The notes under the pieces: generated by a model | What the model saw: only the letters and a program-made list of their open reading frames with translations | Databases searched by the model: none | What the model was told of the DNA's origin: nothing | In this document: positions 1 through 64,000 of the stretch, in pieces | Layout: each line of letters opens with the position of its first letter | How positions within the stretch are numbered: the first letter of the stretch is position 1 | Translations under genes and position numbers: made by a program | From: Flavivirga aquimarina | GTDB taxonomy: Bacteria > Bacteroidota > Bacteroidia > Flavobacteriales > Flavobacteriaceae | DNA: 64,000 nt | Assembly (NCBI RefSeq): GCF_030540835.1 | Contig: NZ_JAUOEK010000045.1 | Location: 62,001 to 126,000 of the forward strand | Direction: 5' to 3'

Positions 1-704
1 AAATGCTCAGGTAGTAAATCTATTAAAGCGTCAAAGTTTTTAGCTGCACTTCCTTCTCGAAGGATAACTTTCATGCCTTTTTCAAGCTTTTCTAAAGCTT
101 CTTCATAAGTAAAGCATTCATGGTCTGTAGAAATTCCAGCATTAATATATTTTGTAATATCATCGCCTCTTAAACCGGGAGCATGGCCATCAATAGGCTT
201 ATTATAATGCTTAGCCCAAGCTATCTTTTTCATCACTTCGGCATCATCAAACAACACCCCGGGGTAATTCATCATTTCTGCTAAATACTTGATATCTAGG
301 TTTTCAAGAAGTGTTTTTATGGCATCTGAATCTATAGTGGCTCCTGCCGATTCAAAATTTGTTGCCGGCACACAAGATGGCGCTCCAAAATTGAATTTAA
401 AGGGTACTTCCTTTCCGTTTTCAATCATGAATTCGACACCTTCTATGCCTAGAACATTGGCTATTTCGTGTGGATCGGAAACCGTTGCTACTGTGCCGTG
501 CGTAACTGCCAAACGTGCAAATTCACTAGGTACCAGCATAGAGCTTTCTATATGGATATGTGCATCTACAAAACCAGGAAGAATGTATTGATCTACATTA
601 TGTTCTTTTTCTTGAATTGTAGAAATCTTTCCGTTTTCAAAAGTAATTTCTCCTTTAAAAATGCGTTTATTTTGTATGTCTACTATATTTCCTTGAAGTT
701 TCAA
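1..704 (-). CDS. ade: Adenine deaminase, partial (C-terminus beyond left edge)
   Basis: About 234 N-terminal residues of a metal-dependent amidohydrolase that converts adenine to hypoxanthine in purine salvage. The translation shows the family signatures DAHIHIESS (the H-x-H metal ligands), the [18 protein letters not shown]-type block and DGHAPGL. The rest of the roughly 540-residue enzyme lies left of position 1. There is no in-frame ATG: a stop codon sits seven codons upstream, so the TTG at 704-702 (reading [13 protein letters not shown]) is the best start. It is followed on the same strand by tilS upstream. Cytosolic housekeeping enzyme. The family call is firm; the start is less so. Confidence 0.9.
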
Positions 705-852
705 TTTATATTGTTTTTTAAACTAAAGTTTGCTTTTCTATGTTTTTTTCAAAGCAAATACTGTTTTCAGCATTTATATATTCTCCAAAATTTGGAATTA
801 TTTTATAATTATTCTTTTTGTAAAACTTAATGACAAAAGTTAACAAATGAAG

Positions 853-2175
853 CTACTTTTTTAATTCAATTTTTAGAATGTTTTTCGTCTTCTTAGCAAC
901 TCTAAATCTGTTATCTGCTCTTCTATTAATTATCCAAACAATGTTCCCCTTCGAACATAATAACCATGTGTTTTCTTTATCTAAAAGTGATAATTTTTCG
1001 TCTTTAAAATATTTGCTCAACTTCTTTTTACCTGTCATTCCAAACGGATAAAAATAATCGCCTTCTTGCCATTTTCTAACTGTTAATGGAAACTCTAACA
1101 AATCTTTATCTACATAAATAGCCTTTGATATTTTTTGTAATACATCATCGCCTTTTTCAAAGTGTAAAACGCCTAAAGAGATGCTTTTTTTTTCTTCTTT
1201 GTCACTTATAAAAAACACGTCACTTTCGCTTAGAATAACATCTGGTTTTAGTTCTGTTAAAAGTAGAAACTCTCTATCCTTTATTAAACGGTGTGTTGAA
1301 GAAAGTATCTGTTTTCCAGATTGAGCATCTAATAAATTAGTAACATCATTCCATTCCGTGAATCCGTACGCCTTAAACGCTTCAAATAAATAAGCTTTTG
1401 AATTATTTACTTTTTTAAATTCTGAAATCTTGTATGTTACTTGATTATTTTTGATTGTTTTGGCTCGTTTTAATAGCGCTTCTACACTTTCTTTAACAAG
1501 GTCTACTGTATCGTTTAAGTGACTTAGTGTATTCTGGAAGTTTTGTAATAATTGTGGGTTGATCTCTTTTAAAACAGGTACGACATCATGTCGCAGCTTA
1601 TTCCTTAAATATTTTGTAGAGGCGTTACTACTATCTTCTCGCCATTTTAAATGGTTGTCTTTTGCATACGTTTCAATAACGTCTCTTGAGAATGGCAGCA
1701 ATGGTCTAACGATATTATCATTCACTTCTGGAATCCCTTTTAAACCATCCAATCCAGTTCCTCTGGATAAGTTGATTAAAAAAGTTTCTAAATTATCGTC
1801 TGCATGATGTGCCGTTAATATATAATCGAATTGTAATTGTGCTGCTAATGTTTCAAACCAATTATAACGGAGTTCTCGAGCTGCCATTTGTGTTGACAGC
1901 TTATTTTTATTAGCATAATTTTCAGTATCAAAATTTTCAATAAAAACTTCTAAGTCTAAATCTTCTGCTAATTGTAACACAAAATCTTCATCGGCATCAC
2001 TTTCTTGTCCTCTTAAATTAAAATTACAATGTGCTAAGGCAATGTTTAAGTTTAATTGATGACATAAATGAGTTAAAGCGACACTATCTAATCCTCCGGA
2101 AATGGCTAAAAGAAGTTTGTTCTTTTTTAAGAATGAAAACTTAGAATTTAAGTGTTGCTGAAATTGCTCAATCAT
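853..2175 (-). CDS. tilS: tRNA(Ile)-lysidine synthetase TilS
   Basis: Modifies cytidine 34 of the CAU-anticodon isoleucine tRNA to lysidine, using ATP and lysine, so that the tRNA reads AUA. The N-terminal PP-loop ATPase motif SGGLDS is at residues 26-31, followed by HCNFNLRG and the TAHHADDNLETFLINL segment typical of TilS. The C-terminal domain (about 360-435) carries the RKWQEGDYFYPFGM and KKLSKYFKD tRNA-binding signature. At 440 aa it has full family length. It lies 148 bp from the adenine deaminase start on the same strand. Essential, cytosolic. Confidence 0.96.
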   Translation of the reverse strand: MIEQFQQHLNSKFSFLKKNKLLLAISGGLDSVALTHLCHQLNLNIALAHCNFNLRGQESDADEDFVLQLAEDLDLEVFIENFDTENYANKNKLSTQMAARELRYNWFETLAAQLQFDYILTAHHADDNLETFLINLSRGTGLDGLKGIPEVNDNIVRPLLPFSRDVIETYAKDNHLKWREDSSNASTKYLRNKLRHDVVPVLKEINPQLLQNFQNTLSHLNDTVDLVKESVEALLKRAKTIKNNQVTYKISEFKKVNNSKAYLFEAFKAYGFTEWNDVTNLLDAQSGKQILSSTHRLIKDREFLLLTELKPDVILSESDVFFISDKEEKKSISLGVLHFEKGDDVLQKISKAIYVDKDLLEFPLTVRKWQEGDYFYPFGMTGKKKLSKYFKDEKLSLLDKENTWLLCSKGNIVWIINRRADNRFRVAKKTKNILKIELKK

Positions 2176-2299
2176 GTTTCAAATATACAACTTTGAATAT
2201 TCAATTTAGTATCATAAACTAATTATCAAATGACATTTATCATGTTAAAATATAGCAGGTTTTGTAACTTTAAAAGTATTAATTCTAATCCTTTTTATT

Positions 2300-2992
2300 A
2301 TGTGTTCTATAGATAAATTAAATGATAAAACAACGCAAACTACTTTTGATAAAAAAGTGGTTTCTGCTACGCAACATTTAAAACCTTACGTAAAGCATCG
2401 ATTATATGTTGCCGAATCTACTGGTGTCATTCCAATAAACATGTATACCTCCAATGATCTTATTGATGAATGTATTGCTAAATTTTATGAGAGTGGGTAT
2501 GATATAGATTTAGACACGATGTCTATAAAAATTAAACTATTTAAAATTGTGGACTATGATCTAGATGAGCTTTTTAAAAAAGAAGATTTTCATAAAAACA
2601 CAGTGAGTACTAATTCTATTTTAGAAGAAGAATTGGATTCTTTGGAAGAAAAATATACTATTGATGAGGGGTTTGATTTTATTATGAATGAAGAGTTAGA
2701 CGATATTTCATATCATCAAAATACCAAACACAAACATTTATTTTTGTACGATGATAATTCTACATCTGTTTTAAGTGCTTTTGAAGTAGGAGATACATCA
2801 TCTATAAATACGAAAAAAGTATTAGGTAAGTTTTACTCGTGGCTTCCATTAAATATTACTAATGTTGTTGATCTATTCGTGTTTGGAAAATTACAATTTG
2901 AGGAAATATCAAAAATTAAGAATATTGAAATTGGTCGCATTGTAAATATAATGGATGCTGTTGAAAAAAGTTTAAGAAAGCATTTGAGTTAA
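2300..2992 (+). CDS. Hypothetical protein, possibly sigma-factor-like
   Basis: A 230-residue acidic soluble protein with no signal peptide or membrane segment. The N-terminus (HLKPYVKHRLYVAESTG ... DLIDECIAKFYE) and the C-terminal helical block (about 178-228, ending in IMDAVEKSLRKHL) faintly resemble regions 2 and 4 of sigma-70-type proteins. The resemblance is too weak for a functional name. It is divergent from tilS, and its stop codon overlaps the stop codon of the convergent pabB-like gene by 4 bp. A fold search would decide whether the C-terminal helices form a DNA-binding domain. Confidence 0.7.
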   Translation: MCSIDKLNDKTTQTTFDKKVVSATQHLKPYVKHRLYVAESTGVIPINMYTSNDLIDECIAKFYESGYDIDLDTMSIKIKLFKIVDYDLDELFKKEDFHKNTVSTNSILEEELDSLEEKYTIDEGFDFIMNEELDDISYHQNTKHKHLFLYDDNSTSVLSAFEVGDTSSINTKKVLGKFYSWLPLNITNVVDLFVFGKLQFEEISKIKNIEIGRIVNIMDAVEKSLRKHLS

Positions 2993-4281
2993 TTTTCTAA
3001 AACTTCTCTCATTGCTTTTGCTTTGACTAAACATTCTTCATATTCTTTTAACGGATCACTTTTTGCTGTTATAGCGCCTCCTACCGAATAAGACACGTAT
3101 TTTTTGGTTTCGTTATAAAGAATACTTCTTATAACCACATTAAAATCGAAATCGCCAGTTGGAGAAAAGTACCCCACAGACCCAGAATATAAACCTCGTT
3201 TGGTTTCTTCTAAATCTTCAATAATTCGCATGGCCGAAATTTTTGGTGCCCCTGTCATACTTCCCATGGGGAATGTACTCTTAATAACATCGACTGCATG
3301 TGTTGTTGCTTCAATCTTTGAGGTTACTGTAGAAATCATTTGATGTACTTGATCGAACGTATATACTTTAGTTAGTTCTTCGACTTCTACACTGCCTTTT
3401 ATAGCCGTTTTTGATAAATCGTTACGCACCAAATCAACTATCATAATATTTTCACTGCGCTCTTTTATGTCTTGGGATAAGGCTTCTTTTAACGCCTCAT
3501 CTTCCAGTATATTCTCCGAACGTTTAGCCGTTCCTTTTATAGGTTGCGAAATAACGGTTTGCACTTCCTTTTTTAAATAACGCTCTGGCGATGCAGACAA
3601 CAAATATTTATCTCCACACTTTAAAAATGTTGCAAATGGTGGTTTGGAAATTCTGTTAAGCTTTAAATAGGTTTCCAATGGATTAATACGTGTGTTTTCT
3701 GCGTAAAACTCCTGACAAAAATTAGCCTCGTAAATATCACCTCTATGAATGTGTGCCAGCATTTTATTTACTTTATCAAAATAGGCATCTTTATGTATAC
3801 GAAGCTTTATTTTTACTTGGTTTTCTTTATTATTATCTCGTTCCTCTCTGCAATGATGTATGCTTTTTAAATCGTCTTCTAATTCATCATCAACACAATT
3901 TAAATATTGTATTTCAACCTGATTTCCTTTAAATAGAAACAGTTTTTTAGGTTGAAAAAAATACAAATCTGGAAACCCTAAACTATCAAAATTGTTAGAG
4001 TTTAAATCTTCAACATCGTTTTTTAAATCGTAAGTTAAATACCCAAAAATCCAATCGTTTACATTGGTTTGATATTCTTTAAGCATGTCAAAACTGCCTT
4101 CAAAATGCGTTTGAATACTTGTGAAAGCATCCACGGCCAATACTGCTTCGTAGTTTGAATAATTTTGTTCGTAGTTGTTAGAATCTAACCAAACTACATC
4201 ATCAAATTGCTGACTCCAAATCAATAATTGATTTTTAAATTGATCAGCATTATCTAATTTGTGAATTTGTGTTGTTCTCAA
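2989..4281 (-). CDS. pabB: Aminodeoxychorismate synthase component I (chorismate-binding)
   Basis: A 430-residue chorismate-binding enzyme that aminates chorismate toward 4-aminobenzoate for folate synthesis. The PIKGTAKR motif carries the lysine typical of PabB; anthranilate synthase TrpE usually has alanine there (PIAGT). Other family blocks are ENIMIVDLVRNDLS, FPMGSMTGAPK and GLYSGSVGYFSP. The last 150 residues form the conserved active-site half, and the N-terminal half is more divergent, as usual. No PabA-type glutaminase or PabC lyase is adjacent. Cytosolic. It could also serve isochorismate-type chemistry, but the lysine argues for PabB. Confidence 0.93.
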   Translation of the reverse strand: MRTTQIHKLDNADQFKNQLLIWSQQFDDVVWLDSNNYEQNYSNYEAVLAVDAFTSIQTHFEGSFDMLKEYQTNVNDWIFGYLTYDLKNDVEDLNSNNFDSLGFPDLYFFQPKKLFLFKGNQVEIQYLNCVDDELEDDLKSIHHCREERDNNKENQVKIKLRIHKDAYFDKVNKMLAHIHRGDIYEANFCQEFYAENTRINPLETYLKLNRISKPPFATFLKCGDKYLLSASPERYLKKEVQTVISQPIKGTAKRSENILEDEALKEALSQDIKERSENIMIVDLVRNDLSKTAIKGSVEVEELTKVYTFDQVHQMISTVTSKIEATTHAVDVIKSTFPMGSMTGAPKISAMRIIEDLEETKRGLYSGSVGYFSPTGDFDFNVVIRSILYNETKKYVSYSVGGAITAKSDPLKEYEECLVKAKAMREVLEN

Positions 4282-4361
4282 TAATAAAATTTAATGTGTA
4301 AAGTTAGTTAGAATCCTTAAAAAATTAAGAATTTTGCGAATTAGTTTAAATATTGGTTTCT

Positions 4362-5252
4362 ATGTACACTATACAAAACGATACACTTAAAATAAGCGTA
4401 AAAAAAATTGGGGCTGAACTATGTCAAATTTCATCAGTAAAAAACAATACCCAATTTATGTGGGATGCCAATCCAAAGGTTTGGGGAAGTTATGCTCCTA
4501 ACCTATTCCCTATTATTGGTGCATTAAAAGACAATACCTATTTTTTCGAAAATAAAAAATACGCCTTACCTAAACATGGTTTTATAAGACACAATGGTAA
4601 CATAGCTTTGCACGAGCAAAATCAGGATTCTTTAACCTTTAAATTGAGTTATGATGTCGACTTATTAAAAATATACCCTTTTAAATTTGAGTTTTATATT
4701 ACTTATAAATTAGTAGATAATACTATTGAAGTTATACATAACATTAAAAACTGCGATATAAACCCCATGTATTTTTCACTTGGCGGACACCCTGCTTTTA
4801 AATGTCCGCTTTATGACGATGAAAAATATAACGATTATATTTTAGAGTTCGATCATATTGAAAATTCTGAAACTCATTTAATAAATGCTGATAACGGACT
4901 TGCAAATTCGAAAACCAGACCTTGTTTAGAAAATTCAAATCATATCCAATTAGAATATAATTTATTTAATGATGATGCACTTATTTTTAAAGATTTAAAG
5001 TCTAAACGCATTACTTTAAAAAGTAAATTACGGGGTGAAATTGTTTCGGTAAGCTATAATGATTTTCCATATTTAGGTATTTGGGCTAAACCAAATGCTA
5101 ATTATGTTTGTATTGAACCTTGGTTGGGTATTGCCGATAACGAAAATACCAATCAGGAGCTTACTACTAAAGAAGGGGTTATAAAACTAAACGGCAATGA
5201 TACTTTTACGGCATCTTATACTATTGAGATACATAACAAGCATCTTAGTTAA
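4362..5252 (+). CDS. Aldose 1-epimerase family protein
   Basis: A 296-residue beta-sandwich protein of the galactose-mutarotase superfamily (LacX-like branch). Visible features are the early FMWDANPKVWGSYAPNLFPIIG block, the LPKHGFIRH histidine motif, and SLGGHPAFKCP, whose histidine is the usual catalytic one. It probably interconverts sugar anomers or binds a phosphosugar; the substrate cannot be told. The start is taken at the ATG at 4362. A TTG three codons upstream is also in frame but adds only three residues. It is followed 41 bp later by the helicase gene on the same strand. No signal peptide, so cytosolic. Confidence 0.9.
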   Translation: MYTIQNDTLKISVKKIGAELCQISSVKNNTQFMWDANPKVWGSYAPNLFPIIGALKDNTYFFENKKYALPKHGFIRHNGNIALHEQNQDSLTFKLSYDVDLLKIYPFKFEFYITYKLVDNTIEVIHNIKNCDINPMYFSLGGHPAFKCPLYDDEKYNDYILEFDHIENSETHLINADNGLANSKTRPCLENSNHIQLEYNLFNDDALIFKDLKSKRITLKSKLRGEIVSVSYNDFPYLGIWAKPNANYVCIEPWLGIADNENTNQELTTKEGVIKLNGNDTFTASYTIEIHNKHLS

Positions 5253-5293
5253 ACGAAATATTAAGTGTAACTTTGCCTGCTAAATAACAGATT

Positions 5294-6649
5294 GTGACAT
5301 CATTTCAAGATTTAAATTTAAATACGCCGCTAAATAATGCTTTAGACGATTTAGGGTTTACTATACCTACGCCTATTCAAGCCCAAGCATTTAATGTTGT
5401 TTCTTCCGGGAAAGATATGGTCGGTATTGCGCAAACTGGTACAGGAAAGACATTTGCTTACATGCTTCCTATTTTAAAAAACTTGAAATATTCAACACAG
5501 GAAAATCCACGTGTTTTAATTTTAGTACCAACTCGAGAATTGGTGGTACAAGTTGTTGAAGAGGTTGAAAAACTTTCAAAATATATTAATAATCGCATTT
5601 TAGGTGTTTACGGTGGTACTAATATAAATACCCAAAAAGAGGCTATTGCCGCTGGTTTAGATATTTTAGTGGCTACTCCCGGACGTCTTTATGATTTGGC
5701 TTTAACACGTGTTTTACAACTTAAATCGATTCAGAAATTAGTGATAGATGAAGTTGATGTGATGCTCGATTTAGGTTTTAGGCATCAACTGATTAATATT
5801 TTTGATATTTTACCAGAACGTCGACAAAACATTATGTTTTCGGCAACGATGACACATGATGTTGATGTGTTGATTCATGAGTTTTTTAAAAGCCCGGAAC
5901 GTGTTTCTATTGCTGTTTCGGGAACTCCGCTTGATAATATTTCACAAAAACGTTATAACGTTCCAAACTTTTACACCAAAGTAAATTTATTAACACATCT
6001 GCTAAACGATACGGAACACTACAATAGGGTTTTAATTTTTGTGGCTTATAAACGCATGGCAGATCGTTTGTTTGATAAATTAGACAGCATTTTTCACGAA
6101 GAACTCTGTGTGATTCATTCTAATAAAACACAGAATTATAGATTACGTAGTATAGAGCAATTTAGAAATGGAGAGAACCGTATTTTAATTGCTACCGACG
6201 TAATGGCTCGTGGTTTAGATATTGACAACGTTTCTCATGTTATTAATTTTGATACGCCTGATTACCCCGAAAATTACATGCATCGTATTGGTAGAACAGG
6301 ACGTGCTGAACGCGAAGGTGAAGCTCTGGTTTTTTCTACGGAGAAAGAACTGGAAGCTATTGAAAACATAGAGAACTTAATGAAAATGGAAATTCCTGTT
6401 TTAGAAATTCCAGAATTTGTTGAAATTTCTACTGAACTTATTGAAGAAGAGCGTCCGCAAATAAAAGAACGTAACAATCCTTTAAAACGAAGGGACGACG
6501 ATACTTCCGGACCTGCTTTTCATGAGAAGAAAGCTAAAAACCAAAAAGAAAATTTAGGGGGTTCTTATAAGTTTAAAATGGCTGCTAAGTACAAAAAGCC
6601 TAAAACGAAGGGTGACAAGAATTATAATAAGAGGAATAAGAGGAAGTAG
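5294..6649 (+). CDS. DEAD-box ATP-dependent RNA helicase
   Basis: A 451-residue helicase of the RhlE/DeaD type that remodels RNA using ATP. Motifs in order: Q motif (TIPTPIQAQA), Walker A AQTGTGKT, PTREL, VATPGRL, motif II written DEVD instead of DEAD, SATM, then the second RecA domain with ATDVMARGLDID and HRIGRTGRAE. A lysine- and arginine-rich tail of about 60 residues follows and probably adds RNA affinity. The start is a GTG at 5294, reading MTSFQDLNLN, just before the Q motif. The DEVD variant keeps the two acidic residues needed for metal and ATP hydrolysis, so activity is expected. Confidence 0.95.
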   Translation: MTSFQDLNLNTPLNNALDDLGFTIPTPIQAQAFNVVSSGKDMVGIAQTGTGKTFAYMLPILKNLKYSTQENPRVLILVPTRELVVQVVEEVEKLSKYINNRILGVYGGTNINTQKEAIAAGLDILVATPGRLYDLALTRVLQLKSIQKLVIDEVDVMLDLGFRHQLINIFDILPERRQNIMFSATMTHDVDVLIHEFFKSPERVSIAVSGTPLDNISQKRYNVPNFYTKVNLLTHLLNDTEHYNRVLIFVAYKRMADRLFDKLDSIFHEELCVIHSNKTQNYRLRSIEQFRNGENRILIATDVMARGLDIDNVSHVINFDTPDYPENYMHRIGRTGRAEREGEALVFSTEKELEAIENIENLMKMEIPVLEIPEFVEISTELIEEERPQIKERNNPLKRRDDDTSGPAFHEKKAKNQKENLGGSYKFKMAAKYKKPKTKGDKNYNKRNKRK

Positions 6650-6719
6650 TTGGTTTAGTTGTTAATTGGCAGTAATCAAGTTCATTGTGTTCAGTTATCA
6701 GTTACGCTTTTCTAATTCA

Positions 6720-7127
6720 TTATCGTTGCTTTAAGTCGTTTTCGATATCACTGAGATGGTGTTTCAATGCTTTTGACGAGATTTGTATTTCCCATATCAA
6801 AAAACCCAGAGATATAATTAATAGTATCAAAGCGATACCAAATACCCAAACAGCTATAACATTATAGTCTACATAGATTAAAAACATGGTTAGTACACAA
6901 AGCAAAAGGCTTGTAATTCCAAAGATTTGCATATAACGTGTTAGGTTTAATCTAATTTTCAAATTATTTATTTGCCTTAATAAAGACGCTTCTTGCCTTT
7001 GCAAATATTTATCTCTTAAATCTCTAATAACAGCAGCGTATGCCAAAAACCTATTGGTATAAGCAAGCATAATCAATGAAATTGCTGAGAATAAAAGTGC
7101 TGGTGTCGTAAGGGTTAGTGCTTCCAT
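6720..7127 (-). CDS. DUF2721-family membrane protein
   Basis: A 135-residue membrane protein. The N-terminal TTPALLFSAISLIMLAYTNRF segment is characteristic of DUF2721. It has one N-terminal hydrophobic stretch, a charged middle (RDKYLQRQEASLLRQINNLKIR) and two more membrane segments at about 67-110, ending in a short charged tail. Function is unknown for the family. It is convergent with the helicase gene, 70 bp away, and has no obvious operon partner. Confidence 0.85.
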   Translation of the reverse strand: MEALTLTTPALLFSAISLIMLAYTNRFLAYAAVIRDLRDKYLQRQEASLLRQINNLKIRLNLTRYMQIFGITSLLLCVLTMFLIYVDYNVIAVWVFGIALILLIISLGFLIWEIQISSKALKHHLSDIENDLKQR

Positions 7128-7220
7128 AATTATACTGTTTTTTCAAAAGTAAAGAATAAAATATAGAGGTATAAAAAATTGATGAATTTATGAAAGAGTC
7201 ATAAAAAAAGTATTAATGGG

Positions 7221-7712
7221 TTATTCCCTTGAAAACCTTACTTTATTAGACTTAAGTTTTCCCCCGTCAATAAGCACGGTTTTTGAAGTAATATAGGCAA
7301 AAACAAAATCTTTAAATCTTGTATTATCAAAAGTTATATTGAATTCAAGTTGTATTCTGCTTAATGAATCTGATATTTTTTGAATTTCTCCTATTTGCCT
7401 TACGTTTTCAATTTCACCTCTCTCACTTAACTTAAAATCAATTAAATTTTCTGAAGTATAATTCTTTAATTGAAGCGTTATATCTTCGTTAAACTTAGTA
7501 TGTTGATTTTTTAACTTCACTAAATCAAAATACTCCTTAAGCTTCTCAATTGACAAAGTCTCGTAGCTATTAATTTCAGACAACTCAAGAGTATTACTTT
7601 CTATTACTGTTTCATAATCAATATCTGCCGCTTCAAATAAAGGCGCTTTGTTAGATTCTCTTTTACATGAAAAACCTAAAACAATTAATAATATATAAGC
7701 TCCCTTTTTCAT
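7221..7712 (-). CDS. Hypothetical lipoprotein
   Basis: A 163-residue protein with a lipoprotein signal (MKKGAYILLIVLGFSCKRE, cysteine at residue 16). The remainder is soluble, with no motif I recognise. It overlaps the 3' end of the upstream gene (7709-8599) by 4 bp, so the two are almost certainly cotranslated. A surface or periplasmic accessory role is possible. The partner has one membrane segment and an extracytoplasmic domain, which suggests the pair works at the cell envelope. Confidence 0.75.
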   Translation of the reverse strand: MKKGAYILLIVLGFSCKRESNKAPLFEAADIDYETVIESNTLELSEINSYETLSIEKLKEYFDLVKLKNQHTKFNEDITLQLKNYTSENLIDFKLSERGEIENVRQIGEIQKISDSLSRIQLEFNITFDNTRFKDFVFAYITSKTVLIDGGKLKSNKVRFSRE

Positions 7713-8599
7713 TTCATTATAAATTTTAGCTTAACTATTTTTCCGTTTCTCATTCCCTTACCTAAAACCTTAACTCGTTTTAAACTTTTCGTTGGAATAG
7801 TTAACAATCTTATAAACTCGTCTTTAGTAAATAATTCAACACCAAAATTATTATCAAACAATTGATAAATTTCTGCATCATCTGCTATAAGATTACTTAG
7901 TTGTTGTTTATGCTTTTTCCAATCTTTTACATTTCCATTCGAATAATAATGAAGCATTAAAGCATAATCATCAGTTATAAGTTTTACTATTTGATTTGAA
8001 TTAGAATCGATAAATCTTATAATAGTGTCTGTTTTATGGTAAGGAGATTGAACCACAAACTTAATACGGTTATCTTTAGTTTTATAATCGAAACAACCTA
8101 AAGTATCGGTTTTAAAATACAAAGGAGACTCTTCGTTTTGTAATATTTTTATATTTATGGGAATACTAGTAATAGGTTGATTTTTAATATCATCAACAAA
8201 ACAAAAGTGAAATTGATTTTTATTGAATACAAATAGAAAAAAAGCAGTAATTATTAGACTTATTAATAGTAAAAATACATAAACTAATTTTTTACTTGTT
8301 ATGGTAAGTTTATTTTTGTGTGAAGCTTTAAATGTATTCCAATTTTTTAATCCAACATACTCACTTAATAAATTAAGTATATCTATTCTAGGTAATTTTT
8401 TAGCATCATTTTTAAAGTAGGTATAAAACCATTTTTCACTCACTTTGGCTTTAACTTTTACAAACAAGTCTTCTTGAAATGCCACAATATCTTCGCCTTT
8501 CCATTCTTCTATTAAAATAGATGCATTGTTATCCTTTAAAAAAGTATTAGTAACTGACTTTTTTAAAAGATTGAAATAGTATAGATCTTGTTTATTCAA
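7709..8599 (-). CDS. Hypothetical single-pass membrane protein
   Basis: About 296 residues. A soluble N-terminal part (about 1-95, with FQEDLFVKVKAKVSEKWFYTYFK) is followed by one membrane segment (VYVFLLLISLIITAFFLFVF) and an extracytoplasmic domain of about 170 residues. The second domain begins like a carboxypeptidase-regulatory or transthyretin-like fold (PITSIPINIKILQNEESPLYFKTD is suggestive only). There is no ATG. The TTG at 8599 gives MNKQDLYYFN and is preferred; a further in-frame TTG at 8644 would add 15 residues. It overlaps the downstream lipoprotein gene by 4 bp. Function unknown. Confidence 0.7.
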   Translation of the reverse strand: MNKQDLYYFNLLKKSVTNTFLKDNNASILIEEWKGEDIVAFQEDLFVKVKAKVSEKWFYTYFKNDAKKLPRIDILNLLSEYVGLKNWNTFKASHKNKLTITSKKLVYVFLLLISLIITAFFLFVFNKNQFHFCFVDDIKNQPITSIPINIKILQNEESPLYFKTDTLGCFDYKTKDNRIKFVVQSPYHKTDTIIRFIDSNSNQIVKLITDDYALMLHYYSNGNVKDWKKHKQQLSNLIADDAEIYQLFDNNFGVELFTKDEFIRLLTIPTKSLKRVKVLGKGMRNGKIVKLKFIMK

Positions 8600-8728
8600 A
8601 TTATAAATACACTGAAAACCAAACAAAAACGCTTTGTAAAACAATTTACAAACCTTTTACAGCCATTTTACAATACTGTATTCCGGTTGTATTATATGTT
8701 TACTCATAATCTTTAAAAATATAAAATT

Positions 8729-9598
8729 ATGAAAGTAAATCAGTCAAAAACAATATTTAAATTTTTCTTAATTAGTTTAATTCTATTTTCATTTTTAGCT
8801 TGTAATAATTCTTCAAATTATAAAGAAGATATTATGGTAGCCGATGTTGATATAAATGAAGACTTTGAATCTGTGAAAGAGGATGATTATAATTTTGCGC
8901 TAAATCAAGACGCATCAACAAATTCGCTTCCCGAAAATTTAAAAATAATTAAATCTGCTAAAGCAAAGTATAAAGTTAAGAATGTAAAAAAAGCAACAGA
9001 TCAAATTAAAAAATTAGCTCAAAAACACAATGCTTATATCTCTGATTTAAGGTTTAAAAGCAATTTATATAACAAAGAGAATAGATTTACTATAAAAGTT
9101 CCTAAACAATATTTTGAGTCTATAATGGATTCTGTAAGCTCTCTTGTTGAGTTTATAGACTATGAGAATATAACAACTCAAGATGTTACTGAAGAGTATA
9201 TCGATATACAAACCCGCCTTAAAACAAAACTAGAAGTTAAAGCTCGTTATGAATCTATTTTACGCAAAAATGCTAAAACAGTTGAAGATATTTTAGCGAC
9301 TGAGGATAAACTACGAATTATTCAGGAAGAGATTGAAGCTGCTCAAGGAAGGCTAAAATATTTAACGAATAAAGTTTCATATAGTACAATACAAATTGAT
9401 TTGTATGAAACTGTAGAATATAAAGAAGAGCCTAACACTTACAACAAAACATTTTGGTCTAAATTTAAAGAAGGTATATCTTTTGGTTGGGATTTTATTG
9501 AATCTTTAGTTATAGGCATCATTCATATATGGCCAGTAATTATTATTGGATTACTAACTTTTATTTTTATAAAAAAACGACTAAAACACAAAAGTTAA
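8729..9598 (+). CDS. DUF4349-type lipoprotein
   Basis: A 289-residue lipoprotein (signal ending in FLACNNSS, cysteine near residue 25) with a C-terminal membrane segment (VIGIIHIWPVIIIGLLTFIFI) and a basic tail. The middle has the DUF4349 pattern: a beta/alpha unit (AYISDLRFKSNLYNKENRFTIKVP), then TTQDVTEEYIDIQTRLKTK and a long helical hairpin rich in K and E (ATEDKLRIIQEEIEAAQGRL). Family function is unknown; it is an envelope protein. A hairpin terminator and a regulator relic follow. Confidence 0.85.
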   Translation: MKVNQSKTIFKFFLISLILFSFLACNNSSNYKEDIMVADVDINEDFESVKEDDYNFALNQDASTNSLPENLKIIKSAKAKYKVKNVKKATDQIKKLAQKHNAYISDLRFKSNLYNKENRFTIKVPKQYFESIMDSVSSLVEFIDYENITTQDVTEEYIDIQTRLKTKLEVKARYESILRKNAKTVEDILATEDKLRIIQEEIEAAQGRLKYLTNKVSYSTIQIDLYETVEYKEEPNTYNKTFWSKFKEGISFGWDFIESLVIGIIHIWPVIIIGLLTFIFIKKRLKHKS

Positions 9599-9632
9599 AC
9601 ACTCTAAAAAAGTATTTAATAATCTTTATAAA

Positions 9633-9667
9633 AAAGCCCCTTTTCTTAATTGATGAAAAGAGGCTTT
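9633..9667 (-). terminator. Hairpin, terminator-like
   Basis: Arms AAAGCCCCTTTTC and GAAAAGAGGCTTT pair over 12 of 13 positions. On the minus strand a T-run follows, fitting a rho-independent terminator. It lies just 3' of the DUF4349 gene. The left arm also pairs perfectly with GAAAAGGGG at 10075-10083. Confidence 0.5.
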
Positions 9668-9671
9668 GACT

Positions 9672-10059
9672 CTATTATTTATTTACATTGAAAGTTACAG
9701 CGATTATTTAAAAATCCATTTAAATAAAGAATTTCTTGAAACCAACTATCCTCGAGGCAGAGCCATAGAGGTATTTCACTGGTTTCATTTTGACCTAAAA
9801 AGGTCAAAAACCGAAATTCTGTATTTAGATTCCCGTTTTCACGGGAATGACAATTTCAACGGAAACCCCGAGGCAGAGCCTCGAGGAATTCTTTTCGATT
9901 AAAGAAACCTTAATAACTCGGAAAACCATTAGTGCTATTGAGGCTAAACTACCAACTAAAAAGTTTATAAGAATTCATTACCCATTAGTCGAGGTTATAA
10001 AAAAGAAGTATTACAAATCTTGGAAAAGTTTAAAAAAAGACGCCCCTTTCCAAACCTGA
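9672..10059 (+). pseudogene. LytTR-domain response-regulator relic, split by a repeat
   Basis: Two pieces of a LytTR DNA-binding domain are visible. Piece one (9672-9732) reads FIYIESYSDYLKIHLNKE, matching the LytTR start (typically IxYIEAxGDYVKIH). Piece two (about 9901-10056) reads KETLITRKTISAIEAKLPTK then KFIRIHYPLVEVIKK and ends KYYKSWKSLKK, matching the middle and the end of the domain with an internal deletion. Between them lies copy 1 of a dispersed repeat (9721-9903). TAAAGAA flanks it on both sides, either a 7-bp target duplication or part of the element. The receiver domain is absent. The gene is dead; the interpretation rests on motif recognition, not on an alignment. Confidence 0.6.
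9721..9903 (+). repeat. Dispersed hairpin-rich repeat, copy 1
   Basis: About 180 bp, beginning AATAAAGAATTTCTTGAAACC and ending GAATTCTTTTCGATTAAA; the ends form an imperfect terminal inverted repeat. The body is a string of small palindromes: CTCGAGGCAGAGCC repeated near both ends, TGACCTAAAAAGGTCA and ATTCCCGTTTTCACGGGAAT. It shares this layout with 18919-19148 and 40066-40305. No coding capacity; it looks like a MITE or an intergenic structured repeat. Confidence 0.8.
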
Positions 10060-10090
10060 TAGTTATCGAGAAATGAAAAGGGGTTTTTAT
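10041..10090 (+). terminator. Hairpin terminator
   Basis: CCCCTTTC at 10043-10050 pairs with GAAAAGGGG at 10075-10083 and is followed by TTTTT on the plus strand. It closes the LytTR relic region and faces the convergent channel gene. Confidence 0.5.
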
Positions 10091-10147
10091 AGAAAGTTGC
10101 TAAAAACTCAGAAAAGTAACCAACCAAAACTTTAACCCTAACTAAAG

Positions 10148-10975
10148 TTAATCCTTAATTTTTACTTGGCTCTCTACAATATCTTTTATAGGAACGACTA
10201 ATTTTCCTTCCTTTGTTTTTAACGTAATAGATATACTATCTATTGTCTCAACTTCACCTTTAATATTGTTAAATTCGATAACCTGTCCTATTTCGTAAAG
10301 TTTTCTGGTATAAAAAGCTTTTAAAACATCCCCGACTACCCTTTGTGCACCAAACCCAAATGCTAAAGCGAATGCCAATAAAAAGGCTGCCAAAATCATA
10401 GTTAAATTACTTGTAATGATTTCTGTATTAACACCTGCCTGATTTAATGCCGTAATTGAAACAAAAATTAATATGATAAAGAATACGACCTGACTTACAA
10501 TTTTTGCTCCAGATAAATCCATGGATTCAAAAAATCCTTTTATACCTTTTTTGAGAGCATTTGCTAATACTAATCCGACTGTGAATATGACTAATGCAGC
10601 AAATAATTGTGGTAAGTAACCTAAAAGATTATTAATCTGTTCAGAAATCATCGTTAAATTCATGATATCTGATACTATAATAATCAACATAATGTACATG
10701 ATCCATTTCACAAAGTTTGAAATAACTTTAATGGCGTTAAAGTTTAACTTTTTGCCTTCAACAATTTCAATGTCATTTAATTTATCATCTAACTTATTAA
10801 CTTTAGCCAGTTTTAAAGCTTTCCTAATAATACGAACCACTAATTTCGTAACTAACCATCCTACAAATATGATAACCAGCACTACTATTAAATTAAAAAG
10901 TATTTTGGTTATTTCAGGCCACATATTAGCTATAGATTCCATGGTCTTATCTCTCAATCCTGTTACTTTTTCCAT
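10148..10975 (-). CDS. Small mechanosensitive ion channel, MscS family
   Basis: A 275-residue inner-membrane protein. Three to four hydrophobic segments (about 18-42, 84-103, 122-142 and 160-215) are followed by a beta-rich MscS-type tail (RVVGDVLKAFYTRKLYEIGQVIEFNNIKGEVETIDSI is spread over the usual pore-exit region). The GFGAQRVVGD segment is the pore-helix/upper-beta junction typical of MscS. It probably releases solutes on hypo-osmotic shock. Upstream on the same strand are the small ORF at 11011-11193 and the ECF sigma gene, so the three may form one unit and the sigma factor may respond to envelope or osmotic stress. Confidence 0.88.
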   Translation of the reverse strand: MEKVTGLRDKTMESIANMWPEITKILFNLIVVLVIIFVGWLVTKLVVRIIRKALKLAKVNKLDDKLNDIEIVEGKKLNFNAIKVISNFVKWIMYIMLIIIVSDIMNLTMISEQINNLLGYLPQLFAALVIFTVGLVLANALKKGIKGFFESMDLSGAKIVSQVVFFIILIFVSITALNQAGVNTEIITSNLTMILAAFLLAFALAFGFGAQRVVGDVLKAFYTRKLYEIGQVIEFNNIKGEVETIDSISITLKTKEGKLVVPIKDIVESQVKIKD

Positions 10976-11010
10976 GTTTTATTATTTTTTGTTAGGTTAT
11001 ATATATTTAG

Positions 11011-11193
11011 TTATTTTTTATCTTTTCTTTGTTTCATAACAGATTCGATTAAGTCACCAATGTTATAAGAAAATAGCGCAGCTAGATCCATAAGTAACTT
11101 AGCCATAGCAATATCACTCATAACTTTAGACTTAAGTTCCTTTGGAACATGCTTAAGCGGCTTGTTTATGTCTTTAAACGGATTATTTTCCAT
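11011..11193 (-). CDS. Small hypothetical protein paired with an ECF sigma factor
   Basis: A 60-residue protein (MENNPFKDINKPLKHVPKEL...) with a mixed hydrophobic helix (MAKLLMDLAALFSYNIGDLIESVM) and a basic C-terminus. Its start overlaps the end of the sigma-factor gene by 11 bp, which implies translational coupling. Position suggests a regulator or anti-sigma-like partner, but there is no zinc motif or clear membrane segment. Function is inferred from position only. Confidence 0.7.
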   Translation of the reverse strand: MENNPFKDINKPLKHVPKELKSKVMSDIAMAKLLMDLAALFSYNIGDLIESVMKQRKDKK

Positions 11194-11770
11194 TATTTAA
11201 GATATTATCGTTATACACTGTTACCAATTTATCTTTAGCACGTTTAATTCTCATTTTAACGGCACTTTCTCCAATTTCCAAAACACTTTCAATCTCTTTA
11301 ATAGAAAGAAAATCTTGGTATTTTAGTAATAAAATCATTTTCTCGTCAGGAGAAATTAGTTCCAAAGCTTCTTTTAGCTTATCTACTTTCATATCCAGAA
11401 AATCATAATCATCATTATCATCTTCAGAAAGGTTTTCAATATCTTTATAATCTACAGATTGTTTTTCGAATTTTTTAGCTGTATTTCTAGTTACATAATT
11501 TACACAATGGTTATATGTAAAAGCATACAGCCATGTTGAAAATTTGGCTTTTTCTTTAAAACTCCCCAGCTTAACAAAAAGTTTTAAAAAGACATCTTGA
11601 GTTAAATCCTGGGCTTCAGCTTCATCTTTAGCAAAACCAAAACACTTATTATATACCAACTTAGCATACCTATCGTATAAAATCTCAAAAAGCAATGTGT
11701 TATTATCTTTAACAATTGCTTTTACCAGATCTTCATCGGATAGTTTATTAATATCTTCGAGGGTTTTCAA
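11183..11770 (-). CDS. ECF-type RNA polymerase sigma factor
   Basis: A 195-residue sigma-70 family protein with only regions 2 and 4. Region 2 is at about 22-92 (ILYDRYAKLVYNKCFGF, AQDLTQDVFLKLF, FSTWLYAFTYNHCVNY). An acidic linker (LSEDDNDDYDFLDM) follows, then region 4 at about 135-185 (PDEKMILLLKYQDFLSIKEI, GESAVKMRIKRAKDKL), which contains the -35-binding helix-turn-helix. It directs transcription of an unknown regulon. It overlaps the small downstream gene. No FecR-type anti-sigma gene is nearby. Confidence 0.94.
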   Translation of the reverse strand: MKTLEDINKLSDEDLVKAIVKDNNTLLFEILYDRYAKLVYNKCFGFAKDEAEAQDLTQDVFLKLFVKLGSFKEKAKFSTWLYAFTYNHCVNYVTRNTAKKFEKQSVDYKDIENLSEDDNDDYDFLDMKVDKLKEALELISPDEKMILLLKYQDFLSIKEIESVLEIGESAVKMRIKRAKDKLVTVYNDNILNNGK

Positions 11771-12104
11771 GTGTTATGCAGACTCTTTTAGCTGTTCATG
11801 GTTTTTAAGACAAATAATACCTTAAAAGTAATATTTTTTACATAATTCATCGGGAAAAATTAAATTAAATATGCATTTTCTTAAAAGCATTTAAAAAAGT
11901 TTATTATTTTGTAAATCAACTTTTTACTAAAAGAAGTGATTTAAACTTTTTATAATTGGCTACAAAAATGTGCTTTCATCTCAGCATTTTATCTTTTTTT
12001 ACTCCGTAGCGATGCTATGTAGCTCAAAAAAGTCTTTATTCGGAAATGAAGTTACCATGTTTCAATCTAAAAAATTTAGACTACTTCAAATAAAACTTTA
12101 CAAA
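11771..12104. other. Divergent intergenic region
   Basis: 334 bp between the ECF sigma gene and the TPR lipoprotein gene, AT-rich. The reading frame upstream of 12105 is open back to 11970, but its residues (MLSSQHFIFFYSVAML...) do not fit a signal peptide, so I treat it as leader. No operator or RNA structure was recognised. Confidence 0.5.
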
Positions 12105-13814
12105 ATGAAAAAAGGTATATTATTATTCATTTCCCTAAATTTATTTTTTTCTTGTAAAAAGACTAACGAACAACCTCAAGAGCTTAAAGCAAAAACCACA
12201 GCTTCTTCTAAGTACGCTTGTGTGCCACAAATTACAGATGCAGCATGGTACAAAAAAGATAATATAGCTCCGCTTTTAGATGGCTATGATGCTGTAAACT
12301 ATAAAATTACGACTAAAAATGCTTTAGCTCAACGTTATTTTAATCAAGGTATGACCTTAGCTTATGGCTTTAATCATGCAGAAGCGGCTCGCTCTTTCTT
12401 CTATGCCACCAAGCTAGATCCTAACTGTGCCATGGCATTTTGGGGGTATGCTTATGTATTAGGCCCAAATTATAATGCCGGTATGGAAGATGATAACTAT
12501 GAACGTGCTTATGAGGCCATACAGAAGGCAAAAGCATTATCTAAAAATGCTACCGAAAAAGAAAAACAATTTATAAATGCCATGGCTTTGCGTTATGCAC
12601 CCGAACCTCCGGAAGACAGAACGGCATTAGACACCAAGTATTCTGAAGCCATGAAAACGTTATATGCGCAATACCCTGAAGATACAGAGATTAGTGCTTT
12701 ATATGCCGAATCGCTTATGAATTTACATCCTTGGGATTTAAATGAAAAAGATGGTACTGAAAAACCTTGGACTGTGAAAATTGTTACCCTTTTAGAAAAG
12801 CTCATTGCTCAAAATCCAAAACATCCCGGAGCGCATCATTTTTATATTCATGCTGTTGAAGCTTCGGGCACACCGGATCGTTCTTATATATCTGCAAAAG
12901 CTTTTGATGATGGTTTGGTTCCCGGTTCTGGGCATTTATTACACATGCCTTCTCATACCTACATAAGAACTGGAGATTACCATAAAGGAACCTTATCTAA
13001 TATCGCTGCTGTTAAAGCAGATAGTGCTTATGTTACCACCTGCCATGCACAAGGAGCTTACCCACTTGCCTACTATCCGCATAATTATCATTTTATGGCA
13101 GCTACTGCAACTCTAGAGGGTAATAGCCACTGGGCTATGATAGGTGCCAATAAAGTATCGGAACATGTGCACCCTGAAATTATGAAACAACCCGGTTGGG
13201 GCACGTTACAGCATTATTACACCATTCCATACTATGTCGCTGTTAAATTTAAACAATGGGATACTATTTTAAATATGAAACTAGAAACCTACGATTTAAA
13301 ATACCCAAAAGCGATTAGGCATTATGCAGAAGGTATGGCGTATTTAGGAAAAGGTGATTTAGATAAAGCCAAAGCTGAATTATTGGAACTTGAGATATTA
13401 GCAAAAGACGAAACATTAAGTGAAGTAACTGTTTGGGACATTAACTCGGTTTACGAATTAGTTAAGATAGCCGAAAAAGTTTTAAAAGCTGAAATACTAG
13501 CTAATGAAGGTGATTTAAAAGCAAGTATTATTTTATTAAAAGATGCTATAATAATGGAAGATGCTTTAAATTATAACGAGCCACCAGATTGGTTTTTTTC
13601 TATTCGACATCATTTAGGCCCCATTTATATGCTTAACGGACAACATAAATTGGCCATTGAATTATATCTTGAAGACCTTGCTCGTTTGCCTAAAAATGGA
13701 TGGGCATACCATGGTATAAAAGCTGCTTATAACGCATTAAATGATGAAGAAAACATGAACCATTATGATGCACTTTTTAAAGAAAGTTGGAAACATGCCG
13801 ATTTTAAATTGTGA
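12105..13814 (+). CDS. Tetratricopeptide-repeat lipoprotein
   Basis: About 569 residues. The start is placed at the ATG that begins a clean lipoprotein signal (MKKGILLFISLNLFFSCKK); upstream in-frame starts back to 11970 would bury it. The mature part begins with a TPR-rich stretch (FNQGMTLAYGFNHAEAARSF, LDPNCAMAFWGYAYVLGPNYN), then a conserved block with HPGAHHFYIHAVE and GHLLHMPSHTYIRTGDY, and ends with more TPR-like helices (YHGIKAAYNALND). The repeated histidines could bind metal, but no enzyme family is recognised. An envelope-anchored scaffold is likely. Confidence 0.85.
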   Translation: MKKGILLFISLNLFFSCKKTNEQPQELKAKTTASSKYACVPQITDAAWYKKDNIAPLLDGYDAVNYKITTKNALAQRYFNQGMTLAYGFNHAEAARSFFYATKLDPNCAMAFWGYAYVLGPNYNAGMEDDNYERAYEAIQKAKALSKNATEKEKQFINAMALRYAPEPPEDRTALDTKYSEAMKTLYAQYPEDTEISALYAESLMNLHPWDLNEKDGTEKPWTVKIVTLLEKLIAQNPKHPGAHHFYIHAVEASGTPDRSYISAKAFDDGLVPGSGHLLHMPSHTYIRTGDYHKGTLSNIAAVKADSAYVTTCHAQGAYPLAYYPHNYHFMAATATLEGNSHWAMIGANKVSEHVHPEIMKQPGWGTLQHYYTIPYYVAVKFKQWDTILNMKLETYDLKYPKAIRHYAEGMAYLGKGDLDKAKAELLELEILAKDETLSEVTVWDINSVYELVKIAEKVLKAEILANEGDLKASIILLKDAIIMEDALNYNEPPDWFFSIRHHLGPIYMLNGQHKLAIELYLEDLARLPKNGWAYHGIKAAYNALNDEENMNHYDALFKESWKHADFKL

Positions 13815-13840
13815 TCATTCACTTTAATTCTTAAAAAAAC

Positions 13841-13872
13841 AAAACCACCAATTATATAAAAATTGGTGGTTT
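13841..13872. terminator. Bidirectional terminator
   Basis: AAAACCACCAATT pairs with AATTGGTGGTTTT around a short AT loop, with T-runs on both strands. It separates the convergent TPR and DUF4249 genes. Confidence 0.85.
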
Positions 13873-13896
13873 TCTGTTTTTATTTAAAGACTAAAT

Positions 13897-14742
13897 TTAT
13901 TGAAATGTATAACTCGTTCGTACAACTTGTGTTAATCTAAAATATCCAAAAGCATAATTATCTGCATTTGTAGTATTAATACAGTTTCCTCTTAAAGGCA
14001 CTGGTGTTGTGCTAAAAAGACCTGCTCCCCAAGACTGTTCTATTAGAATTCCAATATAATTTGAATAGCTTTCAGAAATACCGAAAAAATCGATATTTAC
14101 TGTATCTCCAGGAAGAAATGCTTCAATTTTATCAGTCTCATCATCTTCTTCTTTTTCGAACCACCAGGTAATTTCATTGCCATTAACAAACTCATCATCC
14201 CCTTCTTCTAATACCGGTAGTAAATCTCCCTGTTTATGGAATTTGAATAAATAGTAGTTTTCTTGCTCTTCTGGATCTGTAAAAATTACATTAACTTCTA
14301 AATCTTCTTCATCAAAACCACTTTCTATTGATTGTGTAATACCATCAATATCCACAACCGGCATTAAGGTTTCATTTGCTATATAAGTTTCTCCTTCATG
14401 AACAACTTCTAAAGTATAAGATTGACCTATTACAGGAATAAAATTAGTAGTTGTATATTCTCCATTGCCTTGATGCGTAAAAACAAATTCTGTATTGTCA
14501 TTATCATTAGTCACTCTTACCGAAGCATTTGTAACACCTGTATTTGTTGTAGTATCGTAATAAGGTGTCGATTTACTTAATTTTATGGTCTGATTATTTC
14601 CTGTAGTTCCTTTTTCCCAATCAAGAGATGCTTCTATGACCAATCTACTTGGTCCTGTTTGTACATCTACATCTATCACATCTTCACAAGACGTAAACAC
14701 AATAGTTAAAAACAGTATGGTTAATTTAAAATATATTTTCAT
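13897..14742 (-). CDS. DUF4249 domain lipoprotein
   Basis: A 281-residue lipoprotein (signal ending IVFTSCEDVIDVDV, cysteine near residue 19). The VIDVDVQTGPSRLVIEASL start, the ASVRVTNDNDNTEFVF strand and the IGQSYTLEVVHEGETYIA block are the DUF4249 pattern. These proteins usually sit next to a TonB-dependent receptor and are probably its outer-membrane lipoprotein partner. Here the start is 4 bp past the stop of the receptor gene, so the pair is cotranscribed. The substrate is unknown. It ends at a bidirectional terminator. Confidence 0.88.
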   Translation of the reverse strand: MKIYFKLTILFLTIVFTSCEDVIDVDVQTGPSRLVIEASLDWEKGTTGNNQTIKLSKSTPYYDTTTNTGVTNASVRVTNDNDNTEFVFTHQGNGEYTTTNFIPVIGQSYTLEVVHEGETYIANETLMPVVDIDGITQSIESGFDEEDLEVNVIFTDPEEQENYYLFKFHKQGDLLPVLEEGDDEFVNGNEITWWFEKEEDDETDKIEAFLPGDTVNIDFFGISESYSNYIGILIEQSWGAGLFSTTPVPLRGNCINTTNADNYAFGYFRLTQVVRTSYTFQ

Positions 14743-14746
14743 TTCC

Positions 14747-17113
14747 TTAAAATTTAAAGTTGTAAGTTACTGATGGTACCATTCCAAAAATAGCTGTTCT
14801 GGTAGCTTCGTTATTTCCAAAATCTTCGTTTTGAGTAAAAGAAATTGAAGCTGCGTTTTTATGATTATAAACATTGTATATACCAAATACCCATTCGCCT
14901 TTCCATCGTTTATTAGGCTTTCTATTAGGTTTATAAGTCGCAGAAACATCTAATCTATGGTATGCTGGTAATCGATCTGAATTTCTATCTGAAAAACTAG
15001 CCACAGATTGTCCTTCGTATTGATATTGACCATTTGGATAGGTTACAGGTCTTCCTGTTTGGAATACTAGATTACTACCAAAACTCCATTTATCGTTTAA
15101 CTCATAAGCTCCGGTAATTGATAAATCTTGTGTTCTATCAAATGCCGAATTATACCAGTTACCATTATTAATTCCGGGGCCTCCAGCAATTCCACCTAAG
15201 GTTCTCTGTTCTGCTTTCGATATAGTATATGCTAACCAACCGGTAAACCTGCCTTCATTTTTTCGAACTAAAAATTCTAAACCATAAGCGCGAGCTTCGC
15301 CATGTAAAATTTCGGTTTCAATAGTATTTTGTCCGATTAAATCTGATCCGTCTATATAATCGATTCGGTTATCTGTCGTTTTATAATATGCCTCCACTTC
15401 TAAGGAATAGATTTTATCTTTAAAATTTCTAAAATACCCTAAAGCAAACTGATCGGATATTTGTGGTTTTATATATTTTCCACTTGTTGTCCAAACATCT
15501 AAAGGAGTTATAGAGGTTGTATTTGATAATAGATGAATGTATTGTGCAGATCTGGAATACCCTGCTTTTACAGAAGCATTTTCATTTAGTTGATAAGCTA
15601 ATGATGCTCTAGGTTCTAAGTTTGAAAACTTTTTTATGGTTTCATCTTTTTCATAGTTGGTCTCTCCTATTTCTGTACCGCGTTCATAAATTCCTAAAGT
15701 ATTATTATAAACTACAGGTTGGTTGTTGGCATAATCTACCATAGCTTGCCCTCCTAAACGACTAAAACTACTTAACCTTACTCCGTATTGTGCTGTTAGC
15801 TTATCTGTTAACTTATGTTCTGCATTAATATATAAGCCGCTTTCTAATGCTTTTTTACGGTCTAGGGATAACGGGTTTATAGGAGATGTTTCTGAAGTAG
15901 GTCGTACTTGTCCTGGATCAAAATCATAATAAATGGCACTGGCTCCAAAATCTAATTTAAACTTGTCGCTGGCATAATACTTAAGGTCGTACTTTGCATT
16001 GTAATTTTTAATTGAAGAAATCCAATCAAATTCATCGTCTGTAATCCCTAAATCGTAGTCATATTTACTATAAATTAAAGACAGGTTAGAAAATAAACGA
16101 TCGTTAAAAATATGGTTCCATCTTATATTTCCTGAGGCATTTCCGTAGCTACTTCTAAAGCTTTCACCAAATCTAAATGAATCTCTTCCAAAATATCCTG
16201 AAAGGTATAATTTGTTGTTCGCATTTAGTTTATAATTAGTTTTTAGGTTTAAGTCATAAAAACCTAGCCTGTTTTTTTCATCGGCTGCTTTTAAAAACAG
16301 GTTTATATACGAACTCCTGCCTGCAATTAAAAAAGAGCCTTTATCTTTAAACATAGGCCCTTCTACTGCCAATCTACTGGATATTAAACCTAATCCTCCC
16401 GTAAAAGTAAAGTTCTTGCTATTTCCATCTTTTTGACGGATGTCTAATACTGAAGAGGTTCTTCCTCCAAATCGTGCAGGAATACCACCTTTATACAATT
16501 TAATATCTTTAATAGCATCTGCGTTAAATACAGAAAAGAAACCTAGCATATGCGAGGTATTGTATATAATTGCTTCATCTAACAATACCAAATTTTGATC
16601 TGCAGCACCTCCTCTTACATGAAAACCTCCACTTCCTTCTCCATTTTTAGTAACTCCCGGAAGCATCTGCAACGATTTTATTACATCTACTTCTCCTAAA
16701 ACCACTGGCATTTGCTTTACGGTTCTAATGTTTAATTTAGAAACACTCATTTCTGGTTTTTTAAGGTTTGCGCGTTCGGTTTCTTCAGCTACAACTATGA
16801 CCTCATCTAATTGGGTTGATGCTTCCTCCATTTCAAAATTTACTTTTTGATTTTGGTCTAAAGTTATTTCCTGACTCATATTTTCGAACCCCATATAAGA
16901 CACTACGAGCGTATAAGTCCCTTTTGGTGCTGTTATGGAAAAGAACCCATACTCGTTACTAATAGAACCTATACTGGTTCCTTTTAAAAATACTGATGCC
17001 CCAAAGGCGGTTTCTCCGTTTTTTGCCTCCTTAATAATACCGCTAACAGTATAATTTTCTTGGGCCGACAAAACTGCGGTACATAACATAAATAATAATA
17101 CTAAGTTTTTCAT
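14747..17113 (-). CDS. TonB-dependent outer-membrane receptor
   Basis: A 788-residue receptor. Signal peptide (ends AVLSAQENY), a carboxypeptidase-D-regulatory-like domain (about 22-105, GISNEYGFFSITAPKGTYTL-type strands), then a plug with VKQMPVVLGEVDVIKSLQMLPGV and FHVRGGAADQNLVLLDEA, followed by a 22-stranded barrel that ends at SVTYNFKF. It lacks the SusC-type length of about 1000 residues and has a DUF4249 partner instead of SusD, so it probably imports a siderophore, peptide or small ligand rather than glycan. Upstream lies 654 bp without an intact gene. Confidence 0.92.
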   Translation of the reverse strand: MKNLVLLFMLCTAVLSAQENYTVSGIIKEAKNGETAFGASVFLKGTSIGSISNEYGFFSITAPKGTYTLVVSYMGFENMSQEITLDQNQKVNFEMEEASTQLDEVIVVAEETERANLKKPEMSVSKLNIRTVKQMPVVLGEVDVIKSLQMLPGVTKNGEGSGGFHVRGGAADQNLVLLDEAIIYNTSHMLGFFSVFNADAIKDIKLYKGGIPARFGGRTSSVLDIRQKDGNSKNFTFTGGLGLISSRLAVEGPMFKDKGSFLIAGRSSYINLFLKAADEKNRLGFYDLNLKTNYKLNANNKLYLSGYFGRDSFRFGESFRSSYGNASGNIRWNHIFNDRLFSNLSLIYSKYDYDLGITDDEFDWISSIKNYNAKYDLKYYASDKFKLDFGASAIYYDFDPGQVRPTSETSPINPLSLDRKKALESGLYINAEHKLTDKLTAQYGVRLSSFSRLGGQAMVDYANNQPVVYNNTLGIYERGTEIGETNYEKDETIKKFSNLEPRASLAYQLNENASVKAGYSRSAQYIHLLSNTTSITPLDVWTTSGKYIKPQISDQFALGYFRNFKDKIYSLEVEAYYKTTDNRIDYIDGSDLIGQNTIETEILHGEARAYGLEFLVRKNEGRFTGWLAYTISKAEQRTLGGIAGGPGINNGNWYNSAFDRTQDLSITGAYELNDKWSFGSNLVFQTGRPVTYPNGQYQYEGQSVASFSDRNSDRLPAYHRLDVSATYKPNRKPNKRWKGEWVFGIYNVYNHKNAASISFTQNEDFGNNEATRTAIFGMVPSVTYNFKF

Positions 17114-17372
17114 TCTTTTTTGATTAATGATTTTTCTAACAACTTATCTATAGACAAGAAAAATGATTAAAGGTTGCACGAATTGATCTTTTATTTTTTT
17201 GTTAAAAAGCTCTTGTTTGAGTTATTGGTAAAATTGCTACAGATTTAAATACTTAAAAACCAAGTTTACAAAGTGCTTTAAAACAATAGTAAACGCCTGC
17301 AAGGACACATTTTTAAAGGGTTAAAACCAGCAAATTAACTCGTATTTAACACATAAAATCAGGTATGAGCAC

Positions 17373-17646
17373 TTAGGGAAGAGAAAATATCTGGCTAAAC
17401 ACTTCTTGTTTTAAAATATTCGGTAGTGCTTTGCCTTTGTATAATTTAAAATGTTTGTTAAATGTAGGTTTTGTACCAAAACCACAATTATAGACTAAAG
17501 AAATCATGGTGTGTGTTTTGTTCTCAGAATGTGATGTCAACGCAATAAACTCTTTTTTAACGCACTAACATAATTTTAAAAATTCTTCCTGCCATTTCAT
17601 TAATAACTTGCAATAAATGGTTTGGGTGAATCTCTGAAAACGTTGA
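17373..17646 (-). pseudogene. AraC-type regulator relic (DNA-binding domain)
   Basis: The minus strand reads PNHLLQVINEMAGRIFKIM in one frame, then, after a shift near 17560, KKEFIALTSHSENKTHTMIS and LVYNCGFGTKPTFNKHFKLY in another frame, ending at a stop at 17373. These match the two helix-turn-helix motifs of AraC-family domains (PNHLSQVINE..., SLAYxCGFxSxSTFNRxFK). The frames do not join and the rest of the gene is missing, so it is a decayed fragment. It lies at the left border of the polysaccharide locus and may be the remains of an old regulator. Confidence 0.7.
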
Positions 17647-17658
17647 CCATGATAATTT

Positions 17659-17694
17659 AAAAAGCTCTTTAGAAATTATTCTAAAGAGCTTTTT
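17659..17694 (-). terminator. Strong terminator at the PUL left end
   Basis: A perfect 16-bp stem, AAAAAGCTCTTTAGAA with its complement, around a 4-nt loop, with a T-run on the minus strand. It closes the transcript of the 17768-18886 gene. Confidence 0.85.
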
Positions 17695-17699
17695 AATGA

Positions 17700-17763
17700 A
17701 ATAACATTTACTTACTCATATTAAAAGAGTATCAATATTTTGATAAAGTAAGTAAATGTTATT
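17700..17763. repeat. 17-bp inverted repeat
   Basis: AATAACATTTACTTACT at 17700-17716 and its exact complement at 17747-17763 flank a 30-nt AT-rich loop. It lies right after the stop codon of the 17768 gene and could stabilise the 3' end of its mRNA. Confidence 0.7.
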
Positions 17764-17767
17764 TATT

Positions 17768-18886
17768 CTATTTCTGATATTTTAACACATAATTATTTGT
17801 GCCATCACTACCATCTAATGCAACACCACTAGGACAATAAAGGTACTCTGGTTCATTATTAGCATTCATTAACAACTGAGGCCGTTCGAATTTAACTTTT
17901 TTACCACCATAGCGTATATTAGCTTCTTTTGGAAAACTACCTTTAAGGTAAAAATCCTGATAATTATGAAACCCTGATAAAGGTTTAGAATTAAATTTAA
18001 GCCCATCTTCAGAAACCCAAAGTAAACCTCCCCCTTTTTCTAAAATCCCATGATTATCTGTAGTTAACAAACATACTTTGTTTTTCCACATGAAAGCATA
18101 GCCATCTTCAATTCTAGTTTTATTTGTTGTGATGGGTTCTGGTTGAATTTTATATGGCCCCTCTAATTTCTCAGAAACCGCTACTCCCATACTAACTTTT
18201 GCACCTGTACCTTTAGGACCAGCCATAGCTTTAAAATACAAATAATATTTCCCATTAGGGTGCTTAATAAGTCCAGGATTATTTACACCTAAACCACTAT
18301 TATAACACCAAATTTTATCATCATCTGGAGGGCTTAATAAAGGTTTGGTTTTATTTGGAACTTCTACCCAAGGTCCATTAATAGCATCGCTAATAAGCAT
18401 ACCTATTCTTTGACTAGGGCCATGTTTGTCTGAACCATCATTGGCAATAAAAATTAACACATATTTATTATCAATTTTTTTTACGCTAGGGTTATGAAAA
18501 CCTGCTGCATTCCATTTTCCATCGTTCTTTCCTTTTCTAACTGTTTCAACATATTTAAAAGGCCCTTCTGGTTTTTGAGCTACATAATGAGCAATTTCAC
18601 TATTGTAACGCCATGCTTTTTTAAAAGGGATATCAGAAGACCATCTTGCACTAAAGAGATGAACATTTCCATGGTCGTCTCTTATTGGAGAACTTCCCCA
18701 TACATCATACCCAGGTTCGTTTACTGCTTCTCCAATAAATTTCCAGTAATCTGACAAGGCAGTTGGAATTTGTTTTTCTTTTTGAGAAGTCTCATTTTTT
18801 TTAGTTTCTGAGTTCTTACTTTCTTTGTTTTGACAAGAAACAACAAACATTGAAAGTATTATGGTGCTTAATATTATTTTTTTCAT
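17768..18886 (-). CDS. GH43/GH117-like beta-propeller glycosidase, lipoprotein
   Basis: A 372-residue lipoprotein (signal ending MFVVSCQNKES). The mature part looks like a five-bladed beta-propeller glycosidase: WGSSPIRDDHGNVHLF, SEIAHYVAQKPEGPF, FHNPSVKKIDNKYVLIFIAND, NNPGLIKHPNGKYYLYFKA and EDGYAFMWKNK. The repeated GPW/GPF/GPY pattern is typical of GH43, GH68, GH32 and GH117 folds. It is related to 27007-28125 and to the C-terminal half of 23321-25135. It probably removes a terminal sugar from an oligosaccharide in the periplasm or at the surface. The exact family is not certain. It follows repeat copy 2 and the 19159 gene. Confidence 0.75.
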   Translation of the reverse strand: MKKIILSTIILSMFVVSCQNKESKNSETKKNETSQKEKQIPTALSDYWKFIGEAVNEPGYDVWGSSPIRDDHGNVHLFSARWSSDIPFKKAWRYNSEIAHYVAQKPEGPFKYVETVRKGKNDGKWNAAGFHNPSVKKIDNKYVLIFIANDGSDKHGPSQRIGMLISDAINGPWVEVPNKTKPLLSPPDDDKIWCYNSGLGVNNPGLIKHPNGKYYLYFKAMAGPKGTGAKVSMGVAVSEKLEGPYKIQPEPITTNKTRIEDGYAFMWKNKVCLLTTDNHGILEKGGGLLWVSEDGLKFNSKPLSGFHNYQDFYLKGSFPKEANIRYGGKKVKFERPQLLMNANNEPEYLYCPSGVALDGSDGTNNYVLKYQK

Positions 18887-18918
18887 TAGTGGTTTAATTA
18901 AAAAACTTTAGATTATTT

Positions 18919-19148
18919 AAATAAAAAAATTCTTGAAAACTGACTATCCCCGAGGCAAGCCATAGGGGTATACTTCGGCTCCGCTCAGCACAGGTTTTCG
19001 CCAGTTTCATTTTGCCTTTATAGAGGCGAAAATCGAATTTTGTTATTTTGCCTCACCCAGAACTGCCTTTTTTTGCAGTTCTGACCCTCTCCAAAGGAGA
19101 GGTTAATTGGAAACCCCGACCCAAGGGTCGGAGAATTTTTAGATTAAA
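18919..19148 (+). repeat. Dispersed hairpin-rich repeat, copy 2
   Basis: Begins AAATAAAAAAATTCTTGAAAAC and ends GAGAATTTTTAGATTAAA, like copies 1 and 3, but the middle is replaced by other small hairpins (GGTTTTCGCCAG, GCCTTTATAGAGGCGAAAATCG, CCTCTCCAAAGGAGAGG, CCCGACCCAAGGGTCGG). It sits between the 19159 and 17768 genes and ends 11 bp from the 19159 stop codon. Confidence 0.75.
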
Positions 19149-19158
19149 ATGTCCAGTC

Positions 19159-20814
19159 TTATTGTGTTATCTTAAATGAAACATGTGTAAATGAACCTGT
19201 TGTTATGTCTATAAGAAATTGATTTTCTGTTATAGGTTTAATAACAAAAGATTCTCCTGAAGGTTGATCATCATCATCCCATTGAGTTACACTTATATTA
19301 CCATCAATTTTAAAACCATCTAGAATCCCAACAGGGTATTCTTCGTAAAAAGGAGGTGTGAAAGTTGTATTACATGGACTCACAGTATTAATAAAAAACA
19401 CATTTACTTCATTATCTCTTATATATGCTCTACTATGAAGTTTCAACCTACTTAGTACTTCTTCTCCATCATGATCTAACATTCTTATAGGTTGCGAACC
19501 AATCAATGATTCAGTATAAGCTCTCATTATATAATTTCTTGGTGAATTACCTCCAGATAAAGAATAGTCCCACCAGCTTACTAGATCTAATCCAAGATCA
19601 GTCCAATCAAACATACATCCAATAGCATATTCAGAAGTCCAGATATCTGATTTTTTTTCATAATTTGAACTACACCTAATTTTATCCCAATGCGCTTCAG
19701 TAGCCCATGCTTCACGATATTTATCACTTTGAGCTAATTCATATTCGAATTTTAGATCTGGATGATTTGTTACATTATGGTGATTTAAGTAATAGTGATT
19801 CCCAAACACATCGAATCTATCTTGTCCATTAATTTTGTATAAATCGTTAAAAGATCCAGATTCACCTAATGGTTTATAGAATTCTGGAGCCACAATTTTA
19901 GGTACCACATAACCAAGGCTTGCAGTCCTTGCTCTTAGTTCATCAACAGCTATCGTAAAATCTGTAACATCCATTCTAGCAGCTTCTTTATCAAAAGCGA
20001 CATAATTTACTTCATGTCCATGTTCATGCATAAACTCAATATAGTCAACAACCAATTGTGCATATTTTACAGGATTAGGCACAGTTGGTGCTTCTGTTGT
20101 TACCCAATCAGGAAAATACTCTGCTTTATCTGATGTTAACACTTTTAATCCTGCAAAAATCATAAAAGGTTCAGCACCACTATAAGCTGCTTTAGCATTC
20201 TCTATAGATTTTAAAACAGTTGTGTAAACACTTTCTACTACCACGCCTTCTTCAGGATGTCCTCCAAAAGCATCACCACAATATAATGGGACTCTAAGAC
20301 CATTCATTTTAGCTTCACCAAAAGCTCTCTCTGCATTACTTATGTTATTTAAAGCTCCAGCATTATGATTCATATCAAACATATGGTATTTTGTAACCCT
20401 TCCAAATTTTTCAAGTGGAGCTATGGTTGCTTTATTTTCATACGTACGTTCTACATAATCAGGAATTTCAATGGTATACTCTTCATAGGCTTTATTAGAA
20501 TGAAGTCTAAACTTTTCTATAGTAGTCCATTTACTGATTATTGTTGATGGATTTGGAGTTATTAATAAAACATCTTCTGAATATTTGTAATCAACAGAGA
20601 CAATATCTAAAGGTTCCTCTATACCATTTAATAATATACGCTTGTTTTCTTCATCAATGATTCCGATGGATTTTTCTCCTGTTGATAATGTTATATCAAA
20701 TTGAGTGAATTTCAAATCTACTTCAATAATCTCATCATCTTTAGCATCTTTATCACAACTTATCAATATAAAGAAGGATACAAAGGATACAATTAATAAA
20801 ATTTTATTTCTCAT
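19159..20814 (-). CDS. Putative (beta/alpha)8 glycoside hydrolase, lipoprotein (paralogue of 45187-47271)
   Basis: A 551-residue lipoprotein (signal ending FILISCDKDAKDD). Residues about 28-120 form a small beta domain; about 125-480 form the catalytic-like domain, nearly identical to residues 25-385 of the protein at 45187-47271. FMIFAGLKVLTSDKAEYFPDW, FDKEAARMDV (acid candidate E277) and EAWATEAHWDKIRC (nucleophile candidate E373) suggest a clan GH-A-type barrel with an acidic pair, followed by a beta-sandwich. I cannot name the family. Unlike its paralogue it has no ricin-like or T9SS domain and is anchored by lipid. A motif promoter lies at 20845-20900. Confidence 0.7.
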   Translation of the reverse strand: MRNKILLIVSFVSFFILISCDKDAKDDEIIEVDLKFTQFDITLSTGEKSIGIIDEENKRILLNGIEEPLDIVSVDYKYSEDVLLITPNPSTIISKWTTIEKFRLHSNKAYEEYTIEIPDYVERTYENKATIAPLEKFGRVTKYHMFDMNHNAGALNNISNAERAFGEAKMNGLRVPLYCGDAFGGHPEEGVVVESVYTTVLKSIENAKAAYSGAEPFMIFAGLKVLTSDKAEYFPDWVTTEAPTVPNPVKYAQLVVDYIEFMHEHGHEVNYVAFDKEAARMDVTDFTIAVDELRARTASLGYVVPKIVAPEFYKPLGESGSFNDLYKINGQDRFDVFGNHYYLNHHNVTNHPDLKFEYELAQSDKYREAWATEAHWDKIRCSSNYEKKSDIWTSEYAIGCMFDWTDLGLDLVSWWDYSLSGGNSPRNYIMRAYTESLIGSQPIRMLDHDGEEVLSRLKLHSRAYIRDNEVNVFFINTVSPCNTTFTPPFYEEYPVGILDGFKIDGNISVTQWDDDDQPSGESFVIKPITENQFLIDITTGSFTHVSFKITQ

Positions 20815-20844
20815 AAGTATTTAAATTATATGGTTAACAGACAA

Positions 20845-20900
20845 TAAAACTACAACAATTGAATACTTCATTTTTTTCAAAAAAGGGTGTAATATGTTGC
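20845..20900 (-). promoter_or_regulatory. PUL activator-type promoter, site 1
   Basis: On the minus strand: GCAACA (20900-20895), 14 nt including ACACCC, TTG (20880-20878), 25 nt, then TAGTTTTA (20852-20845). The spacing is the same as at seven other PUL promoters. It is 30 bp upstream of the 20814 start. Confidence 0.75.
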
Positions 20901-20956
20901 ATATTCTTTGAAAATCAATAAGATATTAGCCTATTAAGTGTTAATACAGGTGATAT

Positions 20957-23254
20957 TTAATAATTGAATTCTAAAACTTCTCCTTTTTTAGTCTCTATTT
21001 TCTTTACTTCATTATTATAACGAAGGTTTAGTGTATTACCTAACTTAGATATAACAACTAAAGTTTTTAACTTACTTTCTTCCCATTTCATATCAATCTC
21101 AAATCCTTTTTTTGCAACAAGACCTTTGATACTTCCTGATACCCATGTTGAAGGTAATGCAGGCAATATGTGAACCTCATCATTGTGGCTTTGTAGTAAC
21201 ATTTCTGTAATTCCAGATACTACACCAAAATTACCATCAATCTGAAAAGGAGGATGTACATCTAAAAGGTTTGGCAATGTTGATTTTCTTTGCAATGCTA
21301 AAATATTTTCATAAGCTTTATCTCCCTCTAACAACCTCGCATAAAAATTAATAATCCAAGCGCGGCTCCAACCTGTATGTCCACCTCCTTTAGATAATCT
21401 TCCTTCAATTGTTTTTTTAGCAGCTTCAAACAATTCTGGGGTTTTTGATTTCGTAATTTGGTTTGAAGGGTGCAAGGCATATAAATGAGAAATATGTCTG
21501 TGACCTGGTTCAGCCTCTTTTAATTCATCTGCCCATTCTAATAACCTACCATCACTACCAACTTTAAGAGGAGAAATTTGTTTTATTTTACTTTTTAAAA
21601 TAGCACTAAAATCATAATCTATATTTAAAATATCTGCTGCTTTAACACAATTACGGAATAACTCTAAAATAATAGCACGATCCATAGTAGGCCCCATGTT
21701 TAATGTCGCCTTTTCTCCATCTTTTGTCATAAATCTATTTTCAGGAGAAATAGAAGGTCCACTAACTAAAAAACCTGTGTTAGGATCTGTGACCATAAAA
21801 TCAATAAAGAACAAAGCTGCTTCTTTCATAATAGGATATGCTTTGTTTTTTAAATATTCTTGATCTTCTGTATATTCATAATGCGTAAATAAATGTTGGC
21901 AGCACCAAGCTGCTCCCATAGGCCACATCGCATGTCTGGCTTTTCCAAATGCAGCTGTAGAATGCCAAGCATCACTAGTATGGTGTGCAACAAATCCCCT
22001 TGCATTATAAGTTCTCTCTGCAGTAAGACGTCCCATTTCGCGTAAGTTGTCTATATAATCTAAGAAAGGTTCATGACATTCTGCTAAATTTGTCATCTCT
22101 GCCATCCAATAATTCATTTGAATATTGATGTTAATATGGTAGTCTGAATTCCAAGGAGGTCTAAATCCATTAGCCCAAATGCCTTGTAAATTGGCAGGTA
22201 AGTTGCCAGGTCTTGAACTACTAATTAATAAATACCTTCCAAATTGATATTGTAATTGTGTTAAATAATTATCTGTAGCTCCTTTTTTAACTTTTTTCAA
22301 TCTAACATCTGTAGGGAATTCTTCTCCAGTATGGTCTGATATTTTAAAAGAAACTCTATTGAATAAAGATTGATAGTCCGTTATATGTCTATCTAGAAGG
22401 GCCTTATATGGTACTTTTATTATTTTATTTAATGCAATGTCACATGCTTTTTTAGGATTTAAACCACGATAATTACTAGAGCCCACTACTTTAATTAATA
22501 ATTCATCTGCATTTGTAATTATTAATTTACCATTTTCTACTTTTGAAATTCCTCCTTTATTTTCAAAATAAACAATGGCATGAAATTTAACTCCATGACC
22601 GTTACCCACATGTTCAGAAAATTCAATACGATTTTCTGATACTAAAATTTGGGTTTTCTCATTACGTTTTACCTGAGCAGAAATATTGATTTCTCCTTTG
22701 GTATCTGCTGTATATTTGTAAACCATAACTTTATCTGGAAAGCTAGAAAAATATTCTCTTTTAAAAGCAATACCGTTATTCTTGAAAGTAGTGGTAACCA
22801 TAGATTTATTAATATCTAGCTCTCTTTTATAATTTGTTACAGAATCTAAATCAGGCGCTTCAATAAATAAATTACCCAACATTTGATACGTGTTTTTTTC
22901 TCTAGGATATGCCTTGTTTAAAATCTTATCTTGGACCATCTTTTCTGCACCAACATATTCTTGAGCAAACAACAGTTTTTGAATGCTATCAATATATTTA
23001 CCAGCATCTTTTTTGTCTCTATCATAGTTTTTACCTCCGGTCCAAATGGTTTCTTCATTTAAACAAATAATTTCTTTTTTAGGCGTACCGTAAATCATAG
23101 CTCCCAAATTTCCGTTCCCAATAGGAAGGCCTTGGTTCCATTTAGTTGTAGGTTGTTCAAACCATATTTTTAAAGGTGTATTAGGTGAATCTTCTTTAAG
23201 TTGCTCACAACTGATAAAGGTAATGAGCAGGAAAAAGGATAAAATTAGTTTCAT
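20957..23254 (-). CDS. GH95 alpha-L-fucosidase/alpha-L-galactosidase
   Basis: About 765 residues, lipoprotein signal MKLILSFFLLITFISCEQ. The GH95 layout is clear: the N-terminal beta domain opens with WFEQPTTKWNQGLPIGNG, LGAMIYG and NEETIWTGG; the (alpha/alpha)6 barrel carries NLQGIWANGFRPPWNSDYH, NIQMNYWMAE, SGPSISPENRF, HRHISHLYALHPSNQI and DVHPPFQIDGNFG. It cleaves terminal alpha-L-fucose, or alpha-L-galactose in some members. Full length. An in-frame ATG at 23299 would add 15 residues ahead of the signal and is less likely. It lies 3' of the esterase-propeller gene in the same operon. Confidence 0.93.
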   Translation of the reverse strand: MKLILSFFLLITFISCEQLKEDSPNTPLKIWFEQPTTKWNQGLPIGNGNLGAMIYGTPKKEIICLNEETIWTGGKNYDRDKKDAGKYIDSIQKLLFAQEYVGAEKMVQDKILNKAYPREKNTYQMLGNLFIEAPDLDSVTNYKRELDINKSMVTTTFKNNGIAFKREYFSSFPDKVMVYKYTADTKGEINISAQVKRNEKTQILVSENRIEFSEHVGNGHGVKFHAIVYFENKGGISKVENGKLIITNADELLIKVVGSSNYRGLNPKKACDIALNKIIKVPYKALLDRHITDYQSLFNRVSFKISDHTGEEFPTDVRLKKVKKGATDNYLTQLQYQFGRYLLISSSRPGNLPANLQGIWANGFRPPWNSDYHININIQMNYWMAEMTNLAECHEPFLDYIDNLREMGRLTAERTYNARGFVAHHTSDAWHSTAAFGKARHAMWPMGAAWCCQHLFTHYEYTEDQEYLKNKAYPIMKEAALFFIDFMVTDPNTGFLVSGPSISPENRFMTKDGEKATLNMGPTMDRAIILELFRNCVKAADILNIDYDFSAILKSKIKQISPLKVGSDGRLLEWADELKEAEPGHRHISHLYALHPSNQITKSKTPELFEAAKKTIEGRLSKGGGHTGWSRAWIINFYARLLEGDKAYENILALQRKSTLPNLLDVHPPFQIDGNFGVVSGITEMLLQSHNDEVHILPALPSTWVSGSIKGLVAKKGFEIDMKWEESKLKTLVVISKLGNTLNLRYNNEVKKIETKKGEVLEFNY

Positions 23255-23320
23255 TAGTGTTTTAGTTTTTGTGTCTTTCTTAAGTTTGTTTATTATCATA
23301 GCGCTTTGTAATCTTTATCA

Positions 23321-25135
23321 TTAATTATTTTCTTTTAATGGAATGAAAATGGTATAAGAATCGTTTCCTTTTTTAATAGCAAGACATAAAGTCTTAGGCT
23401 GATTGTTTTCTGTGTAAACAAAAGGACGTTCCATACGGCCAGGGGTTAAAAAAGAACCATCTTCAAGTAGTATTTTTTTATCGGTAATGTGATAGTGTTT
23501 TGCTTTTCCCCAATTCAAACCATCACTAGATGTCATCAACCCGATATAAGAGTGTGCATGAAAAACAGCATAAAAAACAGATTGCTCATTATCATACCAC
23601 ATAGAAACATCTTCGGTATCTAAATTACCTATCACAGGGTTGGTATGTATAGCAAAAGGGCCTTCTGGGGTTTTAGACACCGCTATTGCTTGATTTCTGA
23701 CAAACCTTTTTTCATCGGGTTTATCTCCTTTTATTATTAGATAATAACGATCATCTTTTCCTTGACAAATTGCTGGGTTTACTGCTATAGTTTCAATAGG
23801 TCCAGAGGGCTCTATCAATGCTTTGTCCATTCTTTTCCATGGGCCGTTAATAGAATTAGAAACAGCCACTCCTGTTCTTTGGTTTTTACGAAGTGTTCCT
23901 CTATCTTTATTTTTTAATGATTTTGTGCTTAGGGCTACTAAATCTTGATGTGTGTATTCTTCGCCGTTTAAATTTGTAGCGATATAGTACAGATAGTATT
24001 GGCCATTAAAATATTTAATTTTAGGATTGTGAGCAGTAATTTCGTCCCAATTACCTTTACCTCTACCTTTTAAAACCGTTTCTTTATATTCCCATGGTCC
24101 AGTAGAATTAGTTGATACGGCATGTGCAATTTCAGAAAAAGTTAGCCATCCATTAAATGTATATTTTCTCTTCCATCGTGAATAAAACAAATGGTATTTA
24201 CCACATTGTTCTTTTATGATGGAACCTCCCCAATTATAATATAATGAATCACGAAAAACTCCTTCTTTTTTTAAAGGCTTTATCTTTTTAGCAATATCGA
24301 GCTCTGCTACAGTTTTTTTCTGACTGAACACCCAATCAATCAATTTTGCTTCTTTCCATGCTAATTCATAAGAATTATGTCCCACATTTTTATAGACAGT
24401 TAAGCGAGCTTTGTTATTTTTTTGATTATAAAGAGATTCTATCATATCTGTAGATCCAGAAAGTGGTACCGTTGGGTCTTTATCACCATGAAATGCCCAA
24501 ATAGGAATTTTGCTTATTTTGTTAGCCATAGAAGGATCACCAGCTCCGCAAATTGGAATAGCTGCTGCTATTTGTTCGTGGTAACGCATTAGAAAATTCC
24601 AAGCAGCATACCCACCCATTGAAACTCCCGTAACATAAATCCGATTCTTATCTACCGCGTTTTCATGTATAACTTTGTCAAATATTTCTTTAGCCAATTT
24701 CATAGGGGTGCTTAAAGGGATACTGTCTATTGAATATGAGCCCTTTTTCCAAGGAACATTTACCCATTTTTGTTTTACAGGGCATTGAGGCATTAAAATA
24801 ATACACGGGTTTTCTTTTTGAACTTTTTCATCCATCCAACCTGCAACCCAAGAACGTAGCTGTTTTACATTATCATTTCCACGTGATCCCGCTCCATGAA
24901 AAGAAAGTAACAAAGGATATTTCTTTTTAGGGTTATAGTTAGGAGGCAAAAACAATCTATAAGGCATTTTCGTTCCATTGCTATCTGTATAAACATGAGC
25001 AGTTGTGTTTTGCACATAAAAAGATTGTTCTTTTTCTTTAAGGTTATGTATGGAAAAAGCCCCCTCTGAATAGATTGTTTGGGAAAACTGAAGCTGTGCT
25101 ATTAAACACAAAAATAATACTATGACTTTTTTCAC
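23321..25135 (-). CDS. Esterase fused to a GH43/GH117-like beta-propeller
   Basis: A 604-residue secreted protein (signal ends LQFSQTIYSEG; GTG start). Residues about 35-270 are an alpha/beta-hydrolase of the CE1/feruloyl- or PHB-depolymerase-like type: LLSFHGAGSRGNDN, the nucleophile elbow GVSMGGYAAW, HGDKDPTVP and NVGHNSYE give Ser, Asp and His. Residues about 285-604 are a beta-propeller with SEIAHAVSTNSTGPW, AHNPKIKYFNGQYYLYYIATN, NGPWKRMDKALIEPSGP and LEDGSFLTPGRMERP, related to the proteins at 17768 and 27007. It probably removes an acyl group and then a sugar from the same glycan end. The GH95 gene follows in the same operon. Confidence 0.82.
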   Translation of the reverse strand: MKKVIVLFLCLIAQLQFSQTIYSEGAFSIHNLKEKEQSFYVQNTTAHVYTDSNGTKMPYRLFLPPNYNPKKKYPLLLSFHGAGSRGNDNVKQLRSWVAGWMDEKVQKENPCIILMPQCPVKQKWVNVPWKKGSYSIDSIPLSTPMKLAKEIFDKVIHENAVDKNRIYVTGVSMGGYAAWNFLMRYHEQIAAAIPICGAGDPSMANKISKIPIWAFHGDKDPTVPLSGSTDMIESLYNQKNNKARLTVYKNVGHNSYELAWKEAKLIDWVFSQKKTVAELDIAKKIKPLKKEGVFRDSLYYNWGGSIIKEQCGKYHLFYSRWKRKYTFNGWLTFSEIAHAVSTNSTGPWEYKETVLKGRGKGNWDEITAHNPKIKYFNGQYYLYYIATNLNGEEYTHQDLVALSTKSLKNKDRGTLRKNQRTGVAVSNSINGPWKRMDKALIEPSGPIETIAVNPAICQGKDDRYYLIIKGDKPDEKRFVRNQAIAVSKTPEGPFAIHTNPVIGNLDTEDVSMWYDNEQSVFYAVFHAHSYIGLMTSSDGLNWGKAKHYHITDKKILLEDGSFLTPGRMERPFVYTENNQPKTLCLAIKKGNDSYTIFIPLKENN

Positions 25136-25137
25136 AC

Positions 25138-25331
25138 TTATTCTATTTCAAATTGAACTAAATATTCCAACCCTTTCTTTTGAATTATTGAAACTCCCCA
25201 ACTTGGAATTTCTTTTTCCAGATTCCCTCTTTTAAATGTGGACTATATAAACTTGGTGCTTTTAGTTGTTTTTTTAGACTATTGTATATTATTATATAAT
25301 CTGCTCCGTCTTTTGCATAATTTATCTTGCA
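25138..25331 (-). pseudogene. Relic of a gene 3' end, family unknown
   Basis: The minus strand reads KINYAKDGADYIIIYNSLKK, QLKAPSLYSPHLK, then, after a frame change, NLEKEIPSWGVSIIQKKGLE and YLVQFEIE to a stop at 25138, two bases before the GTG of the next gene. The residue pattern looks like the tail of a secreted protein, but I do not recognise the family. It suggests that an operon gene was deleted here, leaving its last 60 codons. Confidence 0.4.
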
Positions 25332-25359
25332 TTACATAGATTAAGCTCAAGATCCTGTA

Positions 25360-26859
25360 TTAATTTTTAAATAATAATGCTTTCATGTCTTTAGGATTAT
25401 CATATAACACTTCCTTATTTTCCATTAACCTTTTATGTATATGATATGTAACATCCATCCAATCTCTGTCTTCAGCCCAAAGCGGTTTCATTAATTGTGT
25501 TTCCCATACCTTAAATTCATGTATTGCATCGTTAAAATCTTTCTTTTTTTCCTGAGACAAATCATTAGTTTCTGCTAAATCATGCTCAAGATTATAAAAG
25601 GTATAGCCATGGTTTTCTAAACCTATTAATTTATATAGCCCTATTCTTGCAGCAGATTCTTCCAACTTCCTCCAAAATAATTTTTTGTGAGGGTTTCCTT
25701 TTTTTTCTCCTTTTAAATAGGGTAATAAATTAACACCATCTAAAATTAAACCTTCTTCTTTATTTATATTGGCTGCTGCAATAGATGTTGTAAAAATATC
25801 TAGCGAGGAACTCAATCCAGAAAACATTTGATCTGACTTAATTACCGAAGGCCAACTTACAACAAATGGTACACGATGTCCTCCTTCAAATTCATTCCCT
25901 TTCCACCCTTTTAAAGGGCCTCCGCTAGAGTTGTTATTTGCTGCTCCCCCATTATCGCTTAAAAAATAGATAAGTGTGTTTTCTTCTAATTTTAAAGCTT
26001 TTAGTTTTTCTTGAATTTTTCCAATATTCTCATCTAAAGACCAAGTCATGGCTGCTAACTTTTGTCTTGGATGATTTTTATATTTTTCTAAATGTTCTCG
26101 CTTAGCTTCCATTGGTGTATGTACAGCATTGTAAGCTATATACATAAAAAAAGGTGTATCCTTATTTTGTTGTATGTATTTAACTGATTGATCACCTAAT
26201 ACATCTGTCATATATCCTTCAAAAACAACCCGCTCTCCATTATGCTGTAACATTTGTTTTTTTTGTGGGTTCTTTAATGGAAAATAAGATCGACTTCCTG
26301 TCTCAAAGCCATAAAACTCATCAAATCCTCTTTCATTTGGGTGATCAGATGTATCAAACCCTAAATGCCATTTCCCTAAGGCTATTGTTTTATATTCATT
26401 CTTCTTAAAAACATCTGCTATAGTTATTATATCGTCTGGAAGTCCAATATCACCCACATGGTGATCACCGGTGTTATTGGCTTCAAACCCATAACGCTGT
26501 TGATATTTTCCCGTTATTAAACCTGCCCTAGAAGGTGCACAAACCGAAGCACTTACATGAGCATCAGTTAAAATAACGCCACTTTTTGCTAATCTGTCAA
26601 TGTTAGGAGTTTCAAGATCTTTACTCCCCATAAAACCAAAATCGGCATACCCAGCATCATCAATTAAAATGACAATGATATTGGGTTTTCTTATCTCCTT
26701 TTTTTCACTAACAACTACCTCATCTTTATTTTTTATTGTGGCGCCTATCATGAATACCGCAGTAATAATCAATGAGGTTATAACCCAAATTTTTATTTTA
26801 GTAATTAATTTTATAGTGTTTTTACTAAACATAGAAACTCTATTTTTTATGTAAAACAT
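25360..26859 (-). CDS. Sulfatase (formylglycine type, S1 family)
   Basis: A 499-residue alkaline-phosphatase-fold sulfatase that hydrolyses sulfate esters. NIIVILIDDAGYADFGFMG supplies two metal-binding aspartates, and CAPSR supplies the cysteine that is oxidised to formylglycine (C-x-P-x-R) before ITGKYQQRYG. ALGKWHLGFD and LSDNGGAANN complete the site. The N-terminus has a hydrophobic signal/anchor (about 25-45). An ATG nine codons in (26832) gives a similar protein and would avoid overlap with a 30-codon open frame at 26840-26932. The maturation enzyme anSME is not in the window. The target sugar is unknown. Confidence 0.92.
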   Translation of the reverse strand: MFYIKNRVSMFSKNTIKLITKIKIWVITSLIITAVFMIGATIKNKDEVVVSEKKEIRKPNIIVILIDDAGYADFGFMGSKDLETPNIDRLAKSGVILTDAHVSASVCAPSRAGLITGKYQQRYGFEANNTGDHHVGDIGLPDDIITIADVFKKNEYKTIALGKWHLGFDTSDHPNERGFDEFYGFETGSRSYFPLKNPQKKQMLQHNGERVVFEGYMTDVLGDQSVKYIQQNKDTPFFMYIAYNAVHTPMEAKREHLEKYKNHPRQKLAAMTWSLDENIGKIQEKLKALKLEENTLIYFLSDNGGAANNNSSGGPLKGWKGNEFEGGHRVPFVVSWPSVIKSDQMFSGLSSSLDIFTTSIAAANINKEEGLILDGVNLLPYLKGEKKGNPHKKLFWRKLEESAARIGLYKLIGLENHGYTFYNLEHDLAETNDLSQEKKKDFNDAIHEFKVWETQLMKPLWAEDRDWMDVTYHIHKRLMENKEVLYDNPKDMKALLFKN

Positions 26860-27006
26860 CTTTAAGATTCAATAAATACTCCAATACAGAAAGTTCAATC
26901 TCTTTAGTCTTCTTAATATTTGTTACTTTCATGTTTACATATTGATACACATTAGACCAAAATAAACACAATTACATTTCATCTTAAGCTTTTTCTTTTT
27001 TTGATT

Positions 27007-28125
27007 TTACTCAAAACTAATCTTAAACACATGCGAACTACTGCCATATCCAGGTTTAACCTGAACGCCTGTAGCTAGATATAAGTAAGAGGGTATACCA
27101 TCTTTAAAAAGTAATTGTGCGCGTTCTAAATGACCATCTTTTTTTCCTCTATATGAAACAGCATCTTTTAAATGCTCTTCTCCAACATAATGAAGCAAAT
27201 CTTCATAAGAACGTTCTGTTTTATCAGCAGGAAAAGAAAAACCATTTCCAGATTTCCACAACAAACCGCCTCCTCTATTTCCTAAAGAGCCTCTAAAATC
27301 TCGACTCATTAGATATACTGAATCTTTCATTGTAAATGCGTAAGCATCTTCAAGTGGCATTTTTTCTTCGGTTACTCTTGTAGGCTTATGCACATAAGGC
27401 CCTTCAACAGCATCGGCTATTACAACACCATAGGAATAAACATATCCTTTCGGTTCTTTTCTTACTACAGATTTATGATATAAAAGATATTTACCCTTGT
27501 ACTTTATTAATGAGGGATTTGAAACTCCCAATCTTGCTGTATAATTCCAAACTGTTGAATCTTTTGTTTGTCGTAAGATCGTACCATCAGCTTCTGCTCC
27601 CTTAGCTGGTCTCCAGTTATCACTAAGATCATTGGCCACATACATGACAATACGCTGTGTTTTTAAATCGTTATTTTCATTTACTATAAAACAAAGTTGA
27701 TATTGCCCGTCTATATTACTAATGGTTGGATTGTGCGGCGAATTGAAAAGACTGTCTTTATCTTGTACAGCCACACCTATATATTTAAAAGGGCCTTCTG
27801 GATTATCACTTACGTAATGCCCAATTTCACAATCTTTAAACCATCCACTAAAATTTTCAGGTTGCGTTTTAGTAGACCATTGAGCAGCATATAAATGGAT
27901 TTTCCCATCTTTTCCTTTTATAGGTGATGATCCCCAGACATGCATACCTTCATTTTCAGCAGCGCGACCTATATATTCAAATTTCATTTTACCAGTAGTA
28001 ATTTTTGTTACTTGTTTATCATTAGCATCTTCCGTTTTTGTTTTCTTAGCTATGTTATTACAAGATAAACACCCAAGTATGAGTATTAATAATAATATTT
28101 TTTGTGATTTCATTTTGTTCTTCAT
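27007..28125 (-). CDS. GH43/GH117-like beta-propeller glycosidase, lipoprotein
   Basis: A 372-residue lipoprotein (signal ends LILGCLSCNN). It contains WGSSPIKGKDGKIHLYAAQW, CEIGHYVSDNPEGPF, SPHNPTISNIDGQYQLCFIVN, SNPSLIKYKGKYLLYHKSVV and LEDAYAFTMKDSVYLMSRD. Same architecture as 17768-18886 but clearly diverged, so it probably acts on a different linkage or terminal sugar. It lies upstream of a sulfatase on the same strand, 147 bp away, in what is probably the same transcription block. Confidence 0.75.
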   Translation of the reverse strand: MKNKMKSQKILLLILILGCLSCNNIAKKTKTEDANDKQVTKITTGKMKFEYIGRAAENEGMHVWGSSPIKGKDGKIHLYAAQWSTKTQPENFSGWFKDCEIGHYVSDNPEGPFKYIGVAVQDKDSLFNSPHNPTISNIDGQYQLCFIVNENNDLKTQRIVMYVANDLSDNWRPAKGAEADGTILRQTKDSTVWNYTARLGVSNPSLIKYKGKYLLYHKSVVRKEPKGYVYSYGVVIADAVEGPYVHKPTRVTEEKMPLEDAYAFTMKDSVYLMSRDFRGSLGNRGGGLLWKSGNGFSFPADKTERSYEDLLHYVGEEHLKDAVSYRGKKDGHLERAQLLFKDGIPSYLYLATGVQVKPGYGSSSHVFKISFE

Positions 28126-28549
28126 ACTGGTATTTTCAATAATGATTCTTTATGTTGATTTAAAAAGTAAGATATACTTCTTATTTAGTTACTATCATCA
28201 ATCTTTTCTATTTAGGTAGCCTCTAAAAAAACAAAACATAAAATTAATTAATGTTATCTCAAAAAGCGGGGTCATTTTGACTATAATTAGGGTGAATTAT
28301 GTCTATTTAAAAGAGAAAACCGAAGATTTAAGTTCTAAGAAAATCTAACAATCATGGCTTTAAAAAGAAACATCTTTTTATGTACAGATTAATATTAACT
28401 CTCTTTTTTATATTCGAAGTAACTAAAGACCATTATATATACAAAATGATGAAATAACACAGAGTTACAAAAACCGTTTAAATAGATATTTCGAAAAAAT
28501 TTAGACGATTTTATTGATTATATTATTTCACCATTTTGAATATAATAAC
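28126..28549. other. Intergenic region without a recognised gene
   Basis: 424 bp between the GH29 stop and the propeller gene start, very AT-rich. It contains weak, off-spacing look-alikes of the PUL promoter motif near 28232-28312 (AATTCACCC and TTTTTGAGA) but no TAnnTTTG at the right distance. No relic gene could be read on either strand. Confidence 0.5.
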
Positions 28550-29920
28550 TTAATCGTTTAAAAATATTTCAATTACAGGAATTTCAACATTTGGTTTGTT
28601 AACAGGTAATTTTAAGTTTATATCTTCTTTTTTCATTTTTTCTTTACCCCAGGCACCATGAGTTTTTCCTATTTTTATTTCTGAGGCATCGTGTAAAAAT
28701 TGTGCATATTTTATTTTTCCTTTCATTCCTTTCATTAAAAAATTCTGAATTGGGTAATCCAATAAATGCACGTACAAACGATTTGTTTTAGGATTGTAAG
28801 TTAACAACGAATTGGGTGGTGTAACAAATCCTTCGGGAGCTTGTGTGCAACTATAAATGGATCTAGAATTGTATTTCATCCAATTCCCCATACCTTCTAA
28901 GGCTTCATCGGCACGATAATCAAATGTTCCTCTTGCTGTTGGTCCCACATTTAATAGCACATTTCCTCCTTTACTTACAGATTCAATTAATAGGGTTAAT
29001 AATTGTTTGTTGTCTTTCCAAGTGTGTTCATCTCGGTAATATCCCCATGAACCAGAAAAGGTTTGACATGTTTCCCAAGGAACTTTTTTTCCATCTACTT
29101 CTGGCCATTTTTCTACTTTAAATTGTTCTGGAGTTGTAAAATCCCATCCACCAGCATACTCTTTTAAATCCAATCGGTCGTTAACCAAAATTTTTGGCTG
29201 AAGTTTACGAACCATTTTTATCAATTCAACAGATCCCCAATCGTCTCTACCTTTTCCAAACTCTCCTGGATAAGAAAAATCTAACCATAATAAGTCTACT
29301 TTTCCATAATTAGAAAGCAATTCTTTTACTTGATTTTTAAGGTATTTTCGATATACGGCCATATCGCGATTTTTGTTCAACTTGTCGTACTCTTCTTTAT
29401 TATTTGCTTTTATAGAATGTCTACTATCGATGGTAAAATCTGGATGATGCCAGTCAATTAACGAATAATAAAACCCAATACCCAAGCCTTCTGCTCGAAA
29501 AGCTTCTACCCATTCTTTAAGAATATCTTTACCGTAAGGCGTCTTTGTAATGTTATAATCTGAATAATCAGAATTGAACATACTAAATCCTTCATGATGC
29601 TTTGTGGTAATAACAGCGTATTTCATCCCAGCTGCTTTTGCTTTTTTTGCCCATTCTCTAGGGTTAAATAGGTCTGGGTTAAATACATCAAAATACTTTT
29701 GATAATCTTTATCTGAAATACGTTCACGCTTTTTTACCCATTCGTGACGTGCAGGTTGTGCATACAAGCCCCAGTGAATAAACATTCCAAACCTAGCTTC
29801 TGTCCACCAAGCCATACGCTCGGTTTTTTCTTTTTCAGTTTCGTTCCATATTTTCTTTTGAGAAAAACTTGAACCCCCTATTGCTAAAGTCAATAGTAAA
29901 ATAAGATGAATTTTTTTCAT
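28550..29920 (-). CDS. GH29 alpha-L-fucosidase
   Basis: A 456-residue enzyme with signal peptide (MKKIHLILLLTLAIGGSSFSQ). It retains the GH29 core: ARFGMFIHWGLYAQPARHEW, YAVITTKHHEGFSMFNS, GIGFYYSLIDWHHPDF, and DLLWLDFSYPGE, where D214 is the expected nucleophile. VSKGGNVLLNVGPTARG closes the barrel. It cleaves terminal alpha-L-fucosides with retention. At this length it has the catalytic domain and a short beta C-terminus, with no CBM. Last gene of an operon with two sulfatases and GH97 upstream. Confidence 0.93.
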   Translation of the reverse strand: MKKIHLILLLTLAIGGSSFSQKKIWNETEKEKTERMAWWTEARFGMFIHWGLYAQPARHEWVKKRERISDKDYQKYFDVFNPDLFNPREWAKKAKAAGMKYAVITTKHHEGFSMFNSDYSDYNITKTPYGKDILKEWVEAFRAEGLGIGFYYSLIDWHHPDFTIDSRHSIKANNKEEYDKLNKNRDMAVYRKYLKNQVKELLSNYGKVDLLWLDFSYPGEFGKGRDDWGSVELIKMVRKLQPKILVNDRLDLKEYAGGWDFTTPEQFKVEKWPEVDGKKVPWETCQTFSGSWGYYRDEHTWKDNKQLLTLLIESVSKGGNVLLNVGPTARGTFDYRADEALEGMGNWMKYNSRSIYSCTQAPEGFVTPPNSLLTYNPKTNRLYVHLLDYPIQNFLMKGMKGKIKYAQFLHDASEIKIGKTHGAWGKEKMKKEDINLKLPVNKPNVEIPVIEIFLND

Positions 29921-29941
29921 GTTTTTTGATATTATAATATA

Positions 29942-31549
29942 TTATTCTTTGGATTGATTATTTACTTCACTTCCCCACCAATCTTTATTAGGTTGCCAAT
30001 TTGGAGAAAGCATCTTTTTACGATGTTTTTCTTGATTTGGTAAAGACTTATTTTTTTGATTTTCCAGCCATTTTTTACGAGCAGCTTTGTCCCATAAAGG
30101 ATCAACTTCTGCATAATGCGTATTCATAGATTCTAACCAATTTAAAAGTTGCGTCTCCATTTGTTTAGCAATTTCAGGGTTGTTTTTTGCAACGTTATTA
30201 CGTTCACCTAAATCGGTTTCTAAATTGTACAATTCGGCGCGAAGATCTTCCCAATAATAAATAAGTTTCCATTTTCCTTTTCTAATAATTGAACTTGGTT
30301 CGCCTCCTTGATTTCCATAGTGAGGATAATGCCAATAAAGCGGTCTTTCATCAATATTTTCTCCTAATAAAAGTGGTTTTAAACTAACACCATCTTTATG
30401 TGCTTGTGGCTTAAGTGGTAAATCTGCTAAATCTAATAATGTTGGATATAAATCTGTACCAGACACAGGGGTATTAATACTTGCTCTATTTTGTTTTACC
30501 CATGGTACATGAATAAAATATGGAACTCTAGTTCCTCCTTCCCATTGGTATCCTTTTCCTCCTCTTAAACTAAGTTGATTGGTAGAAAAGTTATCTCCAG
30601 ACGTAACGCCTCCATTATCTGAAGTAAAAACAACGATGGTGTTTTTATCTAAATTCAAATCTTTTAATGTTTTCATTACAGTTCCAATAGCTTCATCTAC
30701 ATGTTCAATTAAACCAGCATATACTGGGTTGTCTTGATATTTCCTTGCTGGTAAAACACGCTCCATTTCAAATCCTTTTTCATGGATTCCCATTTTTTCT
30801 GCTTTGTTACGATACTTTGTCCATTTTTCTTTAGTGGTTTGTATTCCTCCATGAACGGCATAAAAAGAAAGATATGCAAAAAACTGATTGTCTTTATTTT
30901 TCTCTATAAACTTACTAGTCTCATTTGCCAATTTCATAGATAAATTAAGTCCTTTTTCTTCTGGCAAATTTGGCAAGTTTGGATTTTTAAATGGAGAAAA
31001 ATAGCCTCCATTTGGCCCTCCTGCATGGTTTCCACCTATATTAACATCAAATCCATGATCTGTTGGTAATGATCTTTGTGCTGCACTACCTAAGTGCCAT
31101 TTGCCTGCAAAGAAAGTGGCATAACCGTTTTCTTTAAAAGCTTCTGGCAATGTTATAGCACTAGAGTCTAAATGATGTTTATATTCTGGTGGTAATAATT
31201 TGGTATAACGTTTACGCTCTTTCCAAGATTGACCACTATTTCTTTTTCCTTCAAATTGGGTGATTCCATGTCTTGCGGGATATTGCCCTGTCATTAAACT
31301 TGCTCTTGATGGGCTACAAACCGTACAAGCTGCGTATCCATTTGTAAAAACAGTTCCTGAATTTGCAATTTTGTCGATGTTTGGTGTTTCATAATATTTA
31401 CTTCCCATCACACTTAAATCTGCATACCCTAAATCATCAACCAAAATAAATAAAATATTAGGCTTTTTCGAAGTTTCTACTTTGTTATTATCTTGTTTAC
31501 AAGATAATAACAAAAATAATATTGCAATTATTGATATTGTTTTTTTCAT
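29942..31549 (-). CDS. Sulfatase (formylglycine type), lipoprotein
   Basis: A 535-residue lipoprotein (signal ends FLLLSCKQDN). NILFILVDDLGYADLSVMG gives the metal-binding aspartates, CSPSRASLMTGQYPARHG the formylglycine motif C-x-P-x-R, AGKWHLGSAAQRSLPTDHG the lysine/histidine site, and FTSDNGGVTSG the C-terminal metal ligand. A charged C-terminal extension of about 70 residues follows. It lies 21 bp from GH29 and 10 bp from GH97 in the same operon, which suggests that desulfation precedes removal of fucose or a related sugar. Confidence 0.93.
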   Translation of the reverse strand: MKKTISIIAILFLLLSCKQDNNKVETSKKPNILFILVDDLGYADLSVMGSKYYETPNIDKIANSGTVFTNGYAACTVCSPSRASLMTGQYPARHGITQFEGKRNSGQSWKERKRYTKLLPPEYKHHLDSSAITLPEAFKENGYATFFAGKWHLGSAAQRSLPTDHGFDVNIGGNHAGGPNGGYFSPFKNPNLPNLPEEKGLNLSMKLANETSKFIEKNKDNQFFAYLSFYAVHGGIQTTKEKWTKYRNKAEKMGIHEKGFEMERVLPARKYQDNPVYAGLIEHVDEAIGTVMKTLKDLNLDKNTIVVFTSDNGGVTSGDNFSTNQLSLRGGKGYQWEGGTRVPYFIHVPWVKQNRASINTPVSGTDLYPTLLDLADLPLKPQAHKDGVSLKPLLLGENIDERPLYWHYPHYGNQGGEPSSIIRKGKWKLIYYWEDLRAELYNLETDLGERNNVAKNNPEIAKQMETQLLNWLESMNTHYAEVDPLWDKAARKKWLENQKNKSLPNQEKHRKKMLSPNWQPNKDWWGSEVNNQSKE

Positions 31550-31559
31550 ATACTTGATT

Positions 31560-33464
31560 TTATTCAGGCCTAATCCACATACAATGACCTCCTCCAGGAG
31601 CCATTATTGCTTTTATTATATCTCCTTTTTTAACTTTTCCTGTTCTAACTTGATACGCCTCTGGGTTTTTCATACCATGAGTCTCTTCTGTATCTTCATA
31701 ATAGGTTACAACATAAGTTTTACCGTCTTTTAAAAAATCTAAATCAATATCGAGTGTTCTTTCTTGTTTATTGGTCACAGAACCTATAAACCATTCTTCT
31801 TTATATCTTCTAGCTGTAGAAATATACGCGTCCATTTTACTATTTACTACCATACTCTCATCCCATTTCCCAACAGGCATTTTTTCAATAAATTCGAATA
31901 AATCTGATTTTTTATTGTACGCTTCTGGTGCATCGGGAAGACAAACGAGTCCACTAAAAATAATGAGTGTTCTTGCTGCTTCTGAAACTACTGTAGCGTA
32001 ATAAGAATTTGGTTTCTTGGGGCCTTTTTGTCTATCGCCTCTATTAATACCTATTAAATCAAAATTTCCATTATTCATATCCAGAGGTCCTTGAATCGCA
32101 TTAATTAGTGCCATTTTTATAAAGGATTCTGGAGTAAATGCTCTTCTAGAATCTTGTTGTGCATGACAATATTCTCTAGTTATTGCATTAGGAAATGTAC
32201 GTTCTATTCCTGTGAAAGGCACAGGGGAATCATGAAAATTCACTAACAAATGATTTTTTGCGCTTTTCTGTATGGCATCACTCGTAAAAGACACATTATT
32301 ACCCATAAAGCCATATTTAATACCGCTCATTCCTAGTGATTTGAAGTAAGAAAACAAGCCTTCATCTCCATAGTCACCTTTATGTCTATCATAATAAAGT
32401 ATAAGTTTAACACCGCTTTCTTTTGCATAATTAGAAACTTTTTCAAGATCTAATTTATCAGTTATCTCAAAATGTCCTTTTGTAACTTTAGTAAACCAAT
32501 TCGCATCAATTAAGAAATATTCAATGCCTTTTTCTGCAGCAAAATCAATAAACCGTACGTAACTTTCTGTATTTATACCATAGACAAAACCATCTTCTGT
32601 TTTATAGTCATGTACTCTCCAATCCCAAAGTGTTTTACCTGGTTTAATCCAAGAGGCATCTTCTATTTGGTTTGCTGTTGCTAAGTTTAATGGTATTGTG
32701 TTGGTAACTAAATCACCTATTTGTTCTTCTATTAATATAACTCGCCAAGGCGTTTTTATTTTTGCCCCTTTAAGTTTTGTTGTATTTGTAGAAACCAGAG
32801 CCTTTTTATCTTTAAGAAACTTAAATTTTATGGTACCAAATTCTGGAGCAACATATAAATCTGATTCTAAAATAGATAGATGATTTTTTTCAGATTTTTC
32901 TACAACCAAAGGCGTCATTAATTTAGGTTGTTTTTTAAGTTTAGTTAATTTTTCAATAGTTATAGGGCCTAAAGGTGATCTTTCTCCGTTTGGAGCATAC
33001 AATGCATCGTTGTTATTTAAATTGTATTCACAATAAAAATTAGCCTCGACTCCTTCTTTATAATCTTCTAACTCATATCTAAAACCAACGCCTTTATTAA
33101 AAACACGTACATAAAGTTTAGCTGTTACGTTTTCTATTAATAGATTTAAAACAAGCTCATTATATTCGTTTTTAACTTCGCTAAACTGCCCCCAAACTGG
33201 TTGCCATGTTTTATTCTCAGAATTTAAGAATGTACCTTTAATTTCTGTGTGGGCATATGGAAGTATTGAAATTTCTGATGATTTTATAAGTTCTTTTTCA
33301 TCTTTAAAAAGAGCGTAAGTAATTTTTCCTTTTTCATTAATTAATTTAACGGTTACATGACCATCGGAAGAACTTACTGAAAAATTAGTATCTTTTTTAT
33401 CACATGCATTTATTGTGGCAATTAAAACAAGAAGAACTAAATTATATTTTATTTTTTTAAACAT
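31560..33464 (-). CDS. GH97-family glycosidase with altered catalytic positions, lipoprotein
   Basis: A 634-residue lipoprotein (signal ends IATINACDKKD). N-terminal beta-sandwich (about 25-265), a (beta/alpha)8 barrel (about 275-560, DWRVHDYKTEDGFVYGINTE, EYFLIDANWF, KLILYYDRH) and a C-terminal beta domain. Family members are alpha-glucosidases (inverting) or alpha-galactosidases (retaining). In the retaining type the nucleophile is Asp in a KVDF motif; here the aligned stretch is IKYGF, with glycine at 385. The site that is Glu in inverting SusB appears to be Asp412 (NFHDSP), and E431 aligns with the general acid. The mechanism and substrate are therefore uncertain. Confidence 0.85.
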   Translation of the reverse strand: MFKKIKYNLVLLVLIATINACDKKDTNFSVSSSDGHVTVKLINEKGKITYALFKDEKELIKSSEISILPYAHTEIKGTFLNSENKTWQPVWGQFSEVKNEYNELVLNLLIENVTAKLYVRVFNKGVGFRYELEDYKEGVEANFYCEYNLNNNDALYAPNGERSPLGPITIEKLTKLKKQPKLMTPLVVEKSEKNHLSILESDLYVAPEFGTIKFKFLKDKKALVSTNTTKLKGAKIKTPWRVILIEEQIGDLVTNTIPLNLATANQIEDASWIKPGKTLWDWRVHDYKTEDGFVYGINTESYVRFIDFAAEKGIEYFLIDANWFTKVTKGHFEITDKLDLEKVSNYAKESGVKLILYYDRHKGDYGDEGLFSYFKSLGMSGIKYGFMGNNVSFTSDAIQKSAKNHLLVNFHDSPVPFTGIERTFPNAITREYCHAQQDSRRAFTPESFIKMALINAIQGPLDMNNGNFDLIGINRGDRQKGPKKPNSYYATVVSEAARTLIIFSGLVCLPDAPEAYNKKSDLFEFIEKMPVGKWDESMVVNSKMDAYISTARRYKEEWFIGSVTNKQERTLDIDLDFLKDGKTYVVTYYEDTEETHGMKNPEAYQVRTGKVKKGDIIKAIMAPGGGHCMWIRPE

Positions 33465-33503
33465 ATTAAAAGTACATTCTGTGTCATAATTAATAAAAAA
33501 AAT

Positions 33504-35015
33504 CTATAGTTTATTGCTATAACCTTGCTTTTTATATTTTTTTAAAAGTTGTTCTAATTCTTTAACAACTTCTGGATAATCTTTATAAAGGTTATTCTTT
33601 TCCTCCGGATCGTTTACCATATCATATAAAGTTCCTGAAGCTTCGTTCGCTTTTGGTTTTATTGATTTTGGTTTTGTAAATCCACCAGATCCTAAATTAG
33701 GCGTATATTTCCACTTGTCTTTCCTAATAGAAAACATGCCATTAAAAGAATGATGAACAATCGCTTCTCTTATTGGTGTAACTTTATTAGATAGGTATGC
33801 TGGCCAAAGATTATAACTATCTTCTGCCCCACTTTCTACATTTGGCTTATTTAATATACCAGATAGTGTAGAAAACAAATCTGTTGTACACATTATTTGG
33901 TTAGATTGAAGTCCTGCAGGAATAACCCCTGGCCATTGTGCAATGTATGGTACTCTATGTCCGCCTTCGTATATATCTGCTTTCTGGCCCTTAAATTTAT
34001 AGTTTGCACGATGTGCAAACTCCTTTTTATCTTGAAGTTTCCAGTGTGAACCATTATCTGAAGTCACAATAATTAAAGTATTTTCTAATTTTCCTGCTTT
34101 TTCTAAAGCATCAACAACTGAGCCTACTGCATCATCAACCATAGTTACAAAATCACCATAACGCCCCGCTTTAGATTTCCCTACAACTTTACCTACTGGC
34201 AACCAAGGTGTATGTGGAGCCGTTAAAGAAAAATAGATAAAGAAAGGCGAATTAACTCTTTTTTGATTATCGATAAAAGAAACCGTTTTCTTTGTAATGT
34301 TATTTAGTACGTTTTCAAACACAAAACTAGGTGCTTTTTCCCCTTGTCTCCAACTTACACCACGACCTTCTTTATTTTGACTTTTTCCTTTAGTGTATGC
34401 TGAAGGTAATTCTAATACTTTTCCATTTTCTATATATACATAAGGAGGCATATCTAATGACGCTGGAATTATATATGAATAATCAAAACCTAAAGCATTC
34501 GGTCCTTTTATTTTTTTGCTAAAATCCACATTTGTATTAAGACCTTTTTTATTACCTATAGGTTTATTTGAATCTTCTGACTGGAGTCCCAATCCTAAAT
34601 GCCATTTTCCTATACAAGCTGTTTTATAGCCATTAGTTTTAAGATATGAAGCTATAGTTGGTCTATCATCTTCAATTAAAGGTTTATCGTAACCATATAA
34701 AACACCTTCTTTTAAGCGGCTTCTCCATGCATAACGGCCTGTTAAAATACCATATCTGGTTGGTGTGCACACGGAAGAATTTGTATGCGCATCTGTAAAA
34801 TGAACACCTTCTTTTACGATTTTATCCATATGTGGTGTTTGGATGCCTGATTCAGGATTTAAAGACGAAAGGTCTCCATACCCCATATCATCTGCCAGAA
34901 TGTATACAATATTAGGTATTTTACTTTTAATAGTTATATTTTCTTTTTTAACATCTTTATTGTTTATACAAGAGGTTATCGAGATTAATAATGTGAAAAA
35001 AAATAATCTATTCAT
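33504..35015 (-). CDS. Sulfatase (formylglycine type), lipoprotein
   Basis: A 503-residue lipoprotein (signal ends LISITSCINN). NIVYILADDMGYGDLSSLN, CTPTRYGILTGRYAWR (formylglycine motif), CIGKWHLGLGLQ and VTSDNGSHW mark the active site. It resembles the arylsulfatase branch found in Bacteroidota sulfated-glycan loci and the sulfatase at 50034. It heads the tight block sulfatase-GH97-sulfatase-GH29, with 39 bp to the next gene and 146 bp to the FN3 enzyme gene upstream. Confidence 0.92.
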   Translation of the reverse strand: MNRLFFFTLLISITSCINNKDVKKENITIKSKIPNIVYILADDMGYGDLSSLNPESGIQTPHMDKIVKEGVHFTDAHTNSSVCTPTRYGILTGRYAWRSRLKEGVLYGYDKPLIEDDRPTIASYLKTNGYKTACIGKWHLGLGLQSEDSNKPIGNKKGLNTNVDFSKKIKGPNALGFDYSYIIPASLDMPPYVYIENGKVLELPSAYTKGKSQNKEGRGVSWRQGEKAPSFVFENVLNNITKKTVSFIDNQKRVNSPFFIYFSLTAPHTPWLPVGKVVGKSKAGRYGDFVTMVDDAVGSVVDALEKAGKLENTLIIVTSDNGSHWKLQDKKEFAHRANYKFKGQKADIYEGGHRVPYIAQWPGVIPAGLQSNQIMCTTDLFSTLSGILNKPNVESGAEDSYNLWPAYLSNKVTPIREAIVHHSFNGMFSIRKDKWKYTPNLGSGGFTKPKSIKPKANEASGTLYDMVNDPEEKNNLYKDYPEVVKELEQLLKKYKKQGYSNKL

Positions 35016-35161
35016 TACTATGATCTGCTTTTTTAATTTATAAAGGTGAAATATTCAAATTCTTATTCTCAGAAAGTAAAGCTTAATAAAACATGTCGTT
35101 TTAACTGTTATCTAAACCAGTATTATTAATTACTAAGACAAAAATATTCGCTTATAATAGT

Positions 35162-37765
35162 TTAATCTGTTTCTATACTTTTATGCGGTAACTTACTAAA
35201 AATACTTTTTCCATTAGTATTTATAAATGCTTTAATTGTGTACTTTGATTTTTTTTCCAATTCAGTACTTGGTATAAACACTTCAAAAACTTTCATGTTA
35301 TGCGATAAATCTCTTCCTTGAATCAACTGTTCTTCAACTGTTAAGTAAGAGATGTTTTCTATTTTTATGCCATATGAATAGTCACCGTCTAACAAAATAT
35401 TTTTAAACGCTACTTTTAACAAAAACCCCTCTTTTTGTTTTTCAATATCTGTTATTTCAATCGCATATTTTTTATCTGAACCAAATAGTGTTGCCGTATT
35501 TGGATAAAAATTACTTTCACCTGCTACAGTTTCTGCTTTTACGGTATAGAAATAAACAGTGTTTTTTTCAGCAGAAGTATCTTTAAAAAAAGGTCTCTTA
35601 ATTCCGCTAGCTATTTTTTTATAATTATGAAGCTCCTTTCCTCGATAGACATTATAAGTTGTTTCTGGAAGTACGGAATCTTGCGTTATCCATTTTACAG
35701 ATACACTACCGTCTGTATCTCTAATTGCGGACACATTTCTTGGACTTAGCGGAATTTTTTCTGATAAAATAAGTGTTACTGGTTTCGAAAAAATACCAAC
35801 TCCCAAACCATTATAGGCTGCCACCGAAAATTTATAAGGCATATGATATTTTAAACCTTCTACCCTATACCCAAAAACATTATTAGCTTCTACTAAAGTT
35901 TCTTTGCCCGTATTAGTATTGATATATTTAAGTTTATACCCAGATGTATTTGGTACACTTTTCCAGAAAATAGTGGCTGTTGTATTTCTTTTAGATGTTT
36001 TAAATATTTCCGGTGTTTCTGGAACACTATTTTTTAGAACAATTTGATTTGAAAAGTCACTTATACCTTGCTTATTTTCAGCATTCATTTTAAAATAATA
36101 AGTAACATCGGTTTTCAAGTTTTTAATATCGATTGAATTTACCAAAGCTCCTTCAACTTTAATTTGTTCTTTTAAATCATTAGGATCTTCACCATAATAA
36201 ATGGTATAATTTTCCACATTTTCAATAGCCCCCCAAGTAATATGAATACTTTTAGACAGTACTTCTCCCTTATAAATAGTTGGATTAGCAGGCTTGGTTA
36301 CAAGCATTGATGTCCATTTAGCGACCGATACACTAAATGGTGGAATATTAATTTTTCCGTTATTAAAAGCTGCTGTTTTTATATCTGTATTTTCAACTTT
36401 TAGTGAGTCTGCTGTTATATAATTTACCTCAATTTCTTTATTCAAAGAAACACCGTCTATTTTTATATGAAAATCTTTAGACTGTTCTGTTCTATTAGTA
36501 AACACTAAATAATCGTAGCCATTAATCCCTCGATATGCTTGTGTAAAGAAACCTGTTTCAACAGTATTTTTCATACCAGATGCTACAAAACCATTTGTAA
36601 CATTTGAGTTGAAAATAAAATCTGAATGATTGGTTACATCATGATAAATAGCATAAGCTTTTCCTTCTAGTGTTTTATCAATTCCTGTTAAAATACTATC
36701 GGTTTTAAGTTTAACACCATTTTTATAAGCAGCCTCTATTTCTTCATTGATATTTTTTTCTGGCGCATACTTACTACTAACTTCATGTGCACCTACAAAC
36801 CAAGTATTCGTATGCTGCAATTGGCGCATCACATATTCAATATTATAAATACTAGAATATATACCATTTAAAGGCCTGTTCCACACTCCAAATTCGGTGA
36901 TAACCATGGGTATATCTTTCCAATTATAATCTTCAATTTCTTGCATTGCTGCTGCAGAAGTTGCCTCTATAAGTTTTGTATTTGCTCTTTTATAAGCATT
37001 ATCTATAGTTTCTTTTTTTCCTGCATGTGGTGCATAAGAGTGTTTAGAAAATACATTCCAATAAGCGCCATGTTTTTTTTGATAATCATTAATCTCTTTC
37101 ATAAACCCCCAAATACCATCCCATGTACTGTTTAAAGTAAGAAATGCATCAGGAAAAACGGTTTTAATAGCATCTGCATGCGGTTTCATTTTAACGGCAT
37201 AATCGTACCCATTATTCCACCAATATCGTTCTCTGTGTGGTACATAAAAATAAGGTTCGTTACAAAATTGCCATGTTGCTACTTCAATATTATTGTTTTT
37301 ACAGAATCTCGCTAGCTCAAGGGTTATTTCTGGTGTTTCCGAAAATCCATTTATAGTAACTATTAATTTACCATTTATTTCTCTTAATAAATCATATAAA
37401 TCGATAATGCGGTGTGGTCCTTTAACTTCTGTAAATCGGTAGCCTTTGAGGTATTGTTTCGAGTGGTCGAACATCATGGCATAATCGATATCATACTGCC
37501 CAGTGGCGCTGTTAAAGGCATCTCCCATAGTCCCAGAAAAATAACGAAGCCAACCTGGTTTTAATTGATGCACCGCTTTTCTAAAATCTGGATGTAAGTA
37601 ACTCCAACTTTTATCTGCTATTCTAACATTAAATCCGCTAGAGCCTATTTTAATAGCATGTCCGTTTTTTGTGTCTATATTTATTATACCTGGGGCTTCT
37701 TGTGAATTCGACAACTGAAAAAGGGCATTAATAAACAGCAGTAGAATCAATTTTTTTATATTCAT
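35162..37765 (-). CDS. Putative clan GH-A glycosidase with fibronectin type III domains
   Basis: An 867-residue secreted protein (signal ends LFQLSNSQEA). Residues about 25-390 form a catalytic barrel with WQFCNEPYF (acid/base E170) and MVITEFGVW (nucleophile E291), the NE...E pattern of clan GH-A. A beta-sandwich (about 390-485) follows, then three FN3-like repeats (about 490-580, 580-675, 675-770) and a final beta domain. No T9SS sorting domain, so export may end in the periplasm or outside. I cannot place it in a GH family. A motif promoter is at 37887-37942; the sulfatase/GH97/GH29 block follows. Confidence 0.75.
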   Translation of the reverse strand: MNIKKLILLLFINALFQLSNSQEAPGIINIDTKNGHAIKIGSSGFNVRIADKSWSYLHPDFRKAVHQLKPGWLRYFSGTMGDAFNSATGQYDIDYAMMFDHSKQYLKGYRFTEVKGPHRIIDLYDLLREINGKLIVTINGFSETPEITLELARFCKNNNIEVATWQFCNEPYFYVPHRERYWWNNGYDYAVKMKPHADAIKTVFPDAFLTLNSTWDGIWGFMKEINDYQKKHGAYWNVFSKHSYAPHAGKKETIDNAYKRANTKLIEATSAAAMQEIEDYNWKDIPMVITEFGVWNRPLNGIYSSIYNIEYVMRQLQHTNTWFVGAHEVSSKYAPEKNINEEIEAAYKNGVKLKTDSILTGIDKTLEGKAYAIYHDVTNHSDFIFNSNVTNGFVASGMKNTVETGFFTQAYRGINGYDYLVFTNRTEQSKDFHIKIDGVSLNKEIEVNYITADSLKVENTDIKTAAFNNGKINIPPFSVSVAKWTSMLVTKPANPTIYKGEVLSKSIHITWGAIENVENYTIYYGEDPNDLKEQIKVEGALVNSIDIKNLKTDVTYYFKMNAENKQGISDFSNQIVLKNSVPETPEIFKTSKRNTTATIFWKSVPNTSGYKLKYINTNTGKETLVEANNVFGYRVEGLKYHMPYKFSVAAYNGLGVGIFSKPVTLILSEKIPLSPRNVSAIRDTDGSVSVKWITQDSVLPETTYNVYRGKELHNYKKIASGIKRPFFKDTSAEKNTVYFYTVKAETVAGESNFYPNTATLFGSDKKYAIEITDIEKQKEGFLLKVAFKNILLDGDYSYGIKIENISYLTVEEQLIQGRDLSHNMKVFEVFIPSTELEKKSKYTIKAFINTNGKSIFSKLPHKSIETD

Positions 37766-37886
37766 TTATTATAGGCTCATCAATTTTTAACTAAAGACAA
37801 ACACAACGGATATGTGTTTAATTCTCTTTAAAACTTTTAATTTTTAACATGATAATAGACATGATATCTACCATCTATAGCTATTT

Positions 37887-37942
37887 CAAAAGTATTAACT
37901 CCAATGATAATAGAATTCTCATTTGAGGCCTCTAAATGTTGC
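37887..37942 (-). promoter_or_regulatory. PUL activator-type promoter, site 2
   Basis: Minus strand: GCAACA (37942-37937), 14 nt, ATG in place of TTG (37922-37920), 25 nt, then a perfect TAnnTTTG box, TACTTTTG (37894-37887). It lies 121 bp upstream of the 37765 start. A short open frame here (MNLFLSIVQHLEASNE...) is taken as chance. The rest of 37766-38162 shows only the terminator at 38108-38136. Confidence 0.75.
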
Positions 37943-38107
37943 ACAATACTTAAAAATAAATTCATAAACATAACGATGTCAATAAAATATCAATTTCAAT
38001 AAAAACGCCGAAAACAAAGCCTCTGCTTCTGGTTATTCTTTTCGAATAAATAAAAAGTATTAAACCTAGATCCCGCGATTAGTTCAAGATTATCTTAAAC
38101 ATAAAAA

Positions 38108-38136
38108 GGCAGCATCTATAAAAACAAGATGCTGCC
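38108..38136 (-). terminator. Rho-independent terminator
   Basis: GGCAGCATCT pairs perfectly with AGATGCTGCC around a 9-nt loop; the minus strand continues with TTTTTAT. It ends the 38163 transcript. Confidence 0.9.
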
Positions 38137-38162
38137 CATTATGACTACTTTTATATTTTAAT

Positions 38163-39779
38163 TTAGTCCTTAACTATCTTATAAGTTTTCGAATGTTCAA
38201 CACCTTTTAGTTTTAATAAATAAATACCTTTTGAAAATTCACTTACGTTAATCTCAATCTCACGTACATTATCTATTGTATCACTTAATAGTTCCTGTCC
38301 ATTAATGTTATATATAGTATACTGATTAAACTCAGCATTTGGAGATACTATGCTTAACTTATCAACAACTGGATTTGGATACATCGCTACTTTTATATTC
38401 TCATTATCTTCTGTTGATAATTGAGGTAAAGCTTTAACTTCTACTTCGGCTATATTCATATTTGTACCAACAATATTTGATTGAATTCTAACAAATCTCC
38501 CTGTTACACCTCCAGTTTCAGCTGTAACCGAAGGCTGAGGCTTAGCGGTATATTCTTTAGAATAAACCTCATCTCTATTGTTGTCTAATACTATTACTGT
38601 GAAATTGGTTAAATTGTCTGTACAACAATTAGTTCTATTATATACTTTAATATCACCTATTGTTTTCTCTGAACCAAGATCGACCTCCCACCAAGCATAA
38701 TCTGTACTAGTCACAGGCCCTGGAATTGATATAGATCCATCTGCCCAATGACCACTAGTATTACCATCGTTTGCTTTATCTGCAGTAGCTCCATTATACC
38801 CTAAAGCCGATTGGCTAGCTGTACCAGTCACGGCATGGTTAACAAAAACGGGGATTGTATAATCTTTTAAATATAAAAGCATCATATCCTGTGCAGCTCT
38901 AGTTATTGAACCATCTGTTAAACTTATTGTGTTCCATACATTATATAAAACCAAACCATCTACTTCATTTTCTATTGCTTTTTCTAGACGTGTTCCGTTA
39001 CCTTTTGCATCATTATGGTTAACCTCAGAATCCCAAACAGGTAAGCTTTCGGCATCAGCTAAAGCAATGAAGGTAGGCCATTGCCCATGATGAAAACCTA
39101 AATTATGTGTTGCAGCAACAGTAATATAATCGGCTATATCAGTATTTTGAAGCATATCAATACCTGCAGGAAGTCCCCAAGTACAAGGGCCTATTAATTC
39201 TGCACCGTTTACATTATTATAAAGCGCTGCATAAATGGCATGTATTTGGTCTATGGTCCAAGTACTACTAGTAGCCCTTCCATCTTCATTAAATGGATTC
39301 AGCCATTTACATTCTGGGTATTCAGCTGAAAACTCTAGCACTCTAGCTATTAATTCATCGGTAGCAGCTTGTACACCATTAACAGAAGGAACAGTTCCAT
39401 TGAGCATATTATTCGCTACTCGAGCACCACCACCACCTTGAGCTGGGTTAGCAAAAATTGGTAGTCCTTGAGCTATAACTTGTGAATAAAAATAGTCAAA
39501 AATTGGTTTATTGGGGTTAAGATCATCTCCATTAACATCTCTCCCAAAAATAGGGATACGAATACCATTCACTTGCATCTCAATAAAACCTTTTAATAGG
39601 TTATCTGCATGTTCTTCTGTTTTTATTGCATTAGTAATAAAAGCTTGTTTACAATCTCCTATAACATAATCCATGTCATTGGTGTAAATGGTTTGGCTAA
39701 AAGCACTAATAGTACAGTAGATTAGTGTTAAAATAAAAAGCAATATTTTAATACTTGTCCTTTGGGTAGTTTTTTTCAT
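38163..39779 (-). CDS. Putative (beta/alpha)8 glycosidase with fucolectin-like CBM and T9SS sorting domain
   Basis: About 538 residues; the ATG at 39779 gives a clean signal (ends TISAFSQTIYTND), while an ATG at 39833 would add 18 residues. Residues about 30-310 form a barrel with NPFNEDGRATS (acid/base candidate E165) and LPVWDSEVNHNDAKG (nucleophile candidate E252). Then a discoidin/fucolectin (CBM47-like) domain: WWEVDLGSEKTIGDIKVYNR, TNCCTDNLTNFTV, GRFVRIQ. It ends with a type IX sorting domain (VAMYPNPVVDKLSIV ... YKIVKD). Probably an endo-acting surface enzyme that binds a fucose-containing glycan. GH family not assigned. Confidence 0.75.
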   Translation of the reverse strand: MKKTTQRTSIKILLFILTLIYCTISAFSQTIYTNDMDYVIGDCKQAFITNAIKTEEHADNLLKGFIEMQVNGIRIPIFGRDVNGDDLNPNKPIFDYFYSQVIAQGLPIFANPAQGGGGARVANNMLNGTVPSVNGVQAATDELIARVLEFSAEYPECKWLNPFNEDGRATSSTWTIDQIHAIYAALYNNVNGAELIGPCTWGLPAGIDMLQNTDIADYITVAATHNLGFHHGQWPTFIALADAESLPVWDSEVNHNDAKGNGTRLEKAIENEVDGLVLYNVWNTISLTDGSITRAAQDMMLLYLKDYTIPVFVNHAVTGTASQSALGYNGATADKANDGNTSGHWADGSISIPGPVTSTDYAWWEVDLGSEKTIGDIKVYNRTNCCTDNLTNFTVIVLDNNRDEVYSKEYTAKPQPSVTAETGGVTGRFVRIQSNIVGTNMNIAEVEVKALPQLSTEDNENIKVAMYPNPVVDKLSIVSPNAEFNQYTIYNINGQELLSDTIDNVREIEINVSEFSKGIYLLKLKGVEHSKTYKIVKD

Positions 39780-39906
39780 TCTTTCTGGTTTTAATAAGTT
39801 GTGTTTTTTAATAAAGTTTTTATCAAAAAACATTGATTAGTCTGTATTTTCTTATGTAAATATCTAATAAACAGAAACATAAGAGGGTTTAAAATATTCA
39901 CTAGAA

Positions 39907-39962
39907 CAAAAAAAACATTTTTACACCTTTTAAAATTCTCAATTACGGAGTCTATTTGTTGC
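39907..39962 (-). promoter_or_regulatory. PUL activator-type promoter, site 3
   Basis: Minus strand: GCAACA (39962-39957), 14 nt with ACTCCGTAA, TTG (39942-39940), 25 nt, then TTTTTTTG (39914-39907), a weak TAnnTTTG at the same position. 127 bp upstream of the 39779 start. Confidence 0.7.
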
Positions 39963-40065
39963 TAAAACACGACGTATAACAACTTTATGACGCAATTTTC
40001 TGTCATTTAAAGTCTTAACTACTAAAAATCGACACAGGGATATTCTGGTTATAAATCTTTAATGC

Positions 40066-40305
40066 AATAAAGAATTTCTTGAAACCAACTATCCTCGAGG
40101 CAGTCCCGATAGCTATCGGGACATAGAGGTATTTCGCTGGTTTCATACCCAATCAAGTTGAGCACAGGTTTTGACCTAAAAAGGTCAAAAACCGAAATTC
40201 TGTATTTAGATTCCCGTTTTCACGGGAATGACAACTTCAACGGAAACCCTGCCTTTGCCGGTAGGCAGGCCCGACGCAAGCATCGGAGAATTCTTTTAGA
40301 TTAAA
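40066..40305 (+). repeat. Dispersed hairpin-rich repeat, copy 3
   Basis: Begins AATAAAGAATTTCTTGAAACC and ends GAGAATTCTTTTAGATTAAA. It shares long stretches with copy 1, including TGACCTAAAAAGGTCAAAAA and ATTCCCGTTTTCACGGGAAT. It adds TCCCGATAGCTATCGGGA and TGCCTTTGCCGGTAGGCA hairpins. It sits 3' of the 40379 gene. Confidence 0.8.
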
Positions 40306-40306
40306 A

Positions 40307-40378
40307 GTTAATCCTTAACAACCTTGTAAACTTATAAAGATTTTACCCTATGGAATTTCAGAGAATACGTATATACGC
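40307..40378 (-). pseudogene. Relic of a T9SS sorting-domain tail
   Basis: Directly after the 40379 stop codon the minus strand reads GVYTYSLKFHRVKSL, a stop, then VYKVVKD and a stop. This resembles the tail KGIYLLKLKGVEHSKTYKIV of the protein at 38163. It may be left over from domain shuffling or gene loss. Confidence 0.4.
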
Positions 40379-42526
40379 CTATTGAATAATAATTTTTTCG
40401 GTGAAATATCTCAAACCAGATGTTATTTTAACAATATACAAACCACTAGAAAGTCTGTTAACATCAATTTTAGGGCTTAAGCCTGATACTTGCTTTACTA
40501 GTTGCCCTGCAGTGTTATAAATGGTTAATTCTATGTCGTTACTTTTAATTTCATCTGAATATTTCAAATTAAAAAACCCATCAGTAATTACTGTTGGAGA
40601 CAATAAAACCTGAGATGAGATTGAATTGTCATTTGTAGATAGTGGTTCTCCCTGCTCGTAAGTTTCTTGTGTATAGGCTACTGGCGATTCGTGATTTGCA
40701 TAAAACTCCCCTACAGAATTTAAAGTCACTGGGTTACGCACGGACATAAGGGAATGTCCACCACCTGGAGTTTGAGAAGGTTGCCATGTAAAGACACAAT
40801 AACGCTCAACAAAATAAGTATCATCCAACATATTTATAAACGAAGTCAAACCTGCCAAAACTTGTGATTCTGTTAAGTTTGGATTATCATGAATATCTCC
40901 ATAATTAAACTCCGTAATCCATAATGGTATTTGATAGGTATCGTAAAGGTTTTTTAGCCAATTATAAAAACTAGTAGTTGTTGGTTTTTTATAATAGTGC
41001 ACTGGTAAGTAATCTATGCGATAACCAGCAGCAATTGCTTTTTCCATAAACTCATCAAGCCAAGCTCTACCTTTAGCACCATCGGTTACAGCTGGTGCAC
41101 CCAACCTTAAACCTGAAGCTTGTAAAATTTTATATTGTGCAATAGCATTATCAACCGTCATATTTGCTTGATTTGAACCATCAGGTTCATTAAATGCAAG
41201 ATGGTGCGTTACATCCATAATGCTCCCCAATGACTCCATTTTATCTATTCCACCACCACCACTCCAGTTCATCACAACATATTCAGTATCTGATGTACTA
41301 ACATCTCCATTTCCCCAATCGTAAAACCAAGTAGAATTAAGAGCGGCTACCACATCGTTTCCTTTGCCACTTGCGCCTTTTTTATGCACATCATTCCATG
41401 GGGAAACACGAATAAAAGAAGCTTTCTTTTGTAAATCTTGAGTTAAGTTAATACTTAAATCATCCTCTGCAGCTACATACACTTTACTTGCTCCAGTCCC
41501 ATTTATATTCTCTGCAAAAGTTGCCATATACCCTTTTTCTAGCGTAAATGAAACTGCCCAATCATCATACGCGCCTAGAGTGCCATTATAGTAGCCACAA
41601 TATATTTCATGTTCTTCACCTGAAAAATCATAACCAGAATATATTTTAAGTACTGGATCATTAACTCTTGATGCTAAAAATACTTCTTGAGCCAATTCAA
41701 GGTTTGAAATTGAACTATCTATTGTAGCAGAAGTTGATTCACAATCTGCTATTACAGCAATTGCATCATCAATTACTAACTGAAAAGCATTGGCAGCAGA
41801 TTGTGGATATTGATTATAAGCAGTACCTATAGTTACTGATTCTAATAAACTTTCTGCTGCATTTATATTGTTTGTTAAAAGCAAACGATTTTCTTCTCCA
41901 CTTAATAAAGAGATATTATCAAAGTAAAATTGACCATTATTGGCATACATATAAATCAACTGAATATCAATTTTAGTAATATCTTCAGCATCTTCTAAAA
42001 AAGGAATATCGGTTGCCATTAATTCTCCATTACTATAGAAATTAACTTTTTTTGAATCAAAATCAACTTGAGTAGAAATCGTAAAAACAGTATTGGTAGG
42101 AAAACTTACTGCTGGTGTGCTTGATACAAAACTGCTTGGAACACCACTCTCCATTGCGGTTGCATATTTTATAGTAGCTGTACCAATACCAATAGCAATA
42201 CTAGACAAATGCTTACCCGTTGATGAAACTAAATGTATCCGACAATTTACAGAATTTCGAGTAGCAGACACATCAAAAGAAAAAGTAGGGTTATTAGATG
42301 TAGGACTAAAAGTATGATACACAGAAGGCATATATGTATTGTGATCAAATTTCAACTTACCCGCTTCAACAGTAACTCGACCAGAAGTGTTGTACTCTGT
42401 CCAACCTTCTGGCAGATCTCCAGGGGTACTAAATGTATTATTTACTGTTATACCACAGGTATTTGTCTGTGCAAAATTACTAATAGTAAAAAGAAAAATT
42501 ATCACATATAAAAACCTAGTTTTCAT
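40379..42526 (-). CDS. Modular GH128-like glycosidase with beta/gamma-crystallin and T9SS domains
   Basis: 715 residues. Signal (ends TISNFAQTNT), concanavalin-like domain (about 20-210), a FIVAR-like helical segment (about 215-290, NAAESLLESVTIGTAYNQYP), a beta/gamma-crystallin-like repeat (about 293-378, GYDFSGEEHEIYCGYYNG), then a glycosyl-hydrolase catalytic core of the GH128/Asl1 type (about 395-620): VVMNWSGGG, HLAFNEPDGSNQANMT with E447, and LWITEFNYGD with E539. A T9SS sorting domain ends the protein (about 640-715). Known GH128 enzymes cut beta-1,3-glucan; the context suggests another substrate. 13 bp after its paralogue in one operon. Confidence 0.82.
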   Translation of the reverse strand: MKTRFLYVIIFLFTISNFAQTNTCGITVNNTFSTPGDLPEGWTEYNTSGRVTVEAGKLKFDHNTYMPSVYHTFSPTSNNPTFSFDVSATRNSVNCRIHLVSSTGKHLSSIAIGIGTATIKYATAMESGVPSSFVSSTPAVSFPTNTVFTISTQVDFDSKKVNFYSNGELMATDIPFLEDAEDITKIDIQLIYMYANNGQFYFDNISLLSGEENRLLLTNNINAAESLLESVTIGTAYNQYPQSAANAFQLVIDDAIAVIADCESTSATIDSSISNLELAQEVFLASRVNDPVLKIYSGYDFSGEEHEIYCGYYNGTLGAYDDWAVSFTLEKGYMATFAENINGTGASKVYVAAEDDLSINLTQDLQKKASFIRVSPWNDVHKKGASGKGNDVVAALNSTWFYDWGNGDVSTSDTEYVVMNWSGGGGIDKMESLGSIMDVTHHLAFNEPDGSNQANMTVDNAIAQYKILQASGLRLGAPAVTDGAKGRAWLDEFMEKAIAAGYRIDYLPVHYYKKPTTTSFYNWLKNLYDTYQIPLWITEFNYGDIHDNPNLTESQVLAGLTSFINMLDDTYFVERYCVFTWQPSQTPGGGHSLMSVRNPVTLNSVGEFYANHESPVAYTQETYEQGEPLSTNDNSISSQVLLSPTVITDGFFNLKYSDEIKSNDIELTIYNTAGQLVKQVSGLSPKIDVNRLSSGLYIVKITSGLRYFTEKIIIQ

Positions 42527-42539
42527 ATACTTAAGTTTA

Positions 42540-44717
42540 TTATTTATTAATAATAATTTTTTTAGTCACATCAACATCTTCAGAGGTTATTTTAACCAAG
42601 TAAAAACCATTACTTAAATTAGAAACATCTATTTGATGAGGTGCGCCAACCTTTATCATCACTTCTTGTCCATAGGCATTAAATAACTTAACAACTGCAT
42701 CGTTTGAAACCGATAACTCCACATAATTAATAGTTAGTATTGGCGTGGTTACTGGATTAGGGTACAACAATAAATCATGCTTATTTTTTTTAAAATTGCT
42801 TGTACTTAACACGCCTTGTTCATATACTTCTTGAATATATGAAGGGACTCGTGAATCAAGGTCTCGATAGAATTGTCCAGTAATGTTCAGTTCCCCATTG
42901 TTCATGCCACCTATACCTGTAGCTGGTCCAAAGAAATAATACCAATTATAGCGCTCGATAAAATCAGCTCCTTCAAGAACTTCAGTCAAGCCTTTTATAT
43001 TAGCATAACCTTGTTCTACTGTAAGATTTGCAGATCCAAAATTGGGGTTACCATAGTTATACTCTGTTACCCATATTGGAAGACCATATCGGTCATGAAG
43101 ACCTTTGAAGCGCTCTAAAAATGCAGATTTTGAACGACGTACATAGTCATGTGCTGGAATAAAATCGACACGGTAACCACGTTCTATACACGCGTCCATA
43201 AATTCTTTAATCCAAGCGCCGTCATTAAACGAATCATTTGTTGTACTATATTGTACATTCTCAACACCTGGAGCTCCTAATCTAAGACCAGAAGCTAATA
43301 GTTTTGGATAAGCTTCTAAAGCCTCTTCTACCGTTAAGTTTGATTGATGTATGTTATCAGGTTCATTAAAAGCCAAGAGATGATTGAAAGACATATTCTG
43401 TCCAATTGCTTCCATATTTTCAAGCGATGTCCAATTATCACCCTTACTCCACGACATTGGGACAAATTCAACTCCACTTGACTGCTGGTCATTTAAGCCC
43501 CAGCTATAGTGCCAAGTGGTGTTATAATTATCTGCGCTACTCCATTTTATATCTCCTCCTAAGCTTCCTTTTTTACCTACAGGAAACCAAGGACTCACAC
43601 GTATGAATGAAATAGAACGCTGCAAGTCAGCAGGCAAGTTAATTTCTAGAGCATCATCTTGAGCAATATATACTTTACTAAAACCTAATCCGTTGATGTC
43701 TTGCGCAAAAGTAGCCATATATCCTTTTTCTAATGTAAAAGACACCGCCCAATCTTCATAATCTCCTAAACCACCATTGTAATAACCACAATAAACTTCG
43801 TGTTCTTCTCCTGAAAAATTATAACCATCATAGAGTTTAAGAACCGGATCATTAACTCTGGAAGCAATAAAAATATCTTGTGCAGTTTGTAGTTCTGAAA
43901 TTGAACTATCTATTGCACTAGAAGCTGAATCACAATTAGCAAGTACAGTATTAGCACTATCAATTGCTAACTGAAAAGCATCGGCAGCAGATTGCGGATA
44001 TTGATTATAAATAGTACCTATAGATGCAGAAGTGAGTATGTTTTCTGCTGCATTTACATTAGTTTTTAATAATAAACGATTTTCAGCTCCACTTAACAAA
44101 GAGATATTATCAAAATAGACTTGACCATTATTATTGTACATGTAAAGCAATTGAATATCAATTTTAGCTATGTCTTCGGCTTCTTCTAAAAAAGGAATAT
44201 CTGTAGTCATTAATTCTCCATTTACATAAATCTCAACTTTTTTAGTAGTAAAGTCTACCCGAGTAGAAATTGTAAAAGGCGTGTTTGCTGGAAAGCTTAT
44301 TGCTGGTGCTCCTTCTGTAAAACTGCTCGGAACCCCATTTGCCATAGCTGCGGCATACTTTATTTTTGCAGTTCCAAGACCTAAACCAATACTAGATAAA
44401 TATTCTCCTGTAGATGAAATTAGGTGTATTTGACAATTTAAAGCAGCACGAGAAGCTAATACATCAAAAGAAAAAGTAGAATTCTCAGATGTTGGTGTAA
44501 AATCATGAAAAACAGAAGGCTTATAAATATTGTGATTAAATTTTAACTTACCTGATTCAACTGTTATTCTTCCAGAAGTATTGTATTCTGTCCAATCTGA
44601 TGGTAAAGCTCCTGCTTCATCAAATGTGTTGTCTACTGTTATTCCACAAGTATTCGTTTGAGAGAAACTTTCAACAACAAAAAAAAGAGCTATTACATAT
44701 AGTAATTTTAGTTTCAT
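42540..44717 (-). CDS. Modular GH128-like glycosidase with beta/gamma-crystallin and T9SS domains
   Basis: 725 residues with the same domain order as the gene behind it: signal peptide (ends VVESFSQTNT), concanavalin-like, FIVAR-like, beta/gamma-crystallin-like, GH128-like core (FVPMSWSKGDNW, HLLAFNEPDNIHQSNLT, LPIWVTEYNYGNPN) and T9SS tail (YLVKITSEDVDVTKKIIINK). The N-terminal 390 residues are close to the paralogue and the catalytic cores are more divergent, so the pair probably arose by tandem duplication and then took on different linkages. First gene of a two-gene operon with a motif promoter at 44773-44828. Confidence 0.82.
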   Translation of the reverse strand: MKLKLLYVIALFFVVESFSQTNTCGITVDNTFDEAGALPSDWTEYNTSGRITVESGKLKFNHNIYKPSVFHDFTPTSENSTFSFDVLASRAALNCQIHLISSTGEYLSSIGLGLGTAKIKYAAAMANGVPSSFTEGAPAISFPANTPFTISTRVDFTTKKVEIYVNGELMTTDIPFLEEAEDIAKIDIQLLYMYNNNGQVYFDNISLLSGAENRLLLKTNVNAAENILTSASIGTIYNQYPQSAADAFQLAIDSANTVLANCDSASSAIDSSISELQTAQDIFIASRVNDPVLKLYDGYNFSGEEHEVYCGYYNGGLGDYEDWAVSFTLEKGYMATFAQDINGLGFSKVYIAQDDALEINLPADLQRSISFIRVSPWFPVGKKGSLGGDIKWSSADNYNTTWHYSWGLNDQQSSGVEFVPMSWSKGDNWTSLENMEAIGQNMSFNHLLAFNEPDNIHQSNLTVEEALEAYPKLLASGLRLGAPGVENVQYSTTNDSFNDGAWIKEFMDACIERGYRVDFIPAHDYVRRSKSAFLERFKGLHDRYGLPIWVTEYNYGNPNFGSANLTVEQGYANIKGLTEVLEGADFIERYNWYYFFGPATGIGGMNNGELNITGQFYRDLDSRVPSYIQEVYEQGVLSTSNFKKNKHDLLLYPNPVTTPILTINYVELSVSNDAVVKLFNAYGQEVMIKVGAPHQIDVSNLSNGFYLVKITSEDVDVTKKIIINK

Positions 44718-44772
44718 ATATCTTTAAATTTTAGTTTAACACTTAAAAACAAGTTTTTATCTACCTCTAAAA

Positions 44773-44828
44773 CAAAGTAAGTGTTTACAAGGGAATTAAA
44801 ATTCTCAATTAAGGTGTCTATTTGTTGC
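44773..44828 (-). promoter_or_regulatory. PUL activator-type promoter, site 4
   Basis: Minus strand: GCAACA (44828-44823), AATAGACACCTTAA, TTG (44808-44806), 25 nt, TTACTTTG (44780-44773). 55 bp upstream of the 44717 start. The rest of 44718-45186 is AT-rich, with a TTGATAAATTTTATCAA palindrome near 44913 and the terminator at 45113-45139. Confidence 0.75.
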
Positions 44829-45112
44829 TAAAATTTTAAAGAATTACCTTTTATCAAAAAAACATTTACATTAATCGATCGTTAGTTAATTATCAATTCT
44901 GGTTGATAAATTTTATCAATATTCACTATTTTTAATATCAAATTATTGAAAACAGTATTTTACTTTATAATCTGTTAGTTCTAAAAACTAAAGTCATTAA
45001 AATATCTATTTAGAGCTTTATGAAAAAAAATGTAACTTAGGTCTTAAAATTTGTCCTACTTTTTGTTGCAAGTCTACAAACAGAATAAACTCAAAAGAAT
45101 ATAAAAACAAAA

Positions 45113-45139
45113 AAGGTAGCAATCTAAAATCACTACCTT
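45113..45139 (-). terminator. Rho-independent terminator
   Basis: AAGGTAG pairs with CTACCTT around a 13-nt loop; the minus strand continues TTTTTTGTTTTT. It ends the 45187 transcript. Confidence 0.75.
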
Positions 45140-45186
45140 ATTATTTATTAATTCTGTAACACTATTTTAGAATGTTACATGACATA

Positions 45187-47271
45187 CTACTGAACAACAA
45201 TTTTCCCTCTTTCTATAGATTTAATATTTTGATCGTTTATATAAGTGGCTTGAAAAATAAAAATCCCTTTTTGTTTTCCTGATGGGATCCATGCTTCCTC
45301 CATATTGGATGTTGTGAATATAAGTTTCCCATCTAAACCATAAATATTCAAAGTATAATTAGACCTGTTTTCTAATAATGTTAGTGGTTCAAAATTAGGG
45401 TTTGATGAATTAATTAGACTTGGAAATGTAAGTTTCGATGTTGCTTGAACCTCAATTTCTTTTGAGTTAGAACTTTTTGATTGGCTACCAAATCCTAGGC
45501 TATTTTCATCAACGGCTGTTAATTTCCACTGTACAAATGGACCATTCCAACTACTTTGACCTACTGAAACTTCTTGAGAGTTATTTATATTTAATCTTGT
45601 GTTAAGTTGTTTATTCTGAATGAACCAGTTATCTCCTATAGGTATCATTTCCCATTGTACCAAATTACCAGTAAACGAAGAATTTATGATTCTAACAGAA
45701 GCCTCATCATTTAAAGTAGTAGACATTGCTTGTAACTTTTTTCCATTAGCAACATTTTGTACATAATAATAACCATTACCTGCATCTACAATATCCCAAA
45801 ATCCTTTCGATCCAGTTTCATTTGTTCCTGAAGTTATTACATCTGTAGCAGCATCATTAGTTCTTAATCTTACATTTGTAGCAACATGATCGATATAGAC
45901 CCTATTAGGTTTAGGCTCATTTATCTTAAATGAAACATGGGTAAATGAACCTGTTGGTATGTCTAGTAAAAATTGGTTCTGATTCTCTTCTACGGATTCT
46001 ATAATAAAAGATTCTCCTGCAGGCTGATCATCATCATCCCATCGTGTTACACTTATATCACCATCAATTGTAAAACCTTCTAGAATTTCTACAGGGTATT
46101 CTTCGTAAAAAGGTGGTGTGAAACTTGTATTACATGGGCTTACAGCATTGATAAAAAACACATTTACTTCATTATCTCTTATATATGCTCTACTATGAAG
46201 TTTCAACCTACTTATTACTTCTTCTCCATCATGATCTAACATTCTTATAGGTTGTGAACCAATCAATGATTCAGTATAAGCTCTCATTATATAATGTCTT
46301 GGTGAATTACCTCCAGATAAAGGATAATCCCACCAGCTTACTAAATCTAACCCAAGATCAGTCCAATCAAACATACATCCAATAGCAAGTTCGGAAGTCC
46401 AAATATCTGATTCTTTTTCATAGTCTAAACTACACCTAATTTTATCCCAATGCGCTTCAGTAGCCCATGCTTCACGATATTTATCACTTTGAGCTAGTTC
46501 ATATTCGTATTTTAAATCTGGATGATTGGTTGCATTATGGTGATTTAGGTAATAGTGATTCCCAAATACATCAAATCTATCTTCTCCATTAATGTCGTAT
46601 AATTCATCTAAAGGCCCATTTTCTCCTAATGGCTTATATAATTCTGGAGCCACAATTCTAGGTACAACATAACCAAGACTTGCTGTTCTTGCTTTTAATT
46701 CATCAACAGCTATCTTAAAATCTTCAACATCCATTCTAGCAGCTTCTTTATCAAAAGCAAAAGCATCAATTGTATGTCCTTTTCCATGCATAAACTCAAT
46801 AAAATCAACAACTAATTGTGCATATTTTAAAGGATTAGCTACAGTTGGTTCTTCTGTTGTTACCCAATCAGGAAAATATTCTGCTTTATCAGAAGTATTT
46901 ACTTTAAGACCTGCAAAAATCATAAAAGGTTCAGTACCATTATAAGATGCTTTAGCATTCTCTATAGATTCTAAAACAGTTGTGTAAACACTTTCTACTA
47001 CCACACCTTCTTCTGGATGTCCACCATAATAATCGCCACAATATAATGGAACTCTAAGGCTGTTCATTTTAGCTTCACCAAAAGCTGTTTCTGCATTACC
47101 GATATTATTTAAAGATCCAGGGTTATGATTCATATCTAACATATGGTATTTTGTAACCCTACCGAATTTTTCGAGCGGATTTATAGTCGCTTTATTAACA
47201 GTTTGTCCATAATTGTTGTTAATGGTAAAAAAAATGACCATTAAATAAAGTAATTTTAGTTTAATTTTCAT
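45187..47271 (-). CDS. Putative (beta/alpha)8 glycoside hydrolase with ricin-like and T9SS domains
   Basis: 694 residues. Signal (ends NNNYGQTVNK), a catalytic-like domain (about 25-440) nearly identical to that of 19159-20814, with candidate acids at FDKEAARM (about E176) and EAWATEAHW (about E272); a ricin-type beta-trefoil-like domain (about 440-580, NVANGKKLQAMS, NKQLNTRLNINNSQ, FVQWKLTAV); and a T9SS sorting domain (about 625-694). A secreted or surface version of the lipid-anchored paralogue. The family is not one I can name; an endo-galactanase or fucanase role is possible but unproven. Confidence 0.72.
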   Translation of the reverse strand: MKIKLKLLYLMVIFFTINNNYGQTVNKATINPLEKFGRVTKYHMLDMNHNPGSLNNIGNAETAFGEAKMNSLRVPLYCGDYYGGHPEEGVVVESVYTTVLESIENAKASYNGTEPFMIFAGLKVNTSDKAEYFPDWVTTEEPTVANPLKYAQLVVDFIEFMHGKGHTIDAFAFDKEAARMDVEDFKIAVDELKARTASLGYVVPRIVAPELYKPLGENGPLDELYDINGEDRFDVFGNHYYLNHHNATNHPDLKYEYELAQSDKYREAWATEAHWDKIRCSLDYEKESDIWTSELAIGCMFDWTDLGLDLVSWWDYPLSGGNSPRHYIMRAYTESLIGSQPIRMLDHDGEEVISRLKLHSRAYIRDNEVNVFFINAVSPCNTSFTPPFYEEYPVEILEGFTIDGDISVTRWDDDDQPAGESFIIESVEENQNQFLLDIPTGSFTHVSFKINEPKPNRVYIDHVATNVRLRTNDAATDVITSGTNETGSKGFWDIVDAGNGYYYVQNVANGKKLQAMSTTLNDEASVRIINSSFTGNLVQWEMIPIGDNWFIQNKQLNTRLNINNSQEVSVGQSSWNGPFVQWKLTAVDENSLGFGSQSKSSNSKEIEVQATSKLTFPSLINSSNPNFEPLTLLENRSNYTLNIYGLDGKLIFTTSNMEEAWIPSGKQKGIFIFQATYINDQNIKSIERGKIVVQ

Positions 47272-47340
47272 GTTGGGTAAATTTTAAGTTAGTTTATAAT
47301 TATACTTTGTATTATATTGATAATAAATACAAATACTCTT

Positions 47341-47396
47341 TAAAGTAAATATTTTTAAATGAAGTAAAAATCTCAATTTAGGGGTGAATTTGTTAC
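47341..47396 (-). promoter_or_regulatory. PUL activator-type promoter, site 5
   Basis: Minus strand: GTAACA (47396-47391), AATTCACCCCTAAA, TTG (47376-47374), 25 nt, TTACTTTA (47348-47341). 69 bp upstream of the 47271 start. Confidence 0.7.
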
Positions 47397-47514
47397 TACA
47401 TGATTGTAGCGTACTTTATATTTTCTGTTTGAATATTTACAAAAAATGATAAATATTTCCCTGTAGATGACATTAAATGTATTTAACAGTTTACAGAAGT
47501 ATGCGTTAACAAAC

Positions 47515-47652
47515 CATGGATTTGAAATCCATAGTTTTAAACAAAAGAATGAAATTCTTTTCTGAGAATAGCTTGTCATTCCGAATGCTACAGAAAGTAA
47601 AATGTATTTTACTTGAATGTATATAGCGTAGCTAACGAAGAGGAATCTCATT
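47515..47652. repeat. Intergenic repeat remnant with hairpins
   Basis: Contains an imperfect palindrome ACCATGGATTTGAAATCCAT, then TTGTCATTCCGAATGCTACA, a perfect AAGTAAAATGTATTTTACTT hairpin, and GCGTAGCTAACGAAGAGGAA. The GTCATTCCGAATG ... GTAGC ... GAGGAATCTC layout resembles a repeat seen across flavobacterial genomes. It differs from the 9.7/18.9/40.1 kb family. I see no gene in 47272-47853. Confidence 0.5.
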
Positions 47653-47853
47653 ATTATAAGATGTCTCAAAAGTTTATAGAAACTAAAGTAACTGAAATAA
47701 AATTACAGGGTTTTATTACAATATAACCCATTTTCTTTCATTATTTACAAATGAGTAAATAATTTCAACATTTCTGTTTAACTGCTCTATTCAAGTTCAT
47801 ACTCTTAATCTATTTAGTTCTAAAGCAAAAAACGAAACAATATCTATTTTTGA

Positions 47854-50001
47854 TTATTTAATAATAAATCTTAGCGAATTTGAAGTTTGATTTACAGATA
47901 TTTTTAAAACATAAATGCCACTTTTAAATGCCTTAGTTTCAATACTAATTATATTATCTTCAATAGTGTAAACTCTCTTAATCAATATGATCTGTCCTAG
48001 TTGATTCATTATTTGAACGTCTACTTTTTCAGAATTAAAATTTGATTTTAATTGAAGATTATCGCCTTTTTTAACAGGATTAGGGTACGCTTTTATTTTA
48101 TCGCTATTATTAATAATATCTGTAACACTTAGACTTTGCCCATCAAGTATTCTATTTATAAATCCAACCATTTCAATTAAAACATCTTCATATGCAGGCT
48201 TACCTGGATTAAAAAAAGCATGAACTTCTCCAGGATATATTACAGCTTCTGCATCTCCACCTTTGGCGTTTATAGCATCTGCAAATAAAGTACTTTGTTT
48301 GTGCGATATTGTTGTATCTGCATCACCATGCATCAGGATTACTGCAGGGGGTGTATCACTCAATTGAAAAATAGGAGAATTCGCTGCTTCACTTGGTATA
48401 TTTTGTTTATACCAATTACCTACACCAAAGTCTCCTGCATCATTTACAAAATCATAAATACCATTGAATCCAATAAATCCTAAAACGCCTTCATACCGTT
48501 GAGCTATCAATGCAGCTAATGGTGTACCTGCAGAACCTCCGCTAAAAAACACTTTTGTCATATCAAAATTATATTGTTCAGCGTTTTCTAAAGCCCATTG
48601 ATAGGCTGTATCTACATCTTCTAATGCTAAAGAGAAAGTTCCACTAGAACCTGAACATCTGTAAGACACGCCTAAAGAAGCAACACCTAAGTTCTCTGCT
48701 AAATACTCTCCATGAGGAGAATAAGAAGCATCAGAAGACTCTGGACGTCCACCAGCCCATCCACCTCCATGTACCCATATATGTACAGGAAACTTTTCAG
48801 TAGTGTTTTCATTAATAACTGGAGTTGTTAACCTTAAAGGCAACTCATGTCCTACAATAGGAAAATCTACTGTAGCTATAGGTTCGTCTAGTTGATAACT
48901 TACATATTCAAAAGTTTTTTCAGCCTCTACTATAAAATTATAAGTATTTCCTTTAGGTAAAGCAATTGAAAGATCATCAGTAGATTTTAGACCATCTTGT
49001 ATTTGTACTGAAACCAATCCGTTATTTGGCCAATTTTCAGATGGAGTAAAAGTAAGAACGTTAGAAGGAGATAGAGTCCAAATTCCAGCAGCTTCTGTGT
49101 CACTTTTGTTTACATAAACTTTTGGGTAATCTGATGTTTCATCTATAGGTTGATCAAATATAATTGAAATAGGACTATCAACAGATAATCCTGTTTTGTC
49201 TTCGGGTAAAACTTCTCTAACAGAAAATTCAGGAATCACTAAATCACTATATTCAGTTGCCAAACGGTTATATTCATTTTGAAAATCAGTATCATTAAGG
49301 GTACCGTCATACAATGAAAACTCCACCATTTCTGTATGAGAATAAGTTTTTGCATCTCCTTTAATAGCAAAAAGATTAAATCTAAGACCATCATTACTGG
49401 TGATCATAGTATCATTAATTTTGCCTACAGTAATAATAGGAGACGTATTGTCAAAATACTTGTAATTTCCATTTGCATCTATTTTAAAACCAAAAAAGAA
49501 AAATCCATCTATAGGAACAGTCCCTAATGTTAAACGCCTATAATTACCTGTCTTAGAGTAGTCTAAGCAAACTCTACCATCAGAAGTTCTAACCAATCTT
49601 ATTCCTGTAACAGAACTCCAGGTAGGGATGCTATAGTTGCTCACTAAAGAAGCTTCTTTATCTCCACTTTTTTGATCAAGCACACTACCTACATAAAATA
49701 TACTATAAGTTTTATCTGAAACATATGCTCCACTTCCTTCTATTTTAAGAAAAGAACCATCTTTATTAAAACGTACAGTAGTTTTTCCTGGGTAAGTTTC
49801 ATGAGATTGTTCAGCTCCAAGATTAGTATTACTCTGTGTGGCATCTGGGTAGCCATCAATTTGATTTTCCCAAAGCGTTACAGATCCTAAATTATCTGCT
49901 ACAATGCCTTTAGCATTTTCTAATAGTACTACTTTTGTTTGGCTGAATCCGGCCAAACTAGATAATACAAATACAAAAATAAGAGCATTTAAGTTTTTCA
50001 T
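47854..50001 (-). CDS. Modular carbohydrate esterase with Big_5-like and T9SS domains
   Basis: 715 residues. Signal (ends LAGFSQTKVV), a LamG/concanavalin-like domain (about 25-245), an Ig-like Big_5 domain (about 250-360, VREVLPEDKTGLSVDSPISI, LTFTPSENWPNNGLVSVQI), then an alpha/beta-hydrolase (about 365-635): IWVHGGGWAGG oxyanion motif, FFSGGSAGTP nucleophile elbow, MHGDADTTISH and GEVHAFFNP. A T9SS sorting domain ends it. It resembles acetyl- or feruloyl-type esterases and probably strips acyl groups from the polymer outside the cell. It follows a sulfatase by 32 bp in one operon. Confidence 0.85.
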   Translation of the reverse strand: MKNLNALIFVFVLSSLAGFSQTKVVLLENAKGIVADNLGSVTLWENQIDGYPDATQSNTNLGAEQSHETYPGKTTVRFNKDGSFLKIEGSGAYVSDKTYSIFYVGSVLDQKSGDKEASLVSNYSIPTWSSVTGIRLVRTSDGRVCLDYSKTGNYRRLTLGTVPIDGFFFFGFKIDANGNYKYFDNTSPIITVGKINDTMITSNDGLRFNLFAIKGDAKTYSHTEMVEFSLYDGTLNDTDFQNEYNRLATEYSDLVIPEFSVREVLPEDKTGLSVDSPISIIFDQPIDETSDYPKVYVNKSDTEAAGIWTLSPSNVLTFTPSENWPNNGLVSVQIQDGLKSTDDLSIALPKGNTYNFIVEAEKTFEYVSYQLDEPIATVDFPIVGHELPLRLTTPVINENTTEKFPVHIWVHGGGWAGGRPESSDASYSPHGEYLAENLGVASLGVSYRCSGSSGTFSLALEDVDTAYQWALENAEQYNFDMTKVFFSGGSAGTPLAALIAQRYEGVLGFIGFNGIYDFVNDAGDFGVGNWYKQNIPSEAANSPIFQLSDTPPAVILMHGDADTTISHKQSTLFADAINAKGGDAEAVIYPGEVHAFFNPGKPAYEDVLIEMVGFINRILDGQSLSVTDIINNSDKIKAYPNPVKKGDNLQLKSNFNSEKVDVQIMNQLGQIILIKRVYTIEDNIISIETKAFKSGIYVLKISVNQTSNSLRFIIK

Positions 50002-50033
50002 AATTATTTATTTTAAAGAAAAAGAGAATGCTT

Positions 50034-51560
50034 CTATAGTTTCAACCCTTCAAAAATTTGAATCATTTCTTTTAACTTTTGGGGATTTTCTTTTGCTAAG
50101 TTCTTTTGTTGACCAATATCGTTTTTAAGATCGTACAGTTTGTATTCTAAAGAATTTCCAGTTTCGATCCCTACTTTTTTATTGATAGTATTTCCTTTAT
50201 ATGGCGGAATCATAATCCAATCGCCACTACGCAAAGCAGTATGAGATTTAGCTTCAATTATTAAATGATCACGACCTTTTTGAGATTTTCCTAATAAGGT
50301 GTTGAGTAAATCTTTACTATCTGTTGTACTCTCATCTATACCTACAAGATTCCCTAAGGAAGCCAATAAATCTATTTGGCATACTATAGCATCAGACACA
50401 TTTGGTGTGATATGATTTTTCCAGTAAGTAATAAAGGGCACACGTGTACCTGCCTCAAAAAGACTGTATTTACCACCACGTAAACCACCTTTAGGATCAT
50501 GATTCCCTAATTTCTCTACAGCTTCATCGTAATAACCATCATTTAAAACAGGGCCATTGTCACTAGAAAATACAATTAATGTATTTTCTAAAACGCCTTC
50601 TTCTTCTAATGTTTTCATAAATTCACCAATACACCAATCAGCTTCTAAAATAACATCACCTCTTGGTCCCATACCAGATTTTCCAACAAATCGAGGATGC
50701 GGTGTTCTAGGTACATGAGGTTGCTGCATGGCATAGTAAAGAAAAAATGGTTTGTCTTTATGTGTCTTTACATAGTTTTTTGCTTTTTCTAAAAAATGAT
50801 CAGCCATATCTATATCGCTCCATTTTGCAGCTTCACCACCTTTCATATATCCAATTCTTGGAATGCCATTTACAATACTATTATTATGTCCATGATGCCA
50901 TGTCATAGTTAGCATTTCTGGGTTAGATTTTGCTGTAGGTTCTCCTTTAAAATTCTTTTTATAATCAACTTCAATAGGATCCTTTTTGTCTAAGCCAACA
51001 ACATGGCCATTATCAATATATACTGTCGGCACACGGTCTTGCGTAGCAGCTAGAATATAAGAGTCATCAAAACCAACTTCATTAGGGCCTGGTTTAATCG
51101 TTTCGTTCCAGTTTACATACCCAGAACCTAAGCCTAAATGCCATTTTCCTATAATAGCTGTTTGATACCCTGCTTTAGATAGCATTTTGGGTAACGTTTG
51201 TTGTTTTGTATCTATTAATAATGGCGCATTACCTGCTAATATTCTTGCTTTTTTATTTCGCCAAGGGTACACCCCCGTTAACAAAGCATAACGACTTGGT
51301 GTGCAAGTAGCTGAAGATGCATATCCATTGGTAAATTTCACACCTCCAGTTGCTAAGGCATCTATGTTAGGTGTTTGAAGCTCAGTAGCTCCATAACAAC
51401 TTAAATCACCATATCCTAAATCATCTAAATAAATGACAATAATATTTGGTTTGTTATTTTTAGTATCAACAGCAGTTTGTGATTCCTTTGTACTGTTTTT
51501 ACAACTAAAACTCACAAATATGATAGCTACTACTAATAATCTGTAAAATGTATTTCTCAT
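50034..51560 (-). CDS. Sulfatase (formylglycine type), lipoprotein
   Basis: A 508-residue lipoprotein (signal ends IFVSFSCKNSTK). NIIVIYLDDLGYGDLSCYG, CTPSRYALLTGVYPWR (formylglycine motif), AIIGKWHLGLGSGYVNW and VFSSDNGPVLNDG mark a standard active site. It is the nearest sulfatase to SusC/SusD and is cotranscribed with a secreted esterase. Its promoter motif is 335 bp upstream, which leaves an unusually long 5' leader. The leader holds one open frame (73 codons, running into the gene) without a convincing start. Confidence 0.93.
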   Translation of the reverse strand: MRNTFYRLLVVAIIFVSFSCKNSTKESQTAVDTKNNKPNIIVIYLDDLGYGDLSCYGATELQTPNIDALATGGVKFTNGYASSATCTPSRYALLTGVYPWRNKKARILAGNAPLLIDTKQQTLPKMLSKAGYQTAIIGKWHLGLGSGYVNWNETIKPGPNEVGFDDSYILAATQDRVPTVYIDNGHVVGLDKKDPIEVDYKKNFKGEPTAKSNPEMLTMTWHHGHNNSIVNGIPRIGYMKGGEAAKWSDIDMADHFLEKAKNYVKTHKDKPFFLYYAMQQPHVPRTPHPRFVGKSGMGPRGDVILEADWCIGEFMKTLEEEGVLENTLIVFSSDNGPVLNDGYYDEAVEKLGNHDPKGGLRGGKYSLFEAGTRVPFITYWKNHITPNVSDAIVCQIDLLASLGNLVGIDESTTDSKDLLNTLLGKSQKGRDHLIIEAKSHTALRSGDWIMIPPYKGNTINKKVGIETGNSLEYKLYDLKNDIGQQKNLAKENPQKLKEMIQIFEGLKL

Positions 51561-51895
51561 TTTTTTTCATTTCTAAATACAAAGGCACATTCAAATATTC
51601 ATTATTTATTGTTACAGCACTTATAAAACCTCTAACTGATAATATCCATATTGTATATCTCGTTAAAGGTTTTAAAGTCTGCTTTCGTACGTTTAAATAA
51701 TCTTGCAAACAGTAAGTCTGGAGCAACTGTGAGCACTTACAATCACAGAAATCATTAGCACAAAAAAGGTTAGAGCAGGTTTTTCATTTTTATTTAATTT
51801 ATGCTTTTGAGTCTCAAAAAAACTAATATCATCCTAATAACATAATCTGTTTCGTATAACTTATTTCTTATAAAAACTTAATTATAGCCTAATTA

Positions 51896-51951
51896 CAAAG
51901 TTAATAGGTTTGATCTGGTTTAATTTCTCAATTTAGGGAGGAGAATGTTTC
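51896..51951 (-). promoter_or_regulatory. PUL activator-type promoter, site 6
   Basis: Minus strand: GAAACA (51951-51946), TTCTCCTCCCTAAA, TTG (51931-51929), 25 nt, and a perfect TAACTTTG box (51903-51896). It is oriented toward the sulfatase-esterase operon, 335 bp from its start codon. Confidence 0.75.
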
Positions 51952-52165
51952 GCTTAAGTGTTTTTCTTACAAAAAAAGATATAAAACACTTTAAATTTCT
52001 AGTGTATTCTTTTTGACTAAATAGCCCCTAAAAAAGCAAACAATTAATATGAAACAAGCGATTAAGTATCTTTAGAATCTACGCATAAATTTAAGACTGA
52101 AATACCATTATATAATCACTTTAACATTTATTCTTACCGCAAGAATGCAAACACCAAAAGAATGT

Positions 52166-52252
52166 ATATGTTGCAAATACTTGTTTTGCCTATTTTGCAA
52201 CATATGTAGGTGGTTTTTGGTACGCAAAGAAACATTCAAGTTAATATATTTG
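52166..52252 (+). promoter_or_regulatory. PUL activator-type promoter, site 7, with an extra palindrome
   Basis: Plus strand: GCAACA (52197-52202), 14 nt, TTG (52217-52219), 25 nt, and a perfect TATATTTG box (52245-52252), 33 bp upstream of the GH2 start. Its GCAACA is the right arm of an inverted repeat: ATATGTTGCAAA at 52166-52177 and TTTGCAACATAT at 52194-52205. Confidence 0.78.
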
Positions 52253-52285
52253 AATATATTTCAAAACACATAACATTTACATTAT

Positions 52286-55200
52286 ATGAAAAAAACAATA
52301 CGCATTAAGAACTTCGTTCTTCTTTTTGCTCTTAGCTTAGCATTATCAGGGTTTAACAACAACAATCCCAAAAACAGCATAATAGATAGAATTAGTTTTG
52401 ATGCGAATTGGAAATTTATTCAACAAGATATACCTGGTGCAGAACAAATTGGTTTTAATGATGCTTCTTGGAAGACCTTAAATCTGCCCCATGATTGGAG
52501 TATTGAAGGTGCGTATAATGAAAATAATCCCATGGGAGGACAATGTGGTTATTTACCAGCAGGTTATGGGTGGTATAGAAAAACCATTACCGTTCCTCAA
52601 GATTGGAAAGGAAAACATATTGAAATTGCTTTTGATGGTGTCTTTATGAATAGTACCGTTTGGGCAAACGGACAAGAACTAGGAACTAGACCTTATGGAT
52701 GGGTTTCTTTTGCTTATGATATTAGCGATATAGCACAAAAATCTGAGACCATCACTTTTGCAGTTCGTGTTGACAATAACAAACAACCTTCGGCGCGTTG
52801 GTACACAGGAAGTGGTATTTATGCACATACCTGGATAGACATAAAAAATAATACCCACATTGATAGAGATGGCATCTTTATAAGAACAGAAGGAGAAAAT
52901 ATATTTATAGAAACAGATCTGTTTAATAAAGACGAAAAATGCAAAAACGCCAAGCTAGTTACTTCTATTATTGATGAAAATGGGACAACGGTTGTCTCTA
53001 CTAAAGACAAAATAAAATTAGAGAAAGATTTACTAGTCAAAACAAAATTACATATCGAAAACCCGAAACGTTGGTCAACTGAAACCCCATATTTATATAC
53101 ACTAAAAACAGAATTACTTAGGGGTAAAAAAGTTGTAGATGTTGTTGAAACAAAATTTGGTGTTCGAGATATTGAGTGGAAAGCAGAAACAGGCATGTGG
53201 TTAAATGGCAAAAACGTAAAACTGCAAGGCGTTTGTAACCACCAAGATGCTGGAGCTTTAGGAGCTGCTGTACCCTATAAAATTTTACGTTTCAGAATTC
53301 AACAATTAAAAGACATGGGGGTTAATGCTATTAGAACAGCCCACAATCCGCAAACACCCGATTTTTATGATATATGCGACGAATTAGGCATGCTGGTAAT
53401 GGATGAGATTTTTGATGGTTGGATGAAAAAGGCTAAAAACGACTACGGAGCACATCATTTTGATACATGGTGGAAACAAGATTTAACCGATTGGATTAAA
53501 AGAGATAGAAACCATCCATCAATAGTTATTTATAGTGTTGGTAATGAAACACGAGGAGTTATAGGTAAAGATTTAGTTGCTACCTGTAACCTTTTAGACC
53601 CTACACGCCCAGTAACATCAGGACATTCTGGTTCGGAATATATGAATGTTTTAGGAGTAAACGGAAGTAGTGAAAAGAAAGGGTATTTAGAAAATTTGAA
53701 AACCAAACAAAAAGGAAAAGTTTTTATTGGTACAGAAAACACGCATACATGGCAAGTAAGAGGTTATTACCGAACTAAAACTTGGTTTAGAGATGGTTTT
53801 CCTAACAAAAACCAAAGACCTTATGCCATTGCGGATTTAACAGAAAAAGAAGTTTTTACACACGATTGGACCGAAGAAGCTGATAGAAAAAACAGAAAAC
53901 AAATTTTTAATTCAAGCTATGATAATGCTACAGTACGAGTATCTTCTCGCTTAAACATAGCACAACTTCGTGATATTCCTGCTTATGCAGGATCTTTTCG
54001 TTGGACAGGTCATGATTATATTGGAGAAGCAGGCTATGTACACGGAGGCTGGCCTTTTAGAGCTTTTATGGGAGGTGCTATAGATTTAGCAAATTTCGAA
54101 AAAGACTTATTCTATTTATATCAAAGCCAATGGACCACTAAACCAATGGTACATGTATTACCGCATTGGACACATCCTAAAATGGCTTTAGGAACAGAAA
54201 TTCCTGTTTGGGTGTATTCTAATTGTGATGAAGTGGAATTGTTCTTTAATAACACATCATTAGGAAAACAAAAGCCAGGGAAAAACTGGGAAAACATGCA
54301 ATGCCAATGGATGGTAAAATGGCAACCAGGAACTTTAAAAGCTATAGGTTACAAAAACGGAACTGTTGTTTCTGAAAAAATTATAAAAACAGCTAATACG
54401 CCTTCTTCTATTGAATTATCTATAGACGGAGATCCTCTAGAAAATAAAACGGATGATATTGTACAAGTTCGTGTTACTACTACAGACAATAAAGGAACAT
54501 TTTATCCGTATGGAGAAAACAGAACGTATTTTAATGTATTAGGTTCTGGTAAAATAAAAGCTTTAGATAATGGAAGTCCCGTAGATGTAGAACAGCATGT
54601 AGGGCCTAATCATAGAAAAGCATTTTATGGATTAACTCGCGCTTACATTATACCTACAAACTCATCGGGAAGTATCAACTTGTTAGCGAGCTGTATTTTA
54701 GGAGAAAAGAAACTAATTACCTCTAATAAAATAAGTATAGATACTAAAATCATCAATTTAAGAGGTGATAAAATCACTCCCAAAACTCAAATTTTCTACA
54801 CAACAAATGGTGATACGCCAACACAGAAATCAACGCTCTATAATGGTAGTTTTGAAATTAGCATAGAAACTACAGTAAAAGCATTAGTGGTTGTTGACGG
54901 GAAACCAATACAAATTTTAGTAGAGACTTTCGGAAAAAATGAAGGGTTTACATGGAATAAAATAATAGGAAGCAATATTTTAATTGGAGAACAAGCTGAA
55001 GAAGCTACCTTAAATAACGCAATAATATCATCAAAAGGAACGAATTTTAACGGTAAAGGTTTTGTATCCCTAACTAAAAAAGACGCATCTATTTCATGGT
55101 ATCAAGAAAATGATGGAGGTGCTGGTAAAGCAAATTTATTCATTCGCTATAGCTCTAACATAGAAAATGCTTCTGGAAATCATATCAAATTGACTGTGAA

Positions 55201-55366
55201 TGGAAAAGTAATCAAAAACAAACTCTTTTTACCTAATACAAACCATCTAGGAAATTCGTGGAATAAAGTAAAAATCCCTATTCAAATAGATCGTGGAGCT
55301 AACACCATAAAATTAGAAACACTAAACAATAAAAAACTTTTAATTGACGAGATTTCAATCAATTAA
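52286..55366 (+). CDS. GH2 beta-galactosidase-like enzyme with C-terminal CBM
   Basis: 1026 residues, signal peptide (about 1-25, ALSLALSGFNNNN). Jelly roll, Ig-like and barrel domains in the GH2 order: LPHDWSIEGAYNENNPMGGQ, AGYGWYRKTI, KLQGVCNHQDAGALGAAVP, IRTAHNPQTPDFYD, then VGNETRG (acid/base E421) and VFIGTENTHTW (nucleophile E484). After the barrel come further beta domains, a chitobiase-C-like segment (KTQIFYTTNGDTPTQKSTLY) and a CBM6-like tail (about 900-1026). It hydrolyses terminal beta-galactosides or related sugars. First gene on the plus strand, 230 bp before SusC. Confidence 0.92.
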   Translation: MKKTIRIKNFVLLFALSLALSGFNNNNPKNSIIDRISFDANWKFIQQDIPGAEQIGFNDASWKTLNLPHDWSIEGAYNENNPMGGQCGYLPAGYGWYRKTITVPQDWKGKHIEIAFDGVFMNSTVWANGQELGTRPYGWVSFAYDISDIAQKSETITFAVRVDNNKQPSARWYTGSGIYAHTWIDIKNNTHIDRDGIFIRTEGENIFIETDLFNKDEKCKNAKLVTSIIDENGTTVVSTKDKIKLEKDLLVKTKLHIENPKRWSTETPYLYTLKTELLRGKKVVDVVETKFGVRDIEWKAETGMWLNGKNVKLQGVCNHQDAGALGAAVPYKILRFRIQQLKDMGVNAIRTAHNPQTPDFYDICDELGMLVMDEIFDGWMKKAKNDYGAHHFDTWWKQDLTDWIKRDRNHPSIVIYSVGNETRGVIGKDLVATCNLLDPTRPVTSGHSGSEYMNVLGVNGSSEKKGYLENLKTKQKGKVFIGTENTHTWQVRGYYRTKTWFRDGFPNKNQRPYAIADLTEKEVFTHDWTEEADRKNRKQIFNSSYDNATVRVSSRLNIAQLRDIPAYAGSFRWTGHDYIGEAGYVHGGWPFRAFMGGAIDLANFEKDLFYLYQSQWTTKPMVHVLPHWTHPKMALGTEIPVWVYSNCDEVELFFNNTSLGKQKPGKNWENMQCQWMVKWQPGTLKAIGYKNGTVVSEKIIKTANTPSSIELSIDGDPLENKTDDIVQVRVTTTDNKGTFYPYGENRTYFNVLGSGKIKALDNGSPVDVEQHVGPNHRKAFYGLTRAYIIPTNSSGSINLLASCILGEKKLITSNKISIDTKIINLRGDKITPKTQIFYTTNGDTPTQKSTLYNGSFEISIETTVKALVVVDGKPIQILVETFGKNEGFTWNKIIGSNILIGEQAEEATLNNAIISSKGTNFNGKGFVSLTKKDASISWYQENDGGAGKANLFIRYSSNIENASGNHIKLTVNGKVIKNKLFLPNTNHLGNSWNKVKIPIQIDRGANTIKLETLNNKKLLIDEISIN

Positions 55367-55463
55367 ATAAAATTAATAAACGCAATGCTGTTTTTTAAAC
55401 AATTCTACTGCTATTTATAAAAAACTGACTACAAGACATTTAACAAGATTTATTAACGTTCTG

Positions 55464-55519
55464 GTAACATTTTAACCCCTTAATTGAGAAAACCAGAACA
55501 TCTAAACCTTTTAAATTTG
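55464..55519 (+). promoter_or_regulatory. PUL activator-type promoter, site 8 (SusC/SusD operon)
   Basis: GTAACA (55464-55469), TTTTAACCCCTTAA, TTG (55484-55486), 25 nt, and a perfect TAAATTTG box (55512-55519), 77 bp upstream of the first SusC start. Confidence 0.78.
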
Positions 55520-55596
55520 TCCATATAACACCCTGATTAAATTACTCTTAGTCAGGATTGAATAAAAACTAAACAATCAACAAACTAAATTAAATT

Positions 55597-58500
55597 ATGA
55601 AATTAAAGTTAATTACACTTTTTCTATGCTGTTTTAGTCTTGTTTCGGCTTGGTCGCAGACCGTTACTGGTATAGTGATGGATGGATCAGGATTACCGCT
55701 AGCAGGTGTCAATGTTATTATTAAAGACACTCAAACAGGTGCTGTTACAGATTTTGACGGAAAATTTAGAATCAAGGCCAAACAAGGAGACGTCCTACAG
55801 TTTTCTTATATAGGTTACATTAACCAAGAGGTTACAATTGATTCTCAACAAAATGTAAGTGTCTCAATGAAAGAAAATCTTTCTGAATTAGACGAAATTG
55901 TAATTGTAGGTTATGGAGAACAAAAGAAAGAAAGCGTCGTAGGATCTATTGGGCAAGTAAAAGGGGCTGAGTTATTAGAAACGGGAACTCCAAATGTAAC
56001 TAACGCTTTAAGTGGTATTTCACCAGGGCTTCTTATAGTTCAGGAGTCAGGAGAACCAGGAAATGATGATGGAGATATTTTTATTCGTGGTGTTGCAGAA
56101 CCTTTAATATTGGTTGATGGTGTTGAAGTTGTTGGTGGGTTTTCCAATATTGACCCAAGAGATGTAGAAACTATTAGTATTTTAAAAGATGGGTCGGCAA
56201 CAGCTGTTTACGGTATTAGAGGTGCAAATGGGGTTATTATTATAACAACTAAACGAGGTAAAATAGGAAAGCCTAAAGTAAGTTTTTCTAGTCAGTATTC
56301 TGTAAAAACATACCCAGACAGATATGATTCTTTAAATGCTTATGAAGCTGAAAGTCTTCGTAATGTTGCTCTGTATAATGATGCAGATTTCGGTAATGGA
56401 TTTAATTCTCAAGAAGATTTAAATCATTGGAGAGATGGAAATTTACCATACCTCTATCCAGATACCGACTGGGTAGATTTTGCAACCGAAGATTTTGCTA
56501 CTAGTTTTAATCAAACTGTATCTGTTAGAGGAGGGTCCGATTTTGTAAAATATTATGCTTCTGCTGGGTATTTACAAGAAGGTGACATTACGGCTTCAAG
56601 AAAATTTTTTAATTACGATCCTGAGTTTAAATTTAAGAGGTACTCATTCAGAGGGAATTTAGATTTTACCTTATCTAAATCAACACGATTAATAACAAGT
56701 ATTAGTAGTCGTATAGAAGATAGAAACAAAGCTGGAACTGGTGAAGATAATGATAATAATAACTTTTTAGGATATTTCACAAATGCCCCAGGTACAATCC
56801 CTTTTTATCCTGCAGAAGCCTTAGAAAAATACCCAGATCCTTTTTTCCCAGGGGTGGAAGAAATTAGATTCCCTATTACAAGTCAAATAGGTAGCGATGT
56901 TAATGGAGCATCTAGACGTACTAAAACTATTTTTAATATAGATTTAGAACTGCAACAAGATTTAGATTTTATTACAGAGGGGTTAACTGCTAGTGTTAAA
57001 TATAACTATGTAAGCAACTATACAACAAGGCAAATAATTAATTTTGACTCCTCTCTAGAAGTAAGGCCAGATAGACATGATTTATTGCGTGATGGTACAT
57101 GGGACTCTTTTGAAAGTCCAGATTACGAACGTCCATTCGATTTTAATATAGGAAATGAAGCAACAAGCGGTACAGATGAGATATCTTATTTCAAAACACA
57201 ACTAAACTATGGCCGTTCTTTTGGAAAACATAATGTAACAGGAACTGTACTTTTTAGCCGTAATAAAAGAATTAATGGAACTCAATTTCCCTTTTTTAAT
57301 GAAGATTATGTAAGCCGTCTTACTTATGACTTTGATTCCAAGTATTTTTTAGAAGTTGCAGGAGCATATAATGGCGATGAAACTTTTTTTACAGGGAAGC
57401 GTTTTAAATTTTTTCCATCTATTTCCGGAGGAATTAATTTAGCTAAACTAAAGTTTGTAAATAATATTATTCCAGAACTTAATAATTTTAAAATTAGAGC
57501 CTCTTATGGTGAAACTGGAGATAAATCTGGTTTAAAAGTTAACAATGTACTATACCGTTGGCAATATTTAACATTCTTTGGCTATACAAGTGGTAATACT
57601 GATACAAGAGCAAATCAAAGATTCTTTTTTGGTGAAGGTGAGACTCAAGAAATTGATGTTATTGAAATAAAGCAATTAGGTAATGAAAATTTAACATGGG
57701 CTACAGTTATTAAAAAGAATATTGGAGTTGATTTTGGTTTTTTAAACAATAAAATATCTGGTAGTGTTGATTTTTTTAGAGAACAGCGAGAAGGCTCAAT
57801 TGCTAGACCTACAAATGCCACCTCTCCAATTTTCTTAGGTTCTGTTGTTGAATTACCTTTTGCTAATTTAGGGGCTACAGATAGAAAAGGTTACGAGCTA
57901 TCTCTAACTTATAAAAACAGAACAGCTGGTGGGTTGTCTTATTCTATAAATGGATTTTACGCATTTTATGAAAACCGTGTTATTTTTAGTCCAGCTGATG
58001 GACCTGGAACACCTCAATATACCACAGTAGCAGGTAAACCTAGTGGAACTACAGCTTTATTACAAACAGATGGTTATTTTCAAAATATAGATGAATTATT
58101 AAATTATCCTACCTATGCAGGCGCTCCTGGATTGGGAGACTTAAGATATATAGATTACAATGCTAACGGTACTGTAATAGGTGCTAGTGATGAAGACATG
58201 ATAAGATTTGATTTACCAAAAGCACCTAAACATAGTTATAGTTTAAGGCTAAATGCATCCTATAAAGCATGGTCTTTTAGTGCTTTAATTAATGGTATAG
58301 AAGGGCATAAAGGTCTTGCCAATTCTAGTTTATATTATTCATTACCAGGAACCGCAGCGGCAGGACGTATTGATCATTTAGATTATTGGACACCAGATAA
58401 TCCTAATGCAGAATTCCCTGCAGTACATATAGGTAGTAATAATCCTAATACTCTGGTTGCTACTACAGATAGAGTTGTTGATTTAGATTATATTAAATTA

Positions 58501-58692
58501 AGAAACGTGAATATAGGTTATAATTTTGATATGAGCGAAAGTGAAATCGGGATTAGCGCTTTAAAAGTCTACGTTAGCGGTAGTAACCTTCTTACTATTT
58601 CAGATTTAGGTTATGCAGATCCTGAAGGAAACAAACCAGGAGCTTACCCTACATTAACCAGGTTTAATTTAGGTTTAGATATTACTTTTTAA
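55597..58692 (+). CDS. SusC-type TonB-dependent glycan transporter
   Basis: 1031 residues. Signal (ends LVSAWSQTVTG), carboxypeptidase-D-regulatory-like domain (about 22-95, GVNVIIKDTQTGAVTDFDGK), then LDEIVIVGYGEQKKESVVGS, the usual SusC transition with a TonB-box-like stretch, a plug (about 115-220, DIFIRGVAEPLILVDGVEV) and a beta-barrel to FNLGLDITF. It imports oligosaccharides through the outer membrane using TonB energy. 19 bp before its SusD partner; motif promoter at 55464-55519. Confidence 0.97.
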   Translation: MKLKLITLFLCCFSLVSAWSQTVTGIVMDGSGLPLAGVNVIIKDTQTGAVTDFDGKFRIKAKQGDVLQFSYIGYINQEVTIDSQQNVSVSMKENLSELDEIVIVGYGEQKKESVVGSIGQVKGAELLETGTPNVTNALSGISPGLLIVQESGEPGNDDGDIFIRGVAEPLILVDGVEVVGGFSNIDPRDVETISILKDGSATAVYGIRGANGVIIITTKRGKIGKPKVSFSSQYSVKTYPDRYDSLNAYEAESLRNVALYNDADFGNGFNSQEDLNHWRDGNLPYLYPDTDWVDFATEDFATSFNQTVSVRGGSDFVKYYASAGYLQEGDITASRKFFNYDPEFKFKRYSFRGNLDFTLSKSTRLITSISSRIEDRNKAGTGEDNDNNNFLGYFTNAPGTIPFYPAEALEKYPDPFFPGVEEIRFPITSQIGSDVNGASRRTKTIFNIDLELQQDLDFITEGLTASVKYNYVSNYTTRQIINFDSSLEVRPDRHDLLRDGTWDSFESPDYERPFDFNIGNEATSGTDEISYFKTQLNYGRSFGKHNVTGTVLFSRNKRINGTQFPFFNEDYVSRLTYDFDSKYFLEVAGAYNGDETFFTGKRFKFFPSISGGINLAKLKFVNNIIPELNNFKIRASYGETGDKSGLKVNNVLYRWQYLTFFGYTSGNTDTRANQRFFFGEGETQEIDVIEIKQLGNENLTWATVIKKNIGVDFGFLNNKISGSVDFFREQREGSIARPTNATSPIFLGSVVELPFANLGATDRKGYELSLTYKNRTAGGLSYSINGFYAFYENRVIFSPADGPGTPQYTTVAGKPSGTTALLQTDGYFQNIDELLNYPTYAGAPGLGDLRYIDYNANGTVIGASDEDMIRFDLPKAPKHSYSLRLNASYKAWSFSALINGIEGHKGLANSSLYYSLPGTAAAGRIDHLDYWTPDNPNAEFPAVHIGSNNPNTLVATTDRVVDLDYIKLRNVNIGYNFDMSESEIGISALKVYVSGSNLLTISDLGYADPEGNKPGAYPTLTRFNLGLDITF

Positions 58693-58711
58693 AAATTAAA
58701 AACAAAGAATT

Positions 58712-60631
58712 ATGAAAAATAAAAAATATTTATATGTTTTAACCATAGCTATTTTGTTTTTTAGCTGTGAAGAATATTTAGACGAGCAACAACAATTTGA
58801 AGCTTTAGACCAGAACGATGTTTTTTCTGATATTCGTTTGGCAAGTGACTTCTTAGATGGTATTTACACAAGGATGGTAACCGAAGTATCGGCAATAGGT
58901 TCTAATCCTGATATATTACCTGCAATGGTAATGTCTGACGAAGGCTACCCTGGAAGGATGGATAGTAGTGTTCCTACAATTTATAACTCATATAAAAATT
59001 CAGACTATTTAGGTTTAATGAATCGCAATCCTGCAATCAATTCATTTACAACACCTCAATTTGTTTCTAGATATACTGAATCGTGGAAAGGTATCAATAC
59101 TGTAAACACTTTTCTTGCAAATGTTGATAAAATTAATAACGGTACCGAAGAGGAAATTGATCGTTTAAAAGGGCAGGCTTATTTACTAAGAGCATACTAT
59201 TATCATTTAATGACTAAACGCCATGGTGGTCTTATTTATTTAAAAGAAAATTTAAATCTAAATGAATCTTTTGATAGAGAACGAGAAAGTTATGCTAGTA
59301 ATTTAGCAGATATTATAGAAGACCTAGATATTGCTTTTGATTTATTACCTGTAAGATGGGAGTCTGAAAATGTAGGAAGACCAACTAAAGGGTTTGCTTT
59401 AGCATTAAAATCTAGAGTTACACTCTTTGCAGCCAGCCCACTTGTAAACACTAATAACGATCAGCAAGCATGGGTTAATGCTGCCACAGCTGCTTCAGAT
59501 TTAATTAATTATGCAAATGCAAATGGATTATATGAATTAGCAGATGCCTCTAATGCTATTAATATGGATGTGGATCATAATGGTGCTGATCTTTTCGTAT
59601 CAGAAGCCGAAGAATTATTACCCTATAGAAGTATTTTTAACGGCCCAGGTCGGTCCAAAGTATTTCCTAACGAAGTTATTTTTATGGAAAGTATTGAACG
59701 TACTGCTGGAGGTGGTAATGCCACAAATCCTTTACCTAGATTGTATTTAACTGTTGGTTTTGATATAGCCAAAGGTAATAGTAGACCTATGAATGTTGGA
59801 GCTACAGCTAACATTGTTGCTAAATATGAAACTAAAAATGGTTTAGCTATTGAAGATGATCCTTCTTATAACCCTCAAGAACCTTTTATAAATAGAGACC
59901 CTAGGTTTTACAATAATATATTATTTCATGGAGTGCCTTGGATACATACAACATCTGGACCTAAAAACCCTACAAATGTTGCTGACTTAGCTCGAATAAA
60001 TGAAAATGGGGTTCTTGGATTAGATTTACATGACCCAGCCACACCTGCTAATAGATTATGGGAAGTTAGGAATCACACGGGCTATCGCATACGAAAATGG
60101 GTACCAAATGGATATTATTTAACGGGAGGTAGTAGAGGTCAATTAGATTTTCATGTAAATACTATTGTATTTAGAATGGCAGAAGTGTATTTAAATTATG
60201 CTGAAGCTGCAAATGAAGCCTATGGCCCAAGTGGAACAGCCCCAGGAAGTACATTAACAGCTCTTGATGCGGTTAATAAAATACGAAATAGAGTAGGAAT
60301 GCCTAACGTTAATGCCATGTATGCAGGGTCTAAAGAACTATTGAGAGAGCGTATTAGAAATGAACGTGCTGTAGAATTATGCTTTGAAGGCTTTAGATAT
60401 GATGATATGAGACGATGGAAAATTGCACATTTAGATGAAAACAGAAAAGTAAAATATTTGTTTATGCGTTGGCAAGGTGGTGAGTCTGCCCTTTATCCAA
60501 CAGGATTTAGTTATGAGGATGTTGAACAAATAGATCTTGAAAAAACGTTTACTGATAAAAATTATTGGTGGCCAATTCCATCTTCAGAAAATATAGCATC
60601 ACCATCTTTTAATCAAACCGAAGGTTGGTAA
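58712..60631 (+). CDS. SusD-type glycan-binding lipoprotein
   Basis: 639 residues, lipoprotein signal (ends ILFFSCEEYLDEQ). N-terminal helical TPR-like part with RLKGQAYLLRAYYYHLMTKR, and the RagB/SusD C-terminus with FRMAEVYLNYAEAANEAY, LDAVNKIRNRVGMP and RIRNERAVELCFEGFRYDDM. It caps the SusC barrel and captures the glycan. Length is somewhat above the usual 500-600. The second SusC gene starts 65 bp later. Confidence 0.96.
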   Translation: MKNKKYLYVLTIAILFFSCEEYLDEQQQFEALDQNDVFSDIRLASDFLDGIYTRMVTEVSAIGSNPDILPAMVMSDEGYPGRMDSSVPTIYNSYKNSDYLGLMNRNPAINSFTTPQFVSRYTESWKGINTVNTFLANVDKINNGTEEEIDRLKGQAYLLRAYYYHLMTKRHGGLIYLKENLNLNESFDRERESYASNLADIIEDLDIAFDLLPVRWESENVGRPTKGFALALKSRVTLFAASPLVNTNNDQQAWVNAATAASDLINYANANGLYELADASNAINMDVDHNGADLFVSEAEELLPYRSIFNGPGRSKVFPNEVIFMESIERTAGGGNATNPLPRLYLTVGFDIAKGNSRPMNVGATANIVAKYETKNGLAIEDDPSYNPQEPFINRDPRFYNNILFHGVPWIHTTSGPKNPTNVADLARINENGVLGLDLHDPATPANRLWEVRNHTGYRIRKWVPNGYYLTGGSRGQLDFHVNTIVFRMAEVYLNYAEAANEAYGPSGTAPGSTLTALDAVNKIRNRVGMPNVNAMYAGSKELLRERIRNERAVELCFEGFRYDDMRRWKIAHLDENRKVKYLFMRWQGGESALYPTGFSYEDVEQIDLEKTFTDKNYWWPIPSSENIASPSFNQTEGW

Positions 60632-60696
60632 AATGTAATTGTATTTTCATAAATATAATCTAGATATACTAAACTAAAAATTATAAAAACAAACAA

Positions 60697-63501
60697 ATGA
60701 AACTAACCATAACAGAAATCAAAATTTTTATTTTCTGCTTACTTAATATGCTAGTCATTAATATTTGTGTTGCTCAAAACAACACATCATTAAATGCTTT
60801 AGCTGTTCAGGATTCATTACCAAAAAGCAACGACGAGATTCTGACTACACCGTTTGGAATTTTCAATTTAAGCAAAACTACAGCTCCTGTGTTCAGAATA
60901 TCAGGAGATGTACTAAGACAGACACCTGGAGACCATGTGTATAATGCCTTAAGAGGAAGAGTGCCTGGTTTAAGAGTAACTAGAACCAGTAATACTCCTG
61001 GTGCAGATGGATATTCAATTAGTTTAAATGGTGGTTCACCAACAGTTTTAGTTGATGGATACCCAGTCGGTTTACAAGTGGATTTAAGGGAAGTTGAAGA
61101 GGTTATAGTCTTTACAGATGCAACGTTTAATTCTATACTTGGGAATTTAGGAGATAATGGCCTTATTTATATTGTTACTAAAGGTGGTAAACTAGGAAAG
61201 CCAACAGTTGAGGTTAATTATCACAGTGCGTTAAATTCAGCTACACGCTTACCTAGATTACTATCAGCATCAGAATACGCTACAGTAATAAATCAAGCTT
61301 CAAACAATGATGGATTTGGAGATATATATAGCCCTGAAGCTATAGCTGCTTACAATAATGGATCAGATCCTATAAGATTTCCTAATGTAGATCGTCAAGA
61401 AGCATATTTGGCTGGAACATCAATATCTAATTATGCCTCCCTTAATGTATATGGTGGACAAGACAATGTGGCTTATAGTGCTTTTGTTGCATATTCAGAT
61501 TGGGAAGGTCTTGAAAATGTTGATGAAGGAAAAATAGACGGAAGAAATATTACTTTTAGAACAAAAATAAACGCTAAAGTTAGTGATATAATTGAGGCTC
61601 GTGCTAGTATCTATGGTAAATTTAGAGAAAACAAAAGACCTGTAATTGGACCAAATGATACTTTTAGCTTGATTAGTAATACACCGGCAAATGCTTTTCC
61701 TTTAAAAGTTGGAGATACTGCTTATGTAGTAAACAATCAATTTAGATCTAACTTATTATCTGAACTAGAAGCAGGTGGTATTTATACTGAATACGATGCC
61801 GCCTTAGTGTTTAATATCGGTATAGATGTTAATCTAAATAAGTATATTCCTGGCCTTAGATACAGCACTCATGGTATGATAAGAACTTCTAATGGAAAAG
61901 CACTTTTCACTAATAATAGACCAGGGTTATATACAATAGAAAATTTACAGGATAGTGATGGTCAAGATTCTTTAGCATTAAAAGTTCAAACCTTTGATGC
62001 TTTAGATCTTACTGTAGGTAGATCAGGTGCAGATGCAGATATACGAAAAACATTTACTTATGGAGGGTATTTAAATTACTCCAAAAAAATGAATCAATCT
62101 ACATTAGACTTAAACTTAAATCATTTTTTATTTTATGAACCTAATATAAACGCTTCACAGCCAGATAATCGTAACCTAACTTTTAATTTAAATGCATCTT
62201 ATGCACTTAAAGACAAGTACATGTTTTATGCTAACTTAAATACAAGTAGTAGTAGTAAATTTATTGGAAATAATAGGACTAGTTTTTTTCCTACAGCTGG
62301 CATAGCTTGGGTAGCTTCAAACGAAAATTTTCTAAAAAATAGTAAAACTATTGATTTTCTAAAATTTAGAGCTTCTTATGGAGAAATAGGAACAGAATAT
62401 ACTGCCGAAACGTTTTATTATTTAAATACATGGTCAGGTGGTTTAAATAACAATACTATTTATCTTGGTAATGCAAACACAACTCAAACACTAGATTTTG
62501 GTTATAGAATAGGCAATATAGCAAATGACGCTATAGACTGGATTGTCTATGATCAATTCTTTGCTGGTGTTCAATTAAGTATGCTTAAAAAATTAAGTTT
62601 AGAGGTAAATTATTTTAATATTGATATTAATAATCAAGTAACGAAAGCTAGTGCATTATTTGCAGATGCCTTAGGAGGTGATGCTTTTTTACCACAAATG
62701 AATTTTACAAAAAGAAACAATCAAGGTTTTAATGCAAACTTGATGTTTAACGATAATATTGGAGATTTTAAATATTATTTGAATGTAAATGCAGGCTATA
62801 ACAAAATTACAGGAGAAACAATTGCAGAAATACCATATCCAGATGAATATAGACTGCAACAAGGAGACCCTGAAGATAATTTCATAGGCTATGTTAGTGA
62901 CGGTTTATTTACAGCAGAGAATATAGGTAGTGCACTACCTCAATTTGGTGATGTACAAATTGGAGATATTAAATATGTAGATCTAAATGGTGATAATGTT
63001 ATTGATTCTAGAGATAGAAGAGCTGTTGGAAATACAACTCCAAGATTTAATTATGGAGTAAATTTAGGCTTTGAATATAAAGGGTTTAATTTAGATGTTG
63101 TAGGCATGGGTGTTGGTGGTTATGATGTTAGTTTATCTGGAAGATCTTATTATACACATTATGGTTTAGGAACTTATTTTGCAAGTGTTGATAGTAACCT
63201 TCCTAATGGCAACGCTAACCCTAGGCTTAGTACAACACAAAGTATTAATAATTATGTAAATTCTGACTATTGGTTAGTAGACGGAAGTTATTTTAGAATT
63301 TCTAACTTAGAATTAGGGTATACCTTGCCAAAAAACTTAATGGACAAAAGTATATTTTCTAATGTAAAACTATTTTTAAGAGGTAGTAATTTAGCATTGT
63401 TTAGTAAGTTCGATGATTTAGATATAGAAGATCTATCGGCTGGAGTTTCTGAATATCCTATGATGAAGAGTTTCGTCTTAGGTTTTTCTATGGATTTTTA
63501 A
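60697..63501 (+). CDS. Second SusC-type transporter, lacking the N-terminal regulatory domain
   Basis: 934 residues. The signal (ends NICVAQNNTS) is followed by about 40 residues and then directly by the plug (FRISGDVLRQTPGDHVYNAL, RGRVPGLRVTR, LVDGYPVGLQ). The carboxypeptidase-D-regulatory-like domain and the usual TonB-box stretch LDEIVVVGYG are missing. The barrel is complete and ends at KSFVLGFSMDF. It may be TonB-driven through a different contact, or form a mixed complex with the first SusC. SusD2 follows 28 bp later. Confidence 0.94.
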   Translation: MKLTITEIKIFIFCLLNMLVINICVAQNNTSLNALAVQDSLPKSNDEILTTPFGIFNLSKTTAPVFRISGDVLRQTPGDHVYNALRGRVPGLRVTRTSNTPGADGYSISLNGGSPTVLVDGYPVGLQVDLREVEEVIVFTDATFNSILGNLGDNGLIYIVTKGGKLGKPTVEVNYHSALNSATRLPRLLSASEYATVINQASNNDGFGDIYSPEAIAAYNNGSDPIRFPNVDRQEAYLAGTSISNYASLNVYGGQDNVAYSAFVAYSDWEGLENVDEGKIDGRNITFRTKINAKVSDIIEARASIYGKFRENKRPVIGPNDTFSLISNTPANAFPLKVGDTAYVVNNQFRSNLLSELEAGGIYTEYDAALVFNIGIDVNLNKYIPGLRYSTHGMIRTSNGKALFTNNRPGLYTIENLQDSDGQDSLALKVQTFDALDLTVGRSGADADIRKTFTYGGYLNYSKKMNQSTLDLNLNHFLFYEPNINASQPDNRNLTFNLNASYALKDKYMFYANLNTSSSSKFIGNNRTSFFPTAGIAWVASNENFLKNSKTIDFLKFRASYGEIGTEYTAETFYYLNTWSGGLNNNTIYLGNANTTQTLDFGYRIGNIANDAIDWIVYDQFFAGVQLSMLKKLSLEVNYFNIDINNQVTKASALFADALGGDAFLPQMNFTKRNNQGFNANLMFNDNIGDFKYYLNVNAGYNKITGETIAEIPYPDEYRLQQGDPEDNFIGYVSDGLFTAENIGSALPQFGDVQIGDIKYVDLNGDNVIDSRDRRAVGNTTPRFNYGVNLGFEYKGFNLDVVGMGVGGYDVSLSGRSYYTHYGLGTYFASVDSNLPNGNANPRLSTTQSINNYVNSDYWLVDGSYFRISNLELGYTLPKNLMDKSIFSNVKLFLRGSNLALFSKFDDLDIEDLSAGVSEYPMMKSFVLGFSMDF

Positions 63502-63529
63502 TAAGTAAATGGCAAAAAAATATAAAAAG

Positions 63530-64000
63530 ATGAAATTAACTAATAAAGTATTAACAATTATTATCTTAGTATTATGTCTTTCTGGATGTAGTAGCTTCTT
63601 TGATGAGGAATTACAATATACACATGAAGAAGAAGTTTTAGACTCTGGAAGAAAATCTAGAGCTCTCATAGATGACATATATAGAGACTACTCATTTCGG
63701 TATTTTACGGATTTTGGAATAGAATACCTCACAGACAATAGCGTATTAAACTCATCAGAAACAAATTTGGCAACTGGCTATTGGGGACCTACAAGTAATC
63801 CTTTAAGCTATGTGTGGCAACAATCATATAATAACATAAGAGTTGTATATCAATATATAGATTTGGTCCATAACACAGGTTTACCCTATTTACCTTCTGA
63901 GGGTAGTGCAGACTTAAGTGATGCAATAGTACAAAGATATTATGGTGAAGCACACTTTTTAAAAGCCTGGGCAGAATGGGAATTACTTAAAGTGTTTGGA
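63530..64000 (+). CDS. Second SusD-type lipoprotein, partial at right edge
   Basis: 157 residues visible. Lipoprotein signal MKLTNKVLTIIILVLCLSGC, then SSFFDEELQYTHEEEV and an N-terminal SusD pattern (VYQYIDLVHNTGLPYLPSEG, AIVQRYYGEAHFLKAWAEWE). An in-frame ATG at 63509 would add seven basic residues; the ATG at 63530 is chosen because it starts the signal cleanly. The gene continues past the window. It pairs with the SusC gene ending at 63501. Confidence 0.9.
   Translation, partial: MKLTNKVLTIIILVLCLSGCSSFFDEELQYTHEEEVLDSGRKSRALIDDIYRDYSFRYFTDFGIEYLTDNSVLNSSETNLATGYWGPTSNPLSYVWQQSYNNIRVVYQYIDLVHNTGLPYLPSEGSADLSDAIVQRYYGEAHFLKAWAEWELLKVFG

What the first reader, a model, noticed from the sequence alone, without database searches (positions are those of the whole stretch)
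20845..55519. One promoter architecture with fixed spacing at eight transcription units of the locus
Seen directly: at 20845-20900, 37887-37942, 39907-39962, 44773-44828, 47341-47396, 51896-51951 (all minus), 52197-52252 and 55464-55519 (plus) the same pattern recurs: G(C/T/A)AACA, 14 nt (usually with ACnCC), TTG (ATG once), 25 nt, then a TAnnTTTG-like box (five full matches or one-off). The 25-nt gap is longer than expected for a Bacteroidota -33/-7 pair, so the upstream half looks like an activator site overlapping the -35 region rather than core promoter. It marks SusC/D, GH2, all units encoding T9SS-exported enzymes, and two further glycosidase units. Inference: one dedicated regulator outside the window.
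Basis: partly seen in the sequence, partly recalled or inferred. Interest (0 to 1): 0.82.

Follow-up and report, generated by a model that had tools for sequence, protein, structure and literature searches.

The report
Distant sensor controls algal-sugar gene cluster
Eight promoters of a seaweed-polysaccharide gene cluster in a marine bacterium share one control site at a fixed distance, and comparison with related genera points to a single sugar-sensing regulator, encoded elsewhere in the genome, that probably switches the whole set on.

Summary
All eight sites are where stated, with a fixed 48-nt step from the first base of GnAACA to a TAnnTTTG-like sigma-A box. The tight core occurs exactly five times in the 5.29-Mb genome: four in the window and one before a T9SS-tailed rhamnosidase on another contig. 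A profile built only from other genera places all eight sites among its twelve best hits in this genome (E 5e-10 to 0.009). Two of the eight (20845, 52197) are weak on window sequence alone.

GCAACA sites lie upstream of its orthologues (two or more in 13 of 13 named loci) but not of paralogues (0 of 21). Facing the HTCS gene, the operator is a direct repeat of period 22, the layout proposed for Bacteroides HTCSs. Facing targets, GCAACA starts at about -60 and TGAGA at about -39, as expected for an activator.

New member of a known kind: an HTCS regulon, split over at least three loci, with an operator my paper searches did not find. Binding, activation and substrate are inferred.

The parts
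20845..20900 (-). weak operator plus -7 box before a DUF4971 gene (19159-20814) and a GH43-like gene (17768-18886)
   Evidence: leave-one-out 9.5 bits; R2 E 2.4e-5
37887..37942 (-). operator plus -7 box before the fn3 protein (35162-37765) and downstream sulfatase, GH97 and fucosidase genes
   Evidence: R2 E 4.6e-10, the best hit in the genome; same site before the orthologue in G002
39907..39962 (-). operator plus -7 box before a T9SS protein with F5/8 type C domain (38163-39833)
   Evidence: exact core; R2 E 8.8e-9
44773..44828 (-). operator plus -7 box before two T9SS Glyco_hydro_cc proteins (42540-44717, 40379-42526)
   Evidence: exact core; R2 E 1.3e-7
47341..47396 (-). operator plus -7 box (two letters off) before a ricin-lectin-domain protein (45187-47271)
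   Evidence: exact core; R2 E 7.3e-5
51896..51951 (-). operator plus -7 box before a sulfatase (50034-51560) and a T9SS esterase (47854-50001)
   Evidence: core with 3 mismatches; leave-one-out 29.2 bits; R2 E 9.8e-4; equivalent site before the orthologous sulfatase in G323, C46:73264
52197..52252 (+). weak operator plus -7 box before a GH2 gene (52286-55366)
   Evidence: leave-one-out 3.0 bits; R2 E 0.009; equivalent sites before orthologues in G323 (C46:73009) and G002 (C12:309642)
55464..55519 (+). operator plus -7 box before the SusC/SusD operon (55597 onward)
   Evidence: exact core; R2 E 5.1e-10; equivalents before orthologues in G002 and G323
35162..37765 (-). 867-aa protein with fn3 domains; first gene of a site-bearing unit, 67-78% identical across the four compared loci
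40379..44717 (-). two Glyco_hydro_cc proteins with T9SS sorting domain
47854..51560 (-). sulfatase and T9SS-tailed esterase
52286..55366 (+). GH2 (beta-galactosidase-like)
55597..63501 (+). SusC-like, SusD-like and a second TonB-dependent-receptor-like protein; the gene row continues past the window
20957..35015 (-). downstream enzymes: GH95, esterase/GH43, sulfatases, GH43-like, GH29, GH97

Best explanation
The eight sites are operators of one HTCS that is encoded outside the window (G000:C53:80127-84236, minus strand, 1369 aa). Shown by computation: the operator is GCAACA, about 15 nt, then TGAGA, with the first G 48 nt upstream of a sigma-A -7 box. It marks at least 11 promoters in this genome: eight in the window, a LacZ-type GH2 at C64:132353, a T9SS-tailed rhamnosidase at C89:2985 and the sulfatase divergent from the HTCS at C53:84421. 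The same kind of site accompanies the HTCS orthologue across the family. Inferred: an oligosaccharide of a sulfated, probably fucose-containing algal polysaccharide binds the periplasmic propeller. The kinase then phosphorylates the fused receiver, and the AraC-type domain binds as a dimer, one subunit on GCAACA (from -60) and one on TGAGA (from about -39), contacting sigma-A polymerase to switch on uptake and degradation genes together. A second operator with a true direct repeat faces the HTCS gene itself, so it probably also controls its own level.
For: (1) A profile from 37 sites of other genera finds all 8 window sites plus the HTCS-adjacent, LacZ and rhamnosidase sites among its 12 best hits in 5.29 Mb. 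(2) The profile from the 8 window sites hits (E<=1e-3) 7 of 16 genomes with an HTCS orthologue against 3 of 381 without; leaving out the window's own genome, 6 of 15. (3) The HTCS lies inside the motif-bearing regions of G002 and G383 and between two sites in G169. (4) Two or more GCAACA/TGTTGC in the 500 nt before the HTCS in 13 of 13 named orthologue loci (9 of 9 not seen before) against 0 of 21 paralogue loci. (5) Facing the HTCS the operator is a direct repeat of period 22: 5.62 of 7 letters against 1.96 +/- 0.48 at other shifts, 0 of 2000 shuffles, 21 sites. In the window's genome the only exact GCAACA-N16-GCAACA lies 128 nt before the HTCS start. (6) A -7 box at offset 48 in 36 of 104 non-own sites, mean 2.0 at other offsets; in 17 regions fetched because of the HTCS and not because of the window profile, 16 of 59, mean 1.0 elsewhere. 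(7) In the 6 orthologue genomes not used for R2, 9 of its 10 hits (E<=1, 228,800 bases) fall in the intergenic region before the HTCS or before genes preceding it. (8) HTCS domain set complete; DNA-binding domain 77-97% identical among 13 orthologues although sensors fall to 42%. (9) Two R2 hits outside the training set precede sulfatase/GH97 operons with homologues in the window.
Against: In target promoters the proximal TGAGA is not a recognisable copy of GCAACA: shift 22 gives 2.93 of 7 letters, shift 24 gives 3.0, so the dimer reading there is weaker. R2 at E<=5e-5 hits 10 of 16 orthologue genomes and 0 of 381 others, but those ten are its nine training genomes and the window's own; of the six other orthologue genomes none passes 5e-5 and one (G382) passes 1e-3, while 13 of 381 others pass 1e-3. 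In the local search the hits in these genomes are mostly weak (best 4.6e-5, next 0.0016 to 0.018), G212 has none, and the best hit in 21 control loci is 0.016. Exact GCAACA-N16-GCAACA lies at the HTCS in only 6 of 16 orthologue genomes; 15 of its 21 matches lie elsewhere. Sites 20845 and 52197 are weak on sequence alone. R2 also hits C75:131879 (E 7e-6), where no gene follows on that strand. No expression or binding data were available.
Confidence: 0.87

Rival explanations
1. Another regulator in the flank, such as the two cupin-AraC proteins at L031:12083-12961 and 12988-13869, reads the sites, and the HTCS merely co-occurs as part of the same gene set.
For: AraC-type proteins lie about 6 kb beyond the LacZ gene on the same contig, and AraC proteins bind sites of this kind (recalled). 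The genes of C64:42001-62000 and C64:146000-150951 were not scanned with Pfam.
Against: They sit beside peptidase and oxidoreductase genes and had no blastp match (E<=1e-20, 60% coverage) in the compared loci of G002, G323 and G383. In the window's genome the HTCS is far from the cluster yet has the operator in front of it.
Confidence: 0.06
2. GnAACA is the -35 element of an ECF sigma factor and the sites are alternative-sigma promoters.
For: ECF -35 elements often contain AAC (recalled), and an ECF sigma gene lies at 11183-11767.
Against: The conserved box is the primary-sigma TAnnTTTG at a fixed 48-nt step, while the ECF-like motif reported for F. psychrophilum has a CGT box (passages of PMC9723704). 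ECF sites do not explain the direct repeat or the HTCS link.
Confidence: 0.03
3. The similarity is left over from recent duplication of upstream regions together with paralogous enzyme genes, without regulatory function.
For: The sites at 39907 and 44773 are very alike beyond the core, and some genes are paralogues.
Against: The sequence between the conserved blocks varies while blocks and spacing are kept across genera and before unrelated genes: SusC, GH2, sulfatase, rhamnosidase.
Confidence: 0.03
4. Chance pattern in AT-rich intergenic DNA.
For: The loose pattern is only 2.7-fold enriched.
Against: Held-out and cross-genus tests.
Confidence: 0.01

Closest known systems
Bacteroides thetaiotaomicron HTCS regulons (comparative reconstruction, PMC3878776; passages seen)
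   Same: HTCS with AraC-type DNA-binding domain; operators upstream of SusC/D and enzyme units; direct repeat with about two helix turns between copies (21 bp average there, 22 here in front of the HTCS gene); a member distant from the locus is mentioned there too (HTCS_Hep).
   Different: Target promoters here carry an asymmetric GCAACA...TGAGA operator at a fixed distance from the -7 box; the repeat is good only in front of the regulator gene; the regulator in this genome is not next to the cluster; targets include T9SS-tailed enzymes of marine flavobacteria.
SusR-like regulators of Bacteroides (PMC3878776; passages seen)
   Same: Direct-repeat operators controlling glycan uptake genes.
   Different: Repeat distance 67 or 77 bp there, 22 here; the protein here is an HTCS.
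Flavobacterial sigma-A promoters (PMC9723704; passages seen)
   Same: TAnnTTTG box at -12 to -5.
   Different: No GCAACA/TGAGA operator was mentioned in the passages I saw.

Membership tests
HTCS | Propeller sensor, Y_Y_Y, HisKA, HATPase_c, receiver and AraC-type HTH in one chain | tested here: met
   All six in P0003 by Pfam and in orthologues P0001 and P0002
HTCS | Phospho-acceptor His and receiver Asp motifs | tested here: met
   SHELRTP and ISDILMP read directly in the translation; that these are the motifs is recalled
HTCS operator | Direct repeat with centres about 21 bp apart | tested here: met
   Period 22 in front of the HTCS gene, 21 of 25 orthologue genomes looked at gave such a site, 0 of 2000 shuffles
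HTCS operator | Same direct repeat in target promoters | tested here: inconclusive
   Distal copy invariant by selection; the proximal TGAGA block keeps the register but is no recognisable copy
HTCS | Binds the operator and activates on sensing an oligosaccharide | not testable with these tools
   No binding or expression data
Flavobacterial sigma-A promoter | TAnnTTTG box | tested here: met
   7 of 8 window sites full or one-off; peak at offset 48 in other genomes
SusR-like regulon | Direct repeat with 67 or 77 bp distance | tested here: inconclusive
   Shifts 8-69 were scanned (67 included, 77 not): the only strong peak is at 22; 67 is not among the six best
ECF sigma promoter | -10 element of ECF type (CGT) | tested here: not met
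   No such conserved block in the logo of 46 sites, which were selected for the sigma-A box

The most novel reading that the evidence does not exclude
One HTCS uses two operator grammars: a symmetric direct repeat (GCAACAT-N15-GCAACAT) without a -7 box at the fixed distance in front of its own gene, and an asymmetric GCAACA...TGAGA operator locked at -60/-39 in front of its targets. The same protein would then limit its own level while activating a regulon that can scatter over the genome, and the grammar is kept across many flavobacterial genera while the sensor half diverges, perhaps to other glycans.
Probability: 0.4. Interest if true: 0.62.

Novelty: new member of a known kind. Interest (0 to 1): 0.5.

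Why it matters
HTCSs are major switches of glycan use in Bacteroidota, and the direct-repeat operators that I found described are for gut Bacteroides. Here a flavobacterial HTCS is tied to a concrete operator, a fixed promoter register and a target list that crosses locus borders. The pattern can be scanned to find distant members of a polysaccharide regulon (as with the rhamnosidase on C89) and to pair orphan regulators with gene clusters. It gives a short list of promoter fusions and gel shifts that would test it directly.

Tried and rejected
Looked for the regulator near the cluster: Pfam scans of 29 of 39 window ORFs and of 10 of 12 ORFs of L031 showed the cupin-AraC pair and the ECF sigma at 11183-11767; neither is tied to the motif. 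Genes of L034 and L032 (the outer flanks) were compared by blastp with other loci but not scanned with Pfam. The matches with 3 mismatches are at the level of the control. C75:131879 (R2 E 7e-6) and C19:17880 (R1 E 0.017) were judged likely chance: C75 has no gene on that strand, and C19:17880 is not in the R2 list. R1 hits in G204, G238 and G365 lack an HTCS orthologue; the G204 hit lies inside a coding frame, the other two were not looked at. A simple direct-repeat reading of target promoters was tested and is weak. Substrate: Pfam, NCBIfam and PDB sequence searches give fucosidases, galactosidases, sulfatases and a fucolectin-like domain but no proven backbone enzyme, so a fucose-containing sulfated polysaccharide is inference only; host names such as Tamlana fucoidanivorans and Mariniflexile fucanivorans are suggestive only. 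Paper searches (listings seen) showed no report of this operator; they cover open PMC papers only, and none of the 6 papers listed contains GCAACA as a word start. Passages were seen of PMC3878776, PMC9723704 and PMC12125979 (about a Vibrio regulator); no paper was read whole.
Full report
WHAT IS THERE. The window is G000:C64:62001-126000 of a 5.29-Mb draft genome. The HTCS found in that genome is 92% identical to one of Flavivirga jejuensis, so the organism is probably a Flavivirga or near relative (inference). The finding covers a polysaccharide-utilization locus with SusC/SusD, two GH2 (one beyond the window), GH95, GH29, GH97, GH43-like genes, several sulfatases, esterases and enzymes with a T9SS sorting domain.

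THE OBSERVATION. All eight sites are at the stated places. Four of eight boxes match TAnnTTTG fully, three miss one letter and one misses two. The loose pattern is weakly enriched (9 against 3.3 expected, 2 of 100 shuffles), but the core AACAnnTnnACnCCnnAATTGAGA is found exactly only five times in the genome, four of them here. With each site held out in turn, six score 29-38 bits against at most 15 for any other position in the window; 20845 (9.5) and 52197 (3.0) do not stand out.

GENOME-WIDE SCAN. A profile of the eight sites (R1) finds, beyond its own training sites, C89:2985 (E 4e-8), C64:132353 (E 3e-4) and C53:84422 (E 0.005) as the next best hits. The first lies before a T9SS-tailed alpha-L-rhamnosidase, the second before a LacZ-type GH2, and the third between a sulfatase and a divergent 1369-aa protein.

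OTHER GENERA. In 397 genomes of the family R1 (E<=1e-3) hits 10, and G002 (6 sites), G323 (5) and G383 (3) have clusters. Their loci share genes with the window's, and G002 and G383 share a 1354/1374-aa protein (58% identical) that is an HTCS. Its orthologue in the window's genome is C53:80127-84236, 77% identical to that of G002 and open over 1369 aa; by its coordinates the TAA that one search reports is the gene's own stop codon. So the regulator is on another contig, at least 25 kb from that contig's nearer end, while in G002 it lies in the same region as the cluster.

CO-OCCURRENCE. Sixteen of 397 genomes carry a clear HTCS orthologue (50-100% identity); G334 at 34% was set aside as a paralogue and counted with the others. 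R1 hits 7 of these 16 and 3 of the other 381; without the window's genome, on which R1 was trained, 6 of 15. The two same-genus genomes in the sample, G019 and G248, have neither R1 sites nor the orthologue. A second profile, R2, was made from 37 sites of other genera only. On the window's genome its twelve best hits are all eight stated sites plus C89, C53, C64:132353 and C75:131879. In the family R2 reaches E<=5e-5 in 10 of 16 orthologue genomes and 0 of 381 others, and E<=1e-3 in 11 of 16 and 13 of 381. The ten are its nine training genomes and the window's own, so the fair tests of R2 are its specificity, the window's genome and the six untrained orthologue genomes. Of those six none passes 5e-5 and one passes 1e-3. 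A local search of the fetched regions of these six (228,800 bases) gives 10 hits up to E 1, of which 9 lie in the intergenic region before the HTCS or before genes that precede it; five of six genomes have one there (E 4.6e-5, 0.0016, 0.011, 0.014, 0.018), G212 has none. The best hit in 21 paralogue loci is E 0.016, so the support in these six genomes comes from position more than from score. Their SusC-facing sites often have a 47-nt step. The training sites of R2 had been found with the help of window-derived scans, so the test on the window's genome is not wholly independent. Two R2 hits that were not in the training set, G383:C1:757425 and G121:C1:2358079, lie before sulfatase-GH97-containing operons with homologues in the window, far from the HTCS.

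THE OPERATOR AND ITS READER. Two or more GCAACA or TGTTGC lie in the 500 nt before the HTCS in 13 of 13 named orthologue loci (9 of them not among the genomes seen before), but in none of 21 paralogue loci (three have one, eighteen none). Sites scoring 17 or more with the window's six-site matrix occur in 8 of 13 orthologue loci and 0 of 21 paralogue loci. Facing the HTCS gene the site is a direct repeat GCAACAT-N15-GCAACAT with period 22 (5.62 of 7 letters against a mean of 1.96; 0 of 2000 shuffles; 21 sites). The exact form GCAACA-N16-GCAACA was sought in 22 genomes: 21 matches against 4 for the reversed pattern; 6 of the 21 lie at the HTCS (6 of 16 orthologue genomes), and in the window's genome the only match is the one before the HTCS. 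For B. thetaiotaomicron HTCSs, direct repeats with 21 bp average distance have been proposed (passages of PMC3878776). Among 13 orthologues the DNA-binding domain keeps 77-97% identity to the window's HTCS while the sensor falls to 42%; in 11 paralogues the domain has 30-51%. This fits a conserved operator.

THE PROMOTER REGISTER. Of 104 intergenic GCAACA upstream of genes outside the window's genome and its congener, 36 have a TAnnTTTG-like box (5 of 6 letters) exactly 48 nt on, against a mean of 2.0 at other offsets. In the 17 regions that were fetched because of the HTCS and not because of R1, it is 16 of 59, with 6 at 47 and a mean of 1.0 at offsets other than 48. The logo of the 46 sites with such a box (own and congener included) has three blocks: GCAACAT-T, A(C)nC, and TGAGA at +21 to +25.

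MECHANISM. Shown: the sites, their spacing, their spread, their link to the HTCS and its domains. Inferred: ligand sensing, phosphorylation, dimer binding, activation and self-control. The substrate is not settled; fucosidases, galactosidases, sulfatases and a fucolectin-like domain suggest a fucose-containing sulfated polysaccharide.

WHAT SPEAKS AGAINST. The proximal half is not a recognisable copy of GCAACA in target promoters. Six of 16 orthologue genomes show no R2 hit at E<=5e-5 and five none at E<=1e-3. Two of eight window sites are weak. C75:131879 scores well without a gene behind it.

VERDICT. It is a new member of a known kind.

Noticed in passing
G000:C89:2801-3041 (L033): Orphan T9SS-tailed rhamnosidase with an F5/8 domain carries an exact copy of the operator, on another contig than the cluster.
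   Followed up: yes
window 19159-20814 and 45187-47271: Both genes have the same best match in G002 (79-80% identity over the aligned part): paralogues, the longer one with an added ricin-type domain.
   Followed up: no
operator positions +12 to +16 in many genomes: The middle block reads ACnCC in some promoters and GGTG or GGGTG in others, as if it could be present on either strand.
   Followed up: partly
window 52150-52200: An inverted TGTTGC lies about 30 nt upstream of GCAACA in the GH2 promoter; similar inverted copies occur between the HTCS and its divergent neighbour.
   Followed up: partly
G229:C5:133447 (L169): A second, different HTCS-sized gene also has a GCAACA 83 nt upstream.
   Followed up: no
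L031:12083-13869: Two tandem cupin-AraC regulators next to peptidase genes, about 6 kb beyond the LacZ gene.
   Followed up: partly
window 35162-37765: 867-aa protein conserved at 67-78% in the four compared loci; sequence searches find only fn3-type domains in its second half, so the first half may be an undescribed enzyme.
   Followed up: partly
G000:C75:131879-131930: A good-scoring operator (R2 E 7e-6) with no gene on that strand; a VKOR/C39 peptidase protein is encoded on the other strand.
   Followed up: partly
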